Source: Chryseobacterium sp. JJR-5R
GTDB lineage: Bacteria; Bacteroidota; Bacteroidia; Flavobacteriales; Weeksellaceae
Length of the DNA: 64,000 nucleotides
NCBI RefSeq assembly: GCF_034047335.1
Contig: NZ_CP139137.1
Span: forward strand, 744,001-808,000
Direction: 5' to 3'
Shown here: piece by piece, positions 1-64,000 of the stretch
How positions within the stretch are numbered: position 1 is the stretch's first letter
Layout of the letters: each line of letters begins with the position of its first letter
The notes under the pieces: model-generated
Databases searched by the model: none
Told to the model about the DNA's origin: nothing
Seen by the model: only the letters and a program-made list of their open reading frames with translations
Program-made: the position numbers and the translations under genes

Positions 1-909
1 CCCGAAAAATACCAGCCCGATATATCCTGCATGCGAAACCGAAGAATACGCCAGCATCTTTTTGGCATTGGTCTGTGCAAGTCCCATTACGTTGGCCAAA
101 AGCAGAGTGATAATCAGGAATACACCGAAAACATTGATCCATTCATTCGTCACGCCCGCAAATCCGATTGTCATCAGTCTGAACAGCGCGAAAAATCCGG
201 AGATTTTTACCACGCTGGCCATGAAAGCCGTAATCAGGGAAGGTGCCCCGTAATAGACATCCGGGCTCCACATGTGGAATGGTGCCAACGCTACTTTGAA
301 CGCCAGTGCACAAAGAATCAGCAATACCCCTAAAATGAACATAACGTCCTTAGGGTTTGACATCCCGAAATCATGAATGGTATATAAATCGAAACTTCCC
401 GTGCTTCCGTAAATAAAAGCAATACCGAAAAGTAAAAAACCTGTGGCAAATGCACCCATCAGGAAATATTTGATGGAGGCTTCATTTGATCTTAAATCTG
501 TTTTATTGGCCCCTGCCATAACATATAACGGGATGGAAAGGATTTCTATTCCAAGGAACAGCGTAACCATATTCTGGAACCCGAAAAGGATAATCCCGCC
601 GCAAAGCGCAAAAAGCATCAAGGCATATAATTCAGATTGGTGGCTCCTGTGGTTGCTGAATGCAAAGCCTCCTAAAAAGAACAACAGCAAAGTGGTAACC
701 AGGGATATTTTGGTAAACAATGCGGTATTTGCAGTATAGTCATACATATGCCTGTACTGTTCAAAAAATGCATTTTCCGGCATAAAGCTTACAAATAATG
801 CGATGATTAATCCCAGAATCCCAATGTACCTTGCGAATTTCCCCTGTTCGAAAACGCCTGAAAATAACGCAACAACTGCCGTTAGAAAAACAATAATTAA
901 AACACTCAT
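1..909 (-). CDS. nuoN: NADH-quinone oxidoreductase subunit N, partial
   Basis: Only the first 303 codons are present; the gene runs off the start of the window. NuoN is one of three antiporter-like membrane subunits of complex I and helps couple quinone reduction to proton pumping. The translation is almost all hydrophobic helices. It shows the family landmarks GIEILSIPLYVMAG (charged Glu in an early helix) and KVALAPFHMWSPDVY (Lys plus the Pro-His of the discontinuous helix). The start is the ATG at 909. It is the last gene of the nuo operon and lies about 100 bases downstream of nuoM. Confidence 0.95.
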   Translation of the reverse strand, partial: MSVLIIVFLTAVVALFSGVFEQGKFARYIGILGLIIALFVSFMPENAFFEQYRHMYDYTANTALFTKISLVTTLLLFFLGGFAFSNHRSHQSELYALMLFALCGGIILFGFQNMVTLFLGIEILSIPLYVMAGANKTDLRSNEASIKYFLMGAFATGFLLFGIAFIYGSTGSFDLYTIHDFGMSNPKDVMFILGVLLILCALAFKVALAPFHMWSPDVYYGAPSLITAFMASVVKISGFFALFRLMTIGFAGVTNEWINVFGVFLIITLLLANVMGLAQTNAKKMLAYSSVSHAGYIGLVFFG

Positions 910-1008
910 AATATAGATTTGAGATGCGAGATATGAGACATGAGATAAAAATTCTGATTTCCCATTTCCTGATCTGCTAATTTTTTAATTTTTAAATCTT
1001 TTAATTTT

Positions 1009-2502
1009 TTAATTGGCCATTGCCCCGTAGATAAACCTTACCGAACTGCTTACCATATCGATAACCGGCTGCGGGAAAATACCCAATACAATGACAAAAA
1101 CGGCCAGACTTGCCAGTACGGAAAATTCCACTGCGGATAAATCTTTCGCTGTGCTTAACACCGCCTCGTCACCTTGCCCGAACATAGCCCTTCCGTAGAA
1201 CCTCAACAGATAAGCGGCCGCAAAGATAATGGTAAGGCCTGCCAGTACTGCAGCAGTCCCGTTAAAATCATAAACCGCTTTCAGCAGGATAAATTCCCCG
1301 ATGAACCCGTTGGTCAACGGAACGCCCATAGAGCCTAATATGATAACCAGGAACAGTACGGCAAATTTAGGGGCCACTTTTGCAAGCCCGCCCATTTGTC
1401 TGATGTCTCTTGATTTAAATCTTTTATACAGGATGTCACAGCAGTAGAACAGCCCTACCACGTTAATCCCGTGCGCAAAAGTCTGTACCAAAGCGCCTTC
1501 AGCCCCTTCAATATTGAAAGTTCCTCTCAATGTAACCATAGCGGAAGCAAAAATACCGGCTACCATCAATCCTACGTGAGAGAAGGAAGAATAGGCAATG
1601 ATCCTTTTCATGTCAGTCTGGATAATTGCGATCCATGCACCGTGTACAATCCCTATAATGGCCAGGATGATAACAATCTGTCCTGAGATTCCGGCAATCG
1701 GGATCGGAGTGATCGGTAACAGGTAACGCATAACCCCGTAAATTGCCATCTTCAGCATAATCCCTGACAGAAGCATGGATCCCTGTGTAGGTGAATAGGT
1801 GTAGGTATCCGGCTGCCACGTATGAAGCGGGAATACCGGCAGTTTCACTGCAAAAGCAAAGAAAATAAACCAGAATACCACGGTCTGCTGGGTTTCGTTC
1901 AGCTGGGCATTGTACAGATCAGTCAGTGCAAATGAAGCGGAATGGTTGTATACGTAAATCAGTCCGGCCAACATGAACAGCGACCCTACGAAAGTATAGA
2001 CAAAGAATTTCGTGGTGAATTCAAACCTTTTATTTTCCTGACCCCAGAGCCCGGCAATAAACCAGATCGGAATCAAGGTGACTTCCCAGAAAATATAGAA
2101 CAGCAATCCGTCCAGCGAAGTAAACACACCCACAAGCCCGAACTGCATCAGCAGGATCAGACCGTAGAATGTATTTCTGTAGCTTACATTCTCGTTAAAG
2201 GAAGATAATATAATGATCGGCGCTAAAATATTGGTCAGCAGCAACAGAAGCATGCTCATCCCGTCAACACCGAAATGCAGCGTACTTTTAATAAACTGTG
2301 ACCAAGGATACGTGATTTCATACTGCAGCTTACTGTCTACGGTCGGACCAAAATTAAAATCCGACAGCATATAAAATGTAAGGAGCATCTGTACCAACGC
2401 AATTCCCAATGCCAAATACTTACTGGAATTGTTTTTCCAAACAAAGACCAATCCCGAACCTACAAGAGGTAATAGCAATAATGTTATTAACAAACCCGAC
2501 AT
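1009..2502 (-). CDS. nuoM: NADH-quinone oxidoreductase subunit M
   Basis: 497 residues, the usual length for the NuoM antiporter-like subunit of complex I. It is a polytopic inner-membrane protein of about 14 helices. Landmarks are YIFWEVTLIPIWFIAG (the essential Glu of helix 5) and FAVKLPVFPLHTWQPDTYT (channel Lys and broken-helix Pro). Two bases separate its start from the stop of nuoL, so the genes are almost certainly translated from one message. Identification is very secure. Confidence 0.97.
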   Translation of the reverse strand: MSGLLITLLLLPLVGSGLVFVWKNNSSKYLALGIALVQMLLTFYMLSDFNFGPTVDSKLQYEITYPWSQFIKSTLHFGVDGMSMLLLLLTNILAPIIILSSFNENVSYRNTFYGLILLMQFGLVGVFTSLDGLLFYIFWEVTLIPIWFIAGLWGQENKRFEFTTKFFVYTFVGSLFMLAGLIYVYNHSASFALTDLYNAQLNETQQTVVFWFIFFAFAVKLPVFPLHTWQPDTYTYSPTQGSMLLSGIMLKMAIYGVMRYLLPITPIPIAGISGQIVIILAIIGIVHGAWIAIIQTDMKRIIAYSSFSHVGLMVAGIFASAMVTLRGTFNIEGAEGALVQTFAHGINVVGLFYCCDILYKRFKSRDIRQMGGLAKVAPKFAVLFLVIILGSMGVPLTNGFIGEFILLKAVYDFNGTAAVLAGLTIIFAAAYLLRFYGRAMFGQGDEAVLSTAKDLSAVEFSVLASLAVFVIVLGIFPQPVIDMVSSSVRFIYGAMAN

Positions 2503-2504
2503 TA

Positions 2505-4418
2505 TTATGGTAATAAAAAGTTAACAATTAATATAATTCCCACCGCTAAAGACATGATCAGAATGTAATTCTCTACATTTCCGTTCTGGATACGCTTCAT
2601 GGCTTTTCCGCTGTCTTCAGCGCCTTCACCGATAAAGTCTACCAGACGGTCGAGAATCCCTTTATCAAACATCCTTCCTCCGCGTCCTAATCCTTCAATG
2701 GTTTTTACAACCAGTGCATTGTAAAGTTCATCAACATATAATTTTCTGGCAGATAGTTTTTCCCATCCTGTATACATATCTTCCGGCAGCGCCTGCTTTT
2801 TCTTATTTACATACGTATTTTTTACCAGGAACCATACAGAGAAGAACATTAAAACCGTTGCTCCCAACAAGATCATCTCAGTTCCGAAAGGCACTCCTGA
2901 AAGGGTGTTTTCCATCTGGTTAAAGCTTTCTTCGGTAAGAACCGGCTTCAGCCATTCCATCAGTTTCGCATAATGGCCGTGGCCGATGAAATGCGGAAGG
3001 TTGATAAGACCGCCCACTACAGAAAGAACGGCAAGTACGATCAAAGGAATCGTCATGCTGGAAGGGCTTTCATGCAAGTGGTGTTTCTGTTCTTCAGTAC
3101 CTCTGAAATCTCCGTGGAAGGTCAGGTAATACAATCTGAACATATAGGTTGCCGTAACAGCCGCTAAAACAAACAGCATAAACCAGTATACCGGGTTTTT
3201 AGCAAAAGCCGCCACTAAAATTTCATCTTTGGAAATCATCCCCGACAATAAAGGAAATCCTGAAATTGCCAGTGTCCCGATCAGGAAAGTTGCGTGGGTA
3301 ACTGGAATGTATTTTTTAAGGCCTCCCATGAAACGCATGTCCTGTTCATTGCTCATCGCATGGATTACAGAACCAGCTCCGAGGAATAACAGCGCTTTAA
3401 AGAACGCGTGTGTCATTACGTGGAACATTGCGGTAGTATAAGCGCCCAGACCTAAAGCGATGAACATGAATCCAAGCTGTGAAACAGTAGAGTAGGCCAG
3501 TACTTTTTTGATGTCGTTCTGGCGGAGTGCATAGAATCCTGCCAAAGCTGCCGTTATAAATCCGATTAATAAAATCCCATCCTGAACGGTAGGTGCCAAA
3601 GTAAATAAGAAATTGGATCTTACCACCAAATAAATACCTGCCGTTACCATGGTTGCTGCGTGGATCAATGCAGAAACAGGCGTAGGGCCCGCCATTGCAT
3701 CCGGCAGCCACGTATATAAAGGAACCTGAGCCGATTTTCCGGTAGCCCCAATAAATAAACTCGCGGTGACAAAAATAATAATACTTCCGTCCAGCTCAAA
3801 TTTCCCGGCATTTTCTCTTACCGAAAGATAATCTACTGCGTTGGTTTGTGAGGCAATCATAAAGATACCGATCAGTAACGCAAGGTCACCGATTCTGTTC
3901 ATAATGAATGCTTTTCTTGCCGCTTTACCGTATTCTTCATTGGTATACCAGAACCCGATCAGTAGATAGGAGCAAAGACCTACACCTTCCCATCCGATAA
4001 ACAGAATCAGGTAGTTGCTTCCCATAACCAATAAAAGCATGGAAAAGATAAATAAGTTCAGATAGGTAAAGAACTTAAAGAACCCTTTATCATGGCTCAT
4101 ATATCCTATGGAGTACAGGTGGATCAGCGAACCGATTCCCGTAATGATCATTATCATCATTAATGAAAGCTGATCGATCTGAAACCCGAAGTTGATCTGG
4201 ATCCCGTTTACCCTGAACCATTCAAAAGCTTTTACGATTACCGGCTGGCTTTCAGAATCGAAATTCATGAAAATGCTTACTGCGATACAGAACGGAATAA
4301 AAACCATTGCCGTAGCCAGGGAGCCCACCACTATTTTTGGGAGGCTTTTCCCGAATAGACCGTTTATAAGAAACCCTAAAAGTGGTAAAAGTATGATTGC
4401 ATATACTAGATTTTCCAT
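2505..4418 (-). CDS. nuoL: NADH-quinone oxidoreductase subunit L
   Basis: 637 residues, the distal antiporter-like subunit of complex I. Family signatures are LFIGWEGVGLCSYLLIGFW and KSAQVPLYTWLPDAMAGPTP. The C-terminal third is longer than in NuoM and NuoN, as expected for the lateral amphipathic helix that runs along the membrane arm; the last residues form a final transmembrane segment. It sits between nuoK and nuoM with gaps of a few bases. Nothing is unusual. Confidence 0.97.
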   Translation of the reverse strand: MENLVYAIILLPLLGFLINGLFGKSLPKIVVGSLATAMVFIPFCIAVSIFMNFDSESQPVIVKAFEWFRVNGIQINFGFQIDQLSLMMIMIITGIGSLIHLYSIGYMSHDKGFFKFFTYLNLFIFSMLLLVMGSNYLILFIGWEGVGLCSYLLIGFWYTNEEYGKAARKAFIMNRIGDLALLIGIFMIASQTNAVDYLSVRENAGKFELDGSIIIFVTASLFIGATGKSAQVPLYTWLPDAMAGPTPVSALIHAATMVTAGIYLVVRSNFLFTLAPTVQDGILLIGFITAALAGFYALRQNDIKKVLAYSTVSQLGFMFIALGLGAYTTAMFHVMTHAFFKALLFLGAGSVIHAMSNEQDMRFMGGLKKYIPVTHATFLIGTLAISGFPLLSGMISKDEILVAAFAKNPVYWFMLFVLAAVTATYMFRLYYLTFHGDFRGTEEQKHHLHESPSSMTIPLIVLAVLSVVGGLINLPHFIGHGHYAKLMEWLKPVLTEESFNQMENTLSGVPFGTEMILLGATVLMFFSVWFLVKNTYVNKKKQALPEDMYTGWEKLSARKLYVDELYNALVVKTIEGLGRGGRMFDKGILDRLVDFIGEGAEDSGKAMKRIQNGNVENYILIMSLAVGIILIVNFLLP

Positions 4419-4424
4419 TCTTAT

Positions 4425-4754
4425 CTATCCTCTTAATTTATTAAATATACTCACATCAACAGAACGGGTATTCCTGTATAGCATAGCAATAATTGCCAGG
4501 CCTACCGCTACTTCCGCAGCAGCCACCACCATAATGAAGAAAACCAGAAGTTGCCCGTCGCCGTTACCCCTGTAGGCTGAAAAAGCAGCCAGTAAAAGGT
4601 TTACCGAGTTCAGCATAAGCTCCACACAACCCAAAATAACAATCGCGTTTTTCCTCAGCAATACGCCCAACACTCCCAGACAGAACAATACTGACGAAAG
4701 AATGATGAAATAATTCAGAGGGACGCTTTGTATAAATGTATTTACTTCTCCCAT
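4425..4754 (-). CDS. nuoK: NADH-quinone oxidoreductase subunit K
   Basis: 109 residues with three transmembrane helices, typical of NuoK. The buried acidic residues of the proton path are present: the Glu in LGCVELMLNSVNL and a second in the AAEVAVGLAII helix. It starts three bases after the stop of nuoJ and ends six bases before nuoL, consistent with coupled translation in the nuo message. Confidence 0.96.
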   Translation of the reverse strand: MGEVNTFIQSVPLNYFIILSSVLFCLGVLGVLLRKNAIVILGCVELMLNSVNLLLAAFSAYRGNGDGQLLVFFIMVVAAAEVAVGLAIIAMLYRNTRSVDVSIFNKLRG

Positions 4755-4757
4755 AAT

Positions 4758-5255
4758 TTATAAATCTTTTTTACCGATTAATACCGCACCTACAATCCCT
4801 GCCAAAATAAGGATGGAAGCAAGCTCAAACGGCAAAACATATTCGTTGAATAAAAGCCTTCCCAGATTCTTTGTAAGGCCTACGCCTTGATCTGCGTTCT
4901 CTACAATGACATGGTTGTCACTAACACCTCTAAATACGCCTAAAACCCCAATCAATAAAAGGCCTGCCGTAAAAACCCCGACAAATTTTAAAGTATTGTT
5001 CTTCTTGCTTTCGTCTTGTTTATTAAGGTTAAGCATCATCAGGATATAAAGGAACAGCACCATAATGGCACCGGCGTACACAATAATCTGAATAATCGCC
5101 AGGAACTGCGCATTCAGGAGAATGTACATGCCTGCAATAGAAAACATCGTTACAATTAATGACAGAACAGCATAAAGCGGATTTCTTGCGAATACAAAGT
5201 ATACCGCACTCGCCACTGCTAAAAACGCCACCAAGAAAAATAAAAACTGATCCAT
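4758..5255 (-). CDS. nuoJ: NADH-quinone oxidoreductase subunit J
   Basis: 165 residues, five predicted membrane helices, with the NuoJ core IIVYAGAIMVLFLYILMML, which contains the pi-bulge helix involved in coupling. Its start overlaps the end of nuoI by one base. Member of the membrane arm of complex I. Confidence 0.96.
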   Translation of the reverse strand: MDQFLFFLVAFLAVASAVYFVFARNPLYAVLSLIVTMFSIAGMYILLNAQFLAIIQIIVYAGAIMVLFLYILMMLNLNKQDESKKNNTLKFVGVFTAGLLLIGVLGVFRGVSDNHVIVENADQGVGLTKNLGRLLFNEYVLPFELASILILAGIVGAVLIGKKDL

Positions 5256-5812
5256 TATTTTACCGCATTTTTTTGTTTCTCGGACTGTCTTTCAGTAATA
5301 TCAATCCTTTCGTTTATTTTTTCAACCAATTTATCTTTTCCGTAAATGAAAGAACCTCTGTTGGTTTCCACATCCACCAGCCTGTCGGTAAGATAAATGG
5401 CAGATTTCGGGCATGCTTCTTCACACATCCCGCAGAAAATACATCTCAGCATATTGATTTCATATACCGATGCGTATTTTTCTTCCCTGTACAGGTCTTT
5501 TTCTTCTTTGGTTCTTTCGGCAGCCGTCATGGTGATGGCTTCTGCAGGGCATGCCACTGCACAAAGTCCGCAGGCCGTACATCTTTCTCTGCCTTCCTCG
5601 TCTCTTTTCAGAACGTGCTGACCTCTCCAGATATCTGCTCTCGGTTTCTGTACTTCCGGATAAGAATATACTGCGGGTGCACCTTTCAGTACGGTCCTTA
5701 CAGCATGCTTGAATGTAATCCCCATCCCTGTAAAAATAGCAGGGAGGTAGATCTTTTCAGCAAGGGTCATTTCTTTATTGGAAACAACTTTTGATCTGTT
5801 GGTAAGTTTCAT
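5255..5812 (-). CDS. nuoI: NADH-quinone oxidoreductase subunit I (2[4Fe-4S])
   Basis: 185 residues. Two ferredoxin-type motifs, CTACGLCAVACPAEA and CIFCGMCEEACPKSA, bind clusters N6a and N6b, which pass electrons from NuoG towards NuoB. The N-terminal segment with GMGITFKHA is the amphipathic anchor at the membrane interface. A 140-base gap to nuoH upstream is filled with AT-rich GAT/AGAT-type sequence and no gene. Confidence 0.97.
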   Translation of the reverse strand: MKLTNRSKVVSNKEMTLAEKIYLPAIFTGMGITFKHAVRTVLKGAPAVYSYPEVQKPRADIWRGQHVLKRDEEGRERCTACGLCAVACPAEAITMTAAERTKEEKDLYREEKYASVYEINMLRCIFCGMCEEACPKSAIYLTDRLVDVETNRGSFIYGKDKLVEKINERIDITERQSEKQKNAVK

Positions 5813-5952
5813 TTAATTATAGATGTTAGATGCCAGACATCAGATTTAGACTCATGTTGCCTGTTTGTTATCTTAATTTTTAATATATCCAAAGCTGAAT
5901 ATTTTTGATGTTATCAAATTGATATCAGCTTAATTCTCAAATTTATAGTGCC

Positions 5953-7017
5953 TTAGTTGGCAAACGCTAAAATAACGGCGCCTGTAACCAGAAGGTTAAC
6001 CAATGCCATCGGGATCAGGGTTTTCCATCCCAGGTGCATCAGCTGGTCATATCTGAATCTCGGAAGCGTCCATCTGATCCACATAAAAATCAGGATTCCC
6101 ACTACCGTTTTTGTCAGGAAAGCCACGATACTTAAGATTCCAGCCGTATTTTCTCCCCAGTTCTGGGTTACCCACTCAATTCCCGGATAATTGTATCCTC
6201 CGAAGAAAAGCACCACCATAAAAGCATTGGAAATAAACATATTCACATATTCTCCGAACATGTATAGTCCCAGTTTCATGGAAGAATATTCCGTAGAATA
6301 TCCTGTTACCAGTTCAGATTCACATTCCGGTAAATCGAAAGGGTGCCTGTTGGTTTCTGCTAAAGCGGCTACAAAAAATATCAGGAATGCAATCGGCTGA
6401 TAGAAGATATTCCAGTTCATCCCGGAAACCCATGGAATGAATCCCCAAAGTTTTCCTGTAGTCTGATTTTCAGTAATAACCTTTAAATCCAGACTTCCCG
6501 TCATCATGATGATAGAAAGCAGAGCCAGACCCATGGCCAGTTCATAGGAAATCATCTGGGAAGAGGCACGGATGGCGCCCAGTAATGAATATTTGTTGTT
6601 GGAAGCCCAGCCTCCGATCATGATTCCGTACACGCCGATGGAAGCCATCCCGATAATGAAAAGTACGCCGACATCAATGTTGGCTACCTGAAGGTCAAAA
6701 GAAGTCCCTCCGATGTTCAGGCTTTTTCCCCATGGAATTACCGCTCCTGTAATCAAAGAAATAAACATTACCAAGGAAGGTCCCAATATAAAGAGGAATT
6801 TTTCTGCATTGGCAGGGGTAAAATCTTCTTTAAAGAAAAACTTTCCGCCGTCAGCAAGAGGCTGCAGCAATCCGAAAGGCCCTGATCTGTTCGGCCCGAT
6901 CCTGTCCTGCATAATGGCAGCCACTTTTCTTTCCGCCCAGGTAGAGTAGGCCGCTATCGTTAGGGAAAGCAGGAAAAGCGCCAGTACAAGTATCAATTTA
7001 AATGTAAGTAAATCCAT
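5953..7017 (-). CDS. nuoH: NADH-quinone oxidoreductase subunit H
   Basis: 354 residues, about eight membrane helices. Recognisable stretches are TWAERKVAAIMQDRIGPNR and ETNRHPFDLPECESELVTGY, the latter part of the quinone-chamber loop with conserved acidic residues. It forms the quinone tunnel with NuoB and NuoD. Standard length; the gaps on either side (about 95 and 140 bases) hold simple AGAT-rich sequence. Confidence 0.97.
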   Translation of the reverse strand: MDLLTFKLILVLALFLLSLTIAAYSTWAERKVAAIMQDRIGPNRSGPFGLLQPLADGGKFFFKEDFTPANAEKFLFILGPSLVMFISLITGAVIPWGKSLNIGGTSFDLQVANIDVGVLFIIGMASIGVYGIMIGGWASNNKYSLLGAIRASSQMISYELAMGLALLSIIMMTGSLDLKVITENQTTGKLWGFIPWVSGMNWNIFYQPIAFLIFFVAALAETNRHPFDLPECESELVTGYSTEYSSMKLGLYMFGEYVNMFISNAFMVVLFFGGYNYPGIEWVTQNWGENTAGILSIVAFLTKTVVGILIFMWIRWTLPRFRYDQLMHLGWKTLIPMALVNLLVTGAVILAFAN

Positions 7018-7111
7018 TTTTTATTTATTTAGATAATAGATATCAGATGCTGGATGTCAGATTTTAAATCTGGTGTTTTATATCTGAAATCTTATGTCTT
7101 AAAGATTAAAA

Positions 7112-8110
7112 TTATTTTTCGTCTTTTTCACTGATTTCTTTAGCCAGCGGATTGTCTAAAACCCTCAGTTCGTCTTTAGGCTTTTCATAGTGGTTCAGAG
7201 AAATTACAGAATGCCGGTCGATATGTCTTGGGCCTTCGATATTCCAGTCGCTTAAATTCTTTCTTTCAAAACGGCAGGTATCACATATGAATTCTTCCAC
7301 TTCCCCCCATTGGTCTTTTCTGGCAGTTACCCTTACAATTTCATCACCTTTCATGTAAACTGTGGCTTTTCCGGAACACTTATCACATTTGCATGAAGCG
7401 TTCATCGGTTTGGTAAACCACACCCTGCTTGCAAAGCGTGCGGTTCTGTCTGTTAAGGCGCCTACCGGACAGACATCAATAATGTTTCCGATAAAATCAT
7501 TGTCGAGTGCTTTATTCAAATAAGTGGAAATTTCCGCGTGGTCTCCCCTGAACAGGATTCCGTGTTCCCTGGTTTCTGTCAGCTGATTGGCCGTTAAAAC
7601 ACACCTTGCACATAAGATGCAACGGTTCATGTTCAGTTTGATATTCGGGCCGAGGTCATCCGCATCATAGGTATTCCTTTCAAACTCCGTTCTTGTGTTC
7701 TCATTCCCGTATTCGTAGCCGAGATCCTGTAAATGGCATTCACCGGCCTGGTCGCAAACCGGGCAGTCCAGAGGGTGATTAACCAGTAAAAATTCAGTTA
7801 CGGCTTTTCTTCCTTCCTGGGCTTTATCAGAAGTAAGGTTTTTTACTTCCATGCCGTCCATTACATTGGTTCTGCAGCTTGCCACCAATTTGGGCATAGG
7901 GCGCGGATCTGCTTCAGATCCTTTGGATACTTCCACCAGGCACGTTCTGCATCTTCCTCCACTTGCTTCCAATTTGCTGTAATAGCACATTGCAGGAGGT
8001 ACGGATTTTCCGCCGATCTGTCTGGCAGCTTCCAAAATAGAAGTTCCAGGCAAAACTTCAGCAGTCTGTCCGTCTATAGTTATTTTGAATTTTTTAACCT
8101 CTTCGCTCAT
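7112..8110 (-). CDS. nuoG: NADH-quinone oxidoreductase subunit G, short form
   Basis: 332 residues, against 700 to 900 in enterobacterial or Thermus NuoG. Cluster ligands are visible: Cys42, 54, 57 and 79 ([2Fe-2S]), His112 with Cys116, 119 and 125 (His-Cys3 cluster), and Cys164, 167, 170 and 214 ([4Fe-4S]). A vestigial Fe4S4 domain follows, with Cys240, 242, 245, 276 and 279. The large molybdopterin-oxidoreductase-like domain is absent and the protein ends naturally soon afterwards. From memory, short NuoG is normal in Flavobacteriia, so this is not a broken gene. It passes electrons from NuoE/F to NuoI. Confidence 0.93.
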   Translation of the reverse strand: MSEEVKKFKITIDGQTAEVLPGTSILEAARQIGGKSVPPAMCYYSKLEASGGRCRTCLVEVSKGSEADPRPMPKLVASCRTNVMDGMEVKNLTSDKAQEGRKAVTEFLLVNHPLDCPVCDQAGECHLQDLGYEYGNENTRTEFERNTYDADDLGPNIKLNMNRCILCARCVLTANQLTETREHGILFRGDHAEISTYLNKALDNDFIGNIIDVCPVGALTDRTARFASRVWFTKPMNASCKCDKCSGKATVYMKGDEIVRVTARKDQWGEVEEFICDTCRFERKNLSDWNIEGPRHIDRHSVISLNHYEKPKDELRVLDNPLAKEISEKDEK

Positions 8111-8152
8111 ATTCTATGCTTTTGCTTTACCGCCGGAGCAGTGAAGCGCTGT

Positions 8153-8977
8153 TTAATTATACTTCTTCGTATTAAATGTATATCCGATCCCAAAATCCAG
8201 CTCTCCGTACACAAAATCCTGTGAAGCCTTGTCCGGCTTATTGTTGAGTGTTGTTTTGATATCCGGCATATTAATGTATCCGAATTTACCTTCTACCTGA
8301 ACCACAATATGTCTGATGGCCACTAAACTAACGGCTGCTCTCGCATCAGCCCCGAAGCCTGCCAGATGAAACCGGTCGCTTCTTTCATTGCCCATCAGCT
8401 GTACGTTTGATTTAGGCAATAATGCTCCGATTCCGGCTCCGTAGCTTACAAAAAGATCAAAGTTCTTTTTATTCAGAACATTATGGTATTTTTGGGCTCC
8501 TATGTTAATATAGTTCAGACCGTCCGTGTGTTCAAATGTCAATAACTTGGCATCACTTAAATCTACTTTTCCATTCTGCACCAGGGAAGCGTATTCAGGA
8601 TTATTAATATATCCTTTTACGTTTACCGTCTGGTCCTGATCCATTACATATTTCATATGGTCCATTCCTAAAGTAATCCCCAGATTATCTTCAGGAAAAT
8701 ATGTAATTCTGTAGTTCACCTGCGGAATTGTAATTGAGGTAGGATTAAAATACGTTCCCCAATCAAATTTCGTCTGTCTGTCATGGGCTGAAACATTATT
8801 CAGCTGAAAATCATATCCGTCTCCCTTAAAATGGATATCTGATTTTGAGTATACTGAATTATTCCATCCCCAGAATACCATCACTGATCCTTTCTTAAAC
8901 GGATCCACGTGACTTTTTTGAGCTTTAACGCCCACTATTGCTGTTACCACTAACAGCAATAAATACTTTTTTATCAC
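8153..8977 (-). CDS. Outer-membrane beta-barrel-like protein inside the nuo operon
   Basis: 274 residues, no recognised function. The N-terminus (MIKKYLLLLVVTAIVGVKAQ) is a Sec signal peptide. The rest is rich in alternating aromatic/polar beta strands such as DFGIGYTFNTKKYN at the end, where a terminal barrel strand would lie. It has no membrane helices and no Cys motif. It lies between nuoF (30 bases upstream) and nuoG (43 bases downstream) on the same strand, so it is probably co-transcribed with complex I, yet it has no obvious link to respiration. A role in the outer membrane is inference from the signal peptide and strand pattern. Confidence 0.7.
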   Translation of the reverse strand: MIKKYLLLLVVTAIVGVKAQKSHVDPFKKGSVMVFWGWNNSVYSKSDIHFKGDGYDFQLNNVSAHDRQTKFDWGTYFNPTSITIPQVNYRITYFPEDNLGITLGMDHMKYVMDQDQTVNVKGYINNPEYASLVQNGKVDLSDAKLLTFEHTDGLNYINIGAQKYHNVLNKKNFDLFVSYGAGIGALLPKSNVQLMGNERSDRFHLAGFGADARAAVSLVAIRHIVVQVEGKFGYINMPDIKTTLNNKPDKASQDFVYGELDFGIGYTFNTKKYN

Positions 8978-9006
8978 CTCTAATTTATCTTCTTACTACT
9001 TTACTC

Positions 9007-10365
9007 TTAAGAATTAACCGATGGTACCGGAATAGGATCTGCATAATTTGCCAGACCGTAGTTTTGTGTAAGACACAGTTCCGGGTTTTTAACATGCCAT
9101 TCGAATTCATCCCTGAAATGACGGATTGCCGCCGCCACCGGCCACGCTGCTGCATCACCTAGCGGGCAGATCGTATTCCCTTCTATTTTTCTCTGGATAT
9201 CCCAAAGCAGATCGATATCTTCCATTTTACCCTGTCCGTTTTCGATCTTTTTTAAAATTTTGTGCATCCATCCCGTACCCTCACGGCATGGCGTGCACTG
9301 TCCGCAACTTTCATGATGGTAAAATCTTGCTAAAGTCATGGTATGTTCTACAACACACTGGTCTTCGTCCAGTACAATGAATCCTCCTGAACCCATCATG
9401 GTTCCGGTAGCGAAGCCACCGTCTGCCAAAGATTCGTAGTTCATGTATCTTGGTTCTCCGTTTACGGTTTTAAGCAGTAAATTGGCAGGAACAATCGGTA
9501 CTGAGCTCCCTCCAGGGATGCATGCCTTCAGTTTTTTTCCGTCTTTGATTCCGCCGCAGTATTCATCAGAATAGATGAATTCTTCTACGGTAATGGTCAT
9601 GTCAATTTCATACACACCCGGTTTGTTGATGTTTCCGCAGGCCGAAATCAGTTTCGTTCCTGTGGATCTTCCTACGCCAATTTTAGCATATTCCGCTCCT
9701 GTAATATCAATGATCGGAACAATAGCTGCAATCGATTCAACATTGTTTACTACCGTCGGTCTTTCCCAAAGCCCTTTTACAGCCGGGAACGGCGGTTTCA
9801 GTCTCGGGTTTCCTCTTTTCCCTTCAAGGGATTCAAGCAATGCCGTTTCTTCACCGCAAATATAGGCACCTCCGCCTCTCTGAACATAAATTTCACAATC
9901 GAAACCGGTTCCTAAGATATTTTTACCCAGAAATCCTGCTGCTCTGGCTTCTTCAATGGCTTCTTCCAGAATATCAGGAATCCATGAATATTCACCACGG
10001 ATATAAATGTAAGATACATTTGAACCTAAGCAGTAAGATGAAATCAACATTCCTTCAATCAGCAGGTGAGGAAGGAATTCCATCAGGTAACGGTCTTTAA
10101 AAGTCCCCGGCTCAGATTCATCGGCATTCACCACAAGGTGTCTCGGAACGCCTTCCGGCTTTGCCAGAAAGCTCCATTTCATTCCCGTAGGAAATCCGGC
10201 TCCTCCACGTCCTCTGAGTCCTGAAGCTTTTACTTCTTCAAGGATTTCGTCGGGTGTCATTTTAAGGGCTTTCTCTGCTGCCCCATAGCCTCCCTGTTTA
10301 CGGTAGGTTTCCAGGTAGCGGATGCCTTCTACATGTGCATCTCTAAGTAAAAGTTTTTTACTCAT
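9007..10365 (-). CDS. nuoF: NADH-quinone oxidoreductase subunit F
   Basis: 452 residues. This is the NADH-oxidising flavoprotein subunit: the glycine-rich RGRGGAGFPTGMKW and GAYICGEETALLESLEG segments bind NADH and FMN, and ESCGQCTPCREGTG plus the later CPLGDA supply the four Cys of cluster N3. It works with NuoE and NuoG in the peripheral arm. Start ATG at 10365; nuoE lies about 100 bases upstream. Confidence 0.97.
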   Translation of the reverse strand: MSKKLLLRDAHVEGIRYLETYRKQGGYGAAEKALKMTPDEILEEVKASGLRGRGGAGFPTGMKWSFLAKPEGVPRHLVVNADESEPGTFKDRYLMEFLPHLLIEGMLISSYCLGSNVSYIYIRGEYSWIPDILEEAIEEARAAGFLGKNILGTGFDCEIYVQRGGGAYICGEETALLESLEGKRGNPRLKPPFPAVKGLWERPTVVNNVESIAAIVPIIDITGAEYAKIGVGRSTGTKLISACGNINKPGVYEIDMTITVEEFIYSDEYCGGIKDGKKLKACIPGGSSVPIVPANLLLKTVNGEPRYMNYESLADGGFATGTMMGSGGFIVLDEDQCVVEHTMTLARFYHHESCGQCTPCREGTGWMHKILKKIENGQGKMEDIDLLWDIQRKIEGNTICPLGDAAAWPVAAAIRHFRDEFEWHVKNPELCLTQNYGLANYADPIPVPSVNS

Positions 10366-10462
10366 TTTTATTTGCTTATTGCAATCAGCCTGTAGCTTTT
10401 TGCATTAATTAATATTAAAATTTAATTATTTAAAATCTAAAATGAAGAATTTAAAAACCGTA

Positions 10463-10972
10463 TTAATCCAAAGCAAGCTGCCCTTCCCTGCAAAGATCAA
10501 GGATTTCGTCTACTTTCTCTATGGTTAAATTTTCATGAAAGAATTTTCCCAGCTGCATCATTGGGGCATATCCGCATGCACCCAGGCATTCGGCAGGCTT
10601 TAAGGTAAACATACCGTCTGCTGTGGTTTCCCCGTCTTTGATGTTCAGCTTGGTCCTGATATGGTTGAGTATTTTTTCACTTCCGGAAACCATGCAAGGC
10701 CCCGTTCTGCAAACTTCCAGGACATATTTCCCTACCGGCTTCATATTGAACATGGTGTAGAACGTGGCTACCTCATATACTTCGATAGGTTTGATACTCA
10801 ATAATTCCGCAACATAATCCATTACCGGAACATCTAACCAGCCTCCGAATTCTTTTTGTGCCAGGTGAAGTACAGGAAGAAGGGCAGATTTCTGTCTTCC
10901 TTCGGGATATCTTGCGATAATTTTATGTACCTGTGCTAAACTTTCCGGTGTAAAAGCTATTGTTTCGCTCAT
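10463..10972 (-). CDS. nuoE: NADH-quinone oxidoreductase subunit E
   Basis: 169 residues, thioredoxin-fold [2Fe-2S] subunit. The ligands appear as VCRTGPCM and ECLGACGYAPM, the CxxxxC and CxxxC pattern of cluster N1a. Upstream towards nuoD is a 135-base gap containing a short TTTTAGA-type tandem repeat. Standard length and sequence. Confidence 0.96.
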   Translation of the reverse strand: MSETIAFTPESLAQVHKIIARYPEGRQKSALLPVLHLAQKEFGGWLDVPVMDYVAELLSIKPIEVYEVATFYTMFNMKPVGKYVLEVCRTGPCMVSGSEKILNHIRTKLNIKDGETTADGMFTLKPAECLGACGYAPMMQLGKFFHENLTIEKVDEILDLCREGQLALD

Positions 10973-10979
10973 ATTTAAA

Positions 10980-11010
10980 GATTTTAGATTTTAGATTTTA
11001 GATTTTAGAT
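10980..11010. repeat. Tandem TTTTAGA repeat in the nuoD-nuoE gap
   Basis: Four units of GATTTTA in a row. Related AGAT/GAGAT-rich stretches lie in the gaps at 912-950, 5820-5850 and 7030-7100, a habit of intergenic sequence in this operon. Confidence 0.8.
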
Positions 11011-11107
11011 GAAAATCCTGTTCTAACAATCCTATCAATTTTATAATGTTTATATATAATAATTTTAGATTAATTTAAAATTCATAATCTAAAATTTATA
11101 ATTTCAA

Positions 11108-12331
11108 TTATGCGTCCAGTTCTCCAGCAATAATATTCATGCTGCACATCGTAACGATGGCATCAGAAATCACAGAACCTGTAATCATTTCAGGATAAGC
11201 TTGGTAATAAATGAAACAAGGCCTTCTGAAGTGAAGCCTGTACGGGCTTCTTCCGCCGTCGCTCACCATGTAGAATCCTAATTCACCGTTTCCGCCTTCC
11301 ACGGCGTGGTAAACTTCACCTTTCGGTACATCGGTCTCTCCCATTACAATTTTAAAATGGTAAATCAGTGCTTCCATTTTCTGATACACATCCGCTTTTT
11401 CAGGAAGGTAGAAGTCAGGAACATCCGCATGGAACGGTCCTTCCGGAAGGTTCTCATAAGCCTGCTTGATGATTTTTATCGATTCCCAGATTTCCTGCTG
11501 GCGCACCATAAACCGGTCATACGTATCACCTGCAGTTCCTACAGGAATGATAAAGTCAAAATCCTGGTAAGAAGAATAAGGCTGTGCTACCCTTACATCA
11601 TAATCAACTCCTGCTGCACGTAAATTCGGACCGGTAAAACCATAGCTTAATGCTCTTTCTGCAGAAATTGCTCCTGCACCGATGGTCCTGTCCATGAAAA
11701 TCCTGTTTCTTTCCAGTAAAGTACAGAACTCTTTGAATCTTGCCGGGAAGGTTTTCAGGAAATCCTTGATCAGCTCATGGAATTTAGGGGTGAAGTCTCT
11801 TTCAAAACCGCCTATTCTTCCCATATTGGTCGTCATTCTCGCTCCGCAGATCTGTTCGTACATATCGTAAATACGTTCTCTTTCGATGAACATATAGGTA
11901 AGTCCGGTAATTGCTCCGGCATCCATTCCGGTGACCCCGTTGCAGATCAGGTGATCCCCGATCCTTGCCAGCTCCATTAAAATTACACGCATATAGTCTA
12001 CGCGCTTCGGAACTTCAACACCGATCAGTTTTTCTACGGTCATATGCCATCCCAGATTATTGATAGGCGCAGAACAGTAGTTCATACGGTCGGTAAGCGT
12101 CGTGATCTGAGCATAATTCCTTCTTTCGGAAATTTTCTCAAATGCCCTGTGGATATAACCTACCGTCTGTTCTGCATGAAGGATTCTTTCTCCGTCCATC
12201 GTTAAGACATTCTGGAAGATCCCGTGTGTGGCAGGGTGCGTAGGCCCCAAATTGAGGGTATATAACTGCCCGTCAATCTGTTCCTTGCTTTCGTACTGAT
12301 TAAGTATATTGGATAATGAGTTATCTTTCAT
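11108..12331 (-). CDS. nuoD: NADH-quinone oxidoreductase subunit D
   Basis: 407 residues, the 49-kDa-type subunit that lines the quinone site with NuoB. Signature segments are NLGPTHPATHGIF near the N-terminus and YRLHFRRPCFIYYQ near the C-terminus. It is not fused to NuoC, unlike in Escherichia coli. It is followed by nuoE and preceded by nuoC at 60 bases. Confidence 0.97.
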   Translation of the reverse strand: MKDNSLSNILNQYESKEQIDGQLYTLNLGPTHPATHGIFQNVLTMDGERILHAEQTVGYIHRAFEKISERRNYAQITTLTDRMNYCSAPINNLGWHMTVEKLIGVEVPKRVDYMRVILMELARIGDHLICNGVTGMDAGAITGLTYMFIERERIYDMYEQICGARMTTNMGRIGGFERDFTPKFHELIKDFLKTFPARFKEFCTLLERNRIFMDRTIGAGAISAERALSYGFTGPNLRAAGVDYDVRVAQPYSSYQDFDFIIPVGTAGDTYDRFMVRQQEIWESIKIIKQAYENLPEGPFHADVPDFYLPEKADVYQKMEALIYHFKIVMGETDVPKGEVYHAVEGGNGELGFYMVSDGGRSPYRLHFRRPCFIYYQAYPEMITGSVISDAIVTMCSMNIIAGELDA

Positions 12332-12390
12332 AATTTAAATGCTTTGGGCTCTAGGCTTTAAGCTTACTGCTTGCTGCTTATTGCATTATT

Positions 12391-12885
12391 TTATCTTCCG
12401 AACATGGCATCGTCCTTATCTGTTCTGGTACCGTCTTCAAGGCGGTATTCCTTCAGCATCGGGTGGTACCCCAGATCTTCCATATTTAAAATGGGGCGCA
12501 AATCAGGATGTCCTTTGAATTTAATTCCGAAAAAATCATAGGTTTCCCTTTCCATCCAGTTGGCTCCGGCGTACAATTCTACGAGAGAGTCAACTTCAAT
12601 ATTTTCCCTGGACATAAAGATTTTCAGACGCAGCCTGAAATTGGTCATCATGTTATGAAGGTGGTAGACTACCCCGATTTCTTTTTCAGGAAATTCAGGA
12701 TAGTGAATTCCGCATATATCGGTAAGGAAATTAATTTCCAGTGATGAATCTTTAAGGTAATGGATGATTTTTTTAATGCCATCCTTTTTTACTTCAACCG
12801 TAAGCATTCCATAGGGCTCAGAACTTGAGATGACAGAATCAGGAAATTCTCTTGTGATGGCTTCTAATACAAATTCGTTTGTCAT
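12391..12885 (-). CDS. nuoC: NADH-quinone oxidoreductase subunit C
   Basis: 164 residues, 30-kDa subunit. The family signature ERETYDFFGIKFKGHPDLR is intact, followed by the usual LEDGTRTDKDD-type tail. Separate from NuoD. It begins five bases after the stop of nuoB. Confidence 0.96.
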   Translation of the reverse strand: MTNEFVLEAITREFPDSVISSSEPYGMLTVEVKKDGIKKIIHYLKDSSLEINFLTDICGIHYPEFPEKEIGVVYHLHNMMTNFRLRLKIFMSRENIEVDSLVELYAGANWMERETYDFFGIKFKGHPDLRPILNMEDLGYHPMLKEYRLEDGTRTDKDDAMFGR

Positions 12886-12890
12886 TCCCG

Positions 12891-13451
12891 TTAGTTGCTT
12901 ATGTTGTAAGAATCTAATAATTTCTGGTATTCAGGCATATCCCTTCTTCTGATGCTTTCGCTTTCTGCCAGTGCCTGAACCTGCATTACACCTTCGATAA
13001 TCTGCTCCGGTCTCGGCGGGCATCCCGGAACATATACGTCAACCGGAATAATTTTATCAATACCCTGCAACACGGAATAGGTGTCAAAAATACCACCGCT
13101 GCATGCACATGCGCCAACGGCAACCACCCATTTCGGCTCAGCCATCTGGGTATAAACATCTTTCAGTACAGGTCCTAATTTTTTAGCAATTGTCCCGCAG
13201 ACCATCAGCATATCCGCCTGTCTCGGTGAGAAAGAGTTTCTTTCCATACCGAATCTGGAAGCGTCGTAGGTGGGATTCAGCGTCGCCATAAACTCGATAC
13301 CGCAACAAGAGGTTGCGAACGGCAAAGGCCAAAGCGAAAATTTTCTGGCCATCCCGATGACGCTGCTCAGTTTCGTTGCGAAAAAGCCTTCTCCTTCAAA
13401 TCCTTCGGGAGCAGGTGCATCTGTTCTTATTATTGGTTTGTTATCTGACAT
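12891..13451 (-). CDS. nuoB: NADH-quinone oxidoreductase subunit B
   Basis: 186 residues. Binds the terminal cluster N2: the tandem cysteines in FATSCCGIEF, GACACSGGIF and VPGCPPRPEQI are all present. It hands electrons to quinone in the pocket shared with NuoD and NuoH. About 100 bases separate it from nuoA. Confidence 0.97.
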   Translation of the reverse strand: MSDNKPIIRTDAPAPEGFEGEGFFATKLSSVIGMARKFSLWPLPFATSCCGIEFMATLNPTYDASRFGMERNSFSPRQADMLMVCGTIAKKLGPVLKDVYTQMAEPKWVVAVGACACSGGIFDTYSVLQGIDKIIPVDVYVPGCPPRPEQIIEGVMQVQALAESESIRRRDMPEYQKLLDSYNISN

Positions 13452-13552
13452 TTGATTGATTTAAGATTTAATTTTTAGATTAAAATTCAGTGTTAAAGTT
13501 AGCTGTAACACCCGCTTTTATATCTAAAATGATCATTTAAAATTTCTATCTC

Positions 13553-13924
13553 TTATTTATCCCAGTCTAAAGCACCGCGTTTCCAGACATAGAAAAATGC
13601 CATAAAGAAAATTGCGACAAACATCAGCACAGCCAGGAATCCTTCCATTCCGAATTCTCTGAAGTTTACGGCATACGGATAGAAGAATACGATTTCAATA
13701 TCGAACAGAACGAACAATACCGCTGTTAAAAAGTATTTAATGGAAAACGGCGTCCTCGCATTTCCTTCTACCGGGATTCCACATTCCCAGCTTTGGTTTT
13801 TCACGGAATTTCCCTCTTTCTGTTTCGGGCCTAAAAAATGCGCTCCAAGCAGAGAAATCGCCACGAATCCTATCGCGACACCTGCCTGTATAAGGATTGG
13901 AATATAACTTTCAGGTAAATTCAT
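13553..13924 (-). CDS. nuoA: NADH-quinone oxidoreductase subunit A
   Basis: 123 residues with three membrane helices; the loop YECGIPVEGNA-like stretch (here WECGIPVEGNARTPF) and FDIEIVFFYPYAV are diagnostic. First gene of the nuo operon. A TAnnTTTG promoter element lies 24 bases upstream of its ATG, so the whole run down to nuoN is probably one transcription unit. Confidence 0.96.
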   Translation of the reverse strand: MNLPESYIPILIQAGVAIGFVAISLLGAHFLGPKQKEGNSVKNQSWECGIPVEGNARTPFSIKYFLTAVLFVLFDIEIVFFYPYAVNFREFGMEGFLAVLMFVAIFFMAFFYVWKRGALDWDK

Positions 13925-13947
13925 TTTTGCATTATTATCTCAATTTG

Positions 13948-13955
13948 CAAATTTA
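13948..13955 (-). promoter_or_regulatory. Putative -7 element of the nuo operon
   Basis: On the minus strand these bases read TAAATTTG, matching the Bacteroidota -7 consensus TAnnTTTG, 24 bases before the nuoA ATG. No good TTG at -33 is seen, so the call rests on the -7 match and on position ahead of a long operon. Confidence 0.5.
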
Positions 13956-14045
13956 GGGAATAAAGAAGAAAGCATGAAATTAATAAGCCTAAAAGTGGAA
14001 TTAAAACGGGTAAAACAGACAATTTAGAATCAATAAAAATAACAC

Positions 14046-14222
14046 TTATTTCCTGGTTTTTCTAAGAAGGGAATACGCCATAAAAGAAACATAGGCGAAC
14101 AGGATGCTGGCATAGACAATATTAACGGCAGTATTGATCCTGTCATTATCAGATTGTAAAAAAAAGTTGAACATAACAAACCCGGCGATTAATATACCGA
14201 AAATAATAAGCTGTGGTTTCAT
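14046..14222 (-). CDS. Small two-helix membrane protein
   Basis: 58 codons, starting with the ATG at 14222 and ending in TAA at 14046. The product (MKPQLIIFGILIAGF to SFMAYSLLRKTRK) has two hydrophobic segments joined by a short polar loop, then a basic C-terminus, so an inner-membrane protein with the tail in the cytoplasm is likely. It follows the acetyltransferase-like gene by eight bases and probably shares its message. Function unknown. Confidence 0.6.
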   Translation of the reverse strand: MKPQLIIFGILIAGFVMFNFFLQSDNDRINTAVNIVYASILFAYVSFMAYSLLRKTRK

Positions 14223-14230
14223 AATGTTTT

Positions 14231-15373
14231 TTATAAGGGTTGATGATCTCCGAGGTTTAATGAATAGGTCCTCCTTCTCTTATGGTTTACAGGGTTGTAA
14301 TCCTGCCACAGTACCTGCACACTTTTATTTTCTTCCAGCTCGGGGTTGGTTTCGGCAAAATCAATTCCCATACTGGTAAACCGTACAAAGATTTCCTTAA
14401 AAATGATAGCGGTGACGCCGCGTCTCTGGTATTCGGGATGGATCCCGATCAAATAGAAATTGGCACGGTCGTTTTTACGGCTGGCCTGCAGGAAATGCCA
14501 CCATCCGAACGGAAACATTTTCCCTTTCGATTTCTGTAATGCTTTTGAATAGGAAGGCATGGTAATGGCGAAAGAGACGAGTTCCTGATTTTCGTCAACT
14601 ACACATATTACATAATTTTTATCGATAAAAGGGAAATATTTTTCTTTATACGTTTTAATCTGTTCGTCTGAAATCGGGGTATAGGTGGATAACGTCTTAT
14701 ACGTTTCATCCAACAGCTTAAACATCGGTTCCACATAAGGCAGGATCTCTTCTTTTGATTTGAACGGAAGAACTTTCAGCTTGTATTTCTGGGCAATCAG
14801 CCCGCTGAATTTTTCAACCCTTTCAGGTAAAATCTTAGGGAAATTCATCTCGAATTCTACCCATTCCTTTTCCTTTGTAAGGCCTAAGGCTTCCATGTGT
14901 TTCGGATAGTATTCATGGTTGTAAATCCCGATCATTGTGGCCAGCTTATCAAAGCCCATGGTGAGCATTCCCGCTTTATCAAGATTGGTAAAACCCATCG
15001 GTCCTTCAATTTTCCCGATGTTATGCTCCTTGGCATAATCAAGCGCTTTCTGAATTAACGCTGCCGAAACCTCTTTGTCGTCAATAAAATCTATCCAGCC
15101 GAAACGTACTTTTTTAATGCCTAATTCCTTCTCTTCCTTATGGTTGATCATTACTGCAATCCTTCCCACTACCTGAGCGTCTTTTTTAGCCAGGAACTGC
15201 TTGGATTCCGAGTAACTTAAGGCAGGATTTTCTTTGGGATCCCAGATCTTAAATTCATCTTTTATGAAAGAAGGCACATAATAAGGGTTGTTTTTGTATA
15301 AATCCATCGGGAATTTTACAAACTGTTTCAATTCTCCGGGTGTTTTTACTTCAGTAACTGATACTTTAGACAT
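14231..15373 (-). CDS. GNAT-like N-acetyltransferase family protein
   Basis: 380 residues. The C-terminal part contains FYLIGIHPEYQRRGVTAIIF, the acetyl-CoA pyrophosphate-binding motif of GNAT folds, in a protein about twice the size of a single GNAT domain; the N-terminal half (GPMGFTNLDKAGML, YNHEYYPKHMEALG) is probably a second, degenerate GNAT-like fold. Such 370-390-aa proteins are widespread in Bacteroidota; I know of no firm substrate. Divergent from the protease gene at 15478. Confidence 0.75.
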   Translation of the reverse strand: MSKVSVTEVKTPGELKQFVKFPMDLYKNNPYYVPSFIKDEFKIWDPKENPALSYSESKQFLAKKDAQVVGRIAVMINHKEEKELGIKKVRFGWIDFIDDKEVSAALIQKALDYAKEHNIGKIEGPMGFTNLDKAGMLTMGFDKLATMIGIYNHEYYPKHMEALGLTKEKEWVEFEMNFPKILPERVEKFSGLIAQKYKLKVLPFKSKEEILPYVEPMFKLLDETYKTLSTYTPISDEQIKTYKEKYFPFIDKNYVICVVDENQELVSFAITMPSYSKALQKSKGKMFPFGWWHFLQASRKNDRANFYLIGIHPEYQRRGVTAIIFKEIFVRFTSMGIDFAETNPELEENKSVQVLWQDYNPVNHKRRRTYSLNLGDHQPL

Positions 15374-15477
15374 AGTTTAAAGGATAATTCTAGCACAAAT
15401 ATAATTAATAAAATTGTAATCCTTTGGCATAATTTTTCCATAATATGGGGTGAAAATATATTATAAGTAAGGTAAAG

Positions 15478-16188
15478 ATGATAGGATATTATATAATTAT
15501 CGGCGTTTCGATGCTGGTCAGCTGGTGGGTGTCATCAAGGCTGAAGGCAAAGTTCGAATATTACTCCAAAGTCCAACTTCGTAACGGGCTTTCCGGCAAG
15601 GAAATAGCAGAAAAGATGCTGAGAGACAGCGGGATCAACGATGTACAGGTTATTTCTGTTCCCGGACAGTTGACAGACCATTATAATCCGGAAAACAAGA
15701 CAGTAAATTTATCAGAAGCGGTATACATGCAGCGAAATGCGGCTGCGGCTGCTGTGGCAGCCCATGAATGCGGACATGCCGTACAGCATAAAGTAGGGTA
15801 TTCCATGCTTCAGCTGCGTTCCAGATTGGTTCCTGTAGTGCAGGTCAGCTCAAACCTGATGCAGTTCGTGCTGATTGCGGGAATTATGATTATGGTGGCC
15901 ACGCAATCCGTTGACAATCCTGCCGGTAACCGGCTTGTACTGGGAATAGGAGTAATACTGTTTGCATTTACCACGCTTTTCGCATTCATTACGCTTCCGG
16001 TAGAATATGATGCGAGCAACAGAGCGATGAAATGGCTGAAGGACACCGGTACGGTAACATCAGAAGAGTATGTAGGCGTACAGGACAGTTTGAAATGGGC
16101 GGCAAGAACGTATGTGGTGGCTGCGCTCGGTTCACTTGCGCAACTGTTGTATTGGGCTTCTTTATTGATCGGAGGACGCAGGGACTAA
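15478..16188 (+). CDS. Zinc metallopeptidase, YugP family
   Basis: 236 residues. An N-terminal membrane helix (YYIIIGVSMLVSWWV) is followed by the zinc site HECGH (His96, Glu97, His100) in AAVAAHECGHAVQHKVGY, and then by two or three more hydrophobic segments. This matches the YugP/Zn_peptidase_2 family of membrane-anchored neutral metallopeptidases. The substrate is unknown. The gene stands alone; no gene follows for 110 bases. Confidence 0.88.
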   Translation: MIGYYIIIGVSMLVSWWVSSRLKAKFEYYSKVQLRNGLSGKEIAEKMLRDSGINDVQVISVPGQLTDHYNPENKTVNLSEAVYMQRNAAAAAVAAHECGHAVQHKVGYSMLQLRSRLVPVVQVSSNLMQFVLIAGIMIMVATQSVDNPAGNRLVLGIGVILFAFTTLFAFITLPVEYDASNRAMKWLKDTGTVTSEEYVGVQDSLKWAARTYVVAALGSLAQLLYWASLLIGGRRD

Positions 16189-16302
16189 TTTTTTAAGCTT
16201 AAATGAAATATAATGCATCTCAGAAAATTTTCCGGGATGTTTTTTGTGTACATTCCGGCTGGATTCTATACTTTTGGCAGACCCACATCCCATCATTCCT
16301 AA

Positions 16303-17337
16303 ATGTATAAAAAGAGAGTACTGTCAGAACAACAGCAGATGAACCGGCTGATTAAAACCATTGCGCTCTTATGGTGTATCACAAAAATATGGAGTTATAA
16401 AACCTGGGTCACAGACAGGCTGTATCCGGTAATTCCACCGGTGGATTTTCTGAAGTACGTGCCGGATTTTATGCATGTATTTTTGTTCGGGTTTTCTGTT
16501 GTTGCTTTACTGGCTCTGTTATTTGTTAAAGTAAGCCGGCTGCTCCTTATTCTCCTTTTTCTGTCTGAACTGTTAAGCTGTTCGCTGGATACCGTGCGGT
16601 GGCAGCCGTGGGAATATATGTACCTGTGCTTTCTTTTGATTGTTATCATTAATTTTCGCAAGCCTAAGCATATTATCATGCTCGGGCATTTATTTCTGGT
16701 CTCGGTTTATTTTTTCAGCGGCCTGCATAAGCTCAGCAGGGGATTTCTTTCTTCAATTTGGATGAATATGGTACTAACGGATTTTTTCGGTCTTTCCATG
16801 GAGGTTATCTTAAATACAAGCTCTATTTTATCGGATTGCTGATTCCTCTTGCAGAGATCCTTCTGGCCGTTCTGCTTTTTACCTCCAAATCGAAGCGGAA
16901 AATAAGTTATTTGCTGATTCTGATCCATATCGTCATACTGAGCAAAACCGGTTGAGCCTATACACAGGAAGATTCTTATGGCAAATAGTTATTGGATTCT
17001 GCTCTGGTTTGTTTTGCCTTTCCTGAGTTTTTCCGGAAACTGGTACCAGTATTTTTCATTTAACCTGTATTCCGGGAAAGGCGAGTATATGTATATTTAT
17101 TTTTCAGAAAAAGAAAAAGAACTCAGTCCCTATTTTGAACCGGGATCTGGCAATACATATAAGAATAAGCCGTATATAAACCTGCAAAACTGGGCAATGA
17201 AAGAGATCCGGTCTGCTTCAGTTCCTGAAACACAGGTGCACCGGGAAATTGCAACTTCTTTAAGACGGAAATATCGTAATCATATTGTGAGGATACTGCT
17301 GTATGATCCACAGACCGGAAAAACAACGGAGCTGTAA
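16303..17337 (+). pseudogene. Broken polytopic membrane protein gene
   Basis: Three consecutive open stretches in two frames look like one decayed gene. Frame 1 (16303 to about 16800) encodes several helices and YFFSGLHKLSRGFL. Frame 3 (about 16758-16955) continues with YFIGLLIPLAEILLAVLLF and stops at a TGA at 16953. Frame 1 resumes near 16978 with NSYWILLWFVLPFLSF and a soluble C-terminus ending at 17337. Reading through would give a protein of about 340 residues. At least two frameshifts plus a stop make sequencing error alone unlikely. Probably a former HTTM/DoxX-like membrane protein; family not certain. Confidence 0.65.
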
Positions 17338-17371
17338 TTTCAGAAGTTTAAGTTCAGAGAATGGTAAAAAA

Positions 17372-17968
17372 TTATACTTTATATTCCACAAACTGGAGAT
17401 TTGTAAGGGCTTCCAGGATCTGGTCTTTGTCTTTCGATTTTATTCTGGCTGATATAACGGCCCTTTCCTGAGAATCGAAACTGATGATTTTTCCATCGAA
17501 TTTTGAAAGCAAAGTAAAAATCGTATTCTGCTGGTTAAAGTTAAACCTGATTTCAATTTCTGTTTCCAGCTCTTTTATAATGATGCGGGCTTCTTCCAGG
17601 GTGATTTTAGCCGATTCCTTATAGGCTTTCACCAATCCCGAGACCCCAAGCTTTGTCCCGCCGTAATACCGCACCACGATAACCAGGACATTGGTAATGT
17701 CGTTTGCCAGGAGCTGGTTAAAAATAGGCAATCCTGCACTTCCGGACGGCTCGCCGTCATCATTGGCCCGGTAGTTTTCCCCGTTGGTCCCCATTCTGAA
17801 AGCATAACAGTGGTGCGTTGCTTTCGGATGTTCAGTTCTGATTTTTTCCAAAGCTCGCTTCAGTTCCGCTTCACCGGTAACCGGAAAAGCAAATCCGATG
17901 AACTTGCTTCCTTTTTCCTTTAATAAAGTGTTTTCTATAGGGGTTTCTATGGTTTTGTACTCAAACAT
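17372..17968 (-). CDS. YigZ/IMPACT family protein (UPF0029)
   Basis: 198 residues. The N-terminal UPF0029 domain carries the diagnostic YRANDDGEPSGSAGLPIF and VVRYYGGTKLGVSGLVKAY. The C-terminal DUF1949-like part has the ferredoxin-like EIEIRFNFNQQNTIF. Members are related to the translation regulator IMPACT/Gcn1-binding proteins; in bacteria the biochemical role is unclear. Start at the ATG at 17968. Confidence 0.93.
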   Translation of the reverse strand: MFEYKTIETPIENTLLKEKGSKFIGFAFPVTGEAELKRALEKIRTEHPKATHHCYAFRMGTNGENYRANDDGEPSGSAGLPIFNQLLANDITNVLVIVVRYYGGTKLGVSGLVKAYKESAKITLEEARIIIKELETEIEIRFNFNQQNTIFTLLSKFDGKIISFDSQERAVISARIKSKDKDQILEALTNLQFVEYKV

Positions 17969-18014
17969 TCTGCAAAGGTACTTTATAGAGGAAGTCCGGT
18001 CAAATAATTAAACT

Positions 18015-18045
18015 AAAAAAGAGAACTGCAAGGTTCTCTTTTTAT
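18015..18045 (-). terminator. Rho-independent terminator after the bacteriocin-like genes
   Basis: A 7-bp stem (AGAGAAC at 18020-18026 with GTTCTCT at 18033-18039) and a U tract in both directions. It lies just beyond the stop at 18051, so it most likely ends the minus-strand peptide message. Confidence 0.7.
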
Positions 18046-18050
18046 TTTTA

Positions 18051-18215
18051 TCAGCATGGGAAAGTTCCCTCAAGCCAGGGCGGCGGGCAGCTCATACTTG
18101 ATGGGGTAGCGCAGCATCTCTGTAAATTTGCAGGATAGTAGGAACAGCATTGCGGAGCTATTCCTCCTGCTATATTTTTCAATTCTTCTCTGTGGATTTT
18201 TTTCAGATTTTTCAT
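18051..18215 (-). CDS. Bacteriocin-like peptide with double-glycine leader
   Basis: 54 codons. The leader MKNLKKIHREELKNIAGG ends in a Gly-Gly typical of peptides exported and cleaved by C39-peptidase ABC transporters. The remaining 36 residues are rich in Cys and Pro (CCSYYP, RCCATPSS, SCPPPW). Chryseobacterium genomes contain many such 'bacteriocin-like' ORFs. Whether this is an antimicrobial is not known. It follows a sister gene at 18228 by 12 bases; no transporter or immunity gene is nearby. Confidence 0.7.
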   Translation of the reverse strand: MKNLKKIHREELKNIAGGIAPQCCSYYPANLQRCCATPSSMSCPPPWLEGTFPC

Positions 18216-18227
18216 AGTCAAATTTTT

Positions 18228-18410
18228 CTAAAGTTCAATTGATGGAGCTGCACAGGCCTGTCCAAGCGGAATACATACGCCATTACAGTTGTAGGTCGTA
18301 TGAGGGTTGCACGGGCAGACTCTTGTTCCGTCAAATAAATAATAACACTTTTCAACTGCTCCCTGAATGGATTTCAATTCTCTTTTTGATAATTTCTTAA
18401 AATTTTTCAT
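18228..18410 (-). CDS. Bacteriocin-like small Cys-rich peptide
   Basis: 60 codons, MKNFKKLSKRELKSIQGAVE leader followed by a Cys-rich core (KCYYLF, VCPCNPH, NCNGVC, QAC). The leader matches that of the next gene except that the cleavage site reads GA rather than GG. The pair is tandem and likely co-transcribed, ending at the terminator near 18030. Confidence 0.7.
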   Translation of the reverse strand: MKNFKKLSKRELKSIQGAVEKCYYLFDGTRVCPCNPHTTYNCNGVCIPLGQACAAPSIEL

Positions 18411-18510
18411 GATACCAGGTATTAAATTTTTTATGAAGTTAAATAATTAGTATCAATAAACAGTGAAAAAATATCAAAATATGTATGTTAAAGTTTTGAC
18501 TTTTATGGTT

Positions 18511-19539
18511 TTATAAGATTTTTCTCTGATAGAATCCGATTGTATTGTCTGAGAAGGTTTCAATTTTCGCCGGTACAAAAGGGAATTCAGGTGCTTTCGT
18601 GCCGTTCTCCAGGTACAGGTTTTCATTTTTAATGACCAGGGCTTCGTCCCAGAGATGCTCATCAATAAACTGCTGCAAAGTAAACCTTCCGCCCTCAATA
18701 ATCACAGACTGGATCTGTTCCCTGTATAAAGCATCCGTTAAATCTGACAGGAAATTTTCCTTTCCGATTTTAATAAACCGGATGTTACTTTCAACGCTTT
18801 CTTTTACCGAGTTAAAAACCAGCGTTGAGGCTTCATTGTTATACATATTGAAATCTGCAGGAACTTTCAAATCAAAGTCAATTAAAATCCTTACCGGATT
18901 GGTTCCGGTAATATTCCTTACCGTGAGACTCGGGTTGTCATTGAGCGCTGTCTGTGTTCCCACTAAAATGGCATGTTCATCTGACCTTATCTGATGGACG
19001 AACTGATTGACGAGCGGATTGGAAATAGGGCAGGGCCTGAAATCCCTGTCCATAAACCCGTCTGCAGATTCCGCCCACTTCAAGATAATATACGGCCTTT
19101 TCTTTTCATGATACGTAAAAAACCTTTTATTAAGTTCGGTGCATTCTTTTTCCAGGATTCCTGAGACTGTTTCAATACCGGCTTCCTGAATAATTTTCCT
19201 GCCTTTTCCGTTCACTTTATCATGGGAGTCCATAGCTCCGATCACCACTTTCTTAAATCCGAGTTCTTTAATTTTTAAGGCACACGGAGGTGTTTTCCCG
19301 TAATGGGCACAGGGCTCCAGCGAAACATAGATGGTAGATTCCGGAATCAGGCTTTTATCGGCAACGGAATGGATGGCATTGATTTCCGCATGAGGTTCAC
19401 CGGCCTTGTGATGATAGCCTTCCCCGATAATTTTCCCGTTGTGAACAATGACGCTTCCCACCAAAGGGTTAGGATAGGTTTTACCGGTGGCTTTCCGGGC
19501 CAGTTCAATGCATCTGCTGATATAAAATTCTTCCTGCAT
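18511..19539 (-). CDS. ribD: Bifunctional riboflavin deaminase/reductase RibD
   Basis: 342 residues from the ATG at 19539 (MQEEFYISRC). An in-frame ATG 17 codons further upstream would add a low-complexity Phe/His-rich stretch and is rejected. The N-terminal deaminase domain has the zinc motif HAEINAI and PCAHYGKTPPC. The C-terminal reductase domain has NPVRILIDFDLKVP and VIIEGG. It catalyses the second and third steps of riboflavin synthesis (pyrimidine deamination, ribosyl side-chain reduction). The 5' flank carries four copies of an AAATG repeat. Confidence 0.95.
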   Translation of the reverse strand: MQEEFYISRCIELARKATGKTYPNPLVGSVIVHNGKIIGEGYHHKAGEPHAEINAIHSVADKSLIPESTIYVSLEPCAHYGKTPPCALKIKELGFKKVVIGAMDSHDKVNGKGRKIIQEAGIETVSGILEKECTELNKRFFTYHEKKRPYIILKWAESADGFMDRDFRPCPISNPLVNQFVHQIRSDEHAILVGTQTALNDNPSLTVRNITGTNPVRILIDFDLKVPADFNMYNNEASTLVFNSVKESVESNIRFIKIGKENFLSDLTDALYREQIQSVIIEGGRFTLQQFIDEHLWDEALVIKNENLYLENGTKAPEFPFVPAKIETFSDNTIGFYQRKIL

Positions 19540-19626
19540 ACTGAATGAATAGATAAAATGAAATGAAATGAAATGAAAAAGCGGAGTCAAATCGCTTTGC
19601 TCCGCCTTATGTAGATTGTTAAATAT

Positions 19627-21435
19627 TTATTCTCCGGAGATGATATTGTGGAGATTTTGTTTCAAGGTTTCCAGATGGGCTTTCTTGTCATCAATCGAAT
19701 TAAAGGTATCCCTCAGTAACGGGTTTTCCTTAGAAGGATTCTTAAAGAATGCCAGATTGTTCTCCAGTTTCACAATTTCGGCTTCAAGATCAGAAATCTG
19801 GTTCTTGATCTTCCTTGCCTTATCGGTCAGCTGGTTCTCGGATAAGCCTTCTTCTTTCAGGTCAAATTCGTTGATTTTATTAAGCTTGAGTTTCTCCCTA
19901 AGCGTTTTGTTGAACTCGGTGTTGATTGAGATTTTATCTCTCGGAACCTTCCCGATATTGTTCCACGCCGTCTTGATGGCTTCGATTTTCTCAACACTTC
20001 CTTCCTCATCGGAAACGGTTTTCAGCTCATCAAGAATCGTCTTTTTATTCTTGTAGTTTTCCTTCCAGTTATCCGTTGAGGCATTGCTTTTCTCCCTGTA
20101 GTTGTTGAAAAAGGTGTTGCAGGCATCACGGAATTCGTCCCAGATTTTATTGGTCATGCTTTTCGGCACATGCCCGATTTTCTTCCAGTCTTCCTGAAGT
20201 TTTTTGAACAGTGCAACGGAAACATCCCATTCTTCATTGTTCTGGTTGTCCTTTGCCATCTGGATCAGTTTCAGCTTTTCTTCCAGATTAGCCTGCTGGG
20301 ATCCTTTTAATGATTTGTAATAGGTATTCTTTGTAGTATTGAATGTTCTGAGGATGGCTTTGAAATCATTCCAGTTCTGGTTGGAAAGCTTTCTCGGAAC
20401 ACTGCCTGTTTTAAGGAACTCTGAACGGAGGTCTTCCACCTGTCTGATGGAATTCTGCCAGTAGTTGTGGTTCGGGGTTTCCGCAGGCTCGGTAAGTTTT
20501 TTGATTTCGGCGATAATCTGGTTTTTCTTTTCAAGATTAGCGGCCTGTTCCGTTTCTATGGCTGCTGAAAGCTCGGATTTTCTTTCATGGATCTTATTTG
20601 AAATCTCCTTGAACTCTTCCCATGTTTTCTCACGGAATTCTTCAGAAACCGGCTCGGCTTCTTCCTTCCAGAGCTTGTGGAGGTACTGCAGTTCGTTAAG
20701 CGCTTTCTGGATCACCGGCTCATGTTCAAGCTGTTTTGCACGCTCAATGATGTGCTGCCTTTTCTCCAGGTTGTGGCTGTATTCCTGCTCCAGGAATTCT
20801 TTGTTTAGGTCCAGCATCTGATAAAACTGGTTCAGGTGATGGAAATAATTATTGTTAAGGATCTTGAATTCAGATTTCGCTACCTGTCCGGCTTTGGACC
20901 AGTCTTCTTTAATTTCCCTGATGGATTTGAAAAGATTGGTTCCCGGCTCCGAGTTGGTGTAAAGGTTTTTAAGCCTTTCAATGATATTCTGGCGGTATTC
21001 CAGGTTTTTATGCTGTTCCTCTTCCTGGCCTTTCTGGTAGGTGTCGTATTTCTCCCTGAAAATATTTACCAGGGCAGAAAACCTGGCCTGGGAAGGATGC
21101 TCGTAACTGAAATTTTCAGAAGCATTCCCGCCTTCCTCATACTCATGCTTTTTGTCTTCCACTTCATCATGGATGTAATGACTTGCTTTTTCCTTCAGCT
21201 GATTGAATTTCTTAAGGTTTTCCCCTGCATCCGGCGCATTGATGATTGTCTCCATTTCCTTCAGGGCATCATTTAAAGAGATCTCTGCCTCTGCAGCATG
21301 CTCTTCTTCGTGTTCCGCTTCTTCTTCATGTATGCTTTCAGGAGCGGGAACCGCATTTTCCGGTGTGTCCCCCTGCGGCAGTTCGTTAGAATTATTCTTC
21401 TCTTCGTTTTCAGAAAGGTTGTTTTCTGTAATCAT
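19627..21435 (-). CDS. DUF349 domain-containing coiled-coil protein
   Basis: 602 residues, with a very acidic N-terminus (EEEAEHEEEHAAEAE) followed by several tandem DUF349 units. Each contains a WxxF and KxIGxVP-type pattern (WKKIGHVPKSMTNKIWDEF, WNNIGKVPRDK). The C-terminus is a coiled coil (IKNQISDLEAEIVKLENN). Probably a long helical cytoplasmic protein. The function of the family is not established. Runs head to tail with aroE, 78 bases apart. Confidence 0.85.
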   Translation of the reverse strand: MITENNLSENEEKNNSNELPQGDTPENAVPAPESIHEEEAEHEEEHAAEAEISLNDALKEMETIINAPDAGENLKKFNQLKEKASHYIHDEVEDKKHEYEEGGNASENFSYEHPSQARFSALVNIFREKYDTYQKGQEEEQHKNLEYRQNIIERLKNLYTNSEPGTNLFKSIREIKEDWSKAGQVAKSEFKILNNNYFHHLNQFYQMLDLNKEFLEQEYSHNLEKRQHIIERAKQLEHEPVIQKALNELQYLHKLWKEEAEPVSEEFREKTWEEFKEISNKIHERKSELSAAIETEQAANLEKKNQIIAEIKKLTEPAETPNHNYWQNSIRQVEDLRSEFLKTGSVPRKLSNQNWNDFKAILRTFNTTKNTYYKSLKGSQQANLEEKLKLIQMAKDNQNNEEWDVSVALFKKLQEDWKKIGHVPKSMTNKIWDEFRDACNTFFNNYREKSNASTDNWKENYKNKKTILDELKTVSDEEGSVEKIEAIKTAWNNIGKVPRDKISINTEFNKTLREKLKLNKINEFDLKEEGLSENQLTDKARKIKNQISDLEAEIVKLENNLAFFKNPSKENPLLRDTFNSIDDKKAHLETLKQNLHNIISGE

Positions 21436-21512
21436 AGCAAATCTTTTATGTGAGTGGCGTTAATTAAGCTTTAAATATAGGGTTAAAATGCCAATTAAAG
21501 GACTAATTTAGG

Positions 21513-22250
21513 TTATTTTTTTTGAAAATTCCAAATTTCCCAGGCTTTTTCTGCTTGCTGTTCAAGCATATAATATCCGTTCACTGTTTTCGCTCCTTTT
21601 TCTGAAGCTTTTGTGATGAACCGGGTATAATTAGGGTTGTAGATCAGGTCAATGACAAGGTGGTCTTCCGTAAGGCCTTCAAAAGGGAAATCCAGGCAGT
21701 CGTCGACATCAGGGAAGGTTCCCACAGGTGTGCACTGGATGATGATTTTATGATTTCCGATGGTTTCCTTATCCAGGTTTTCAAAATTCACTTCAGAGGT
21801 CCTTGCAACTGTAAGCGCACTGATTCCGTGTTTATCCAGCACATAGCGTACGGCTTTTGCCGCGCCTCCGTTCCCCAGGATCAGGGCGGTATTTTGATGG
21901 GGCTTTTTATGCAGGACCAGGGTTTTTTCAAAACCGAAAGCATCCGTGTTATAGCCTGTTTTCTTTCCGTTTTCAATCAGGATACAGTTAACGGCACCGA
22001 TCTTTTGGGCTTCATCGCTCAGTTCATCCAGATATCCGATGATTTTCTCTTTATAAGGAATGGTTACATTGCATCCCACAATGCCGGGAGCGGAAAAAAT
22101 ATCCGGGACCTCCTCAATTTCCGCCACATCAAAAATATCATAGGAATACCCTTTCAGCATCAGTTTCTGAAACTTGTTTTCAAAGAACTTCTTCGAAAAG
22201 GAATAGGCAATGTTCTTCCCGATCAGGCCTAATTTTTTATTGGAATCCAT
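21513..22250 (-). CDS. aroE: Shikimate dehydrogenase
   Basis: 245 residues, slightly short for the family (about 270). It reduces 3-dehydroshikimate to shikimate with NADPH. Visible motifs are GLIGKNIAYSFSKKFF (substrate loop with the Ser), NVTIPYKEKIIGYLDE (catalytic Lys), GAVNCI, GYNTDAFGF and the Rossmann motif LILGNGGAAKAV. Start ATG at 22250. Confidence 0.95.
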   Translation of the reverse strand: MDSNKKLGLIGKNIAYSFSKKFFENKFQKLMLKGYSYDIFDVAEIEEVPDIFSAPGIVGCNVTIPYKEKIIGYLDELSDEAQKIGAVNCILIENGKKTGYNTDAFGFEKTLVLHKKPHQNTALILGNGGAAKAVRYVLDKHGISALTVARTSEVNFENLDKETIGNHKIIIQCTPVGTFPDVDDCLDFPFEGLTEDHLVIDLIYNPNYTRFITKASEKGAKTVNGYYMLEQQAEKAWEIWNFQKK

Positions 22251-22261
22251 ACTTTCAAAAA

Positions 22262-22290
22262 TAAAAAAAAGACCGGAAAAACCGGCCTTT
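22262..22290 (-). terminator. Rho-independent terminator of the secreted endonuclease gene
   Basis: On the minus strand GGCCGG, five T, CCGGTC, then eight T: a GC-rich hairpin with a U tract 26 bases after the stop of the endonuclease gene. Confidence 0.8.
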
Positions 22291-22315
22291 ATGATAAAAT
22301 ATTTTTAGCAGTCTG

Positions 22316-24136
22316 TTATTCTATAATGAATTTTGCAGAAAAGCTGTCAGCGGTAAGGATATAATTTCCTTTTACCAGACCTTTAAGATGAATCTTATTG
22401 GAATTTTTAAAAGGGTTTTCCACCGTCTGGATCAGTTTCCCTGAAAGGTCATAAATCTGTGCTTTTGAGATCCTGTTCAGGTTATCTCCTTTTACATACA
22501 GCTCATTGTTTTTTACAGGATTCGAATAGATCGTAAAGCCTGATTTGGTTTTTACAGCTTCTGTAGTGCCTAAGGTAGCGGAGCACGTCCAGCTTAGATC
22601 ATCGATAGAAACTCTGTTGCCATTGACAGGATTTACAATACTGATTACGAAATTTCCGCTTATGTTTATATTATTGATGGTGACCAAAGCGTTTGAGGTA
22701 TTGGTATAAGGGATGGTACCCACTGTGATGTCGTTAACCTTAACATCCAGACTGCCTGAAGTTCCTGAGAATTCCAGTTGTGCCTTTGCCGTCAGGCTTT
22801 GAATTCCTCCACTGATGGTGGAACTCGTAAGGTTTCCGTTTCTGATGGTAATTGCTTTATTGCCTGATCCGTTGATGTCTTGGTCAGTTCTGGCATCAGT
22901 AGCGGTCCAGGTTATATTGTTATTGGTCCAGGTTCTTGTTGCGTAGCCTGATGCACTTGCCGGGATGTTTTCAAAATCTTCCGTACCGCAGCTTGTATTA
23001 CCTCCGCCCGGCTGTCCGCCCGCAAGGGTAGTCTCTGTTGCCGTGTTACTTGCGGCAGAGGCATTTCCTGAAGCATCATTTGCAATGATGTAAAACGTAT
23101 ATGTCGTAGAAGGGTTCAATCCTGAAACGGTAGCCGTTGTTGCCGAAACACTTGAGTACAGAACTCCGTTCACATAAATATCATATCCGGCAACTCCTGT
23201 ATTATCCGTAGATGCGGTCCAGCTTAATGAAATGGAGTTTGAAGAAGGGTTGCTGGCTGTTAAATTAGCAGGGGTTGTAGGAACCTCGGTATCAGGAACA
23301 ATATTTCCCCATATCTGGGCCACGTATTCCGGATGGTCGATAAAAGGGTTTCTGTTTCCCTGGTATGCATACGATGCATTGTTTCTGGCAATTTCAGTCG
23401 CAGAAACCGGGTCTGCGGCACTCCAGGCCAGTAACTGGTTAAGTTCCCAGGTCTGTAATCCCGGAAATGCAGAGCCTCCGAGCATGTTTCCGGAACTGAA
23501 GCCGGCAAGCTGTGTCTCGTATCTTGTTACAAAATAAAAGATCATTCTGGCAATGTCTCCTTTAAAAGCATCGATCGGCTCGAAAACAGTCCCGGAATAC
23601 CCCGGAGAAACCGAAGTTCCGAGTTTTGACCCGTTCTGGGAAGTGTAAGAAGTTGAGCCTACTTTACCAAAAGGATAGTTGGATCTCATTCCGTTCACTT
23701 TTCCGTCAGTGGCACGTATAAAATGGATGTCCGATTTCATTGGAAAAGCTTCGCTGAATAAACTTTGGGGCACTACATGTTCCCTGTTGTAGCAGTCTCC
23801 TTCGTTAGTATAGCCTGAGCCGCCGCACTGGGTAGTGCCATAAGTGAAATTGTAAGGATCTGTGCCGTTCGGGTTTTCAGAATACATATCCATAATGGTC
23901 CCGTCGTTTTCATATCCTGGAATTCCTGAAAGGTTATCCCGGTCCGTAGTCTGGTAACCTGTCCATAATCCGCCGTATCCATGGTCAACATGGCCGTTGG
24001 TAATGATCTGTTTCAGTTTGGATTTTAGGGGTGCACCGCTAAGGCCTGACGTTCCGTCATAATAACCTGTCGGGATCTGGGCAAAGGCACTGATGAATGC
24101 CATGCTCATTAAAAAAGAGAGTAAAGTCCGCTTCAT
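22316..24136 (-). CDS. Secreted EndA-family endonuclease I with FN3 and T9SS sorting domains
   Basis: 606 residues from the ATG at 24136 (MKRTLLSFLMSMAFISAFAQ, a signal peptide). The nuclease domain (about residues 20-260) has NREHVVPQSLF, the His-metal motif of DNase I-like bacterial endonucleases. A fibronectin type III domain follows (about 275-370: PANLTASNPSSNSISLSW, SSTTYTFYIIAND-type strands), then a beta-sandwich segment. The C-terminus (TIYSNPVKNNELYVKG to SAKFIIE) is a type A T9SS signal. It should be exported by type IX secretion and degrade extracellular DNA or RNA. Confidence 0.9.
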   Translation of the reverse strand: MKRTLLSFLMSMAFISAFAQIPTGYYDGTSGLSGAPLKSKLKQIITNGHVDHGYGGLWTGYQTTDRDNLSGIPGYENDGTIMDMYSENPNGTDPYNFTYGTTQCGGSGYTNEGDCYNREHVVPQSLFSEAFPMKSDIHFIRATDGKVNGMRSNYPFGKVGSTSYTSQNGSKLGTSVSPGYSGTVFEPIDAFKGDIARMIFYFVTRYETQLAGFSSGNMLGGSAFPGLQTWELNQLLAWSAADPVSATEIARNNASYAYQGNRNPFIDHPEYVAQIWGNIVPDTEVPTTPANLTASNPSSNSISLSWTASTDNTGVAGYDIYVNGVLYSSVSATTATVSGLNPSTTYTFYIIANDASGNASAASNTATETTLAGGQPGGGNTSCGTEDFENIPASASGYATRTWTNNNITWTATDARTDQDINGSGNKAITIRNGNLTSSTISGGIQSLTAKAQLEFSGTSGSLDVKVNDITVGTIPYTNTSNALVTINNINISGNFVISIVNPVNGNRVSIDDLSWTCSATLGTTEAVKTKSGFTIYSNPVKNNELYVKGDNLNRISKAQIYDLSGKLIQTVENPFKNSNKIHLKGLVKGNYILTADSFSAKFIIE

Positions 24137-24184
24137 TTTTTTTATTTTGGGGCACAAAGGTACGAAAAAATGAATGTTATTATG

Positions 24185-25390
24185 TTAACTTTTGGTAATA
24201 TACTCCCTGCTGGTTTTTGAAAATACCCACGAAATACCGAACCCGAAAAGGGCTGCCGTCAGGGATACCGTAACGTAATTTTTCCCGACAATTTTCACCG
24301 GGAAAGGCAGTGTTTCATTGGCTTTAAAGAATTCCGTGTACTGCTGGAAATAGCAGAGTGCCGTTCCCAGGATCAGTCCGGAAATAATCCCGAGCACCAC
24401 GATCAGTATGCCGGTATAGAAATAGATCTGCCTCAGGTGGCTTAACGGGAACCCTAATGAAATCAGGGATTTTGCCTGCTCCTTTTTATCCAGCTGCAGG
24501 ATGATGATGGCACCTGCCAGGTTAAAGGTGGTGATGAAAATCACCAGTGCAAAAATAAGGTAGATGAACAGTTTTTCCGTATTGATCATTTTCCAGAATG
24601 CCGCATTTTCCTCTTCCTTTGTCTTGACCTCAATATTTTTACCCAGCGCAGACAGGAGCTGTTGTTTTACTGTTGCCGTATTCTCAGGATTTCTGAGTTT
24701 GATCACAATCTGGTACGCTGAATGTTTTGGCAGGTTTAACAGTTCTTCCGTCAGCTCAATAGGAGAGATGATATAATTGTCCAGCTGGTCTTTTCCGGGG
24801 AAAACGCCGGTAACGAGGATATCCTTTTTATGGTAAATGTCTTCTTCTTTGTTGATGATCCCTGTCCCTGCTTTAGGCATAAAGATCGTTGCGTAGGCCG
24901 TACTGGATGGTACGGGAACCGACAGCCTGTTGTCCAGGGAATTCTCCATCAGGACTTCATTGGAATATTTAAAGCTCGGGTAGGATCCGTAGAATACATC
25001 TTTGTTGATTGGGTTCACCTGCGTATAGGCGGAATCAACGCCTCTCAGATAGGCGATATCGCCTTTTCCGTTGTAGCTGATGTACACCTTTTCCTCAATG
25101 ACCCTTGAAAAATGGCTGACTTCTTTATTGCTTTTGAGGGCAGCACTGATCTTATCGAAATCCTTTAGTGTTTTCCCGGCTGTGCTTTTAAGCGTAAGGT
25201 CGGCATGCAGGTTGGAGATCAGGTCTTTGTTGAGGTCTTCCAGTCCTGAAAATACCGAAATGATCACGAACATTGCAGTAACGGCTACCGTCATGGCACC
25301 TACAGCCAGCCACGTAATAAACGTAACGGCAGTGCTCCCTTTTTTTGACAAAAGGTAGCGGGAAGCGATATAAAATGCAATGTTCTTCAA
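24185..25390 (-). CDS. LolC/LolE-like ABC transporter permease
   Basis: 401 residues. It has one N-terminal membrane helix (ITWLAVGAMTVAVTAMFVIIS), a large periplasmic domain and three C-terminal helices (FIYLIFALVIFITTFNLAGA and following). That is the MacB/LolE fold with FtsX-like core. It probably moves lipoproteins or substrates towards the outer membrane with an ATPase encoded elsewhere. It ends close to the start of the endonuclease gene and starts four bases after rbfA. Confidence 0.88.
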   Translation of the reverse strand: MKNIAFYIASRYLLSKKGSTAVTFITWLAVGAMTVAVTAMFVIISVFSGLEDLNKDLISNLHADLTLKSTAGKTLKDFDKISAALKSNKEVSHFSRVIEEKVYISYNGKGDIAYLRGVDSAYTQVNPINKDVFYGSYPSFKYSNEVLMENSLDNRLSVPVPSSTAYATIFMPKAGTGIINKEEDIYHKKDILVTGVFPGKDQLDNYIISPIELTEELLNLPKHSAYQIVIKLRNPENTATVKQQLLSALGKNIEVKTKEEENAAFWKMINTEKLFIYLIFALVIFITTFNLAGAIIILQLDKKEQAKSLISLGFPLSHLRQIYFYTGILIVVLGIISGLILGTALCYFQQYTEFFKANETLPFPVKIVGKNYVTVSLTAALFGFGISWVFSKTSREYITKS

Positions 25391-25393
25391 GTC

Positions 25394-25753
25394 TTATAAA
25401 ATAGGGTTGTCGCCTTCGCCTCTCAATTCGCGCTCCAGTTTCTCAACATCATCAAGAGCGGTATCCAGGTAGAAATTCAGGTTGGGGATTACCCTTACCT
25501 GCTTGGCCATTTTCTGGCCGAGGAAATTCCTGTACTGGGCTTTGTTCTCATCGATCTCCTTCATCACGGCAGAACGGAATTCCTTCGGGAAGATGCTCAG
25601 ATAAATCTTTGCAATCCCAAGATCCGGGGTTACCTTGACATCCGAAACGGATACCAGGATGCTCTGTTTGCTTTCTGCAGCCTGTTTGCGGAACAGCTCC
25701 GCGAAATCTTCCTGTATGATCTGTGCTACTTTTCTTTGTCTGTTGCTTTCCAT
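25394..25753 (-). CDS. rbfA: 30S ribosome-binding factor A
   Basis: 119 residues from the ATG at 25753 (MESNRQRKVAQ). A longer in-frame opening to 25858 overlaps the start of the divergent epimerase gene and is not conserved-looking. KH-fold protein that helps mature the 16S rRNA 5' end. Recognisable: RQRKVAQIIQEDFAELF and VIPNLNFYLDTALDD. Downstream, the permease gene begins after four bases. Confidence 0.93.
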   Translation of the reverse strand: MESNRQRKVAQIIQEDFAELFRKQAAESKQSILVSVSDVKVTPDLGIAKIYLSIFPKEFRSAVMKEIDENKAQYRNFLGQKMAKQVRVIPNLNFYLDTALDDVEKLERELRGEGDNPIL

Positions 25754-25843
25754 AAGTCCTGCAAATTTAGTATTTTTGTTTGAATTGATCCTTTGAAAAT
25801 ACCGGGCTTTATTAAATTTACCACTTAATTGATATAATTGTTT

Positions 25844-26242
25844 ATGAAATTGGAACATATCGGCATTGCCGTAAAATCTCTGGGCGTTTCTGATGAACTG
25901 TTTGCGAAACTTTTGGGAAAGGAATCCTATAAACAGGAATCCGTGGAACGGGAAGGGGTTGTTACCTCATTTTATGCCGCCGGGGAATCCAAAATCGAGC
26001 TGCTGGAAGCCAGTAAGGAAGAAAGCCCGGTTGCTAAATTTATCGGTAAGAAAGGTGAGGGCATCCATCACTTGGCTTTCGGGGTGGAAAATATCCTGGC
26101 AGAAGTGGAACGGTTAAAAAAAGAAGGGTTTCAGTTTATCTCCGAAGAACCGAAAGAAGGCGCTGATAACAAGCTGGTTGTCTTCCTCCACCCGAAATCC
26201 ACCAACGGGGTACTGGTAGAATTGTGTCAAGAAAAACCATAA
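25844..26242 (+). CDS. mce: Methylmalonyl-CoA epimerase
   Basis: 132 residues from the ATG at 25844 (MKLEHIGIAVKSL). VOC-fold enzyme interconverting the (R) and (S) forms of methylmalonyl-CoA. Metal ligands are the His of LEHIGIAV, the His of GIHHLAFGV and the Glu of GVLVELCQ. Divergent from rbfA with about 90 bases between starts. Confidence 0.93.
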   Translation: MKLEHIGIAVKSLGVSDELFAKLLGKESYKQESVEREGVVTSFYAAGESKIELLEASKEESPVAKFIGKKGEGIHHLAFGVENILAEVERLKKEGFQFISEEPKEGADNKLVVFLHPKSTNGVLVELCQEKP

Positions 26243-26248
26243 AAAATT

Positions 26249-26277
26249 TTGTAGTGCCGGAAATTTTACTATTTTTG
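26249..26277 (+). promoter_or_regulatory. Promoter of the tRNA(CAT) gene
   Basis: TTG at 26249-26251 and TATTTTTG at 26270-26277, an 18-base spacer, matching the Bacteroidota TTG/TAnnTTTG pattern. The tRNA begins 27 bases downstream. Confidence 0.65.
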
Positions 26278-26303
26278 CAATCACAAAATTCAACCAATTT
26301 TGA

Positions 26304-26377
26304 GGTCCTATAGCTCAGTTGGTTAGAGCACCTGACTCATAATCAGGTGGTCCCTGGTTCGAGCCCAGGTGGGACCA
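26304..26377 (+). tRNA. tRNA with CAT anticodon (Met or Ile2)
   Basis: 74-nt cloverleaf. Acceptor GGTCCTA pairs with TGGGACC, D-arm GCTCAGTTGGTTAGAGC, anticodon arm CCTGA-CTCATAA-TCAGG, T-arm CCTGG-TTCGAGC-CCAGG, discriminator A, no encoded CCA. Anticodon CAT fits elongator Met or Ile2 (lysidine-modified). The T-arm resembles E. coli tRNA-Ile2, but I cannot decide. The 3' end is the attachment site of the island that follows. Confidence 0.95.
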
Positions 26378-26378
26378 C
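26355..26378 (+). repeat. Left attachment repeat (attL)
   Basis: 24 bases beginning TGGTTCGAG and ending GGGACCAC, identical to 34379-34402. It covers the T-loop and acceptor 3' strand of the tRNA gene, the classic target of tyrosine recombinases. Confidence 0.9.
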
Positions 26379-26387
26379 GAAAAATCA

Positions 26388-26418
26388 GACACTTACAAGA
26401 ATGTGAGTGTCTTTTTTT
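26388..26418 (+). terminator. Terminator after tRNA, left copy
   Basis: GACACTTAC (26388-26396) pairs with GTGAGTGTC (26403-26411), followed by seven T. A near-copy with the same design lies after the right attachment repeat, so one of the two came with the island. Confidence 0.85.
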
Positions 26419-26730
26419 ATATTATTGCAAGAATTCTTATTTCTGAATATACTATTTATAAGTTGTTTGTTAAGTTAAATACAGAATTTTTTTCCGAACG
26501 ATATTTATTTTTCGTAATAAACCTCACTTATGATAAAAGTTTTATCATCGAAAGGTTCTCTCGGATATGGGTTAATATCCTCACCTGAACCTATATGCCA
26601 TATTTCTATATCAGGAAACATATAAACATCATTTTATTAAAATTTAAAACTAATTAGTAACACGACAAGTTTTGTCGTTACCCTATCCTACATTTGGATA
26701 AAATTAATTGATATGAAAAAAAGAATTTAA

Positions 26731-26979
26731 TTAAAGGTCTTGATTTATTGAAATATCAAAAAAATATTTAAGCTCGATTTTTAAAGCTGTACAAAGTACA
26801 ATGGCAGTCTTAAAGGTGATGTTGGTTCTGCCATTTTCAATTCTGGAAATAGCAGTTTTCTCCAAATCACACAGAGAAGCCAAGTCAGTCAAAGAATACC
26901 CTTTGGATTCTCTGATGCTTTTAAGCCTCTCTCCCAGATTCTTTTGATAGGACGTAAATTTGTTAGGGTCTATTGACAT
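26731..26979 (-). CDS. XRE-family helix-turn-helix regulator
   Basis: 82 residues from the ATG at 26979 (MSIDPNKFTSYQK); a TTG nine bases upstream is less likely. The HTH reads LKSIRESKGYSLTDLASLCD then LEKTAISRIENGR, a Cro/C1 fold of the kind found in restriction controller and island repressor proteins. Its start codon lies within a perfect inverted repeat (26971-26990) and it is divergent from the transglutaminase-like operon, so self-repression and control of that operon are likely. Confidence 0.85.
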   Translation of the reverse strand: MSIDPNKFTSYQKNLGERLKSIRESKGYSLTDLASLCDLEKTAISRIENGRTNITFKTAIVLCTALKIELKYFFDISINQDL

Positions 26980-26990
26980 TGATGTCAATA
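26971..26990. promoter_or_regulatory. Operator-like inverted repeat over the XRE start codon
   Basis: TATTGACAT, two-base spacer, ATGTCAATA: a perfect 9-bp dyad overlapping the start codon of the XRE gene. Confidence 0.6.
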
Positions 26991-27014
26991 TTATCTTTTA
27001 TATTTGCTTAGTGG

Positions 27015-27032
27015 GTAAACATTAATGTTTAC
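27015..27032. promoter_or_regulatory. Second operator-like palindrome
   Basis: A perfect 18-bp palindrome (GTAAACATT and its complement) between the divergent XRE gene and the operon starting at 27112, 20 bases before the operon's -7 box. Its centre is 43 bp (about four helical turns) from that of the dyad at 26971-26990, so two dimers could bind the same face. Confidence 0.6.
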
Positions 27033-27051
27033 AGTGATGGGAAACCGTTTT

Positions 27052-27059
27052 TACTTTTG
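27052..27059 (+). promoter_or_regulatory. Putative -7 element of the island operon
   Basis: TACTTTTG matches TAnnTTTG, just downstream of the palindrome at 27015-27032 and about 50 bases before the start at 27112; repressor bound at the palindrome would block it. Confidence 0.5.
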
Positions 27060-27111
27060 TAGAAATTTTTGTAAAATTGCAACCACCAAAACACACAAAT
27101 TATTAATATCT

Positions 27112-28566
27112 ATGATGAAAAAATTACAAGTTTTGAGCTTGTTGTCTCTAAGTTTATATGGAGTTGGGCAGATTCCCAATTTTCCCACCTCCCAAGCTTC
27201 TAATCCAAGTAATCTGGGTAACTTTTCCAATCCAAACTATGGAAGCCCAGCAAGGTCAAATGTTCCCTCTGTTCCTCATGGTGGTTTGTATAATCAAAGA
27301 AGTTCACAAATAGACCAGCAGAATATGAGAATGGTTCAAGAGGATTTTAAGAGAGTAGCTCAGGAGCAGGAAGCCAGAAGTAAACAGGAAGAATACAACA
27401 GGCTACAAACCACAGAAGATTCTTATTACAATTTACCCTCTTTATCAGGAAAAGTTGGAACACAGTCTTATTATGATGCTTACAATCAATTAGCCTCACT
27501 TAATACTGACAACTACACAGTAAGTGAAGCCAATTTCATTGTGGAAAATGCTTACTACGGAGGCAAACAAAATTTTAATAAATTTAAATCTGGAATTCAG
27601 AAAACTGCAAAACAGCTCCTGCAGAAAATGAAAGAAAGAAAAGAGGACACGGAAAGCAACACATATAAAAATCTGATGATATTTGAATACTTTTCTAAAG
27701 ACATGAAGCTTGGAGGGGTTCAACATAAAGCTTATAAATATGATTTTGAGGATTATATGGGGCAAAAAGACCATTCCAAGATGTTTGTTTCCAAACTGCT
27801 AAAAACTGGTTCAGGACAATGTCATTCCATGCCTTTATTGTATCTTATGCTGGCAGAAGAAATGAATACAGAAGCATCTTTAGCCTATGCACCTAATCAT
27901 ACTTACATTAAGTTTTTGGATGAAGAGGGAGAATGGCAGAATGCAGAGCTTACCAATGGCATTTTTACTGCTAATTCATTGATACTGGAATCAGGCTATA
28001 TAAAATCTGAAGCTTTACAGAATGACATTTACATGAAAAGCCTGAGTAAAAAAGAATTGTTAGCACAGTTCTATGCAGATTTAGCCAATGGGTATGCTCA
28101 TAAGTATGGTATGGATGAGTTTGTGGGAAAAACTTTAGATAAAGCACTGGAATACTCTCCCAATAACATTTATGCCAATCAACTTAAATCTATGTATCAA
28201 CAGGCAAGGTTGACTTATGTAGTCAATCAATTAGGAATTAAAGACCTTGAAAACCCAGAGGAACTCCAAAACATTAGATTTTATCCTAAAGCATTGGCTT
28301 TACTACAGGAAACCAAAGCCCAATTTAACAATATTGATAACTTAGGATTTGTAATGATGCCCGAAGGAGCATACGAGCAGTGGTTAGGCAATATGAAAGG
28401 GGAATCTAATAGACAGAAAAGTGAAGAACTTGCTGAAAGAATGAGACAGGTTAATGCTGAAAAGCAAAAGCAAAAACAACAGGAAGCCCAGAAACAAAAG
28501 AAAAAAGAATCCGAACAGTCTAAAGAGAAAGCCCAGTATTTCCCAATAGACCCAAAACATTTATAA
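27112..28566 (+). CDS. Secreted transglutaminase-like protein, paralogue 1
   Basis: 484 residues from the ATG pair at 27112; the open frame begins earlier but MMKKLQVLSLLSLSLYGVGQ is a clear signal peptide. A Gln/Ser-rich linker follows. The core (about 130-290) carries GSGQCHSMPLLYLMLAEE, Cys237 with a helix behind it, then His263 in YAPNHTYIKF and Asn277/Glu279, the Cys-His-Asx arrangement of papain/transglutaminase folds. The C-terminus is TPR-like and then Lys/Gln-rich (KQKQKQQEAQKQKKK). Its stop overlaps the next gene's ATG by one base. Substrate unknown. Confidence 0.72.
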   Translation: MMKKLQVLSLLSLSLYGVGQIPNFPTSQASNPSNLGNFSNPNYGSPARSNVPSVPHGGLYNQRSSQIDQQNMRMVQEDFKRVAQEQEARSKQEEYNRLQTTEDSYYNLPSLSGKVGTQSYYDAYNQLASLNTDNYTVSEANFIVENAYYGGKQNFNKFKSGIQKTAKQLLQKMKERKEDTESNTYKNLMIFEYFSKDMKLGGVQHKAYKYDFEDYMGQKDHSKMFVSKLLKTGSGQCHSMPLLYLMLAEEMNTEASLAYAPNHTYIKFLDEEGEWQNAELTNGIFTANSLILESGYIKSEALQNDIYMKSLSKKELLAQFYADLANGYAHKYGMDEFVGKTLDKALEYSPNNIYANQLKSMYQQARLTYVVNQLGIKDLENPEELQNIRFYPKALALLQETKAQFNNIDNLGFVMMPEGAYEQWLGNMKGESNRQKSEELAERMRQVNAEKQKQKQQEAQKQKKKESEQSKEKAQYFPIDPKHL

Positions 28567-29675
28567 TGAAAAAACATTTACCATATAGAACCTTATTCCT
28601 ATCTCTACTATTTTTATGGCTGAGTGCTGGAACAGCTAAGGCACAAAACAACCAGTTTTATAACGAAGCCTACCAGACTATTGATAACATGCTGAATGAT
28701 AAACAGCAATACAGCTTCAAAGAGGCTGTTTTTAGTGTAGAAAATGCTTACTATCAGGGTAAGTTGGATACGGACAAATTAAATCAAGAAATAGCCTTTT
28801 TAAAGGGCTTTGCCAATGCTATTGTTCAGAGTAGAGATTTAACCTATAAACAATCAGATAAAGAAAAGGTAAGCAAGTATGCAGCAGTCTATTCCATCAT
28901 GTGCCAGACCCTGCCTATTGCTATTAAAGATACAGTAATCCAGTACAAACCTTTCAACTATGATTTTGAGGATGTATTTGGACATAAAGACATTACTAAT
29001 CTGTTTGTATCTAAACTTCTGGCTACCAAAAAAGGGAACTGTAATTCTATGCCTTATCTGTACAAGATTTTAGCTGAGGAATTAGGAATAGAAGCTAATC
29101 TGGCATTAGCACCCAACCACGTTTACATCAAACATCAAATCAAGTCTGATGGCTGGTATAACACAGAGCTTACCAGTAGTATATTCCCACAGGATTCGTG
29201 GTTAATGGCTTCGGGATTTATTCATTTGGATGCCATAAAAAATGGAGTGTTTATGAAAGCCTTGAGCAACAAAGAAAGTCTTGCTTTATGTCTTTTTGAT
29301 TTATCACAGGCATATAACCGAAATTTTCCTGACAATGATGGAGAGTTTGTATTAAAAACCATAAACAGAGCATTGGAAGTTTATCCCAACTTTGCTAAAG
29401 CCTTAATTCTGAAAGCTGAAACTCACAAGGCACAGTTTGAAAAGTTTATGGATAAACAAAATCTGAGTTCCACTAATCCTGAAAACATAAAAAATGCTCA
29501 ACAAGACCCAAAAGCTAAAGAAATCATGGAGCTAATGACTAAACAATACACTCATATCTATGAGCTTGGTTACAGGCAAATGCCAGAAGAAATGTATCTG
29601 GATTGGTTAGTTTCCTTAAAAACAGAAAGAGAAAAATACGAGAATAAAAAATTATTAAATAACTTTACGAAATAA
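28566..29675 (+). CDS. Secreted transglutaminase-like protein, paralogue 2
   Basis: 369 residues. Signal peptide MKKHLPYRTLFLSLLFLWLS ending at AKAQ. It shares with its neighbour the blocks YDFEDVFGHKDITNLFVSKLL, Cys159 in KGNCNSMPYLYKILAEE, His185 in APNHVYIKH and Asn199 before ELTSS. It is therefore a duplicated, diverged copy with the same putative catalytic triad. Translationally coupled to gene 1 (TAATG overlap) and four bases ahead of the toxin gene. Possibly processes or modifies the secreted toxin; that is inference. Confidence 0.72.
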   Translation: MKKHLPYRTLFLSLLFLWLSAGTAKAQNNQFYNEAYQTIDNMLNDKQQYSFKEAVFSVENAYYQGKLDTDKLNQEIAFLKGFANAIVQSRDLTYKQSDKEKVSKYAAVYSIMCQTLPIAIKDTVIQYKPFNYDFEDVFGHKDITNLFVSKLLATKKGNCNSMPYLYKILAEELGIEANLALAPNHVYIKHQIKSDGWYNTELTSSIFPQDSWLMASGFIHLDAIKNGVFMKALSNKESLALCLFDLSQAYNRNFPDNDGEFVLKTINRALEVYPNFAKALILKAETHKAQFEKFMDKQNLSSTNPENIKNAQQDPKAKEIMELMTKQYTHIYELGYRQMPEEMYLDWLVSLKTEREKYENKKLLNNFTK

Positions 29676-29678
29676 CAA

Positions 29679-30871
29679 ATGGCCATGAAAAGAATTGTAT
29701 TGACTGGCTTTGTACTTATAGCAGGATTTACACAAGCACAAGAAAAAAATAAATTCCAGACTAAACCCAAAGCAGAGAAACCATACATCAACCCTGTAAA
29801 GCTGACAAAAGAAGAAAGAAACAGACCTTATATGGATGAGGTTTTGAAATCCAGAGATAATTTAACTCCTGAAGAAGCTGAAAGGAGAAGAAAAAACATT
29901 GAGGCTGGGAATCCTTTTAAAAAATATGGTTACTATCCTAAAGTAGCTACACTTAGCAAAGGAAAGTATTTAGAGTTCCATGATAAGGATTCTATTGTGA
30001 GCATTGGCTCTGTACGATTCAACAAAAAGACTAAAGAGATTGTTGAATTCAGAGAAATAGATTTAAGTGACCCAGATGCTCAACCCTACTTAGATACAGC
30101 AGGGAGGTGGTTTTCTCCTGACCCATTGAGTGAGGAGTTTAGCAGTTGGTCTCCATACAATTTTGTATTTAATAATCCCATAAGCAATGTTGACCCAGAC
30201 GGGAGAGCTCCTCTTACTGATTTTAAACTTTTAAAAGATGGTTCTGTTACCAGAGTTGACCCTAATGATGGAAGTGAAAAAAGAAACGATGACAGACTTT
30301 TGCTACTGATAAAAAAGGGAATGTAACAAATACATCTCCTGTTGTAATAGATAAGGCTAAACCAAGTGATGGAACCATTATAAGCAGTTTAGCAACTGAT
30401 TATGGACTAAAAGATTCTACTTTCCCTAAGGGAATTAATTTCGGAAGAACCACGGATGCTGAAGATGCTGCTAATGTTTTTTCATTTGCTGCTAAGAACT
30501 CTAACGTTGAATGGGGTTTAGAGGCTTATAAAGTAGGAAAGGGGGTTTCTTATACTGTACTTACAGGTCATAATGAAGGTTTAACACCTCCAAATTTCCA
30601 AAATCAATCGATGTCTAAATTATTATTTGAAATTCATTCGCATAAAAATATAAATGGACCTTCACCTGTTAATGGTATGACTGACGGAGATTATGGTGTA
30701 GCAAGAGACGGGGATAGAGTATATTATAACAGAACTAAAAGTACTAATTATCCTGGGCATTATCTTTTTTATGCTCCTAATGACGGTAAAAATACTTTGT
30801 GGAAATACTATTGGCATAATAACTCTAAAGTAAATGTAAGTTCTACAATTAATTTAAAATCATTAAAATGA
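29679..30871 (+). pseudogene. Rhs-core protein with JAB-like toxin domain, frameshifted
   Basis: The first part (29679-30326) has a signal peptide (MKRIVLTGFVLIAGFTQAQ), a short stalk and the Rhs-associated core end GRWFSPDPLSEEFSSWSPYN then NPISNVDPDGRAP. The frame is lost at a T run (30298-30301). Adding one T restores DDRLFATDKKGNV and a 190-residue C-terminal domain to 30871. That domain contains LLFEIHSHKNINGPSP and an Asp in MTDGDYGVA, the His-x-His...Asp pattern of JAMM/JAB peptidases used as polymorphic toxins. The break could be inactivation, phase variation or a sequencing error. Confidence 0.7.
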
Positions 30872-31374
30872 AAAAAATAATAATTCTTTATTCCTTATTG
30901 TTGTGTCTATTAAGTTGTAAAAAAGAAAATGAATATTTTACATCAAATGAAATCTATAATACTGTTATTGAAAGTGTAGATAAAATACATGATAGTATGT
31001 CTAAAACTGATAGTATTTTTTATGTGTTTAATAGATATGATACTTTAATTGTTCTGTCTTCAGAAAGCGAAAATATACTTCGCCCAACTTATAATGTTAA
31101 AAAAATAGGCTATTTTAAATATAAAAAAAATAAAATTATTGTTGTTGAACCCTATAAATCAAAATTTGAATTAGTTAATAAGGAAAGTAAACTAAACTTT
31201 ATTGATAATAACCTAAAGCCCCCATATTATCATGGGAATGATTATCAAAAGGGATTTGTTTATAAGATTAAAGATTTGCAAAATTTAGAATTGATTGATA
31301 AGGGAAATCTAATGAAGTATTTTAAGCCAAATGCAGAATATGAATATCTTCCGCCTCTACCTCCTTCAAAATAA
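30868..31374 (+). CDS. Small lipoprotein after the toxin, possible immunity protein
   Basis: 168 residues. MKKIIILYSLLLCLLSCKKE is a lipoprotein signal with lipobox LLSC. The rest is Lys/Tyr/Asn-rich with no recognised domain. Its ATG overlaps the end of the toxin C-terminal domain by four bases, the usual position of an immunity gene. A periplasmic lipoprotein would fit protection against a secreted peptidase. Function unproven. Confidence 0.6.
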   Translation: MKKIIILYSLLLCLLSCKKENEYFTSNEIYNTVIESVDKIHDSMSKTDSIFYVFNRYDTLIVLSSESENILRPTYNVKKIGYFKYKKNKIIVVEPYKSKFELVNKESKLNFIDNNLKPPYYHGNDYQKGFVYKIKDLQNLELIDKGNLMKYFKPNAEYEYLPPLPPSK

Positions 31375-31391
31375 TATTGTTTTAGAAAGCT

Positions 31392-31964
31392 ATGAATAAA
31401 CGTTTTGTTTTGTTATTAATTATAAGTTTTCTATTAAATGATTGCTCTGTTTATAAAGACAAAACTATTAAAGTAGAAAAAGAAATTAATTTGGAGCTCC
31501 CAAAGATTTCTGAAATAAAGAAAAAAGAAATTTCCGAAAAATCTAAAGATGTCTCATTAGGTTACTTTTGGGGAGTGAGTGAAGATATTTATCCTTATTT
31601 CAACAATCATAAATTTGAAAATCCTGTTTCTTACGAAAGACCTGCTAATAATTTTGTTTTGAAAGTTGATTATTTCTTTGATAAAAAACAAGATGTAAAA
31701 CTCAAATTCTATAAGTGGAATTATGACGAGAAAATTGAAACTCCAAGAGAAATTTTTACGGATAAATTTGAAGAGATTAAGAAATTTCTATCAGAAAAAA
31801 TAGGTAATCCGACTTTTGTTAAATACGAAGATTTAGAAAAATCTAATGAGGAAACGGTAAGAGATGATGTAAAATGGAAAGGTGAAAATTTAAATGCTTA
31901 TCTTTTTCGTTTTAAAGGAAAAGGTGGTTTTGACCAGATAAGGCTTGTTTTGTACAAAGATTAA
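31392..31964 (+). CDS. Lipoprotein of unknown function
   Basis: 190 residues. MNKRFVLLLIISFLLNDCSV has a lipobox-like NDC. A Lys/Glu-rich stretch is followed by a beta-rich domain (FVLKVDYFFDKKQDVKLKFYKW, YLFRFKGKGGFDQIRLVLY). Seventeen bases after the preceding lipoprotein; a second candidate immunity or accessory protein of the toxin unit. No family recognised. Confidence 0.55.
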   Translation: MNKRFVLLLIISFLLNDCSVYKDKTIKVEKEINLELPKISEIKKKEISEKSKDVSLGYFWGVSEDIYPYFNNHKFENPVSYERPANNFVLKVDYFFDKKQDVKLKFYKWNYDEKIETPREIFTDKFEEIKKFLSEKIGNPTFVKYEDLEKSNEETVRDDVKWKGENLNAYLFRFKGKGGFDQIRLVLYKD

Positions 31965-31970
31965 ACGATT

Positions 31971-32103
31971 CTATATTATAGATATACTAAATAATAAAAC
32001 AAGCATAGAAGGGTTTTATGACATTTTTTCCGATAAAATACGTGCAAATATGCTTTTAGATCTTTTGGAAGTGCTTCAAAAATTAATTAAAAGTTTTAAA
32101 TAA
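31971..32103 (+). other. Possible gene remnant in a 500-base gap
   Basis: A start-less open stretch encodes IIDILNNKTSIEGFYDIF then SDKIRANMLLDLLEVLQKL and stops at 32101. It is amphipathic and not random-looking, perhaps the end of a lost gene. The rest of 31965-32472 holds an inverted repeat and a terminator but no convincing gene. Confidence 0.3.
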
Positions 32104-32296
32104 TATTAATTTATCATCAAAAAGTTTTTAATTGATTTTTAATGGTTTTATTTATCATGAAAAAGAAGTGTAATTGTCACATATTTAGAATGTCCGAATT
32201 GTTTTACGGAAAATGTGACATTATTTCCTGTTTTTTTATTTTCATTAAAGTGATTTTCTCTATTTTGCAAATTTGGCAATATAATGGTGATAAGAA

Positions 32297-32336
32297 AATA
32301 AGTCCTTACTTGGCAGATAGGACTTATTTAATTTTG
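32297..32336 (+). terminator. Hairpin with U tract between toxin unit and next cassette
   Basis: AATAAGTCC (32297-32305) pairs with GGACTTATT (32320-32328), 14-base loop, followed by a T-rich run. It separates the toxin operon from the three-gene cassette. Confidence 0.6.
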
Positions 32337-32472
32337 ACTCATTAGAAGAGAGAGTCTCTTTTGGTTTTAAGTTTGCAAAAATAATACTTTTTTCTAAACT
32401 ACATAATTAATTATCTCTTCTCGGATAAATCCTCTTTTCGTAATTCAAGAGGAATAACTCTAATTTTTGAAT

Positions 32473-32607
32473 ATGGCTAAGAAAACGACCAGTTCTAAAA
32501 TTGGGACGAAAGCGTCTGCACTTTTGAGAAGTAGTAAAACTTCCGCAAAAGTAAAGTCGGTAGCTGCTAGTGCTTTGTCTCAAGTTGAACCGAAAAAAAA
32601 GAAGTAG
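32473..32607 (+). CDS. Small basic Ala/Ser/Lys-rich protein
   Basis: 44 residues, with ASALLRSSKTSAKVKSVAAS then ALSQVEPKKKK. The pattern of Ala/Ser helices with regular Lys and a terminal ALSQ...KKK resembles short proteins I remember from accessory islands of other bacteria, but I cannot name a family. The highly basic, non-secreted sequence suggests nucleic-acid or membrane contact. A weak terminator lies between it and the next gene, so it may be expressed at a higher level than the rest of the cassette. Confidence 0.6.
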   Translation: MAKKTTSSKIGTKASALLRSSKTSAKVKSVAASALSQVEPKKKK

Positions 32608-32621
32608 GTTAAATCAAGGTT

Positions 32622-32648
32622 AGCGTTCCTTTTAAAAACGCTTTTTTA
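32622..32648 (+). terminator. Hairpin terminator or attenuator after the small basic gene
   Basis: AGCGTT (32622-32627) pairs with AACGCT (32637-32642), followed by six T. Only 29 bases before the 418-aa gene, so partial read-through is plausible. Confidence 0.65.
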
Positions 32649-32676
32649 TGTTTAATTAAAAAACTGATGATTAATT

Positions 32677-33933
32677 ATGATTTTAAGAAAAAAAGAAGCT
32701 CATTTTAGAGATTTTGACGAACAAAGCTATATTAAAATTGAAAGGCTTTTAGATTTAAAAATTAATGAAGAATATAAAGAGGAGTTGAAAGAACTTTATT
32801 CTTTAGAAGATAATAGAGAGGAAATTTTAAAAATTGGAAATGCTACACCGTTGATTGATGCACTTTTAGAATTAGATGCTGCATGTAAAAAAAAGGATAT
32901 AAAGTCGAAGATAAGAAATGTTCAATTGAAAAGACTTTATGAAAAAGAAAAAGCCGTTTTTGAAATTTTTGGAGTCGAAGATGAAGAAATTCTTTTAGAA
33001 AATGGGAGTGATATTTTAGAGGTAGAAACTGTCTACTCTGCTAAAAATGATATTCTTGATTATTATTCATTAAGCAAATTTGCTAATTATTGTAGAGATC
33101 TCGAGTATGAAACATTGGTGAATTTTATTAGAGATTATTTAAAAGCTAAAAATGAGAACAATGAAGATGAATGTAGCTTAAGATTAGTTTATAAAAATGA
33201 AGATAGTAAATACTATTTTAGAGCTATAACTTCAGCTGATGGTTATAAAGATTATGGAATTAACTTCTCTATTGTAATAGCTCTTTTAGCTTTGGATAGC
33301 TATGCAGAAGATAACAATGAAGAGATTTATATTAATTCCTTTGTAGTTGATGAATCCAATATCTATGTTTCTTTTCAACTTAGTAAAGGAATAGTGTTAA
33401 CTCCTAATTTATCCCTAAAGTTTACTCTCATATTAGAAAATGATGAAATTAAAAGGAATGCAGTTTCTTTTAATGGAATGTTTACATTAATTTTTAATGA
33501 TAATGGAAGAGAAAGCGAAATTTTTCTAAGACCAAGAGGAATGAAGTCTGATGAAAATGAATTTGCTTCTGATTTATTGACTTATAGGCATAGCGGTAGT
33601 ATTTCTAATGTTTTAGAAAAAATTGGTTTATTGCCTGAATTAATAAGAGAATATGTTGAACAAGTAAGTGATGACGCTAAAGGTATTATAGAAATTGAAA
33701 ATCCTGATGACGTAAAAAAGCTAATTGCTAAGAAGGTTAAATATTCTAAAAAACCTGAATTCAAAGCTTATAAAGATCAGATTTTTAATAACCTGATGAA
33801 TAATAATGTTACTAACGTTTTTGGTTTATTTGAATTACTTAGAAGTGTAGAAGACTTATTTGAGCATACTGATGTTGTCTCTAAAGATTTTTGGAGAACC
33901 AAACTTTATGAATCTTTAATAGAAAAAAAATAA
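32677..33933 (+). CDS. Unrecognised 418-aa protein of the island cassette
   Basis: 418 residues, acidic, no signal peptide or membrane helix. The first third is a Lys/Glu-rich helical region (YKEELKELYSLEDNREEILK). The middle has beta-rich segments (EDSKYYFRAITSADGYKDYG, EIYINSFVVDESNIYVSF). The end is helical (IENPDDVKKLIAKKVKYSKK). No nuclease, NTPase or HTH motif is evident. It lies between the small basic gene and the 127-aa gene on the same strand. A defence or counter-defence role is only suggested by location. Confidence 0.6.
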   Translation: MILRKKEAHFRDFDEQSYIKIERLLDLKINEEYKEELKELYSLEDNREEILKIGNATPLIDALLELDAACKKKDIKSKIRNVQLKRLYEKEKAVFEIFGVEDEEILLENGSDILEVETVYSAKNDILDYYSLSKFANYCRDLEYETLVNFIRDYLKAKNENNEDECSLRLVYKNEDSKYYFRAITSADGYKDYGINFSIVIALLALDSYAEDNNEEIYINSFVVDESNIYVSFQLSKGIVLTPNLSLKFTLILENDEIKRNAVSFNGMFTLIFNDNGRESEIFLRPRGMKSDENEFASDLLTYRHSGSISNVLEKIGLLPELIREYVEQVSDDAKGIIEIENPDDVKKLIAKKVKYSKKPEFKAYKDQIFNNLMNNNVTNVFGLFELLRSVEDLFEHTDVVSKDFWRTKLYESLIEKK

Positions 33934-33946
33934 TAAATTTTTAATT

Positions 33947-34330
33947 ATGGAAATAGATAAAATTAGGGAGCAGATTGCTGTAGAAATCTGCAATGATATA
34001 GAAATCTGGAACGATGTTCTTAGTGATACTAGCCCAGGAAATTATGGTTGTGACCATTGGGATGCAGAGGTTTATTATAGTAATATTTACGTGGATATCC
34101 CTGCTAGAACTTTTGAGGTTAGGTCTGGAAGTTTTTCGGCGGATTTAGTTTTGGGTGCAAGTAATGGAGATTCTAGCATGAATTTTAGTTATTTTAAACC
34201 TTTTAGTGCAAAAGGGAAGTTTGATTTTTCGGATGCAAACAATGTTAAAATTGAAGATATTAATATCGATATTGATATGATATTTTTGGAGAAGATTAAT
34301 CTAAAAACTCCCTATTTTTCTCCCCGATAA
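33947..34330 (+). CDS. Unrecognised 127-aa protein of the island cassette
   Basis: 127 residues, acidic and beta-rich (NIYVDIPARTFEVRSGSFSA, FSYFKPFSAKGKFDFSD). No motif recognised. Starts 13 bases after the 418-aa gene and ends about 50 bases before the right attachment repeat, so it is the last gene of the island. Likely works with its neighbour, given spacing. Confidence 0.55.
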   Translation: MEIDKIREQIAVEICNDIEIWNDVLSDTSPGNYGCDHWDAEVYYSNIYVDIPARTFEVRSGSFSADLVLGASNGDSSMNFSYFKPFSAKGKFDFSDANNVKIEDINIDIDMIFLEKINLKTPYFSPR

Positions 34331-34378
34331 TTTCATGAATTGCTAAACCCCTCATTAAATATTGAAAAAATAAGTTAT

Positions 34379-34402
34379 TGGTTCGAGCCCAGGTGGGACC
34401 AC
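34379..34402 (+). repeat. Right attachment repeat (attR)
   Basis: Perfect copy of the 24-base segment at 26355-26378. No tRNA cloverleaf can be built around it, so it is only the displaced 3' end of the target tRNA. Confidence 0.9.
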
Positions 34403-34413
34403 ATTTAAAATTA

Positions 34414-34444
34414 AGCACTTACAGAAATGTAGGTGCTTTTTTTC
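34414..34444 (+). terminator. Terminator after tRNA fragment, right copy
   Basis: AGCACTTAC pairs with GTAGGTGCT followed by seven T. Same stem architecture and loop composition as the terminator at 26388-26418. Confidence 0.8.
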
Positions 34445-34479
34445 TTATTATCATAATCAGAAAGAATTACAGAAAACAA

Positions 34480-34510
34480 ATACGGCTCAACCATCATAGC
34501 TGAGCCGTAT
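34480..34510 (-). terminator. Terminator of the XRE gene at 34546
   Basis: Perfect 10-bp stem (ATACGGCTCA with TGAGCCGTAT), 11-base loop, then TTTGTTTT on the minus strand, 36 bases after the stop codon. Confidence 0.75.
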
Positions 34511-34545
34511 CAATGAAAAAGTAATTATCCCGAATTACTTATATT

Positions 34546-34950
34546 TTATTTGTTAATCAGCTTTTCAAGCCTATCCATCATCTCGCTCTTCTCCTTCAGC
34601 ATCCTTTCATACAAAGCAATCTTTTCTTCGTGAAGTTGAATTAACTTATCAATTGGATTGATGTTGTATGTACCACCAGAATTACCAATGAAAGCCTCAT
34701 CGTGAAAAGTATTTGAAATAATATTAATAGCCTGTTCCTCATCAAAATTCTGAAAAGCCTCTACAGGAATGTTCAGGACGTTGGAAATGGCTTTTAAAAT
34801 ATGATCGTCGATAACCTCCTTTTGTTCCAATATGGAAATTTTCTTTTGGTTCCATTCTTCGCCAAGGTCAAAGGCCAGGGCATCCTGCTTGATGCCGAGC
34901 ATTTCCCTGAAGCGTTTCACGTTTCTTCCCTGATGTATTTTCTGTTCCAT
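34546..34950 (-). CDS. XRE-family regulator with coiled-coil tail
   Basis: 134 residues. N-terminal HTH (GRNVKRFREMLGIKQDALAF, then KKISILEQKEVIDDHIL). The middle has FHDEAFIGNSGGTYNINPID, followed by a C-terminal coiled coil (LIQLHEEKIALYERMLKEKS). This architecture is common in Flavobacteriia for stand-alone repressors. It lies just outside the island's right end. The 440-base gap to the next gene (34951-35392) shows no gene, only two imperfect copies of a TCATTCG-containing 27-base segment near 35036 and 35249. Confidence 0.85.
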   Translation of the reverse strand: MEQKIHQGRNVKRFREMLGIKQDALAFDLGEEWNQKKISILEQKEVIDDHILKAISNVLNIPVEAFQNFDEEQAINIISNTFHDEAFIGNSGGTYNINPIDKLIQLHEEKIALYERMLKEKSEMMDRLEKLINK

Positions 34951-35392
34951 AGCGGTTATCTAAATTTTAAGGCTTAAAGATAAAGCCATTTATGTTAATT
35001 CATTGAATGGTAAAGTTAAAAAAAATTATCCTTTAGAATAACCCATTCGCCCGGATATTTTATTCCCTGAAAGTATAAATTATTCACGGATAAGACCGGA
35101 ATTCAGTTCCTGCATTTTAAATCTTATTTTTATGAAAAAGATAAAAATACCGATGGAAATCGATGAGTAGGATAATAGTAATAAAAAAAATCCTCTGGAG
35201 AGAGTTTCATAAAGCCGGATCGCAAAATGAATGAATAATGGATTTAAATATAACTCATTCGGCCCTGTATCTTTTATGAAAGTTCAGTGATCGTAATTCT
35301 TAGATAGCAGTTATTTTACGGTCCGTCCCAACCCTTTCCCGGGTTTCCGCATCTTTATCTATAGAAACTATTCTTAAATCAAAAAAGATTTT

Positions 35393-38300
35393 ATGAAAAC
35401 GGTATATATAAAATTCCTGTTGTTTTTTCCTTTGTTCTGCATGGCACAAATCCCGGTGATCGAAACGGCGGACGGAAAAGGCGGGTACGTAAAAAATAAC
35501 CGGGTTGTCCTTCAGAAATTGATGATCGAAACCAAAATTACAGGCAGCCTCTCTACGCATGTTGTGACGATGGTCTTTAAAAACAATTCCAATCGGTTAA
35601 GAGAAGGGCGTCTGACGTTTCCGCTTCCGGAAGGGGTTAATGCCGGCGGATATGCTCTGGATATCAACGGGAAGCTGCGCAGTGCCGTTCCGGTAGAAAA
35701 AGAAAAGGCCAAAGAAGTGTATGAAACCATCAGGAAAAGGAATGTTGACCCGGGTGTCCTGGAAAAAGTGGAAGGCAATAACTTCCGGACGACTATTTAC
35801 CCGATTGCTGCCAACGGAGGCGAAAGGACGATTCAGATTACCTACAATGATGAACTGAAAAGATCAGAAAACGGCTACCGGTACTTTCTGCCCCTGAATT
35901 ATTCATCTGAAATTCCGGAATTCCATATCAAAACCACTGTTTTTCAGAATGCCGCTGCCCCTCAGCTGGAAGAAAAACCTGACGGCAGCTTTGATTTTGT
36001 GAAAAACGGCAATGCCTGGACCGCAGAGACCCGTAAAACCAACTATGTACCAGGGCATAATCTGAGGATCAACATTCCCCGGGGCAGCGACAGCCAGAAT
36101 ATCCTTATGCAGAAAGCTTCCGGCAATGCATCCTATTTCCTGGCCAACCTGAACATCAGCCCCAATGAACGTGCAAAAAAACTTCCGCAGGAACTGGCCA
36201 TCGTATGGGATCATTCATTAAGCGGAATCAAACGTGACCATGCCAAAGAACTCGCTTTGCTGGAAGCCTATTTTCAGAAACATAAAAACCTGGAAGTAAA
36301 AATTTATTTCATCAGCAATACGTTTGACGAAGGGAAAAGTTTTGCCATCAGGAACGGGGACTGGAGCCGTTTAAAATCATATTTGTTACAGGTAACGTAT
36401 GACGGCGGGACTGATTTCGGAGTGCTGCAGCCGGTAAAAGGAGATGAAGTCCTGTTTTTTACGGACGGGCTGGCTTCTTTCGGAGACCTGAAACTGGACT
36501 GGAAGCAGCCGGTGTATACCATTTCATCATCCAATACTGCGAATTTTAACCGGTTGAAATTCATCAGCAATAAAACAGGCGGTGAATTCCTGAACCTCAA
36601 TGAAAATGATCCTGAAAAGGAAGTAAGGAAATTACTGTTCCAGCCGCTGAAGTTTTTAGGCATTGAAAGCAGTCCGTCCGTTGACGAAGTATATCCTTCG
36701 CTGAAACAGACCATTTCGCAGGATTTTGTTCTGACCGGTATGTTAAAAGGAACCCAGGCTTCGGTTAAGCTGAAGTTCGGCTATGGCAATGAAGTGACAG
36801 AGGTGAAAACCGTAATGCTGGATGCTGCCGTACAATCCGTAAAAGACTGGGAAATTTCAAAATTCTGGGCCCAGAAGAAACTGAACGAACTGGAGATTTT
36901 TGAAAACCAGAACAAAGACGAAATTAAAAACATCAGCCGGCAGTTTGGCCTCGTCAGTAATTCCATGAGCCTGATGGTGCTGGAAAATGTGGAAGACTAT
37001 GTACGGTATGATATTGCCCCGCCTGCAGAGCTGAAAGCATCATTCGATCAGATGGTAAAGAACAGGCGTGCCGCAAAAGAAGAAAGGGTGAATAGCCTGA
37101 TGGCCGCCGCCGAAGCCATCACGGAAAACCTGAAAGCATGGTGGAAACAAGATTACCGTCAAAAGCCCGGGCGATATCCTAAGCCTGACCGTAATGCAGG
37201 ATATACAGATTCGATAAACGGAAGAAACGTAAGAATTGAGGAAGTGGTGGTCACAGGTGCCTTAGGGATAAGAAGAAGTGAAAAATCGGTTACTTCAGCA
37301 TCCACTGTTGTGACGACTTCCGGGACGGTTAGGGAACAGCCGCAGATCAGTACAAGAGGAATGTCTTCTCTTGCTTCTGGTAATGTAACTGAAGCGTTGC
37401 AGGGAAGAGCGATAGGAATAACAATCAGCACAAGGTCTGAACAGGATAAATTCCCGGAGGTGATTAATTCAGGCAGGATCAGTATGGCGGATATACCGTC
37501 AGGCGAAGAATATATGAAGGTATTCAGCGGGATCAGAAATCCGGAAATGATCTATGAACTGTATCTTAAAAACAGAAAAGCATATGAGAGCCTGCCGCAG
37601 TATTATTTTGATGTTTCCCAGCTGCTGTTTAAGAATAATGACAGAAAAGCAGGATTAAAGGTATTGAGTTCGGTTGCTGATCTTGACCTTGAAAACGAGG
37701 AGCTGTATAAACTGCTGGCATACAGGCTGAAACAGGCTGAAGCCTATGACAAGGAATTGTTGGCAACCCAAAAGATCCTGGAATGGAGGCCATTCGATCC
37801 GCAGAGTTACCGGGATTATGCCCTGGCCCTGGAAGACAACGGAAACCATCAGCAGGCTTTGGATAACCTGTATAAGATCCTCAACCAATCCTATACAAAA
37901 GAACTGGCCGACCGCGACCAAGGAATTGAAGAAACGGTTATCATGGAAATCAACAGGCTGATCAGCACGTACGGAGATCAGCTCGACCTTAAAAATATCA
38001 ATCCGAAAATCATAGCAGACCTTCCGGTCAACGTCAGGGTAGTGATCAGCTGGAACAAAGACGATACAGATATTGACCTTTGGGTAACGGATCCCAACGA
38101 TGAACGCTGCTATTACTCCCACAAGGAAACGGAAATCGGCGGCAGGCTGAGCAATGATTTTACCAGAGGCTTCGGGCCTGAACAGTTCCTGCTGAAAAAG
38201 GCAGTTAAAGGAAAATATAAAATCCAGACCAATTTCTTCGGCGAACGTCAGACAGGCATAGCAGGGCCGACCGCCATAATGGCGGAAGTCTATATCAATT

Positions 38301-38404
38301 ATGCCACAGGAAAACAGGAAAGAAAAATAGTGGTGTTCCAGAATCAGAAAACAGATGAAAAAAGAAATGATGGCGGCATCCTGATCGGTGAGTTTGAATT
38401 TTAA
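35393..38404 (+). CDS. VIT/vWA-like protein with TonB-plug-like segment and DUF2135
   Basis: 1003 residues. Signal peptide (MKTVYIKFLLFFPLFCMAQ). A VIT domain follows (about 20-150: EGRLTFPLPEGVNAGGYALD, EKAKEVYETIRKRNVDPG), then a vWA-like region (about 270-400) whose metal site is degenerate (IVWDHSLSG). About residues 610-690 contain VRIEEVVVTGALGIRR and a QPQISTRGMSS...EALQGRAIG segment like the start of SusC/TonB plug domains. TPR-like helices and a C-terminal DUF2135 domain (WNKDDTDIDLWVTDPNDERC) complete it. Probably a surface or periplasmic adhesion/assembly protein. Stands alone. Confidence 0.8.
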   Translation: MKTVYIKFLLFFPLFCMAQIPVIETADGKGGYVKNNRVVLQKLMIETKITGSLSTHVVTMVFKNNSNRLREGRLTFPLPEGVNAGGYALDINGKLRSAVPVEKEKAKEVYETIRKRNVDPGVLEKVEGNNFRTTIYPIAANGGERTIQITYNDELKRSENGYRYFLPLNYSSEIPEFHIKTTVFQNAAAPQLEEKPDGSFDFVKNGNAWTAETRKTNYVPGHNLRINIPRGSDSQNILMQKASGNASYFLANLNISPNERAKKLPQELAIVWDHSLSGIKRDHAKELALLEAYFQKHKNLEVKIYFISNTFDEGKSFAIRNGDWSRLKSYLLQVTYDGGTDFGVLQPVKGDEVLFFTDGLASFGDLKLDWKQPVYTISSSNTANFNRLKFISNKTGGEFLNLNENDPEKEVRKLLFQPLKFLGIESSPSVDEVYPSLKQTISQDFVLTGMLKGTQASVKLKFGYGNEVTEVKTVMLDAAVQSVKDWEISKFWAQKKLNELEIFENQNKDEIKNISRQFGLVSNSMSLMVLENVEDYVRYDIAPPAELKASFDQMVKNRRAAKEERVNSLMAAAEAITENLKAWWKQDYRQKPGRYPKPDRNAGYTDSINGRNVRIEEVVVTGALGIRRSEKSVTSASTVVTTSGTVREQPQISTRGMSSLASGNVTEALQGRAIGITISTRSEQDKFPEVINSGRISMADIPSGEEYMKVFSGIRNPEMIYELYLKNRKAYESLPQYYFDVSQLLFKNNDRKAGLKVLSSVADLDLENEELYKLLAYRLKQAEAYDKELLATQKILEWRPFDPQSYRDYALALEDNGNHQQALDNLYKILNQSYTKELADRDQGIEETVIMEINRLISTYGDQLDLKNINPKIIADLPVNVRVVISWNKDDTDIDLWVTDPNDERCYYSHKETEIGGRLSNDFTRGFGPEQFLLKKAVKGKYKIQTNFFGERQTGIAGPTAIMAEVYINYATGKQERKIVVFQNQKTDEKRNDGGILIGEFEF

Positions 38405-38480
38405 TATTTAATGAAAAGTCAGTAAAATCTTCCTCAGTCTTTCAGACAGGGCTTGTTTTAGAAGGATAAAGCATTTTCTC

Positions 38481-38488
38481 TATCTTTG
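38481..38488 (+). promoter_or_regulatory. Putative -7 element of deoD
   Basis: TATCTTTG, a TAnnTTTG match, 22 bases before the deoD start codon. Confidence 0.6.
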
Positions 38489-38510
38489 CCCTATTGAAAA
38501 AAATAACAAT

Positions 38511-39221
38511 ATGAGTATTCACATCAGTGCCGGCAAGGGAGAGATTGCCAAAGTTGTGCTGCAGCCGGGAGATCCGCTCCGCGCGCAGTTCATTGCCGAA
38601 AAATATCTTGAAAATGCCGAATTGGTCAGCAAGACAAGAGGGATTTTTTATTATACCGGCTTTTATAAAGGGAAAGAAATTACCGTAGGGGCAAGCGGAA
38701 TGGGCTTCCCGAGCATCGGGATTTATTCTTTCGAGCTGTTTACCGAATATGAAGTCGATACCATTATACGGATCGGGACCTGCGGGGTATACAGTACCGA
38801 TCTTAAGCTGTTTGATATCCTGAATGTGGAAAAAGCAGCCAGTGAAAGTACCTATGCAAAATATGCCTGGGGAATTGAAGAGGAAATCCTGTCCCACCAG
38901 GGAACGATCTTTGATACCCTGAACCGGACTGCCGGCGAACTTGCATTACAGGCAAAATCCATCAATGTCCACAGCAGTGATATTTTCTACCGGAAAGACC
39001 CGGCTGTTCCTGCCATTGCTGAGAAATACAACTGTCCGGCCGTGGAAATGGAAGCGTTCGGGTTATTTGCCAATGCGCAGCATTTAGGGAAAAATGCAGC
39101 CACCATCCTTACCGTAACGGATATTATCCCGACCCACGAGAAAATTTCCGCCGGCGAAAGGGAAAGGGCCCTGAAGCCTATGATGGAACTTGCGCTGGAA
39201 TCGGCGATTAAAGGATTGTAA
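38511..39221 (+). CDS. deoD: Purine nucleoside phosphorylase, DeoD type
   Basis: 236 residues, the usual hexameric PNP length. It splits purine nucleosides with phosphate to base and ribose-1-phosphate. Signatures: VVLQPGDPLRAQFIAEKYL (phosphate site), GASGMGFPSIGIYSFEL, RIGTCGVY and VEMEAFGLFANAQ (ribose/base site). Its own promoter and terminator make it a single-gene unit. Confidence 0.95.
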   Translation: MSIHISAGKGEIAKVVLQPGDPLRAQFIAEKYLENAELVSKTRGIFYYTGFYKGKEITVGASGMGFPSIGIYSFELFTEYEVDTIIRIGTCGVYSTDLKLFDILNVEKAASESTYAKYAWGIEEEILSHQGTIFDTLNRTAGELALQAKSINVHSSDIFYRKDPAVPAIAEKYNCPAVEMEAFGLFANAQHLGKNAATILTVTDIIPTHEKISAGERERALKPMMELALESAIKGL

Positions 39222-39251
39222 ACAGCGTATTTATATACATTTTGACATGCA

Positions 39252-39283
39252 AAAGAGCTTGGCAGATTGCTGAGCTCTTTTTC
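39252..39283. terminator. Shared terminator between deoD and tatD
   Basis: AAAGAGCT (39252-39259) pairs with AGCTCTTT (39273-39280), T tracts on both strands; serves the convergent deoD and tatD genes. Confidence 0.75.
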
Positions 39284-40068
39284 TATATCCTGAAAAATTT
39301 CCGGGCTGTCTCTGTGGTTTCATGAGCCACTTCAGAAAGGCTGATTTTCTTTATATGGGCAATGGTCTGTGCCACATAGGGCAGAAATGCAGGTTCATTT
39401 CTGCGGTGCTGCATCCGCGGCATATTTTTCGGCAGCATAAACGGTGCATCGGTCTCAACCATCATACGGTCAAGCGGGACATAACGGATCACTTCTTCCA
39501 GATGGCCGAACCGGTTCTGATCGCTTATCGCTCCCGTGAATCCTAGGTAAAAACCTTTATCCAGATAGATTTTCGCTTCATTCAGCGTTCCGGTAAAGCA
39601 GTGGACCACCGCTTCCGGCATTTTGGAACGGTAATCGTCCGTGATATCGTTAAACCTCCTGAAAGCAGATCTTTCATGCAGGAAAAGCGGTTTGTTGACT
39701 TCAATGGACAGTTCAAGCTGGGCACGGTAGCACGTTTCCTGAACGGGCCTTGGCGAAAAATCCCGGTCAAAATCCAGTCCGCATTCCCCTACGGAAACCA
39801 CATGGTTCTGTTCCAGCAAGGTTCTGAGCTCCTGAATGCCCTGTTGGGTAAAAGACTTCGCGTCATGAGGGTGGATGCCTGCCGTGGAATATAAAATTTC
39901 AGGATAGTCTTCTGCAATCCCTGCAGATTCCCTGCTTCCGCGTACGCTTGTGCCGGTAAGGATCATCTGTTCCACACCGTGATCCAGGGCACGGTTGATT
40001 ATTTCTTCATGTTCGTTGTGAAACTGTTTATGGGTTAAATTGATGCCGATATTAATCAGTGTATTCAT
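39283..40068 (-). CDS. tatD: TatD-family metal-dependent hydrolase (DNase)
   Basis: 261 residues. Amidohydrolase-fold nuclease: GECGLDFDRDFSPRPVQ, FLHERSAFRRF, VVHCFTGTLNEA and ETDAPFMLP carry the metal ligands. The usual first His pair of TatD (DxHxH) is replaced by NIGINLTHKQF, so one metal site may be altered. Overlaps the 105-aa gene upstream by four bases (ATGA), which places it at the end of the tRNA/protein mosaic transcript. Confidence 0.88.
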   Translation of the reverse strand: MNTLINIGINLTHKQFHNEHEEIINRALDHGVEQMILTGTSVRGSRESAGIAEDYPEILYSTAGIHPHDAKSFTQQGIQELRTLLEQNHVVSVGECGLDFDRDFSPRPVQETCYRAQLELSIEVNKPLFLHERSAFRRFNDITDDYRSKMPEAVVHCFTGTLNEAKIYLDKGFYLGFTGAISDQNRFGHLEEVIRYVPLDRMMVETDAPFMLPKNMPRMQHRRNEPAFLPYVAQTIAHIKKISLSEVAHETTETARKFFRI

Positions 40069-40382
40069 TTTTTTGATGTTTTGTTAATTAAAAAATATCT
40101 TGTTACATGCGCACGGTTTACAGCGCTTTTAAATGATTTTTCAGAATAAAAACTTCTGTAGCCGGAATCTGTTCTTCCGTTAATTTGTGTTGTGATTTTA
40201 GCCCGGATCAATTTCCGTCTTTTTTTCCTCTGCTTAAAAAACCTGACGGTTTCACGGAGCTGGTCTTCTATTTCAGACTTTTCCGTTCTTCTCCATTTCT
40301 TATTGCCGTATTTTTTCAGATAGGGTGGGATCTTCCCCCATTCATAACTTCTGAAAGTCCCTTTATTATATACGTTTTTCAT
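40065..40382 (-). CDS. Small basic protein upstream of tatD
   Basis: 105 residues, strongly basic (FKQRKKRRKLIRAKIT, RTEKSEIEDQLRE), no membrane segment. The charge suggests RNA binding, which would suit its place 20 bases downstream of a tRNA-like gene. No family recognised. Its stop overlaps the tatD start. Confidence 0.55.
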   Translation of the reverse strand: MKNVYNKGTFRSYEWGKIPPYLKKYGNKKWRRTEKSEIEDQLRETVRFFKQRKKRRKLIRAKITTQINGRTDSGYRSFYSEKSFKSAVNRAHVTRYFLINKTSKK

Positions 40383-40401
40383 AATAACATAAATTTAAAA
40401 A

Positions 40402-40470
40402 AGAAACAGGCAGGATTCGAACCTGCAACTTTCCTGTGCGTGGAATGTTTTTCCGTTAAACTACTGTTTC
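40402..40470 (-). tRNA. tRNA-like gene, Cys-type (GCA)
   Basis: 69 nt. Acceptor GAAACAG/CTGTTTC is perfect, D-stem GTTT/AAAC, T-arm GCAGG-TTCGAAT-CCTGC canonical. The anticodon loop ACGCACA gives GCA at 34-36 and the discriminator is U, the Cys identity base. Odd features: position 33 is C instead of the near-universal U, and the top pair of the anticodon stem is A-A. It lies between two protein genes of the same strand. Confidence 0.7.
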
Positions 40471-40475
40471 TTTTA

Positions 40476-42395
40476 TTAGGTTTCAGCTTCCAGAAGGCTG
40501 AAATATTCCGTAGCGGTTAACGGCCTTATGTTCCCTTCAGGACTCACCTCTTTTTTTAATTCACAGATGAGCAGGTCTCCCTGCCTTTTCAGGCATCTGA
40601 TATGCGGAATAATATTTTCATGAATTCTGAAGGTTGATGCAACAGCCGTTAAAGCATTGTCTTTATACTGGGGTTCTATCCAGAGCCAGTGTTCATTTCC
40701 CGTGGACGCGCACCGGCATTTCACGGCGTACGAATGTTTATCTCTTCTCCAGGAATACAGGCCGAGTTTACTGTTTTCAACGGCATATACTTCATAGTGG
40801 TTTATCTTTTTTACGGAAGATTCATTTCCGTTCCTGTCATACTGAAAATAATTTACCGGAATTTGCGCTTCATTTATTTTTACGGCCCCGAACTTTTTCA
40901 TTAAAGTTCCTACGCCCACATATCTGAAACAGAAAAGCCTGAATTCACGGTCATAAGAATCAAAAAACGCTTCAGGCTTTATCGGCTCCGTTCTATCCCA
41001 GAGTTTTTCAATTTTATTTAAAATTTTCAGGAAATGAGATGAGCTGTAATTCGTCCATTCCCGTTCATACTCCCGGGTGACAAAATGCTGAAAGCTGCTG
41101 TGCCTCAGTTTAAGAATGGAAACCAGCTTCTGCAGCGAATGGATATAATACCCCGGGACATTATATTCTAATGATGACCCTGAAATGATACATTCGTCTT
41201 TTGTGATATAAACACGGTCTCTCACCTTAAAATAAATCTTGTTAGCAAGACCTTCATAATCCTCATTTTCATCATATAGATAATGGTTTACTTCTTTCAG
41301 TGACGGGAATTCTGATCCTTTCTGCCGGTCTGATGTAAGATAATTGATGTACTCCAGTGATCTGAAATTTACGGTGCCGTTAAACATAAGCCTCTGGTTA
41401 ATTCTTTTCAGATGGTCAAATTCACAGTATTTATGCATGATAAGCGTTCCCGCTTCAACCAGATTTTTTGCAATTACCTGATCCGTATTGAAATTTCCGG
41501 TTATTTTCTCAAGCATTTCTAGGTAACAGGTTTCCGAACCGTGGTTCTGAAGGTTGCCGTGAATTTCATTAAGCATAGGAAAAGCAGCAGCACTGTTGCG
41601 GTTGATCATAATGGTTCCGGTTTTTTCCAGTACCGGGAAATTGATATAGGAGCCGTTTTCAAAATGAACTTTTCCGGTGGTTTCCTGAAGCTGCGGAAAA
41701 GATGCTTTCGTATTTTCAAACCTGAGGTTTCCCATAATTTTTTTTAGCACAGGGAAATAATGGGTGAATTCATGCGCTGATTTCTCACGGTTTTCCATGA
41801 CAAGTGCGCCATGAATGAATTCCAGATTCGGAAAAGAAATATGCTTACCGAAAATAGTAACCGCTCCGAGAATTTCACGATGAGGAAAAACCAGGTCATT
41901 GCCAAAAATATCAATATTGAAAATACCGTCTTCAGGCAGAATATCAATTTCATACTGATGATTAACAGGAATAACGATTCTTCCCTTTTTTAATTTCTTA
42001 CCCCTTGCATAAACAGCCGAATTTTTAAGGTTGATACTTCCTCCGACAGTCATTAAATGCGGGAAGGCGAAATCGATAATACATTTGATATTCCCTTTTA
42101 CTTTCTCCAGCCGGTCCAGTACTGCAGGGCAATGCAGCGTAAAATTTCCCTCTACCGTTTTAAGCACGGGAAATGAACAGCCCGGTGCATCCACAGACAG
42201 GTTTCCCTTTACTTTGACAAGGTTCGGAAAACGGCAGCCTTCACCGCGCAGCAGCAGGTTACCGTTGACTTCCGTGAAATCAAAAACCATGTCCTTCGCA
42301 TAGATTTCTAAGGATGAATATTCATCTGCATTGATTTCCTGAGCCTCTTTATCGGAAAAGATTTTACGGTTTTTTATCGCTTTAGTCGTAGGCAT
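40476..42395 (-). CDS. Repeat protein, leucine-rich/beta-solenoid type
   Basis: 639 residues. Residues 40-360 consist of about 15 irregular 20-residue repeats of the form FPxLxxVxGNLxxx (FPNLVKVKGNLSVDA, FPVLKTVEGNFTLH, FPQLQETTGKVHFEN), resembling receptor-L or beta-solenoid LRR folds. The C-terminal 250 residues are different and unrecognised (FRYVGVGTLMKKFGAVKIN, WRRDKHSYAVKCRCAS). No signal peptide, so cytoplasmic. Overlaps the 142-aa gene by 14 bases and is followed by the Cys-type tRNA. Could scaffold RNA or protein; unknown. Confidence 0.65.
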   Translation of the reverse strand: MPTTKAIKNRKIFSDKEAQEINADEYSSLEIYAKDMVFDFTEVNGNLLLRGEGCRFPNLVKVKGNLSVDAPGCSFPVLKTVEGNFTLHCPAVLDRLEKVKGNIKCIIDFAFPHLMTVGGSINLKNSAVYARGKKLKKGRIVIPVNHQYEIDILPEDGIFNIDIFGNDLVFPHREILGAVTIFGKHISFPNLEFIHGALVMENREKSAHEFTHYFPVLKKIMGNLRFENTKASFPQLQETTGKVHFENGSYINFPVLEKTGTIMINRNSAAAFPMLNEIHGNLQNHGSETCYLEMLEKITGNFNTDQVIAKNLVEAGTLIMHKYCEFDHLKRINQRLMFNGTVNFRSLEYINYLTSDRQKGSEFPSLKEVNHYLYDENEDYEGLANKIYFKVRDRVYITKDECIISGSSLEYNVPGYYIHSLQKLVSILKLRHSSFQHFVTREYEREWTNYSSSHFLKILNKIEKLWDRTEPIKPEAFFDSYDREFRLFCFRYVGVGTLMKKFGAVKINEAQIPVNYFQYDRNGNESSVKKINHYEVYAVENSKLGLYSWRRDKHSYAVKCRCASTGNEHWLWIEPQYKDNALTAVASTFRIHENIIPHIRCLKRQGDLLICELKKEVSPEGNIRPLTATEYFSLLEAET

Positions 42396-42810
42396 TTTCG
42401 TTGAGTTGGGTTATCGGGTTATATTCCTGCTGGATATACTTTACAAAATATCCTTTCTCTATACAGAGGATGTCATGTTCATGATGGATGATAAAAGCAT
42501 CTTCAGGAATATAAAATACTTCCGTACGGTCATTTTTTCCGGATATTTTATAATTCCGGGCTTTCAGGATGTGCTGGTTCCCGGTCTTTTCCAGGCAGTA
42601 CTCTTTATAATTTTCGGTATGGTCATCAATATTTTTGATCCTGTTTTTATTTCTCACAGCCCTTCTCTGAACCGGCGGTATAATTTCCGGTTTTTTCTGA
42701 GCTGCCACCTGAAATTTTTTTTCAGCCACGGGCCATTCTTTCCGCTGCACCGGAACAGGCGTCCGGACTTCTTCAATAATTCTGAAAAAAATCAATAATT
42801 TCTTAAGCAT
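42382..42810 (-). CDS. Unknown basic protein in the tRNA/protein mosaic
   Basis: 142 residues from the ATG at 42810 (MLKKLLIFFRIIEEV). A TTG start further upstream would lie inside the tRNA-like gene and is rejected. The N-terminal half is basic and Pro/Gln-rich (PVQRRAVRNKNRIKNIDD). The C-terminal half is a small beta-domain (TEVFYIPEDAFIIHHEHDIL). No homology recognised. Overlaps the 639-aa gene. Confidence 0.5.
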   Translation of the reverse strand: MLKKLLIFFRIIEEVRTPVPVQRKEWPVAEKKFQVAAQKKPEIIPPVQRRAVRNKNRIKNIDDHTENYKEYCLEKTGNQHILKARNYKISGKNDRTEVFYIPEDAFIIHHEHDILCIEKGYFVKYIQQEYNPITQLNENAYD

Positions 42811-42833
42811 GATATTCTGTTTTTTAATAAAGC

Positions 42834-42904
42834 ACAAAAAGGCCGGGATTGAACCGGCAACCTGTCCGGTAAGGACATATTTTTCCGGATTAAACTACAA
42901 CTTG
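42834..42904 (-). tRNA. Degenerate tRNA-like gene, Val-type (TAC)
   Basis: Good T-arm GCCGG-TTCAATC-CCGGC and D-region GTTTAATCCGG. The anticodon stem TGTC/GACA holds loop CTTACCG (anticodon TAC, U33 present). The acceptor CAAGTTG/CTTTTTG has two T-T mismatches, but pairing continues outside it (AAAGCA with TGCTTT, out to 42829-42910), giving an unusually long terminal helix. Either a decayed tRNA or a tRNA mimic. Confidence 0.55.
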
Positions 42905-42916
42905 TGCTTTTATCTG

Positions 42917-42989
42917 GGAGTACAGCAGGAATCGAACCTGCATCTCTGATCAGTAAGATCAGTGTCCTTCCGTTCAGAACGATGTACTC
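42917..42989 (-). tRNA. tRNA-Val (TAC)
   Basis: Acceptor GAGTACA/TGTACTC (extendable by one G-C pair), D-stem GTTC/GGAC, anticodon arm CTGAT-CTTACTG-ATCAG, T-arm GCAGG-TTCGATT-CCTGC. All helices pair; U33 present. The discriminator C and a following CA are encoded. Confidence 0.8.
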
Positions 42990-42992
42990 CTT

Positions 42993-43064
42993 AGAAACGT
43001 ACGGGACTCGAACCCGCAGCCCCTGACTTGGCAGGTCAGTGCTCTTCCATTGAGCTACCGTTTC
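42993..43064 (-). tRNA. tRNA-Gly (GCC)
   Basis: Acceptor GAAACGG/ACGTTTC (last pair G-A mismatched), D-arm GCTCAATGGAAGAGC, anticodon arm CTGAC-CTGCCAA-GTCAG, T-arm GCGGG-TTCGAGT-CCCGT, discriminator U as in bacterial Gly tRNAs. Only three bases separate it from the Val gene. Confidence 0.85.
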
Positions 43065-43072
43065 AGTTTTTG

Positions 43073-43145
43073 GGAAGCGTGCAGGACTCGAACCTGCGGC
43101 CTCCGCCGTGACAGGGCGGCATTCTTCCTGCTGAACTAACGCTTC
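43073..43145 (-). tRNA. tRNA-Asp (GTC)
   Basis: Acceptor GAAGCGT/ACGCTTC perfect, D-stem GTTC/GAAT, anticodon arm CCGCC-CTGTCAC-GGCGG, T-arm GCAGG-TTCGAGT-CCTGC. The discriminator is C rather than the usual G of Asp tRNAs. It begins eight bases after the stop of the SDR gene, so it must be cut from a protein-coding transcript. Confidence 0.85.
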
Positions 43146-43152
43146 TCTGTTT

Positions 43153-44517
43153 TTACCAGGTATGAACTTTATAATTTTTCAGTAAAACACCGCTGAAATA
43201 ATTCCCTTTAATCCCTTCCGCAACCGGATGCAGGATTCTTGCTGCACCGTCTACAGAATCCAGCGGCGGGATATATCCCTGCTCAAACTGTTTTCTTCTT
43301 AAGCTTTCCGTGGCTCCCGTGGAAATCCATCCAACGTCTACGGCACTCATGTAGATACGGTCTTTTTCAAATTCTTTTGCCGAAGTAAGCGTCATCATAT
43401 TCAGGGCGGCCTTGGTCATATTGGTATGCGGATGGAAAGCCGTTTTGTTCTCGTAACTGAAAATTCCTTCCGAAGAAGTAATATTGATAATGAATTTTTC
43501 TTTAAAAGATGAGTTTTTCATCAGTGGCTTTAGTTCCTTGATCAGGAAATAAGGCGCGATATGATTAATCAGGTTTACCTCCACCAGCTCATACAGGGAA
43601 ATCTCTTCCATTGTAGAATTCCAGCTCGTTTTATCCCGGTGGTCTACAGGCTGTCCGAAACGGGTAAGTGCAATATCGGTCTCTTCATTCCGGGCATATT
43701 CCAGTTTTCCGATTTCGGTTGAAACGGCCGTGGCATTCGGAAACAGTTTTTTATGGTTTTTATATTCCGCCAGCATTTCATTTTCACGCCTGATGACAGA
43801 AAGGTAATATTCGTCCGGATATTTAATGGTTTGTGCCGCATTATTGATCAGGATGTCCAGCGTATCGAAATTTGAGGCATAAAAATCTGTGAATTCCTGA
43901 ACTGCCTTTAAATTCCTGAGGTCCAAACCATAGATCCAGAGCCTGTCTTTCCACTTGTTATAATCGGCTTCCTGCTGCAGTGTTTCGAGAGCCAGGGCCG
44001 GAAACCGGGTCGTTAAAACCAGGTTGGCATTGCTTCTCAGCAGTTTCAGGGCTGTTGCCAGTCCAACCTTTACACGCCCTCCCGTCAGGACCACGTTCCG
44101 TCCCGAAAGATCTGCCGATAAAAAACGCCTTTCATAATTTTCTCCAGCACATGTCGGGCACATCCTGGTATAGAAAGAATGGGCATGCCTGTAGCTTTGG
44201 TTACAGCAGTAGCAGTTCTTTGGAATCTGCAGCCGGGTAAGCTGGGTTTCGTCTTTATGATCGTCATAAAAAATAGAAACTCCTGCAAGGGCTTTCTTCA
44301 TCAGAAATGATTCAGCACTGACTTCAAGGTCGTGTGATTTCATTTGCCAGTAGCCTTCCTGGCGGTTCTGCTTTCTGGCGTTTTTATGGATCTTGGTGAT
44401 CAGCCCAGAAAAAACAAGGTTGTCAGGATTGGTGAACGGCTCATCTTTCAGGGCATTTAAAACCTTGAGACATGATTCCCATTCATTTTGCGTAAAGTGT
44501 TGATGAAAAAAATCCAT
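43153..44517 (-). CDS. Zinc-ribbon SDR-family protein lacking the catalytic Tyr
   Basis: 454 residues. An N-terminal helical part (1-95) precedes a zinc ribbon with Cys102, Cys105, Cys120 and Cys123. A Rossmann fold follows: LTGGRVKVGLATALKLL (NAD(P)-binding, residues 144-160) and INNAAQT (225-230). The usual Ser-Tyr-Lys site is represented by TSSEG and HTNMTKAALN: Ser and Lys are kept but Thr365 stands where Tyr should be. An 80-residue insertion separates the two halves. The protein may bind NAD(P) without acting as a standard reductase. It has its own promoter and is followed at once by four tRNA genes. Confidence 0.78.
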   Translation of the reverse strand: MDFFHQHFTQNEWESCLKVLNALKDEPFTNPDNLVFSGLITKIHKNARKQNRQEGYWQMKSHDLEVSAESFLMKKALAGVSIFYDDHKDETQLTRLQIPKNCYCCNQSYRHAHSFYTRMCPTCAGENYERRFLSADLSGRNVVLTGGRVKVGLATALKLLRSNANLVLTTRFPALALETLQQEADYNKWKDRLWIYGLDLRNLKAVQEFTDFYASNFDTLDILINNAAQTIKYPDEYYLSVIRRENEMLAEYKNHKKLFPNATAVSTEIGKLEYARNEETDIALTRFGQPVDHRDKTSWNSTMEEISLYELVEVNLINHIAPYFLIKELKPLMKNSSFKEKFIINITSSEGIFSYENKTAFHPHTNMTKAALNMMTLTSAKEFEKDRIYMSAVDVGWISTGATESLRRKQFEQGYIPPLDSVDGAARILHPVAEGIKGNYFSGVLLKNYKVHTW

Positions 44518-44537
44518 TGCTTTTTATTTTACAATGG

Positions 44538-44545
44538 CAAAATTA
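44538..44545 (-). promoter_or_regulatory. Putative -7 element of the SDR-tRNA transcript
   Basis: Minus-strand TAATTTTG, 20 bases before the SDR ATG. It makes the SDR, four tRNAs, two proteins and the Cys-type tRNA a likely single transcription unit. No terminator is seen between 44517 and tatD. Confidence 0.55.
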
Positions 44546-44692
44546 TCTGTGCAGTGCGCAATGTTTTTACGTACCTGTGAAAAATGTTATGAAAGCCTGA
44601 ATTTATAGCTCTTGTGATGTTTTTAAAAAAATAAGTCAGATTAATACGCCGACAGACCAGGTTAAATACTTTTTCTGCGATGATCCGGATCA

Positions 44693-45343
44693 TTAATCGT
44701 TAATAAAAACTTCCAGAAATCCGATCAGCTGTTCTCCGCCGTGGCTCCAACGGATCCCGTGCCCGCCTTCTTCCCTGATTTCGAAAACCAATCCGTGCTT
44801 ATAATGAAAAAAGACGTTCCACCATGTGGTGTGGTCTAAAATAAAATGAATTTTCTCCATCACGCTCTGCTGCTTTTGCCGGTTGTTTCCTTTTATGTCT
44901 CCCCAGAACCGGTCATCCGTTCTGCCGGCATGTTTTTCCCAGGCCCGCTGTGCCATGGTCACTTCTTGGTTAAAAGGTTTTTCACACGCTTCAATCAGCA
45001 CAGTCCGCAGTGGCGGAACGGCATTTTCATTCCGGATGCTGGCTGAGGTAAGCCGCTGTCCCAGGATATTCAGCCAATGCTCAAAAGGGATTTTCTCCAT
45101 CTGCTGTGCCTTATGTTCATCCGTATTCCGGCTTTCAAGAATATTAATAAAAATGCGGAAACTTCCCGCACGGTCGGGTTTTATTTCTTCATGAAAGAAA
45201 GGCAGGTCCCATTCTAAGGTTCCGGTTTTAAATTTCCGGATGTTGTTATCTGAATTTTCCAGATGCTCCTCAGCTAAAACAGCCTGGTATTTTTCTTTCC
45301 AGGTTTCTGAAAACAACGGAATATATTTCTTTAGTGAATCCAT
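44693..45343 (-). CDS. Unrecognised 216-aa protein
   Basis: 216 residues, mostly helical, with conserved-looking aromatic/charged patches (SETWKEKYQAVLAEEHLEN, EKHAGRTDDRFWGDIKG, LDHTTWWNVFFHYKHG). No signal peptide, membrane helix or known catalytic motif. Two bases downstream of the DUF434-like gene, hence probably one operon with it. Confidence 0.55.
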   Translation of the reverse strand: MDSLKKYIPLFSETWKEKYQAVLAEEHLENSDNNIRKFKTGTLEWDLPFFHEEIKPDRAGSFRIFINILESRNTDEHKAQQMEKIPFEHWLNILGQRLTSASIRNENAVPPLRTVLIEACEKPFNQEVTMAQRAWEKHAGRTDDRFWGDIKGNNRQKQQSVMEKIHFILDHTTWWNVFFHYKHGLVFEIREEGGHGIRWSHGGEQLIGFLEVFIND

Positions 45344-45345
45344 GA

Positions 45346-46056
45346 TTAAACCATTTTCACCAAGTTAACGGGAAGCTTTTCTTCTTCCATCAAGTATCCG
45401 GCAAGGTTAAACCAGTTCCGGCAATGGTCCAGAATCCAGCCATCTGAAGAGACGGCAATTTCTGCGTGTTCAGCAAGGAATCTGTCCGGATTAAATTCCA
45501 GTTCAGTTTCCCAGTTCAGATGATTTTCAAAAGAAAAATCCAGGACCATCTGTCTGATCCTGCCGCTGTTGGAAACAGGTTTGTCAAAAATCCAGATTAA
45601 TTTCCGGGCTCCGGACTTTTGAAAAAATGCCGCAACAAGTTCGATTGATTTTAAAGTCTGGTTCACTTTTCTGTAGGTCCCGTGAACGCCGGAAAGATCC
45701 CGTAAACAGCCGTCCGCACCCCGGAAAATATAAGCTCCGGAAAGCAGGCTTTCCAGGAGGATGATGATATTAAAGCCGTCCAGATGTACCGTTGCATCCT
45801 GTAATGCGGAAATCTGAAGTGCTTTGTCTGCCCTGTTCCGGATCTGGATTTCTGAGGCAGAAGCAGCACGGACGGCCTGAATCTGGCGGGCTTTAAGGCG
45901 GTAGCGGTTTCCGGTCAGTTCCGAAGAAGCCCTTTCAGCATAGCCTCTGCTTAACAGGTAGTGCATATCCTGAACTGCCATTTTCAGTTTTCCGGTCTGC
46001 TTTTCTGAACCGAAAAGCAGGTCGTCATCCGTGTTTTTTCCGCGGTTTTTTTGCAT
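45346..46056 (-). CDS. DUF434/DUF5616-type protein, possible PIN-like nuclease
   Basis: 236 residues from the ATG at 46056 (MQKNRGKN). The N-terminal part matches what I know of DUF434: AVQDMHYLLSRGYAERASSE and LTGNRYRLKARQIQAVRAAS. The C-terminal part has LDGFNIIILLESLLSG, LIWIFDKPVSNSGR and EIAVSSDGWIL, whose spaced acidic residues (Asp in LDGFN, IFDKP, SSDG) resemble a PIN/NYN RNase site. Nuclease activity is inference. Divergent from the MoxR-vWA operon across 155 bases. Confidence 0.65.
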   Translation of the reverse strand: MQKNRGKNTDDDLLFGSEKQTGKLKMAVQDMHYLLSRGYAERASSELTGNRYRLKARQIQAVRAASASEIQIRNRADKALQISALQDATVHLDGFNIIILLESLLSGAYIFRGADGCLRDLSGVHGTYRKVNQTLKSIELVAAFFQKSGARKLIWIFDKPVSNSGRIRQMVLDFSFENHLNWETELEFNPDRFLAEHAEIAVSSDGWILDHCRNWFNLAGYLMEEEKLPVNLVKMV

Positions 46057-46059
46057 GCC

Positions 46060-46067
46060 CAAATGTA
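46060..46067 (-). promoter_or_regulatory. Putative -7 element of the DUF434-like gene
   Basis: Minus-strand TACATTTG, three bases before the ATG at 46056; transcription would begin close to the start codon, giving a nearly leaderless message. Confidence 0.5.
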
Positions 46068-46197
46068 AATGTATTTTTTAAAATAACCGGTGGCTTCAAC
46101 AGGCAAAAGAGGGAAGATAAGTTTTTTTCGTTAGAAAAACAGCCTGAAATATTAATGGCTTATCATTAAATAAAATTTTATTACCGGGGAAATAATT

Positions 46198-46205
46198 TTA
46201 TTTTT
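46198..46205 (+). promoter_or_regulatory. Putative -7 element of the MoxR-vWA operon
   Basis: TATTTTTG, five bases before the ATG at 46211, so again almost leaderless. It supports this ATG over the internal one at 46271, although an AAGGAAGG stretch stands before the latter. Confidence 0.5.
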
Positions 46206-46210
46206 GTTGT

Positions 46211-46840
46211 ATGTTGGAAAACCGATCCCCGTTTTTAGATACGTTGTTTCTGCTCCGCAAGGAAGGAAGCATGGCCATCTATACAGACCTTCAGGAAATC
46301 TCTGCAAAGGAAGAGGCAGATGCCGCAGATTATTTTGCCTCTGAGTTTGAAAACGAACGGCTGGAATTCCTGTCGGATCAGGTCAGTTTCCATAAAGAAT
46401 CCGCAGTCTGGGCAGCAAAGGTGCTGTATCACAGTGCACAGCTGTACCTGGTGAGAAAAGATACGTCCGGCAGCCTCGGGAAGTTAATTCCTGGTTTCGC
46501 AGGGGAAAGAAATGTTTCTTCAATCCTGTCGGCAGATTTGTCATTAAGGTTTTTGCCGCAGATAATAGCAGTCCTGCACGATGCCGACCCTGAAGATCCA
46601 TTGGTGGGAATGCTGGAAAATATTCTGGTAAATTTTCATTATTCTGCGATCGGATATGACTTGAACCTGGGAAAAATAAACTGGCAAGAAGAATTAAGCA
46701 ATGCAACCTACCGGAAATTATACCTTGAAAGGATTGTAGACAAAAAAGACTACAGGCTGGCAGAAATCCCATACATCAATCATCTGCTGATGGCGGAATT
46801 CGGGCTGCATAAAGATGAGTTCTGGAAAGAATTAAAATAA
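46211..46840 (+). CDS. First gene of the MoxR-vWA-propeller operon, bpX-type helical protein
   Basis: 209 residues, helical, acidic, without signal or membrane segment. It fits in size and position the accessory 'bpX' proteins described for MoxR-vWA-beta-propeller ternary systems; which bpX family is uncertain (bpX4 would be my guess). Segments: SVSFHKESAVWAAKVLYHSA-like helix, AVLHDADPEDPLVGMLENIL. It stands alone upstream with its own promoter and is 15 bases from the next gene. Confidence 0.55.
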   Translation: MLENRSPFLDTLFLLRKEGSMAIYTDLQEISAKEEADAADYFASEFENERLEFLSDQVSFHKESAVWAAKVLYHSAQLYLVRKDTSGSLGKLIPGFAGERNVSSILSADLSLRFLPQIIAVLHDADPEDPLVGMLENILVNFHYSAIGYDLNLGKINWQEELSNATYRKLYLERIVDKKDYRLAEIPYINHLLMAEFGLHKDEFWKELK

Positions 46841-46855
46841 GTAACACACAGAAGA

Positions 46856-47380
46856 ATGAGCCAGGAAACCGTATTTGATTTTGTAAAAAATCCTACTAAA
46901 GAAAATTTTCTGAAATCCAGGGAATTGGTGATCAACAGTCCGGATTATGATCCTTATTCTGAGGATTTGACCATTATGGAAAAACTGTTAGAGAATAAAG
47001 CATACGAAAAACTGAATTATTATGTTACGGTTAATGTACTGCTAAGTCCCAAAGCACATTTTATAAAATATCTTTCTTTAAAAGAAACCGGAAATGCAAA
47101 AGCGGCAGAAAGTATTATGTTTATCTGCTATCATATTTTAAATTGTATTGAGAAGACAGGAGACGGAACCATGCAGAATCCATATATTGTAACCAGGGTT
47201 TCTGACGAAACTGATTTTTTACAGTTTCATTTGAGAAAAAAGCATATCCGGCAAAAATTAATTCAGAGTGAAGGTAAGTATATGGATGTTTTAACGTTAG
47301 AAGATGGATCTGAATTGTATTTCGATATCACGACACCTTACCGGAAAATTGCATTTTCTGAAAAAAGAAATGAAGAATAA
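46856..47380 (+). CDS. Unknown 174-aa protein of the MoxR-vWA operon
   Basis: 174 residues, helical N-terminal two thirds (TKENFLKSRELVINSPDYDP, NAKAAESIMFICYHILNCIE) and a small beta-rich C-terminal part (MDVLTLEDGSELYFDITTPY). No motif recognised. Between the first operon gene and the MoxR ATPase, with short gaps. Confidence 0.5.
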   Translation: MSQETVFDFVKNPTKENFLKSRELVINSPDYDPYSEDLTIMEKLLENKAYEKLNYYVTVNVLLSPKAHFIKYLSLKETGNAKAAESIMFICYHILNCIEKTGDGTMQNPYIVTRVSDETDFLQFHLRKKHIRQKLIQSEGKYMDVLTLEDGSELYFDITTPYRKIAFSEKRNEE

Positions 47381-47415
47381 AAGAGGGGAGAGGTGAAAAT
47401 TTTAAAATTTAATCA

Positions 47416-48549
47416 ATGACTCAGAATATTGAAAAATTAAACAAAGTCCTTACTTACGTCAAAGACACTTTTGTCGGAAAGAATGATGTGGTAGACCTTT
47501 TGGGAATTTGTTTGCTGGCCAGGGAAAATGCCTTTTTATACGGGCCTCCCGGAACGGCAAAGTCTGCCATTGTAAGAACGCTGGCAAAAACCGTTAAAGA
47601 CGGGAAAAACTTTGAATACCTGCTGACCCGCTTCACGGAACCGAACGAAATTTTCGGGCCTTTCGATATCAGGAAACTGAAAGAAGGGGAGCTGCTGACC
47701 AATACCGAAGGCATGATGCCGGAAGCCTCCATGGTTTTCCTGGATGAGATTTTCAATGCCAATTCTGCCATTCTGAACTCACTCCTGATGGCTTTGAATG
47801 AGAAGGTCTTTAAAAGAGGAAAAGAAACACGGCACCTACCGGCCCTGATGTTTGTGGGAGCGAGCAACATACTTCCTGAGGATGAAGCATTGAATGCCCT
47901 GTTTGACCGTTTCCTGATCCGGATCAACGTGGATTATGTGCATCCCGAGCTTCTCCAGCAGGTGCTTCTGGCAGGAAGAAAACTGGAAAACCAGACGGAA
48001 ACGGATATGCCTGAAATCTTTTCGGACGAAATAAGGGAACTTCAGGGTTTCTGTAAAAGCGTTGATCTGAAACCGGTGTATGAAGTCTACCTCAATACCA
48101 TCATCAGCCTCAGGAATACAGGGATTGCCATTTCTGACCGAAGGGCCGTGAAGCTGCAGAACCTGATTGCGGCAAGTGCCCTGATCTGCGGAAGAACCGA
48201 AGCTGTTTTATCCGACCTCTGGGTGCTGAAACATATCTGGGATACCCAGGAACAGATTGAAATCCTGGAAGGGATCATCAACCGGACCATTGAAAAAGAC
48301 GATAGCCCGGGATCCCATCCGCAGGCACTGCAGAATAAAGCACCGAACCCGGAAGAGATTATGAAAGACGTAAAAATCCTGGTCGGAAAATGGGAAGGCG
48401 AAACATTGAGTTTTGAAGAACAGAATGTAATCAAAGATAAATTAAGATACCTCCAGACCCGCTGCGACTGGATCAGGAACCCTGAGCAGAAACAATATAT
48501 TCAACAGGAAATTGAACGTCTATGGCAAAAGATCCTTCAGAGCATATAA
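47416..48549 (+). CDS. MoxR-family AAA+ ATPase
   Basis: 377 residues. Walker A GPPGTAKS (43-50), Walker B MVFLDEIF (Asp110, Glu111), sensor 1 in FVGASN, arginine finger in LFDRFLIR, and the MoxR/RavA-type sensor 2 SDRRAVKLQNLIAAS. Such ATPases act as chaperones that remodel partners through a vWA adaptor. The C-terminal 100 residues are a RavA-like helical extension. Its stop lies 28 bases inside the next gene. Confidence 0.92.
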   Translation: MTQNIEKLNKVLTYVKDTFVGKNDVVDLLGICLLARENAFLYGPPGTAKSAIVRTLAKTVKDGKNFEYLLTRFTEPNEIFGPFDIRKLKEGELLTNTEGMMPEASMVFLDEIFNANSAILNSLLMALNEKVFKRGKETRHLPALMFVGASNILPEDEALNALFDRFLIRINVDYVHPELLQQVLLAGRKLENQTETDMPEIFSDEIRELQGFCKSVDLKPVYEVYLNTIISLRNTGIAISDRRAVKLQNLIAASALICGRTEAVLSDLWVLKHIWDTQEQIEILEGIINRTIEKDDSPGSHPQALQNKAPNPEEIMKDVKILVGKWEGETLSFEEQNVIKDKLRYLQTRCDWIRNPEQKQYIQQEIERLWQKILQSI

Positions 48550-49265
48550 AAGAATTCTGGGCAGAGCTTCCGCGTGCCGATGAAGATGTCCTCGGTTCGG
48601 TTCGTGACTGGAAGAATATTCAGATTGCAAGGGAAGAAGAAGTAATCTGGATGAAAGGTTTTACCGGTGAACAGGCGGTTTCACCGGAAATTCAGCAGCT
48701 GCCCAACTGTTTGATGTATGAATTAAGGGAAGGGCTTTTATTTCGGAAAAATGCACTCGTCCCCAGTAAAAAAGTCCGGACTGCATTACTATGGATGCCC
48801 ATTGATCAGGCATTACGGCTGACTTTTCCTATTTCCAACAACAATTTTTTCGGGATTGATGAAAAAATTACGGTCAGGCTGAAACCCACCGAAGAAGTGC
48901 AGCCTGCAGTTGCTTTATTATCTTCTGTGGCTGAAATTAAAGACCTGATGATTACCCTTCCTAAATTTAAACTTGAAAGAATGGACTGGACGGTCATTAA
49001 CAGCAAAGCACTGTTTTTAGGAACCCCGTTACTGAGTTTTCCGGGAAGAACGTACTGGACGAAGGACGGTCATCTTCTGCCATCAGGCTTTGATTTTGAG
49101 TTTAAAAACGTAAGTGTCCTGCTTCAGAAAAAATACAATGAAGCGTTGAGCCAATGGCTTGTCTGGAACGAGGACGGAACGTATATATCTGTTCATAAAA
49201 ATGATTTCCGGAAATTGTCCGTAAGCTCATTCCGTCTCACCGAAAAATCACAGGAATGGAGTTAG
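48522..49265 (+). CDS. bpX-type accessory protein of the MoxR-vWA operon
   Basis: 247 residues, beta-rich and without signal peptide (VIWMKGFTGEQAV, LPNCLMYELREGLLFRKNAL, SFPGRTYWTKDGHLLPSGFD). Its place directly after moxR, overlapping both neighbours, matches the bpX2/bpX0-type genes of ternary systems. Exact family unproven. Confidence 0.6.
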   Translation: MAKDPSEHIKEFWAELPRADEDVLGSVRDWKNIQIAREEEVIWMKGFTGEQAVSPEIQQLPNCLMYELREGLLFRKNALVPSKKVRTALLWMPIDQALRLTFPISNNNFFGIDEKITVRLKPTEEVQPAVALLSSVAEIKDLMITLPKFKLERMDWTVINSKALFLGTPLLSFPGRTYWTKDGHLLPSGFDFEFKNVSVLLQKKYNEALSQWLVWNEDGTYISVHKNDFRKLSVSSFRLTEKSQEWS

Positions 49266-51646
49266 AAGAATATTTCCAGTCATATGAAAGCTATTTTTGG
49301 GAATGGACTACCGATGAAGATGTTCCTGACCCATCCGGCTATCATGAAAACAACCTTATTTCGATCCCGAATGTCGGGGCGATTGCCTACAGGCCTTATG
49401 TAATCGAAGTGTTAAAAGAACTGAAAGACCAGGGATTTCCGCCTTTCGGCTCACTGCTCCTGGTTCTATACGCTTTGCAGGACGGATATCTTAACATGGA
49501 TGGCCTTTTCTATCATTTGAAAAAGCAGATGGAAAATCCTGTAGGAGAAGAAATAAGGAATGATATAGGTGTTACGATTAATTTTTTAGAGAATGTAAAC
49601 CGTGTAGGAAATTCTTTGAAGAGGGGACAAAATAAAATAATTCTTTTAAAATCTATTTTTAAAGATTGTCATCATATAATTTCTGCCGAAGCTTCGGATC
49701 TGATTATTAAGAAATTTGAAAGAAAGCCCTATAAAATATCAGAAGCTGCCGTTCAGAATACTTTAAACCGATCGGTTGTTGCTAAAGATTTTAAAGTTCT
49801 GGCATTGCTATACAGGAAGTTTCCGACGACTGAATCCATCATCGGATCCCTGAAAGATGTTGTCGATCTTCCTCAATTGGAAGACGAAGTGGTACAGGAA
49901 GAAACCACTGTTGAGAACGGGAAAGATTTTATTCAGGAACTTACTGAAGATCCAAAAACATTTCAGGTCGGAAGCCTGATCAAAAGGATATGGAGCGGAC
50001 TGAAAATTCCGATGCGCCACCTTTCCCCCGGTGAACAGCCGATCGGAGGGATTTCTGATATGACCAATAAAGGTGATCTCAACAGGATGCTGTTATCAGA
50101 ATTTGCCAATGAAGATGAGGTTTTCATGAACCGGGTGGCCAATCAGGAAGCACTGTATATCCAAAGAGAAGTTCCGCCTGAAGAAAATATTTTTGAGCGG
50201 ATTATCCTGATTGATACCTCCCTGAAAAACTGGGGAATCCCGAAAGTACTCGCTTTTGCATCAGCCATTGCCATTATTAAACATCCGAAAGCACATTCGG
50301 AATGTAAGATTTTTGTTTTGGGAGAGAATGCGATCCCTGTTTCTTTAAATACAACGGATGAGGTTATTGAGCATTTGAATCAGGTAAGTCCGGTCTTGGA
50401 AGTTTCCCGGGCATTGGAAAAGTTTCTTGGCGAAGAGCATCCGGAAAAAGAACTGGAAGTTTTTTTTATCACCAACCAGGAAAATTTGGACCATCAAAAG
50501 CTTCAGAAAGTCATTCACGAAAACAGGGACCGGCTGAAATTTCTGGTTACCACTTCTCCGTATGGCGATCTGAATTTTTACAGGCACCATAAAGGTACCA
50601 GGAAGCATGTTCAGAAAATGGTGCTTCCGCTGCAGGAACTATGGGCAAACCCTCCGAAACAAAAACAGGGAAATACCGGTTCCGGAAACGGAATTAAAGT
50701 CCTGGTTCCGCAAAATTATCCATTGCTGTTCCCAACGCCGAAAGACAGGATCAAGACATTTCTGTACGAAGGGGAATTTTATATTTTAAGCAATAAAAAA
50801 CAGGTGTTAAAGACCTATTTATCTGATAATTATTACAACCGGGATATTTATCACACCTCCAGTATCCAGAGAGGCTGTGAAGTGGTTTTGGAAAATATTT
50901 CCATAAAACCCGGAGGACAGTTTGCGCTGGCCAAAAATAAGTCCGGAAATTATATTCTCGCCCAATATCAACCCGATAAAAAGTTACTATCCAAACTGAA
51001 CTTACATACAAAAGAATATTCAGAGCTCAATCTGACAGGGCATCATATGCCTCCGGATTACAGCCTGCTTTATTTCAGTAAAAATTTTTATCTGCACCAT
51101 GAGCATGCGCCTGTTATTTTTAAGATCAGTATGGAAGGGAATATCTCTATTGAAAAGGTAAAAAATAACGCGGAGATTTTTAAAAGTGACGTAAAGAGCA
51201 GGATTGAAATAGACCGGTTGAGGTACAGGGGGACTAAAATATTAAGTAATTTTACCGGAATCGGGATCAACGCTGCAGATGAACTGGTCGTTTCTAAATG
51301 GGCTTTAATGAAACAGGATGAAAATGTCTGTAAATTTGTTAAAAACGCGGAGGATATCATGGTTTGGTCTGCCCGGCATAAAAATAAATTTACTTTCGGC
51401 GATGGCAGCGAAGTGATTACGGATTCCCGCGGTATGATGACGTTCATGAGCAGCAATAAAAACATTCCGACATTTTACCTGCCTTCCACCCACTACGGAT
51501 ATATGGCACTGGCTACCGAAAAAGAGTTCGGAGGTTCGGAATACTACCTGCCGAAGGAAACAAAGCTGAAAGTCAGGGAAATGGACGATATGTATTCTGA
51601 TTATATGGATGCCTTCATTAAACATATTCTGGAGTATGGAACTTAG
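49256..51646 (+). CDS. vWA plus beta-propeller protein
   Basis: 796 residues. The N-terminal helical part (1-270) is followed by a vWA-like domain (about 275-450) with IILIDTSLKNWG. The metal site DxSxS is reduced to DTSLK, and the domain ends with FFITNQENLDHQKLQ. The C-terminal 320 residues are repeated beta strands (EGEFYILSNKKQVLKTYLSD, SGNYILAQYQPDKKLLSK, KFTFGDGSEVITDSRGM), consistent with a beta-propeller. The combination is the defining component of MoxR-vWA-bpX systems. It overlaps genes on both sides. Confidence 0.75.
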   Translation: MELEEYFQSYESYFWEWTTDEDVPDPSGYHENNLISIPNVGAIAYRPYVIEVLKELKDQGFPPFGSLLLVLYALQDGYLNMDGLFYHLKKQMENPVGEEIRNDIGVTINFLENVNRVGNSLKRGQNKIILLKSIFKDCHHIISAEASDLIIKKFERKPYKISEAAVQNTLNRSVVAKDFKVLALLYRKFPTTESIIGSLKDVVDLPQLEDEVVQEETTVENGKDFIQELTEDPKTFQVGSLIKRIWSGLKIPMRHLSPGEQPIGGISDMTNKGDLNRMLLSEFANEDEVFMNRVANQEALYIQREVPPEENIFERIILIDTSLKNWGIPKVLAFASAIAIIKHPKAHSECKIFVLGENAIPVSLNTTDEVIEHLNQVSPVLEVSRALEKFLGEEHPEKELEVFFITNQENLDHQKLQKVIHENRDRLKFLVTTSPYGDLNFYRHHKGTRKHVQKMVLPLQELWANPPKQKQGNTGSGNGIKVLVPQNYPLLFPTPKDRIKTFLYEGEFYILSNKKQVLKTYLSDNYYNRDIYHTSSIQRGCEVVLENISIKPGGQFALAKNKSGNYILAQYQPDKKLLSKLNLHTKEYSELNLTGHHMPPDYSLLYFSKNFYLHHEHAPVIFKISMEGNISIEKVKNNAEIFKSDVKSRIEIDRLRYRGTKILSNFTGIGINAADELVVSKWALMKQDENVCKFVKNAEDIMVWSARHKNKFTFGDGSEVITDSRGMMTFMSSNKNIPTFYLPSTHYGYMALATEKEFGGSEYYLPKETKLKVREMDDMYSDYMDAFIKHILEYGT

Positions 51647-53342
51647 AATCAACCCCTTTCCGAAGAATAACTATCCTAAAAAAGGGCTTTTGATCAAGGG
51701 GTCTTCACCGTTGACGTGGCTTCATGAAATGGAAGTCTTGGGAATAGTGTTAAGTCAGGTCAGGTCGTTTCCTATTCCGTCCCTTGAACCGAATGTGTTG
51801 TACGGCTGTTTTCTGGTTTTCCCGGACCTGGCTTTGAATGAAATCGGTAAAAATGCCTATTTTCAATGCGTTGATAATAAGCTCTTTATTCCTGAAAACA
51901 CGGATTTTTATCCGAAAGTAAATCCGGAAGAATGGCAAAGTGTTGAAACGGAATTCATTGTTATGCATCCTGATTTCGGGCTGGTAAGATTAGACGAAAA
52001 AATCGACTGGCTTTCGCTGATCCGGTCTCCCGAACAAACCGGAAACCAGGTCCGGAAACCGCTGAGCGGCGTAAAGATCCCTCAGAATATTGAACGCTTT
52101 ACGGTGGAAATGGATGATGAAAAAGTCCTGGAAGCCCTGCAGAAACCGCAGACTGAAGAAGAATGGATGAAAGATCTTCCTTTTGACCTGAAAAAGGTAA
52201 TGGCAGGAAATAAAAAGGAAATTGAAAAATACCTGAAATACATTGAAAAATATCCTGACCGGGCAGTAGAGCTGGGGATTCCGCTTGATATAATGGGGAC
52301 GTCAAGAGGCAGCGGCTTCGGGAAGTTTAAATTTTTTGAAAAAATAGGGTTAGGAAAATTATTTGCAGGAAATACTTCCGGAGGCAGTTTTTTTTATCCT
52401 GCAAAGTACGGTTGGATTTTATGGTCGATATTCATTATTGTGGGCGTGGTGTGGTTTTCACTCTATCAGATTATTGAATCTCCTGCGTCTTCAGGCCCGG
52501 CGTCCTCCGGCAAAATTTCAGAGATCGATAAAAATATGATGTCACCGGTGGTAGGCTATCAGTCAGGCGTTACGGATATAGACATGAAGATTGACTCCCT
52601 GTACGGATCAGAAAGGCGGAATCTGCTGAATGAACATCAGAGGGCAGCCAGCTGGTACAAGGATTCTGATCACAAAAACAGCTACGAGGAATATCTGAAA
52701 AACGGAGGCCGGCCTATTGAGAAGATTTCTGAGGAAATAGATAGGGTGGCACAGGAAATTAAAAATTCTGAAGATTCACTCAAAAAAGTTTACCATAAAA
52801 AAATTGTAAAATACCTGGTGCAGAATGAAGAAAAGTACAGGAAAAAAATTGCAGATTCCCTGAGCAGCGTAAGTTCAGGAAAACCCGCTGATGAAGGCAT
52901 TGTAAAACATATCTGGAAAAAGAGACAGGTACTGATTGAAGATTCCCTGGGAAGACTGTACGGAACAAAAGAATACCAGGATCCTCCCTTTAAGCCGGAC
53001 GAGGCTGGAAAAGTCCGGACATTTGAAAAGGAAGATTCCGGCACAAAACATGATATCCTGGAAATTATTTTTTTAATTGTTCTGATGACGGGGATTGTAG
53101 GCCTGTATTCCTATTTCGTAAAAAGAAAAACACTGAATATCGGAGGCAGGAATGTTCCCGGGAGAACCAAGGCCATCCTGATTTTAATTTTAACGGCCAT
53201 GCTGGTGTATCTGTTTTATCCTCTTATTGAAATGTTCGGATACAACTGGTTTGTCTGGGTGCTGGTGATCTGTGTGGTCCTGCTTCTGTACCGCCTCTTC
53301 AGTGATGATAAAACTATTTTAAAATCGGATAAGGATGAATAA
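51636..53342 (+). CDS. Membrane-anchored bpX-type protein
   Basis: 568 residues from the ATG at 51636 (MELRINPFPK); an earlier ATG at 51609 lies deeper in the previous gene. The N-terminal 170 residues are a beta-rich bpX1-like domain (GLLIKGSSPLTWLHEMEVLG). A membrane helix follows (YGWILWSIFIIVGVVWFSLY, about residue 260), then a long Lys/Glu-rich region, and three C-terminal helices (EIIFLIVLMTGIVGLYSYF and following). It probably tethers the system to the inner membrane. Confidence 0.62.
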   Translation: MELRINPFPKNNYPKKGLLIKGSSPLTWLHEMEVLGIVLSQVRSFPIPSLEPNVLYGCFLVFPDLALNEIGKNAYFQCVDNKLFIPENTDFYPKVNPEEWQSVETEFIVMHPDFGLVRLDEKIDWLSLIRSPEQTGNQVRKPLSGVKIPQNIERFTVEMDDEKVLEALQKPQTEEEWMKDLPFDLKKVMAGNKKEIEKYLKYIEKYPDRAVELGIPLDIMGTSRGSGFGKFKFFEKIGLGKLFAGNTSGGSFFYPAKYGWILWSIFIIVGVVWFSLYQIIESPASSGPASSGKISEIDKNMMSPVVGYQSGVTDIDMKIDSLYGSERRNLLNEHQRAASWYKDSDHKNSYEEYLKNGGRPIEKISEEIDRVAQEIKNSEDSLKKVYHKKIVKYLVQNEEKYRKKIADSLSSVSSGKPADEGIVKHIWKKRQVLIEDSLGRLYGTKEYQDPPFKPDEAGKVRTFEKEDSGTKHDILEIIFLIVLMTGIVGLYSYFVKRKTLNIGGRNVPGRTKAILILILTAMLVYLFYPLIEMFGYNWFVWVLVICVVLLLYRLFSDDKTILKSDKDE

Positions 53343-54354
53343 GCAGAGGTTTACGGATAAATTTTTGGCCGCGTTTTTTATTCTGGTCTTTCTTAAAGTA
53401 ATCGGGATGCTTGCGCAGCTGTTCCATGAGAGTTTCTGGAGCGTAATCGGGAAATTGGTTATATTCCTGATTGTGGCTGTCATCATTATGATGGTGCTTA
53501 AAAACTTTGAGGATAAAGAAAAGGAAAAGGAGGCAGGCCGCAAAGGCAGGTCCGGCGGTGATAATTTTTATATAGAATCTTCACTTTTCGACAGGATCCG
53601 GAATAAATATGAGGAGCTTGCCCGGCAGTATATCGCCGAACAGGACTACAAAAAAGCAGCAAAGGTGTATATGAATCTTCTGCAGAACCATTACCGGGCT
53701 GCAAAAACGCTGGAAGAAGGAGGCTTTTATAATGAAGCAGCCGTGATTTATCTTAAAAAATTAAAAAACAGATCTGAAGCAGCCCAATGCTATGAAAAAG
53801 CAAAACAGTATAGAAAAGCCATTGATCTCTATAAAGAACTGGAGCAGAAAGAAAAAGTGGGGGACCTGTACAGGGAAATCAAGGATGTGAAGAATGCCAA
53901 TGCCTATTATCAGCTGGTTGCCGATGATTATGTGAACAACAGCCAGATGGTAAAAGGATCACTGATCTACCGCAAAAAAATGGAACAGCCGGAAGAGGCC
54001 CAGAAAATACTGTTAAAAGGCTGGGAAGAAAATAAGGATGCATTCAACTGTCTGAATAATTACTTTGCCAATATCACGGATGTTGAAAAGCTCGGGCATG
54101 AAATCCGGCACCTGTATGAAAAAACCAATTCAGTCCAGAAAATCACGTATCTTGAAGCGATGAAGTATGAATTCAGGAAAAGTCCCGATCTTCAGAAAAC
54201 CACAAGGGATATCGCCTATGAAATTATTGCCGGAAAAGTAGCTACCCGTTCTGAAATCGTCAATGAACTGAAACATTTCAATCCTGATGATGATATGATC
54301 TTAAAGGATATTTCAAGATATAAAACGGGAAGAAACAGGATGTTCAGGAATTAA
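53335..54354 (+). CDS. Membrane-anchored TPR-like protein
   Basis: 339 residues. Two N-terminal membrane helices (FLAAFFILVFLKVIGMLAQL, VIGKLVIFLIVAVIIMMVL), a basic linker, then six or so TPR-like helical hairpins (QYIAEQDYKKAAKVYMNLLQ, YKKAIDLYKELE-type units). TPR or SIR-like repeat proteins recur in MoxR-vWA systems and may recruit partners. Overlaps the previous gene by eight bases; last gene of the operon. Confidence 0.7.
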   Translation: MNKQRFTDKFLAAFFILVFLKVIGMLAQLFHESFWSVIGKLVIFLIVAVIIMMVLKNFEDKEKEKEAGRKGRSGGDNFYIESSLFDRIRNKYEELARQYIAEQDYKKAAKVYMNLLQNHYRAAKTLEEGGFYNEAAVIYLKKLKNRSEAAQCYEKAKQYRKAIDLYKELEQKEKVGDLYREIKDVKNANAYYQLVADDYVNNSQMVKGSLIYRKKMEQPEEAQKILLKGWEENKDAFNCLNNYFANITDVEKLGHEIRHLYEKTNSVQKITYLEAMKYEFRKSPDLQKTTRDIAYEIIAGKVATRSEIVNELKHFNPDDDMILKDISRYKTGRNRMFRN

Positions 54355-54469
54355 GGTTTGTTACGGTAAGCCAAAAATAAAGAAATCTTTAATCCTATTT
54401 TACAGTCAAAATTGCTTCGGTACTTTGCTACCCGCAATGACAAGTCAATAAAATATTAAGAAAAACATT

Positions 54470-54477
54470 TATCTTTG
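54470..54477 (+). promoter_or_regulatory. Putative -7 element of small peptide gene 1
   Basis: TATCTTTG, 13 bases before the ATG at 54491. With the terminator at 54647 it delimits a one-gene unit. Confidence 0.6.
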
Positions 54478-54490
54478 CCCTAACAAAATT

Positions 54491-54619
54491 ATGACAATAC
54501 AAAGAGCACATATCAATGTAAACCTATGCGGAAGCCCTTCACTAAAGGGATTGTTCGGATATGAATGGATGATATGCAATGAGGCGGAATGTGCTTGCTT
54601 TGAAAATTATTTACAATAA
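54491..54619 (+). CDS. Small Cys-containing peptide 1
   Basis: 42 codons. The sequence starts MTIQRAHINVNLCGSPSLKG and ends CNEAECACFENYLQ, with four Cys. No signal peptide or double-Gly leader. A consensus promoter directly upstream and a strong terminator downstream argue that it is real and abundantly expressed. It lies between the MoxR-vWA operon and the tRNA array. Function unknown; a regulator or ribosomal-peptide precursor is possible. Confidence 0.6.
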   Translation: MTIQRAHINVNLCGSPSLKGLFGYEWMICNEAECACFENYLQ

Positions 54620-54646
54620 ACCTGTAAGATTTTATCAGAATATAGT

Positions 54647-54677
54647 AAAAACGCCTCGGTAAACGGGGCGTTTTTTG
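54647..54677 (+). terminator. Terminator of small peptide gene 1
   Basis: AACGCC(T)C ... GGGGCGTT hairpin with six T, 28 bases after the stop codon. Confidence 0.85.
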
Positions 54678-54956
54678 TGTTTTTAAGACGGAAATTATTT
54701 AGAATGAAAAAAAATAACCGGAAAAGTGAAAATTATTTAATCAACAATGAACAATTAATACGAAAATAAAGCGTGATCGATAACCCGATGAGAGACAGTC
54801 ATTTAGGTAATTAAGACATCTGTACAATAGTACGGACAGGAATTCCCTATTCTTAATTTGGTTGTTATTATTCTGATTTTCAAATAGTTAAATGAAAAAT
54901 AAATTTGCAGGTTAAAAAAAATCATACTTACTTTGCAACCGAAAATTAAAAGCAAC

Positions 54957-55004
54957 ATGTTTTTAATCATTCAAAAAAACATTTTAACAACAGGAATACA
55001 ATGA
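54957..55004 (+). CDS. Leader ORF coupled to small peptide 2
   Basis: 15 codons, MFLIIQKNILTTGIQ, ending in a TGA that overlaps the ATG of the next ORF (ATGA). This is the arrangement of a translationally coupled leader or upstream ORF. May be chance; the exact overlap is the only support. The rest of 54680-54956 holds no gene that I can see. Confidence 0.35.
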   Translation: MFLIIQKNILTTGIQ

Positions 55005-55132
55005 AACAATTACATAACATATCTGATTTATATTCAAAACAAAACGGACTCGAGCCGATGGGAGTGGGATATGCATGTATTCTTAACAGTGAATTTGTGG
55101 ACAAAAGGTGCTTATATAATTGCGTCAGTTAA
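55001..55132 (+). CDS. Small Cys-containing peptide 2
   Basis: 43 codons, MKQLHNISDLYSKQNGLEPM then GVGYACILNSEF and a Cys-rich end (KRCLYNCVS). A TAnTTTG-like box lies near 54929 and a strong terminator follows. Loosely similar in size, Cys content and the G-GY...C/LN pattern to peptide 1, so the two may be relatives. Placed directly before the tRNA array. Confidence 0.5.
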   Translation: MKQLHNISDLYSKQNGLEPMGVGYACILNSEFVDKRCLYNCVS

Positions 55133-55157
55133 CGAACTGATACGTCAAATAATATGA

Positions 55158-55187
55158 AGCGCCTCCCGAAAAGAGGCGCTTTTTTTA
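55158..55187 (+). terminator. Terminator of small peptide gene 2
   Basis: Perfect 8-bp stem AGCGCCTC/GAGGCGCT with seven T. It isolates the peptide gene from the tRNA array that begins 50 bases later. Confidence 0.88.
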
Positions 55188-55237
55188 TGTTCCTTCAGTT
55201 TTGACACTCATAAACTGCCCTTCGGGATTACAAAAAC

Positions 55238-55311
55238 AGTTCTGTAGCTCAATTGGATAGAGTGCCGGTTTTCTAAACCGGAGGTTAGAGGTTCGATCCC
55301 TCTCAGAATTA
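55238..55311 (+). tRNA. tRNA-Arg (TCT)
   Basis: Acceptor AGTTCTG/CAGAATT, D-arm GCTC...GAGT, anticodon arm CCGGT-TTTCTAA-ACCGG, T-arm AGAGG-TTCGATC-CCTCT, discriminator A. All helices pair, with one G-U in the acceptor. First tRNA of the plus-strand array. Confidence 0.88.
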
Positions 55312-55315
55312 CAAA

Positions 55316-55454
55316 GGTTCACGGAAAATTTGGATCCGGCTGTCTCCCGGAAAAAAATAGTGAAGTGAATCTGCAAAACTGGAAAGATAACAGTGGTTGT
55401 TTACCTGCCCTGAAGGCGGAGGTCGCAAGGCCGAATGCCAGGAATTCGTGAACC
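55316..55454 (+). ncRNA. Structured RNA element closed by an acceptor-like stem
   Basis: 139 bases bounded by a perfect 8-bp stem (GGTTCACG 55316-55323 with CGTGAACC 55447-55454), followed by an A in discriminator position. Just inside the 3' strand is a short hairpin GAAT-GCCAGGA-ATTC where a T-arm would be, but its loop is not TTCRA. Internal GC-rich hairpins (CCGG...CCGG, GCCCTGAAGGC) are visible, plus a TCTGCAAAAC segment shared with the element at 55857. Confidence 0.45.
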
Positions 55455-55504
55455 ATGAAAACGTTATATAGAGACGGTGAACGACCCTGCTTTCCATAAC
55501 ATCT

Positions 55505-55577
55505 GCTCCATTCGTCTAATGGTTTAGGACGGCTGCCTTTCGAGCAGTAAATAAGGGTTCGATTCCCTTATGGAGTA
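55505..55577 (+). tRNA. tRNA-Glu (TTC), copy 1
   Basis: Acceptor GCTCCAT/ATGGAGT, D-arm GTCTAATGGTTTAGGAC, anticodon arm GCTGC-CTTTCGA-GCAGT, T-arm AAGGG-TTCGATT-CCCTT, discriminator A. Near-identical to the tRNA at 56408. Confidence 0.92.
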
Positions 55578-55582
55578 CAAAA

Positions 55583-55655
55583 GATTTCGTAGCTCAATGG
55601 TTAGAGTACCGGTTTCATAAGCCGGAGGCTGAAGGTTCGAATCCTTCCGAAATTA
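55583..55655 (+). tRNA. tRNA with CAT anticodon (Met or Ile2), array copy
   Basis: Acceptor GATTTCG/CGAAATT, D-arm GCTCAATGGTTAGAGT, anticodon arm CCGGT-TTCATAA-GCCGG, T-arm GAAGG-TTCGAAT-CCTTC, discriminator A. Clearly different in sequence from the CAT tRNA at 26304. Five bases after the Glu gene. Confidence 0.88.
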
Positions 55656-55695
55656 CAGTAATTAAGTTAATTGTTTCAAAAGAGAAAAAGGAAAG

Positions 55696-55750
55696 AGTCT
55701 GTCGAGCGCAGAAGATCTTTATAAAAACACATATACAGACAGGCTTTTTC
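55696..55750 (+). repeat. Long-loop hairpin, copy 1
   Basis: AGTCTGTC (55696-55703) pairs with GACAGGCT (55738-55745), followed by TTTTTC. The 34-base loop begins with GCGCAGAAG after two bases, as in the copy at 56062. Could act as a terminator or processing signal between array units. Confidence 0.6.
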
Positions 55751-55856
55751 TTAACTCTGAAAATGAATAGTGGATTAACGCTGATTAATACAGAATTCAG
55801 AGATTGGAAACTGGTTTAAAAAGTGTTCATTACCAATGACTTATTGCCTGTAAAAT

Positions 55857-55987
55857 GATGGTTCGCCGAAGTGGAAGAGTCGGGACGGTCTGCAAAACCG
55901 TTGCGTAAGCTGAGTGGGTTTGAAATGTGAAACATTCGTGAATTCAAATAAAAAAATAAAATGATTATGAACAACCCCATAACCATC
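55857..55987 (+). ncRNA. Degenerate tRNA-like element, Cys-type anticodon arm
   Basis: Contains a good anticodon arm ACGGT-CTGCAAA-ACCGT (GCA), a D-like region CCGAAGTGGAAGAGTCGG and a stem-like GCGTAAGC variable arm, but no canonical T-arm. GATGGTT (55857-55863) can pair with AACCATC (55981-55987), enclosing 131 bases, nearly the same span as the element at 56193. The two align over CGCCG...GGTCTG, so this is a duplicated, diverged copy. Confidence 0.4.
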
Positions 55988-55999
55988 TCAAAGTAACTC

Positions 56000-56032
56000 A
56001 GATGAGATGAGATGAGATGAGATGAGATGAGG
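56000..56032. repeat. GATGA pentanucleotide microsatellite
   Basis: Six tandem GATGA units from 56001. The preceding CATCTCA (55983-55989) is complementary to the repeat unit. Lies between the two duplicated array units. Confidence 0.85.
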
Positions 56033-56061
56033 TAATATAAGATGAGTTCCGGAGAAAAGTA

Positions 56062-56122
56062 AAAGCCTGTCAGGCGCAGAAGTTCTTATATCAAACAAAA
56101 AAATAAGACAGGCTTTGTTTTT
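56062..56122 (+). repeat. Long-loop hairpin, copy 2
   Basis: Perfect 10-bp stem AAAGCCTGTC (56062-56071) with GACAGGCTTT (56107-56116), then GTTTTTC. The 35-base loop shares GCGCAGAAG with copy 1 at 55696. Confidence 0.6.
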
Positions 56123-56192
56123 CTTTAAAAAACCAGGTTAAAAGCCGGTTGGTAAAATTATGTATTACCAATTGCTTATTACCCGTAAAAAA

Positions 56193-56327
56193 GGAAGCAC
56201 GCCGGAGCTGGAGAGCCGGAGCGGTCTGACATGAGGAACGATTGAACGATTCCTTAAAAAACAGAAAATGCAGAATTAAAAACTGTTGTTGCTTGATGAG
56301 CAGGTTCGAATCCTGCTGCTTCCACCA
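56193..56327 (+). ncRNA. Enlarged tRNA-like RNA with encoded CCA
   Basis: Perfect 7-bp acceptor GGAAGCA/TGCTTCC, discriminator A and an encoded CCA (56325-56327), and a canonical T-arm GCAGG-TTCGAAT-CCTGC. Between D-like arm (CCGG...CCGG) and T-arm lie about 85 bases instead of about 20, with internal hairpins (AGGAACG...CGATTCCT, AACAG...CTGTT). The layout recalls a tRNA with an intron, or a tmRNA-like molecule, but no tag ORF or tmRNA consensus is evident. Confidence 0.55.
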
Positions 56328-56329
56328 AT

Positions 56330-56403
56330 ACCGCTGATAATGTAACGGCAGCATGCAGGAAATGTACTCTTGTTGTTCAGGTTCGATTCCTGGTCAGTCG
56401 GTC
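56330..56403 (+). tRNA. Degenerate tRNA-like gene, anticodon uncertain
   Basis: Acceptor ACCG-CTGA pairs with TCAG-T-CGGT with one bulge. T-arm TCAGG-TTCGATT-CCTGG is good, D-stem only three pairs (ATG/CAT). Anticodon stem CAGGA/TCTTG holds loop AATGTAC, which would give TGT (Thr) but lacks U33. Begins three bases after the encoded CCA of the previous element. Confidence 0.5.
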
Positions 56404-56407
56404 AATT

Positions 56408-56480
56408 GCTCTATTCGTCTAACGGTTCAGGACGCCTGCCTTTCGAGCAGAAAATAAGGGTTCGATTCCCTTATAGAGTA
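56408..56480 (+). tRNA. tRNA-Glu (TTC), copy 2
   Basis: Acceptor GCTCTAT/ATAGAGT, D-arm GTCTAACGGTTCAGGAC, anticodon arm CTGC-CTTTCGA-GCAG (outer pair C-A mismatched), T-arm AAGGG-TTCGATT-CCCTT, discriminator A. Compensating changes relative to copy 1 in the acceptor (CCAT/ATGG to CTAT/ATAG) indicate selection for structure. Confidence 0.88.
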
Positions 56481-56524
56481 CAATTTAGTATTAAGTAAAA
56501 GAAATCAGACAGGTTTCAAAACAT

Positions 56525-56598
56525 GCGGGAATGGCGGAACTGGCAGACGCACCTGATTTAGGATCAGGGTATTAAGGGTTCGAATCCCTTTTCCCGTA
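56525..56598 (+). tRNA. tRNA-Leu-like (TAG) without a long variable arm
   Basis: Acceptor GCGGGAA/TTCCCGT, Leu-style D-arm GCGGAACTGGCAGACGC, anticodon arm CCTGA-TTTAGGA-TCAGG (TAG), T-arm AAGGG-TTCGAAT-CCCTT, discriminator A. Bacterial Leu tRNAs are class II with a variable arm of over ten bases; here only GTATT (five) separates the anticodon and T stems. Otherwise perfectly paired. May not be a normal LeuRS substrate. Confidence 0.85.
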
Positions 56599-56755
56599 CA
56601 GAAGATGAATAATGGGCATGTGCAATGGGTAACAACCCCAAAAGCAACAGCTCACAACTCAAGTAATTGGTGGTTAGAAATAGCCGCACATAAAAATAAC
56701 GGATCAATGATCATTTATGAATGATAAAAAGTATAAAACTTAACATGTAGAAAAA

Positions 56756-57241
56756 ATGGAAACGCAACAACAAAAATGGCAGAACATGAACGGAAAAATT
56801 TTCCGCGATCCTATCACACAGCTGGTAGAAGAAGCCATCCTCCGAGAACAGGCCAACGGGCACCGGCTGAAAGTGTGTGTGGGATCAGATTCCCATGTAT
56901 ATGGTGACGCTATTAATTATGCTACGGCAGTCGTAATCATCCGCGAGGGAAAAGGAGCGTTTACCTTTATCAGGAAAGAAAGGGAATTCCGGCGGATCAG
57001 TATCAAGGAACGGATGCTGAATGAAGTCAACAAATCCGTAGAGATTGCTTACGCCATCTGTGCTGTCCTGGAAACGTATGATGTGGAAATGGAGGTACAC
57101 GCAGACATTAACACCGATCCGGATTTTAAATCCAATGTCGCTTTGAAAGATGCCATGGGCTACATTCTGGGAATGGGATATGTATTTAAAGCTAAACCCT
57201 ACGCATTCGCAAGTTCCAATTGTGCTGATATGATGGTGTGA
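56756..57241 (+). CDS. YkuK/DUF458-like RNase H-fold protein
   Basis: 161 residues. The YkuK family has an RNase H-like fold: KVCVGSDSHVYGDAINYATA supplies the first Asp, YDVEMEVHADINTDPDFKSN further acidic residues, and the helix ALKDAMGYILGMGYVFKAKP follows. Binding or cleavage of RNA/DNA hybrids or tRNA is likely from the fold but unproven. First protein gene after the tRNA array; the 150-base gap between holds nothing recognisable. Confidence 0.78.
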   Translation: METQQQKWQNMNGKIFRDPITQLVEEAILREQANGHRLKVCVGSDSHVYGDAINYATAVVIIREGKGAFTFIRKEREFRRISIKERMLNEVNKSVEIAYAICAVLETYDVEMEVHADINTDPDFKSNVALKDAMGYILGMGYVFKAKPYAFASSNCADMMV

Positions 57242-57358
57242 CGGAGCGGGAAGCAGGAGGACGGGAAGCGAGCGGGGAGTTCTAAATAGTATGATATCAA
57301 CTTTCCGCATCCCACGCCTAATCAGGAAAAATAAAAGGAACCTTAAAAACGGATAACC

Positions 57359-57537
57359 ATGTATTTTTTAATCCAGGCCAATGTATATTCAGATCCTGAT
57401 CATTAGTCATGGATATCTGCTTAACCGGTGAAGGCTGGAAAATAGTTGAGATTAATTGTATCAACAGTTCCGGGTTTTATCCCAATACCAACGTGAAAAG
57501 TATCGTCAGGGCATTGAATATTTACTTTTCAGATTAA
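57359..57537 (+). pseudogene. Remnant of an R2K-type ATP-grasp gene
   Basis: One frame reads MYFLIQANVYSDPDH, a TAG, and then at once VMDICLTGEGWKIVEINCIN and FYPNTNVKSIVRALN up to TAA. The first piece matches the start and the second the end of R2K-clade ATP-grasp proteins as I remember them (about 240-250 residues), so roughly 190 codons were deleted between them. The stop falls exactly at the junction. ATP-grasp ligases of this clade are linked in the literature to RNA-repair neighbourhoods. Confidence 0.65.
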
Positions 57538-57549
57538 AAGAATAACAAC

Positions 57550-58344
57550 ATGAAATATAACAGAATTGCCGTTATCGGCTTGCACGAAGAAGAATATCAA
57601 TATATACGGGAACATTTTGAAGGATTGATCATCTGGCATCAGTCGGTTCCGAAAATAAAAGTCTTGGACGGAATATTATACGTTGAAAAACCCCAGGGCG
57701 TAGGGATGCTGCCGGTAGATAAAGTAATTTATCACGGGATTTTTGAAAATGACCTGGATTTTATCTCCGGGCTGGCTTTATGGAACGGCCCGTGCTTCCC
57801 GAATGCATACGGCATGATGGAGTGCAGGCTTAAGATACCCTGCCTGGTGAAAGCCATGAAATTTTCTGAATTCAGTTCCCCGAGGGGATTTATTTCAGAA
57901 GGTGCTTATGTAAAAACAGATACGGAACACGTCGCCAAATGGGGGAACTGGCATTGCGGTGAAAATAAGCATAAGTTTTCCGGAAGCTGGGAAAGCACGG
58001 AGGATGCGGTGCTGGAGCCCTATTTTGAAGGCGAAGCCGTGAGGATTTTACACATCGGCGGAAAATCCTGGCAGATAAAGCTGGAAGGGGAGACCTGGTT
58101 AAAATCCATTCATCCTGCACAGGTACGGTTCATGGACATTGACGAAGGCCTTCTGAGGGATACGCTGAACCTGAAAGAACGGATCGGGATGGATCTCATT
58201 GCCAACGACTACATTGTCTGCGGAGACGGAACCAGGCATTTACTGGAGATAAACCATATCCCGAATATCACCAGGTTTGAAGAAATAAGACTCCACTTTC
58301 TGGATACCGTTGTCAGTTGGATCCATGAGGAGGAAGGAGGATGA
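57550..58344 (+). CDS. ATP-grasp-like ligase
   Basis: 264 residues. The C-terminal half has the ATP-grasp order: LEPYFEGEAVRILHIGG, WQIKLEGETWLKSIH (Lys in the nucleotide site) and YIVCGDGTRHLLEINHIPNI, whose Asp, Glu and Asn would bind Mg-ATP. The N-terminal part is a pre-ATP-grasp Rossmann-like domain (RIAVIGLHEEEYQYIREHF). It could ligate an amino acid or peptide to a protein or RNA partner; target unknown. Follows the remnant of another ATP-grasp gene. Confidence 0.72.
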   Translation: MKYNRIAVIGLHEEEYQYIREHFEGLIIWHQSVPKIKVLDGILYVEKPQGVGMLPVDKVIYHGIFENDLDFISGLALWNGPCFPNAYGMMECRLKIPCLVKAMKFSEFSSPRGFISEGAYVKTDTEHVAKWGNWHCGENKHKFSGSWESTEDAVLEPYFEGEAVRILHIGGKSWQIKLEGETWLKSIHPAQVRFMDIDEGLLRDTLNLKERIGMDLIANDYIVCGDGTRHLLEINHIPNITRFEEIRLHFLDTVVSWIHEEEGG

Positions 58345-58403
58345 GGTAGGACTTTAAAAGGTCCGGTACATTTCCATGAAAGATTAAAAACCCATGAAAG
58401 AAA

Positions 58404-58949
58404 ATGTTTTTATACGATAAAGTAATAGTAATAGATATTGAAGCCACCTGCTGGGCCAAAGGACAGGCGCCGGAAAATCAGAAAACAGAAATCATCGAGA
58501 TCGGCATCTGCAAGCTCAACATGGCAGACGGAAGCATCGAAGACAAGAGAAGCTACCTGATAAAGCCGGTGCAGTCTGAAGTCAGTGAATACTGTACACA
58601 GCTTACAGGGATCACGCCGGAAAAGCTGGAAAAAGAAGGGATGACTTTTAAAGAAGCATGTTTAAATATAAAAAACAGATATAGTTCCTTACAGATAACA
58701 TACGCCGGGTATGGAGGCTTTGATAAATTGATCATGGAAAGCCAGTGCAAAGAGCTGGATATTAAATTTCCTTTCAGTGAAACCTATCTTGATTTGAAAG
58801 TGATCATCAGCTTAATGAGCGGTAAGAAACCAATCGGGCTTTTAAAAGAACTGGAAACAAGGAATATAGACTTTGAAGGAAACAATCACAACGGTGCAGA
58901 TGATGCTTTTAACACAGCGAGATTACTGTATCATATTTTAAAGAAATAA
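58404..58949 (+). CDS. DEDDh 3'-5' exonuclease, ERI1/KapD-like, copy 1
   Basis: 181 residues. VIVIDIEATCWAKGQ (Asp, Glu), the middle motif with YGGFDKLIMESQCKELD (Asp) and the end motif HNGADDAFNTARLL (His, Asp) make a complete DEDDh active site. The DxEATCW signature is that of ERI1 and KapD exonucleases, which trim RNA 3' ends. Two more copies lie at 62272 and 62911. Five bases before the receiver-like gene. Confidence 0.88.
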   Translation: MFLYDKVIVIDIEATCWAKGQAPENQKTEIIEIGICKLNMADGSIEDKRSYLIKPVQSEVSEYCTQLTGITPEKLEKEGMTFKEACLNIKNRYSSLQITYAGYGGFDKLIMESQCKELDIKFPFSETYLDLKVIISLMSGKKPIGLLKELETRNIDFEGNNHNGADDAFNTARLLYHILKK

Positions 58950-58953
58950 AGCA

Positions 58954-59316
58954 ATGGAAAATACAAAAAGATTATTGTTTCTGGACGATATAAGATGCCC
59001 GCCTGATGTGTATCATTATACAAAACGGGATATTTTCTGCAGGGAAGACTGGCATATTGTCCGGGATTACACAGAGTTTGTCAGCAGGATTCTGGAAAAC
59101 GGGCTTCCGGAGATGATTTCTTTTGACCATGACCTTGGCGATACACAAGATATAAAGTCCGGTTCTCGGGAAGATGTTGAAAAAACAGGCTACGACTGTG
59201 CCAAATGGCTGGTTGAATATTGTATGGATCATGATACGGAACTGCCCGAATTCTATTGCCATTCTATGAATCCGGTGGGAAAGGAAAATATCGAAAAACC
59301 TGTTAAACAACTTTAA
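58954..59316 (+). CDS. Cyclic-phosphate-processing receiver-domain protein
   Basis: 120 residues, a compact receiver-like fold: LLFLDDIRCPP (Asp11, Asp12), ISFDHDLGD (Asp58, Asp60) and YCHSMNPVGKENI (His103, Asn106). These match the family proposed from comparative genomics to process 2',3'-cyclic phosphates in RNA repair. It lacks a usual phosphorelay output domain. Sits 21 bases before the RNA ligase, the expected pairing of end-healing and ligation. Confidence 0.85.
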   Translation: MENTKRLLFLDDIRCPPDVYHYTKRDIFCREDWHIVRDYTEFVSRILENGLPEMISFDHDLGDTQDIKSGSREDVEKTGYDCAKWLVEYCMDHDTELPEFYCHSMNPVGKENIEKPVKQL

Positions 59317-59337
59317 AAAACAATTAAAAATTAAAAA

Positions 59338-60351
59338 ATGATTTTCAAAACATATAACACAATAGAAAATGCGTACCAAGCCCGCGTGATCGATCAGATC
59401 AGGATGCAGGGCTTCGGGGATGAGGTTTTCATTGTGCAGGAAAAGGTTCACGGAGCCAATCTCTCTTTCTTTACCGACGGAAAGGAGATTAAGATGGCCA
59501 AAAGAACCGCTTTCATCGAAAAGGATGAGAAATTTTACAATGCATACCGGATTTTAGAACGTTACAGGAAAAATGTAATTCATATCTTCGAAAAGGTGAA
59601 AGCCGTTTATCCGGATATGGAAACGGTGGTTATTTATGGCGAACTGTTCGGTGGCGGCTATAAACATAAAGAAGTAGAGCCCGTAGAAGAGGCGGTAAAA
59701 GTGCAGAAAGGTGTTGAATATGCGCCGGACAACGAATTTTACGGATTCGATATCAAACTGAACGGCACCACTTATCTGGATACGGATTTAGTCAATCAGA
59801 TTTTTGAGGAAACCGGCTTTTTCTATGCAAAAACCCTTTTTCAGGGGACTTTGGAAGAGGCTTTGAAGTTCCCGAATGCTTTCGATTCTGAAATTCCCGC
59901 CTGGTTGGGCCTGCCTGAAATCGAAAATAACATGTGCGAAGGGACCATTGTCAAAACTTTGAAAACCAGGTATTTTGGAAACGGGGCACGGGTCATTCTG
60001 AAAAATAAAAATGAGAAATGGACTGAGAAATCAAAAATGGTTAAAAAAGACAGGCCTGCAAAAAAAGACATTCATTTCAGCGGAAAAGCTCAGGAGATCT
60101 GGGAGGAAATCCGGAACTATGCAACGGTAAACCGATTGAATAATGTTGTCAGCAAGACTGGTGAATTTGAGCCTGAAATGACAGGTAAAGTAATTGGCCT
60201 TTTTGCACAGGATATTCTGGAGGATTTTGAAAAAGATTTCCCGGGAGCTTTCGCAGCCATAGAAAAAGAGGAGCACAAAAGAATCAATAAAAAATTGAAT
60301 TCTTTGGTCATTGATCTGGTAAAACAGGAGCTGATGACGCTTAAAATTTAG
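59338..60351 (+). CDS. RNA ligase, T4 Rnl2 family
   Basis: 337 residues. Nucleotidyltransferase motifs: I, VQEKVHGAN with the AMP-accepting Lys36; III, VVIYGELFGGGY; IIIa, EFYGFDIKL; IV, MCEGTIVKTL; V, ARVILKNKNEKWTEK. An Rnl2-like helical C-terminal domain follows. It seals 3'-OH/5'-PO4 nicks in duplex RNA, such as cleaved tRNA anticodon loops. It lies in the middle of a set of RNA-processing enzymes. Confidence 0.93.
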   Translation: MIFKTYNTIENAYQARVIDQIRMQGFGDEVFIVQEKVHGANLSFFTDGKEIKMAKRTAFIEKDEKFYNAYRILERYRKNVIHIFEKVKAVYPDMETVVIYGELFGGGYKHKEVEPVEEAVKVQKGVEYAPDNEFYGFDIKLNGTTYLDTDLVNQIFEETGFFYAKTLFQGTLEEALKFPNAFDSEIPAWLGLPEIENNMCEGTIVKTLKTRYFGNGARVILKNKNEKWTEKSKMVKKDRPAKKDIHFSGKAQEIWEEIRNYATVNRLNNVVSKTGEFEPEMTGKVIGLFAQDILEDFEKDFPGAFAAIEKEEHKRINKKLNSLVIDLVKQELMTLKI

Positions 60352-60478
60352 TTTCGGTAATTTTTTTACTGGAACTTTTTATGTATTAATGCAACCACAG
60401 GATTCATCATTGAGTTTGTCATCCCGAAGGAGCACAGGACCCGGAAAGATGAAAAGTGGTTAATAAAAATCAGAAAAA

Positions 60479-61423
60479 ATGATACAGGCAGAAATAAAAA
60501 GTCTTTTAAGAGAAGACATCAGCATATTGATAAAAATCCCGAATTCCGGCAAGCATTATCTGTGCGATTGCGGGGAAGCAAGCCTGCTGACGGTGAAGGA
60601 AGTACAGTCGGTTTCCGCACTGTTCATCAGCCATACGCATATAGACCATTTTTCAAATTTCGACGGGATTTTCAGGCATCAGATCGGAAGCGGGGAAAAA
60701 ATCGTGATCTGCGGGCCGAAAAATATCCATAAACAGGTTGAGGCGAGGCTAAAATCCTATACCTGGAATTTAGTTGATGAAAAGGCCATTGAATATGAGA
60801 TCCGGGAAGTTGTTTCAGAAGCGGAAATCAATGTTTATAGGATTTGTCCGCCGTACTGGAACCTTGAATTGTCTGCCACGCAGAATTTCCTTTTTGAAGA
60901 TGAAAATGTAAGTGTTGATTGTGCAGTTCTTGACCATAAAACGGATTCAGTTGCGTATCTGTTCAGGGAAAAAGATTCGGTCACCTATAATGAAAACGCT
61001 TCCGGATTCAGGAAAGGAAAATGGATCAGTGAACTGAAGGCTGCTTTTGAAACTCAGGATCCGGAGAAAGCCATTGAAATTGAAGGCACGGTTTATAAAG
61101 CAACGGATTTATTTCATTTGCTGACCCGTAATGAAGGTTACAGGTTAGGTGTGATTATGGATCATGCCGTTTGTGAAAGCAATTATGAGAAAATAAAAAT
61201 CGTCTTTAGAAAAGCGGACCTGGTATATATCGAAACCTTTTATAAGGATGAAGACCGGGAATTGGCCGGACAGAATTATCACAGCTTTGCTTCAGCATCC
61301 GGAAAAATCATGAAGGACTGTGACGTAAAAGAGGCTGTTCCGATTCATTTTTCCAGGAGGTATACGGAAAATGACAGGCTCGAAATTGAAACTGCTTTTT
61401 ATAAAGCGTTTCGCAGCAGTTAA
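60479..61423 (+). CDS. MBL-fold, RNase Z-like metallohydrolase
   Basis: 314 residues. FISHTHIDHFSNF gives the HxHxDH metal motif (His52, His54, Asp56, His57). Further ligands probably are the Asp of VIMDHAVCE and the His of IHFSRRY. The FSxRY ending and overall length are typical of RNase Z/ElaC-like proteins, which cut tRNA 3' trailers. In this setting it could mature the array tRNAs, which lack encoded CCA. Activity not proven. Confidence 0.8.
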   Translation: MIQAEIKSLLREDISILIKIPNSGKHYLCDCGEASLLTVKEVQSVSALFISHTHIDHFSNFDGIFRHQIGSGEKIVICGPKNIHKQVEARLKSYTWNLVDEKAIEYEIREVVSEAEINVYRICPPYWNLELSATQNFLFEDENVSVDCAVLDHKTDSVAYLFREKDSVTYNENASGFRKGKWISELKAAFETQDPEKAIEIEGTVYKATDLFHLLTRNEGYRLGVIMDHAVCESNYEKIKIVFRKADLVYIETFYKDEDRELAGQNYHSFASASGKIMKDCDVKEAVPIHFSRRYTENDRLEIETAFYKAFRSS

Positions 61424-61628
61424 TTAAGTTAAAACAGTATTAAACCCACCGGTAAAGTTTATTAATGCTTATGCATGAAATTTGTCATTTCGGCGAAAGA
61501 AGAATCTCAATATCAGTAAAACAGATTCTTCAATCCGCTTATGAACTGACTCCGCAGAATTTCAGTTGATGTTTAGAATGACAATGGAAACAATGAACTT
61601 TTACGGTAAAAAAACAGACAATTAAGAA

Positions 61629-62192
61629 ATGAAACCCAATATATTTTTTACAGCAGACCATCATTTTGGTCATGAAAATATTATAAAGTTTTCCGAAAGG
61701 CCTTTTGAGTCTCCGGAACAGATGAATGAAGAGCTCATCAAAAGATGGAATGAGAAAATCGGAACCCATGATACCGTCTACCATTTAGGCGATATCAGTT
61801 TGGGCAAACCGGATTTCACCAGAGAAGTGCTGGACAGGCTGAACGGTGACATCCACCTGATCAAAGGCAACCATGAAGGGGCCGCCCTGACCTGTCCGAA
61901 AAGGTTTGCCTCCATAAGGGACTACCATGAACTTCGGGTTGACGAGCCGGAAAGCAGCAACGGCAGGCAGAAAATCATCCTGTTTCACTACGCCATGCGG
62001 ACCTGGAACGGCTCACACCGCGGAACGTGGCAGCTTTACGGCCATTCCCACGGAACTTTGCCGGATGATGAAATGGCTTTAAGCATGGATGTCGGTGTGG
62101 ATTGCCATAATTTTTATCCGGTTTCTTACGAAGAAATCAAAGAAATCATGAAGAAGAAAAAATGGGTGCCACCGTTTGCACCGAGAAATTAG
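61629..62192 (+). CDS. Calcineurin-like metallophosphoesterase
   Basis: 187 residues. Metal-site motifs: FFTADHHFGHENI (Asp10, His12), VYHLGDISLG (Asp55), IKGNHE (Asn81, His82), FHYAMRTW and YGHSHG. Compact phosphoesterases of this type hydrolyse cyclic phosphates or phosphomonoesters. Next to an RNA ligase, removal of 2'-phosphate or cyclic phosphate is a reasonable inference. The 200-base gap before it shows no gene. Confidence 0.87.
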   Translation: MKPNIFFTADHHFGHENIIKFSERPFESPEQMNEELIKRWNEKIGTHDTVYHLGDISLGKPDFTREVLDRLNGDIHLIKGNHEGAALTCPKRFASIRDYHELRVDEPESSNGRQKIILFHYAMRTWNGSHRGTWQLYGHSHGTLPDDEMALSMDVGVDCHNFYPVSYEEIKEIMKKKKWVPPFAPRN

Positions 62193-62271
62193 TATAAGTA
62201 ATAAATAATTGGTAATGATTGATTTTAAAATCATTGATCATCTGCCAATTATCATTTTTTTCAAATCAATT

Positions 62272-62817
62272 ATGAAAACAACTAACGAAATATTGGTCAT
62301 CGACCTGGAAGCCACATGCTGGGAATATGATAAAATTCCTGCCGGCCAGAAAACCGATATTATAGAAATAGGGATTTGCGAACTGAACAGGACAACCCGT
62401 GCCATTTCCAAAAAGCAGAGCATATATGTTATTCCCGAGCGGTCGAAAATCAGTACATTCTGTACTGACCTGACAGGAATTACGCCGCAGCTGGTAAAAG
62501 AAAAAGGAATCCGTTTTGAAGAAGCCTGTGAGAAAATCAGGGATGAATACAGCTCAGCTTCGCTGGCTTGGGCAGGCTTCGGAAGCTTTGATAAAGAACA
62601 GGTTTCGCAGCAATGCGATTACCTAGGCATTGAAAATCCTTTTTCCGGAAATTACATCAACATCATGCACCAGTTCAGAGCCTATAACGGGCTTTACAAA
62701 ATGATGGGACTCAAAAGAGCCCTCAAAGCCCTGAACATGGATTTTGAAGGGAACCATCACAGCGGAGCGGACGATGCTTACAATGCCGCCAGAATTCTAA
62801 GGGAAATAATCGGATAA
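62272..62817 (+). CDS. DEDDh 3'-5' exonuclease, ERI1/KapD-like, copy 2
   Basis: 181 residues from the ATG at 62272 (MKTTNEILVIDLEATCW); the upstream in-frame ATG would add a hydrophobic leader not shared with the paralogues. Complete DEDDh set: DLEATCW, AGFGSFDKEQVSQQC, HHSGADDAYNAARIL. Similar to the other two copies in length and order of motifs. Confidence 0.88.
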   Translation: MKTTNEILVIDLEATCWEYDKIPAGQKTDIIEIGICELNRTTRAISKKQSIYVIPERSKISTFCTDLTGITPQLVKEKGIRFEEACEKIRDEYSSASLAWAGFGSFDKEQVSQQCDYLGIENPFSGNYINIMHQFRAYNGLYKMMGLKRALKALNMDFEGNHHSGADDAYNAARILREIIG

Positions 62818-62910
62818 GGAAGATGATCGTACAGGTGATGGATGAGGGAAGTTTTTACAATATGTAATTAGCTTCCGGCGTCCAGCCTTTAATAACAAAT
62901 ATTTAAACAA

Positions 62911-63462
62911 ATGAAAACAACAGATAATATATTAATTATAGACCTCGAAGCCACGTGCTGGAAAGACCGGCCGCCGAGAGGACAGGAAAGTGAAATCATA
63001 GAAATCGGCGTATGTATCATGGATGCGCGTACCGGTAAGATTTCACAAAATGAAGGGATTTTAGTAAAACCTCAATACTCAAAAGTAAGCCCGTTCTGTA
63101 CGGAGCTCACTACCATTACCCAGCAGATGCTGGATGACGAAGGCATTTTACTGGAAGATGCTTTGGATATCCTCAGGGCAGAATACATTTCTGAAGACCT
63201 GACCTGGGCAAGTTACGGAAACTATGACCTGAATATGCTGCAGAACCAGGCAAGGAGATTCAGGGTTGATTATCCTTTGAGTGATGACCACATCAATGTG
63301 AAAACATTATTCGGGCAGACGCACCCGACCGTCCGCAAAAGTGTCGGCATGGCAAGAGCTTTAAGCGAACTGAACTTCAAACTTGACGGTATGCATCACA
63401 GAGGCGTGGATGACGCGAAGAATATTGCGAAGATTTTGCATTGGTGCATAAAACAACAGTAA
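62911..63462 (+). CDS. DEDDh 3'-5' exonuclease, ERI1/KapD-like, copy 3
   Basis: 183 residues. DLEATCWKDRPPRGQ, ASYGNYDLNMLQNQARRF and HHRGVDDAKNIAKIL carry the five catalytic residues. It opens with the same MKTTDNILIIDLEATCW as copy 2, pointing to local duplication. Last gene of the cluster; a terminator follows at 63499. Confidence 0.88.
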   Translation: MKTTDNILIIDLEATCWKDRPPRGQESEIIEIGVCIMDARTGKISQNEGILVKPQYSKVSPFCTELTTITQQMLDDEGILLEDALDILRAEYISEDLTWASYGNYDLNMLQNQARRFRVDYPLSDDHINVKTLFGQTHPTVRKSVGMARALSELNFKLDGMHHRGVDDAKNIAKILHWCIKQQ

Positions 63463-63498
63463 TATAACAGCTTGGCAACTCAAAAAGTGTAATACCAG

Positions 63499-63526
63499 CT
63501 CCCTTTTAAAAAGGGAGTTTTTTTAT
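63499..63526. terminator. Terminator between exonuclease 3 and the VOC gene
   Basis: CTCCCTTTT pairs with AAAAGGGAG followed by seven T on the plus strand. The minus strand has a poorer U tract; it probably ends the RNA-repair cluster. Confidence 0.8.
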
Positions 63527-63969
63527 TTCTGATTCAGCCACTCTTCATAGGAAACCACACCCAGTTCCGGTTTTCCGGCACCTTCCAGAATTGAAATAAA
63601 TTCCAGCTGGTTTCCGTCCGGATCATTGAAGTAAATGGCCAGTGCCGGCATCCATGCAAAAACCATGGGTGCTTCAGTTCCGTTTTTGAGGAAATTGTAA
63701 GGCTTTAATTTTTTGCCTTTTAAAAACCCGGCCGCGTAATGCAGGATGTCTTCCACATCAGCAGAAAATGCAAAATGCCTGGTCTGCAGGTTTTCTTTCT
63801 GTTCCCACAATCCCAGCATGGCTGCTTTGTTTTTTCCGATCCATAAAAATGCAATCGGGCGGGTTTCATCCCGGTGAGCCGGTTCCAATCCCAAAACTTC
63901 GGTGTAAAACAGTACAGCGTTTTCCAGGTTGCTTACCTGAATATGGGTTTCGTATAATCCTTTAATCAT
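63523..63969 (-). CDS. VOC-family (glyoxalase-like) protein
   Basis: 148 residues, two beta-alpha-beta-beta-beta units: YETHIQVSNLENAVLFYTEV, TRHFAFSADVEDIL and IYFNDPDGNQLEFI carry the usual His and Glu metal ligands. Members include glyoxalases, dioxygenases and resistance proteins; substrate undetermined. Convergent with the RNA-repair cluster and probably outside it. Confidence 0.88.
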   Translation of the reverse strand: MIKGLYETHIQVSNLENAVLFYTEVLGLEPAHRDETRPIAFLWIGKNKAAMLGLWEQKENLQTRHFAFSADVEDILHYAAGFLKGKKLKPYNFLKNGTEAPMVFAWMPALAIYFNDPDGNQLEFISILEGAGKPELGVVSYEEWLNQK

Positions 63970-64000
63970 CGTTTAAATTTTAATTAAACAAATATAAACA

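Follow-up and report, generated by a model that had tools for sequence, protein, structure and literature searches.

Tandem leader peptides with predicted attenuators precede a tRNA array linked to RNA-repair genes in Chryseobacterium

Composition of the locus

The window (the whole stretch of 64,000 nucleotides analyzed here, from Chryseobacterium sp. JJR-5R) contains a tRNA array, a set of putative RNA-repair genes, a MoxR-vWA-bpX operon and a second tRNA cluster on the opposite strand. The genes of this block are the following:

40401-46062 (-): second tRNA cluster (Cys, Val, Val, Gly, Asp), with DUF434, orf216, SDR, orf151 and orf639
46211-54354 (+): MoxR-vWA-bpX operon, assigned by Pfam domain matches
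55238-55312 (+): array tRNA-Arg(tct) (ARAGORN, RF00005)
55379-55499 (+): array tRNA-Pro homologue, interrupted in the T-loop
55505-55578 (+): array tRNA-Glu(ttc) (ARAGORN, RF00005)
55583-55656 (+): array tRNA-Met(cat), G1:U72, not initiator-like (ARAGORN, RF00005)
55857-55989 (+): array tRNA-Cys homologue, interrupted in the T-loop
56193-56327 (+): array tRNA-Tyr homologue, with an insert of about 49 nt in the anticodon loop
56331-56400 (+): Thr/Ile-like array tRNA (RF00005, 31.3 bits)
56408-56481 (+): second array tRNA-Glu(ttc) (ARAGORN, RF00005)
56525-56599 (+): array tRNA-Leu(tag), short variable arm (ARAGORN, RF00005)
56756-57241 (+): YkuK (PF04308, RNase H-like fold)
57550-58344 (+): 264-aa protein, labeled ATP-grasp in the first-pass annotation
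58404-58949 (+): DEDDh exonuclease 1 (RNase_T)
58954-59316 (+): cREC, cyclic-phosphate processing receiver domain (PF20274)
59338-60351 (+): Rnl2-type RNA ligase (TIGR02307, 209 bits against a cut-off of 197)
60479-61423 (+): RNase Z-like metallo-beta-lactamase-fold (MBL) protein (NF002558, 219 bits, below the cut-off of 315)
61629-62192 (+): calcineurin-like phosphoesterase (PF12850)
62209-63462 (+): DEDDh exonucleases 2 (62209-62817) and 3 (62911-63462) (RNase_T)

ARAGORN predicted ten tRNAs in the block, in agreement with the number claimed in the first-pass annotation, and 11 in the whole window. Nine of the ten reached the gathering score of RF00005 (Rfam) when the whole window was scanned, and all ten did with a 26 kb input. 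The elements that had been described as degenerate or enlarged are real, comprising interrupted Pro, Cys and Tyr genes with intact homologues in relatives and a Thr/Ile-like gene. The listed set of RNA-repair proteins was also recovered: Rnl2, which belongs to a known family of repair ligases, is accompanied by cREC, the phosphoesterase, the RNase Z-like protein, three exonucleases, YkuK and the DUF434-type protein (DUF434 and DUF5616 domain matches). The ATP-grasp label was not confirmed, its sole candidate (the 264-aa protein) giving no Pfam or NCBIfam match. When ten proteins were submitted to PADLOC, the only match was to DEDDh, for exonuclease 3.

Every ARAGORN anticodon of the block is also encoded elsewhere in the same genome, and the possibility raised earlier that these tRNAs are the sole housekeeping copies was therefore ruled out; the array tRNAs are redundant.

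The members of the operon are bpX4, DUF4919, bpMoxR, bpX2, a vWA-region protein with bpX0/bpX1, bpX3 and a TPR/SNAP-like protein. Pfam matches above cut-off were obtained for bpMoxR and for bpX0 to bpX4, and the vWA domain itself gave no Pfam match in the domain scan of the operon proteins. The operon thus matches the Pfam models of the bpX ternary systems (MoxR-vWA beta-propeller) described in section 22 of PMC7159879, a section that does not mention a tRNA array.

Leaders, terminators and antiterminators upstream of the array

The control region of the array, whose leaders, terminators and intervening element were absent from the first-pass annotation, is the strongest evidence at this locus. 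It consists of the following elements:

54470-54477 (+): promoter-like box TATCTTTG before leader A (consensus match only)
54491-54619 (+): leader peptide A, 42 aa, 19 amino-acid types
54580-54586 (+): antiterminator TGAGGCG inside leader A, codons N-E-A, pairing with the 5' arm of terminator A
54650-54676 (+): intrinsic terminator A, hairpin and T run
54787-54839 (+): conserved element C, GATGAGAGACAGTCATTT and a covarying hairpin, between the leaders
54928-54935 (+): promoter-like box TTACTTTG before leader B
55001-55132 (+): leader peptide B, 43 aa, 18 amino-acid types
55106-55113 (+): antiterminator AGGTGCTT inside leader B, codons R-C-L
55157-55186 (+): intrinsic terminator B, hairpin and T run, directly before the array

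Behind each of the two leader ORFs (54491-54619 and 55001-55132) lies an intrinsic terminator, and the coding sequence of each ORF holds an antiterminator complementary to the 5' arm of its own terminator. Of the 75 unique arrays, 71 have a TAnnTTTG motif in the 60 nt preceding leader A, and all 75 have a TAnTTTG/TAnnTTTG-like box, a loose pattern, in the 140 nt preceding leader B. No leader-like ORF was found upstream of the second tRNA cluster (DUF434/SDR).

Leader A was detected in 106 and leader B in 104 of 117 segments; as some loci are present twice among these, the numbers of distinct peptides (74 and 80, respectively) are also given. Both leaders were missing from 11 segments and leader B alone from two, where the array was missing from the sequence covered, was cut by a contig end or, in genome G133, lay beyond the 2,600-base scan; the leader-B core of G133 was found in a separate core search. 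The peptide sequences diverge across the genus, and freezing of synonymous codons is confined to the antiterminators. In leader B the codons AGG, TGC and TTA were each conserved in 79/79 sequences, and in leader A GAG was kept in 68/69 and GCG in 62/69. Two of 83 B ORFs carry the antiterminator bases in a different reading frame.

Antiterminator B pairs with the 5' arm of its terminator in 96.8% of cells, and terminator B is paired in 97.2%. Terminator B covaries at one pair (G-C in 48, A-U in 10), where the U of the leader suits both variants; this is a single covarying pair, and 437 of 500 shuffles reached the same pair count. The antiterminator helix shows no covariation and was equaled by 500/500 shuffles. 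In the case of leader A, the terminator finder picked a neighboring hairpin in 13 of 106 instances. RNA folding predicted the antiterminator in the nascent transcript and the terminator in the completed one.

The region therefore has the organization of a leader-peptide attenuator: a short conserved ORF runs into an intrinsic terminator, a competing antiterminator overlaps the leader (as judged by pairing, frozen codons, slid controls and RNA folding), and codons for the amino acids that would be sensed lie ahead of it. Among leaders carrying the antiterminator motif, the 29 codons ahead of the antiterminator specified on average 19.1 amino-acid types in leader A and 17.7 in leader B, and the background mean, taken from windows of the 26 long ORFs of this stretch, was 14.0. 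All 20 types were present before antiterminator A in 21 of 60 distinct segments and in 0/100,000 background windows, and the leader pair as a whole holds all 20 amino acids in 103/104 segments. Since the segment sequences are related, these counts are not independent. Ahead of the leader B antiterminator, about 91% of segments lack Trp and 63% lack Thr; when the columns of leader B were shuffled, 16 of 500 shuffles reached the observed share with all 20 amino acids.

Additionally, 1.6 Mb of sequence was scanned for ORFs of 36-48 aa that lead into a hairpin of this kind. Leaders A or B, recognized by motif, accounted for 123 of the 134 found, and the remaining 11 contained 13-18 amino-acid types. 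That the control region holds a known Rfam element was rejected: 27 matches came up to an E-value of 10, all below their gathering scores, with Phe_leader having the lowest E-value (0.24).

Conservation of the array and its neighbors

YkuK was detected in 141 of 148 genomes of the genus. The leader-B core occurred once in 127 of the 148, and the seven without YkuK all lack it; the exact core was missing from 14 of the 141 YkuK-bearing genomes. In five of the 127, compared by eye, it lay 2.1-2.8 kb from YkuK. The order, strand and place of the array are common across the genus, and its isotypes are patchy between species.

The linkage of tRNA array and RNA-repair genes proposed in the first-pass annotation held up, at one locus in the genus and also in a second family, where one locus carries a different, RLIG1-like RNA ligase. 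Another component of that reading, the MoxR-vWA operon as a core part, did not. Among bpMoxR-bearing genomes of the same genus with enough contig, the array lay between the operon and YkuK in 17/17, the window's included; bpMoxR was counted only as a PF20030 match of more than 160 bits, and PF20030 at any score is found in all 148 genomes, since it also picks up ordinary MoxR proteins. The 80 named loci, the best 80 of 206, were found through bpMoxR and are thus biased towards it. A further 20 loci were anchored on YkuK instead and are free of this bias (our selection from the 141, taken largely from the bottom of the list), and seven of these have the array without a nearby operon. Moreover, loci of other genera have the operon without the array in five of six cases, and in two second-family loci with leaders and tRNAs MoxR is absent from the sequence covered. 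The MoxR-bpX operon is a frequent but optional neighbor of the array in the genus.

Leaders, element C and tRNAs were present in four second-family loci, with or without MoxR, and homologues of the 264-aa protein lie near the second-family arrays. The leader pairs of this family lack Trp, and one pair also lacks Thr. No leaders were found in two of the four second-family bpX loci.

Interpretation of the leaders and the array

The attenuators of trp, his, thr and ilv have leader peptides rich in one to three amino acids. The region described here resembles them in its short ORF, its intrinsic terminator, the antiterminator overlapping the coding sequence and downstream genes that would relieve the shortage, but differs in that 19-20 amino-acid types stand between the start and antiterminator A, and in that the leaders are in tandem and precede tRNA rather than biosynthesis genes. 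We consider it fairly probable (roughly 0.65) that the tandem leaders act as attenuators gauging every charged tRNA and controlling a backup tRNA set together with repair genes. At the sequence level this reading is based on the leaders, the hairpins, the embedded antiterminators, a coding sequence before antiterminator A that uses nearly all 20 amino acids, and the linkage of the leaders to the array and to YkuK.

When all tRNAs are charged, the ribosome would reach the stop codon of the leader and keep the antiterminator off the 5' arm, so that the terminator could form. Depletion of any one tRNA, by a tRNase, phage attack or starvation, would stall the ribosome upstream, the antiterminator would pair and RNA polymerase would read through. 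The product would supply divergent, decoding-competent tRNAs. The RNA-repair genes behind the array are likely switched on along with it, co-transcription being assumed from gene order and strand, and YkuK, the exonucleases, cREC, the RNA ligase, the RNase Z-like protein and the phosphoesterase may then trim, heal and religate damaged tRNAs. The MoxR-bpX operon would be a frequent but dispensable partner.

The leaders point to a shortage of any charged tRNA, of which tRNA cleavage, the trigger proposed in the first-pass annotation, may be one cause. They could instead form a general gauge of starvation or translation speed, with the extra tRNAs tuning the pool as in the Anabaena trn operon and no link to tRNA damage. 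According to PMC10272220, that operon has 26 extra tRNA genes on a megaplasmid, is repressed by TrcR, is induced by translation-targeting antibiotics and was interpreted as a translational-stress response. Like it, the present locus has a long array in addition to a full housekeeping set; it differs in being chromosomal and in its predicted attenuators and RNA-repair genes. All-amino-acid leaders would report starvation as well, and the RNA ligase was missing or unrecognized in 10 of the 20 YkuK-anchored stretches. Against this, coverage of 20 amino acids is superfluous for a mere speed gauge, and in many loci an RNA ligase, cREC and end-processing enzymes follow the array. We regard a general gauge as rather unlikely.

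A less probable alternative, which we doubt, is that the array RNAs serve as decoys, drawing tRNases away from the housekeeping tRNAs and being cut in their stead, or that their cleavage is the signal, the ligase and exonucleases recycling them. Several oddities would suit such RNAs: tRNA-His has no encoded G-1, which its housekeeping counterpart carries, Leu is short-armed and Cys long-armed, U8 is lost in four groups (Pro, Cys, Tyr and Ser), and U37 occurs in Asp and in one Glu group. The changes in His, U8 and U37, with the missing U33 and variable N73 of the Thr/Ile group and the broken array genes of the window's genome, also count against a decoding-competent set. Against decoys, in 18 of 19 comparable groups the discriminator is identical to that of the housekeeping tRNA and obeys the rule of the cognate synthetase, U33 is retained in 19 of 20 groups, and the 17 amino acids covered, mostly by one anticodon per codon box, resemble a decoding set. 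Over 608 genes the stems are 97.2% paired, and in 15 of 20 groups none of 200 shuffles reached the observed value; the His, Cys, Ser, Leu(taa) and Met groups were not above shuffles, the stem positions coming from a simple scheme that probably misplaces the His pairs. In most groups the stems are kept by compensatory change. The evidence leans towards replacements rather than mimics of tRNAs.

A phage-derived or decaying cluster of no present use, merely adjoining unrelated genes, is very improbable: it would accommodate the three interrupted genes in the window's genome, the patchy isotypes and the distant blastn matches of 600 bases of one array to phage tRNA genes, but it is at odds with the conserved order, strand and place, the compensatory stem changes, the leaders under selection, and codon freezing and covariation, and recent phage origin was rejected on present evidence because no phage record covered 80% of the query and the best reached 23%.

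Turning back to the attenuator reading and its relation to RNA repair, Burroughs and Aravind reportedly described in 2016 RNA-repair systems with Band-7 modules and a tRNA-like RNA. As in these and in the rtcBA operon, an RNA ligase and end-processing enzymes stand here beside tRNA-like genes, and one second-family locus carries a Band_7/SPFH gene. Neither RtcR nor RtcB was seen here, there are many real tRNA genes versus one tRNA-like RNA, and leader-peptide control is predicted. The rtcBA operon, an RNA-repair system, is reported to be regulated by damaged tRNAs (PMC7790460). A literature search yielded no recognizable description of the locus or of an all-amino-acid leader, which is weak evidence, since it covered titles and abstracts and left most subscription papers outside its scope.

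The wider proposal, for which we see about even odds, is a universal tRNA-depletion alarm in which loss of any tRNA would be detected and answered by a shadow decoding set and a repair toolkit. In this proposal the tandem leader peptides would have evolved to hold every amino acid, and the system would be a dedicated damage response of the whole tRNA pool, with a one-amino-acid gauge turned into a twenty-channel detector.

If this is true, the locus would be a transcriptional sensor of any-tRNA shortage that needs no sensor protein and is wired to replacement tRNAs and repair enzymes, and it would give a reason why extra tRNAs and RNA-repair genes cluster together in these bacteria. It could serve as a reporter for tRNase attack, in phage defense or by contact-dependent toxins, and the existence of a spare decoding set in bacteria would become a directly testable question. 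The composition of leaders across relatives can tell what an uncharacterized attenuator senses.

Putative leader peptides between the MoxR operon and the tRNA array

Two small ORFs, leaders A and B, each running into an intrinsic terminator, were found between the MoxR-vWA-bpX operon and the tRNA array upstream of YkuK, with a further element, C, between them (window positions):

46211..54354, MoxR-vWA-bpX operon
54491-54619, leader A
54787-54839, element C
55001-55132, leader B
55238-56599, tRNA array

The 117 segments, in which some loci are included twice, yielded leader A in 106 cases and leader B in 104. The 74 distinct A peptides contain on average 19.5 amino-acid types and the 80 distinct B peptides 18.95, against a mean of 16.0 for 42-residue windows taken from the long ORFs of the window. 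All 20 amino acids occur in the A+B pair in 103 of 104 segments. When ORFs of 36-48 aa running into such a hairpin were collected from 80 loci (1.6 Mb), 123 of the 134 obtained were leaders A or B, as assigned by motifs set in this analysis, and the remaining 11 contained 13-18 amino-acid types.

Near its end, each leader carries a segment complementary to the 5' arm of its terminator, the putative antiterminator: TGAGGCG in leader A (at codon -13 in 84/106) and AGGTGCTT in leader B (at codon -9 in 81/104). The diversity lies upstream of this segment, with 19.1 types in 29 codons of leader A (background 14.0) and 17.7 types in leader B (background 14.7); the parts behind it are not diverse. 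The upstream part of leader A holds all 20 amino acids in 21 of 60 distinct segments, as compared with 0 of 100,000 background windows, and the two upstream parts combined do so in 80/104. As the sequences are related, none of these counts represents independent trials; shuffling residues within columns lowered the all-20 share from 0.54 to 0.34 for leader A (observed value reached in 0/500 shuffles) and from 0.29 to 0.21 for leader B (16/500).

The antiterminator codons are frozen despite the existence of synonyms: AGG, TGC and TTA in B (79/79 each), and GAG (68/69) and GCG (62/69) in A. Elsewhere in the leaders the same residues mostly use other codons (AGG 4/88, TGC 11/98, GAG 27/170, GCG 7/193). 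Two of the 83 distinct B ORFs read the same bases in another frame, and 7 of the 78 A ORFs lack the motif. Antiterminator helix B is 96.8% paired, versus at most 60.5% when slid, and has no covariation of its own. Terminator B contains one covarying pair (G-C 48, A-U 10), and a U of leader B can pair with both the G and A variants; the terminator's double-change cells and covariation score exceeded all 500 shuffles, but the number of covarying pairs was not above chance (reached by 437/500). In a folding model without a ribosome, the nascent RNA is predicted to form the antiterminator and the completed RNA the terminator.

Element C is partly invariant ('TGAGAGACAGTCATTT' in 60 aligned sequences) and partly covarying, in a hairpin. 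It had no Rfam match and is perhaps another regulatory RNA.

Distribution and gene content of the locus

The first-pass annotation had proposed a single tRNA damage-response locus at 40065..63462. Its Rnl2, cREC, phosphoesterase, RNase Z-like protein, three exonucleases, YkuK, DUF434 and MoxR-vWA-bpX operon were confirmed by Pfam and NCBIfam, as were its ten tRNAs by ARAGORN (nine or ten by Rfam, depending on the stretch scanned); the ATP-grasp label was not recovered by Pfam or NCBIfam. As one joint locus it holds in part: the control region, array and YkuK seem to belong together, and the MoxR-bpX and repair genes are variably present.

Those of the closest relatives that carry names belong to Chryseobacterium. 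Of 20 genomes of the genus, 18 gave a bpMoxR match exceeding 160 bits, and in every one of the 17 bpMoxR-bearing genomes whose contig is long enough (the window's own among them, with 16 relatives) an array of 3-16 ARAGORN tRNAs lies between this operon and YkuK. YkuK itself is present in 141 of 148 genomes of the genus. In 20 YkuK-anchored loci, ARAGORN always placed array tRNAs upstream of YkuK (a single one in one locus), and the MoxR operon was adjacent in 13 and not in 7. The exact leader-B core occurs once in 127 of the 148 genomes and in 0/7 YkuK-less ones; the pattern missed 14 YkuK-bearing genomes. Element C was present in all six YkuK-bearing genomes examined. Six of seven YkuK-less genomes, the seventh being 73% complete, lacked it, as did three bpX genomes that have no array.

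Across the phylum, bpX2 itself was found in 10/345 genomes. Six bpX loci from other genera had enough contig: five lacked the array, YkuK, cREC and Rnl2, and one had the array and YkuK. The strict element-C pattern occurs in 21/346 genomes of the order, all from Chryseobacterium and the genus of a second family (f2, g34). Four loci of the latter carry leader A', element C, leader B', terminators and 2-4 ARAGORN tRNAs; each leader pair contains 18-19 amino acids, with Trp absent in all four and Thr in one. MoxR was missing from the examined stretch in two of these four, and the bpX loci of the second-family genomes G430 and G474 had no such leaders. Behind the leaders and array of one second-family locus, L241, two further genes were found, the first at 30 bits (cut-off 25):

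L241:9417-9986, RLIG1-like RNA ligase
L241:11546-12643, Band_7/SPFH protein

The array tRNAs

The isotype order is largely common: His, (Ile), Lys, Arg, Ser, Asp, Pro, Glu, Met, Asn, Cys, Tyr, Thr/Ile, Glu, Leu, Phe, Gln, Trp. The array covers seventeen amino acids pooled over the genus; 48 of 75 unique arrays cover 12-15, and one covers 17. Ala, Val and Gly tRNAs lie in the second cluster, near SDR/orf639 (40401-46062, minus strand, in the window); the coverage of all 20 is a total pooled over the genus. In many relatives this cluster is accompanied by orf639 and orf151 (40476-42837, minus strand), which had no Pfam or NCBIfam match.

The 608 distinct array tRNA genes, sorted into 20 groups, have 97.2% of their stem cells paired (93.1% when shuffled); 15 of the groups exceed all 200 shuffles, and a double change is seen at 103 of 340 stem positions. 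In 18 of 19 comparable groups the most frequent discriminator matched that of the housekeeping tRNA, among them G in Asn, Asp, Ser and Trp, T in Cys and C in His; Thr was mixed. Departures include a short-armed Leu, a long-armed Cys, a missing U8 (Pro, Cys, Tyr, Ser), U37 (Asp and one Glu group), a missing U33 (Thr/Ile group) and a His without encoded G-1. An encoded CCA was seen in 64 of 857.

The T-loop of some array tRNAs harbours an insert of about 55 nt (21 copies in 20/75 unique arrays), mostly in Cys, also in Gln, Asp and Tyr; the 3' end of the insert is able to pair with the host tRNA's 3' strand. The window's genome has a single copy of the insert's core pattern, within tRNA-Cys 55857-55989, so a genome-wide repeat was ruled out. 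Array gaps (55690-55760 and 56050-56120 in the window) repeatedly contain hairpins that have a T run and whose long loop bears a GCGCAGAAG-like motif; by this pattern, set in this analysis, there are 1-5 per array in 74/75 arrays.

The alternative that the block tRNAs are simply the sole housekeeping copies does not hold, every ARAGORN anticodon of the block being present elsewhere in the genome. RF00005 matches the genome at 70 places, ten of them within the block, and the examined stretches outside the window contain 32 anticodons, including Arg tct (2), Glu ttc (3), Met cat (4), Leu tag (1), Cys gca (1), Val tac (2), Gly gcc (1) and Asp gtc (3); this tally leaves out eight matches, four further Ile/Ala pairs whose scores equal the one pair included.

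Proposed mode of control

Sequence comparison establishes the architecture, its constraint, the linkage and the redundancy of the tRNAs. Judged by its sequence, the layout is that of a ribosome-controlled attenuator, and the composition is its unusual part. The leaders are probably translated and the attenuator would switch between its two states. The triggering stress, as we infer it, would be a shortage of any one charged tRNA: a ribosome stalled in the leader would free the antiterminator, and the array, together with the repair genes (Rnl2, cREC, exonucleases and others) behind it, with which it is presumably co-transcribed, would be switched on. The array tRNAs may then be charged, and the enzymes may repair tRNA.
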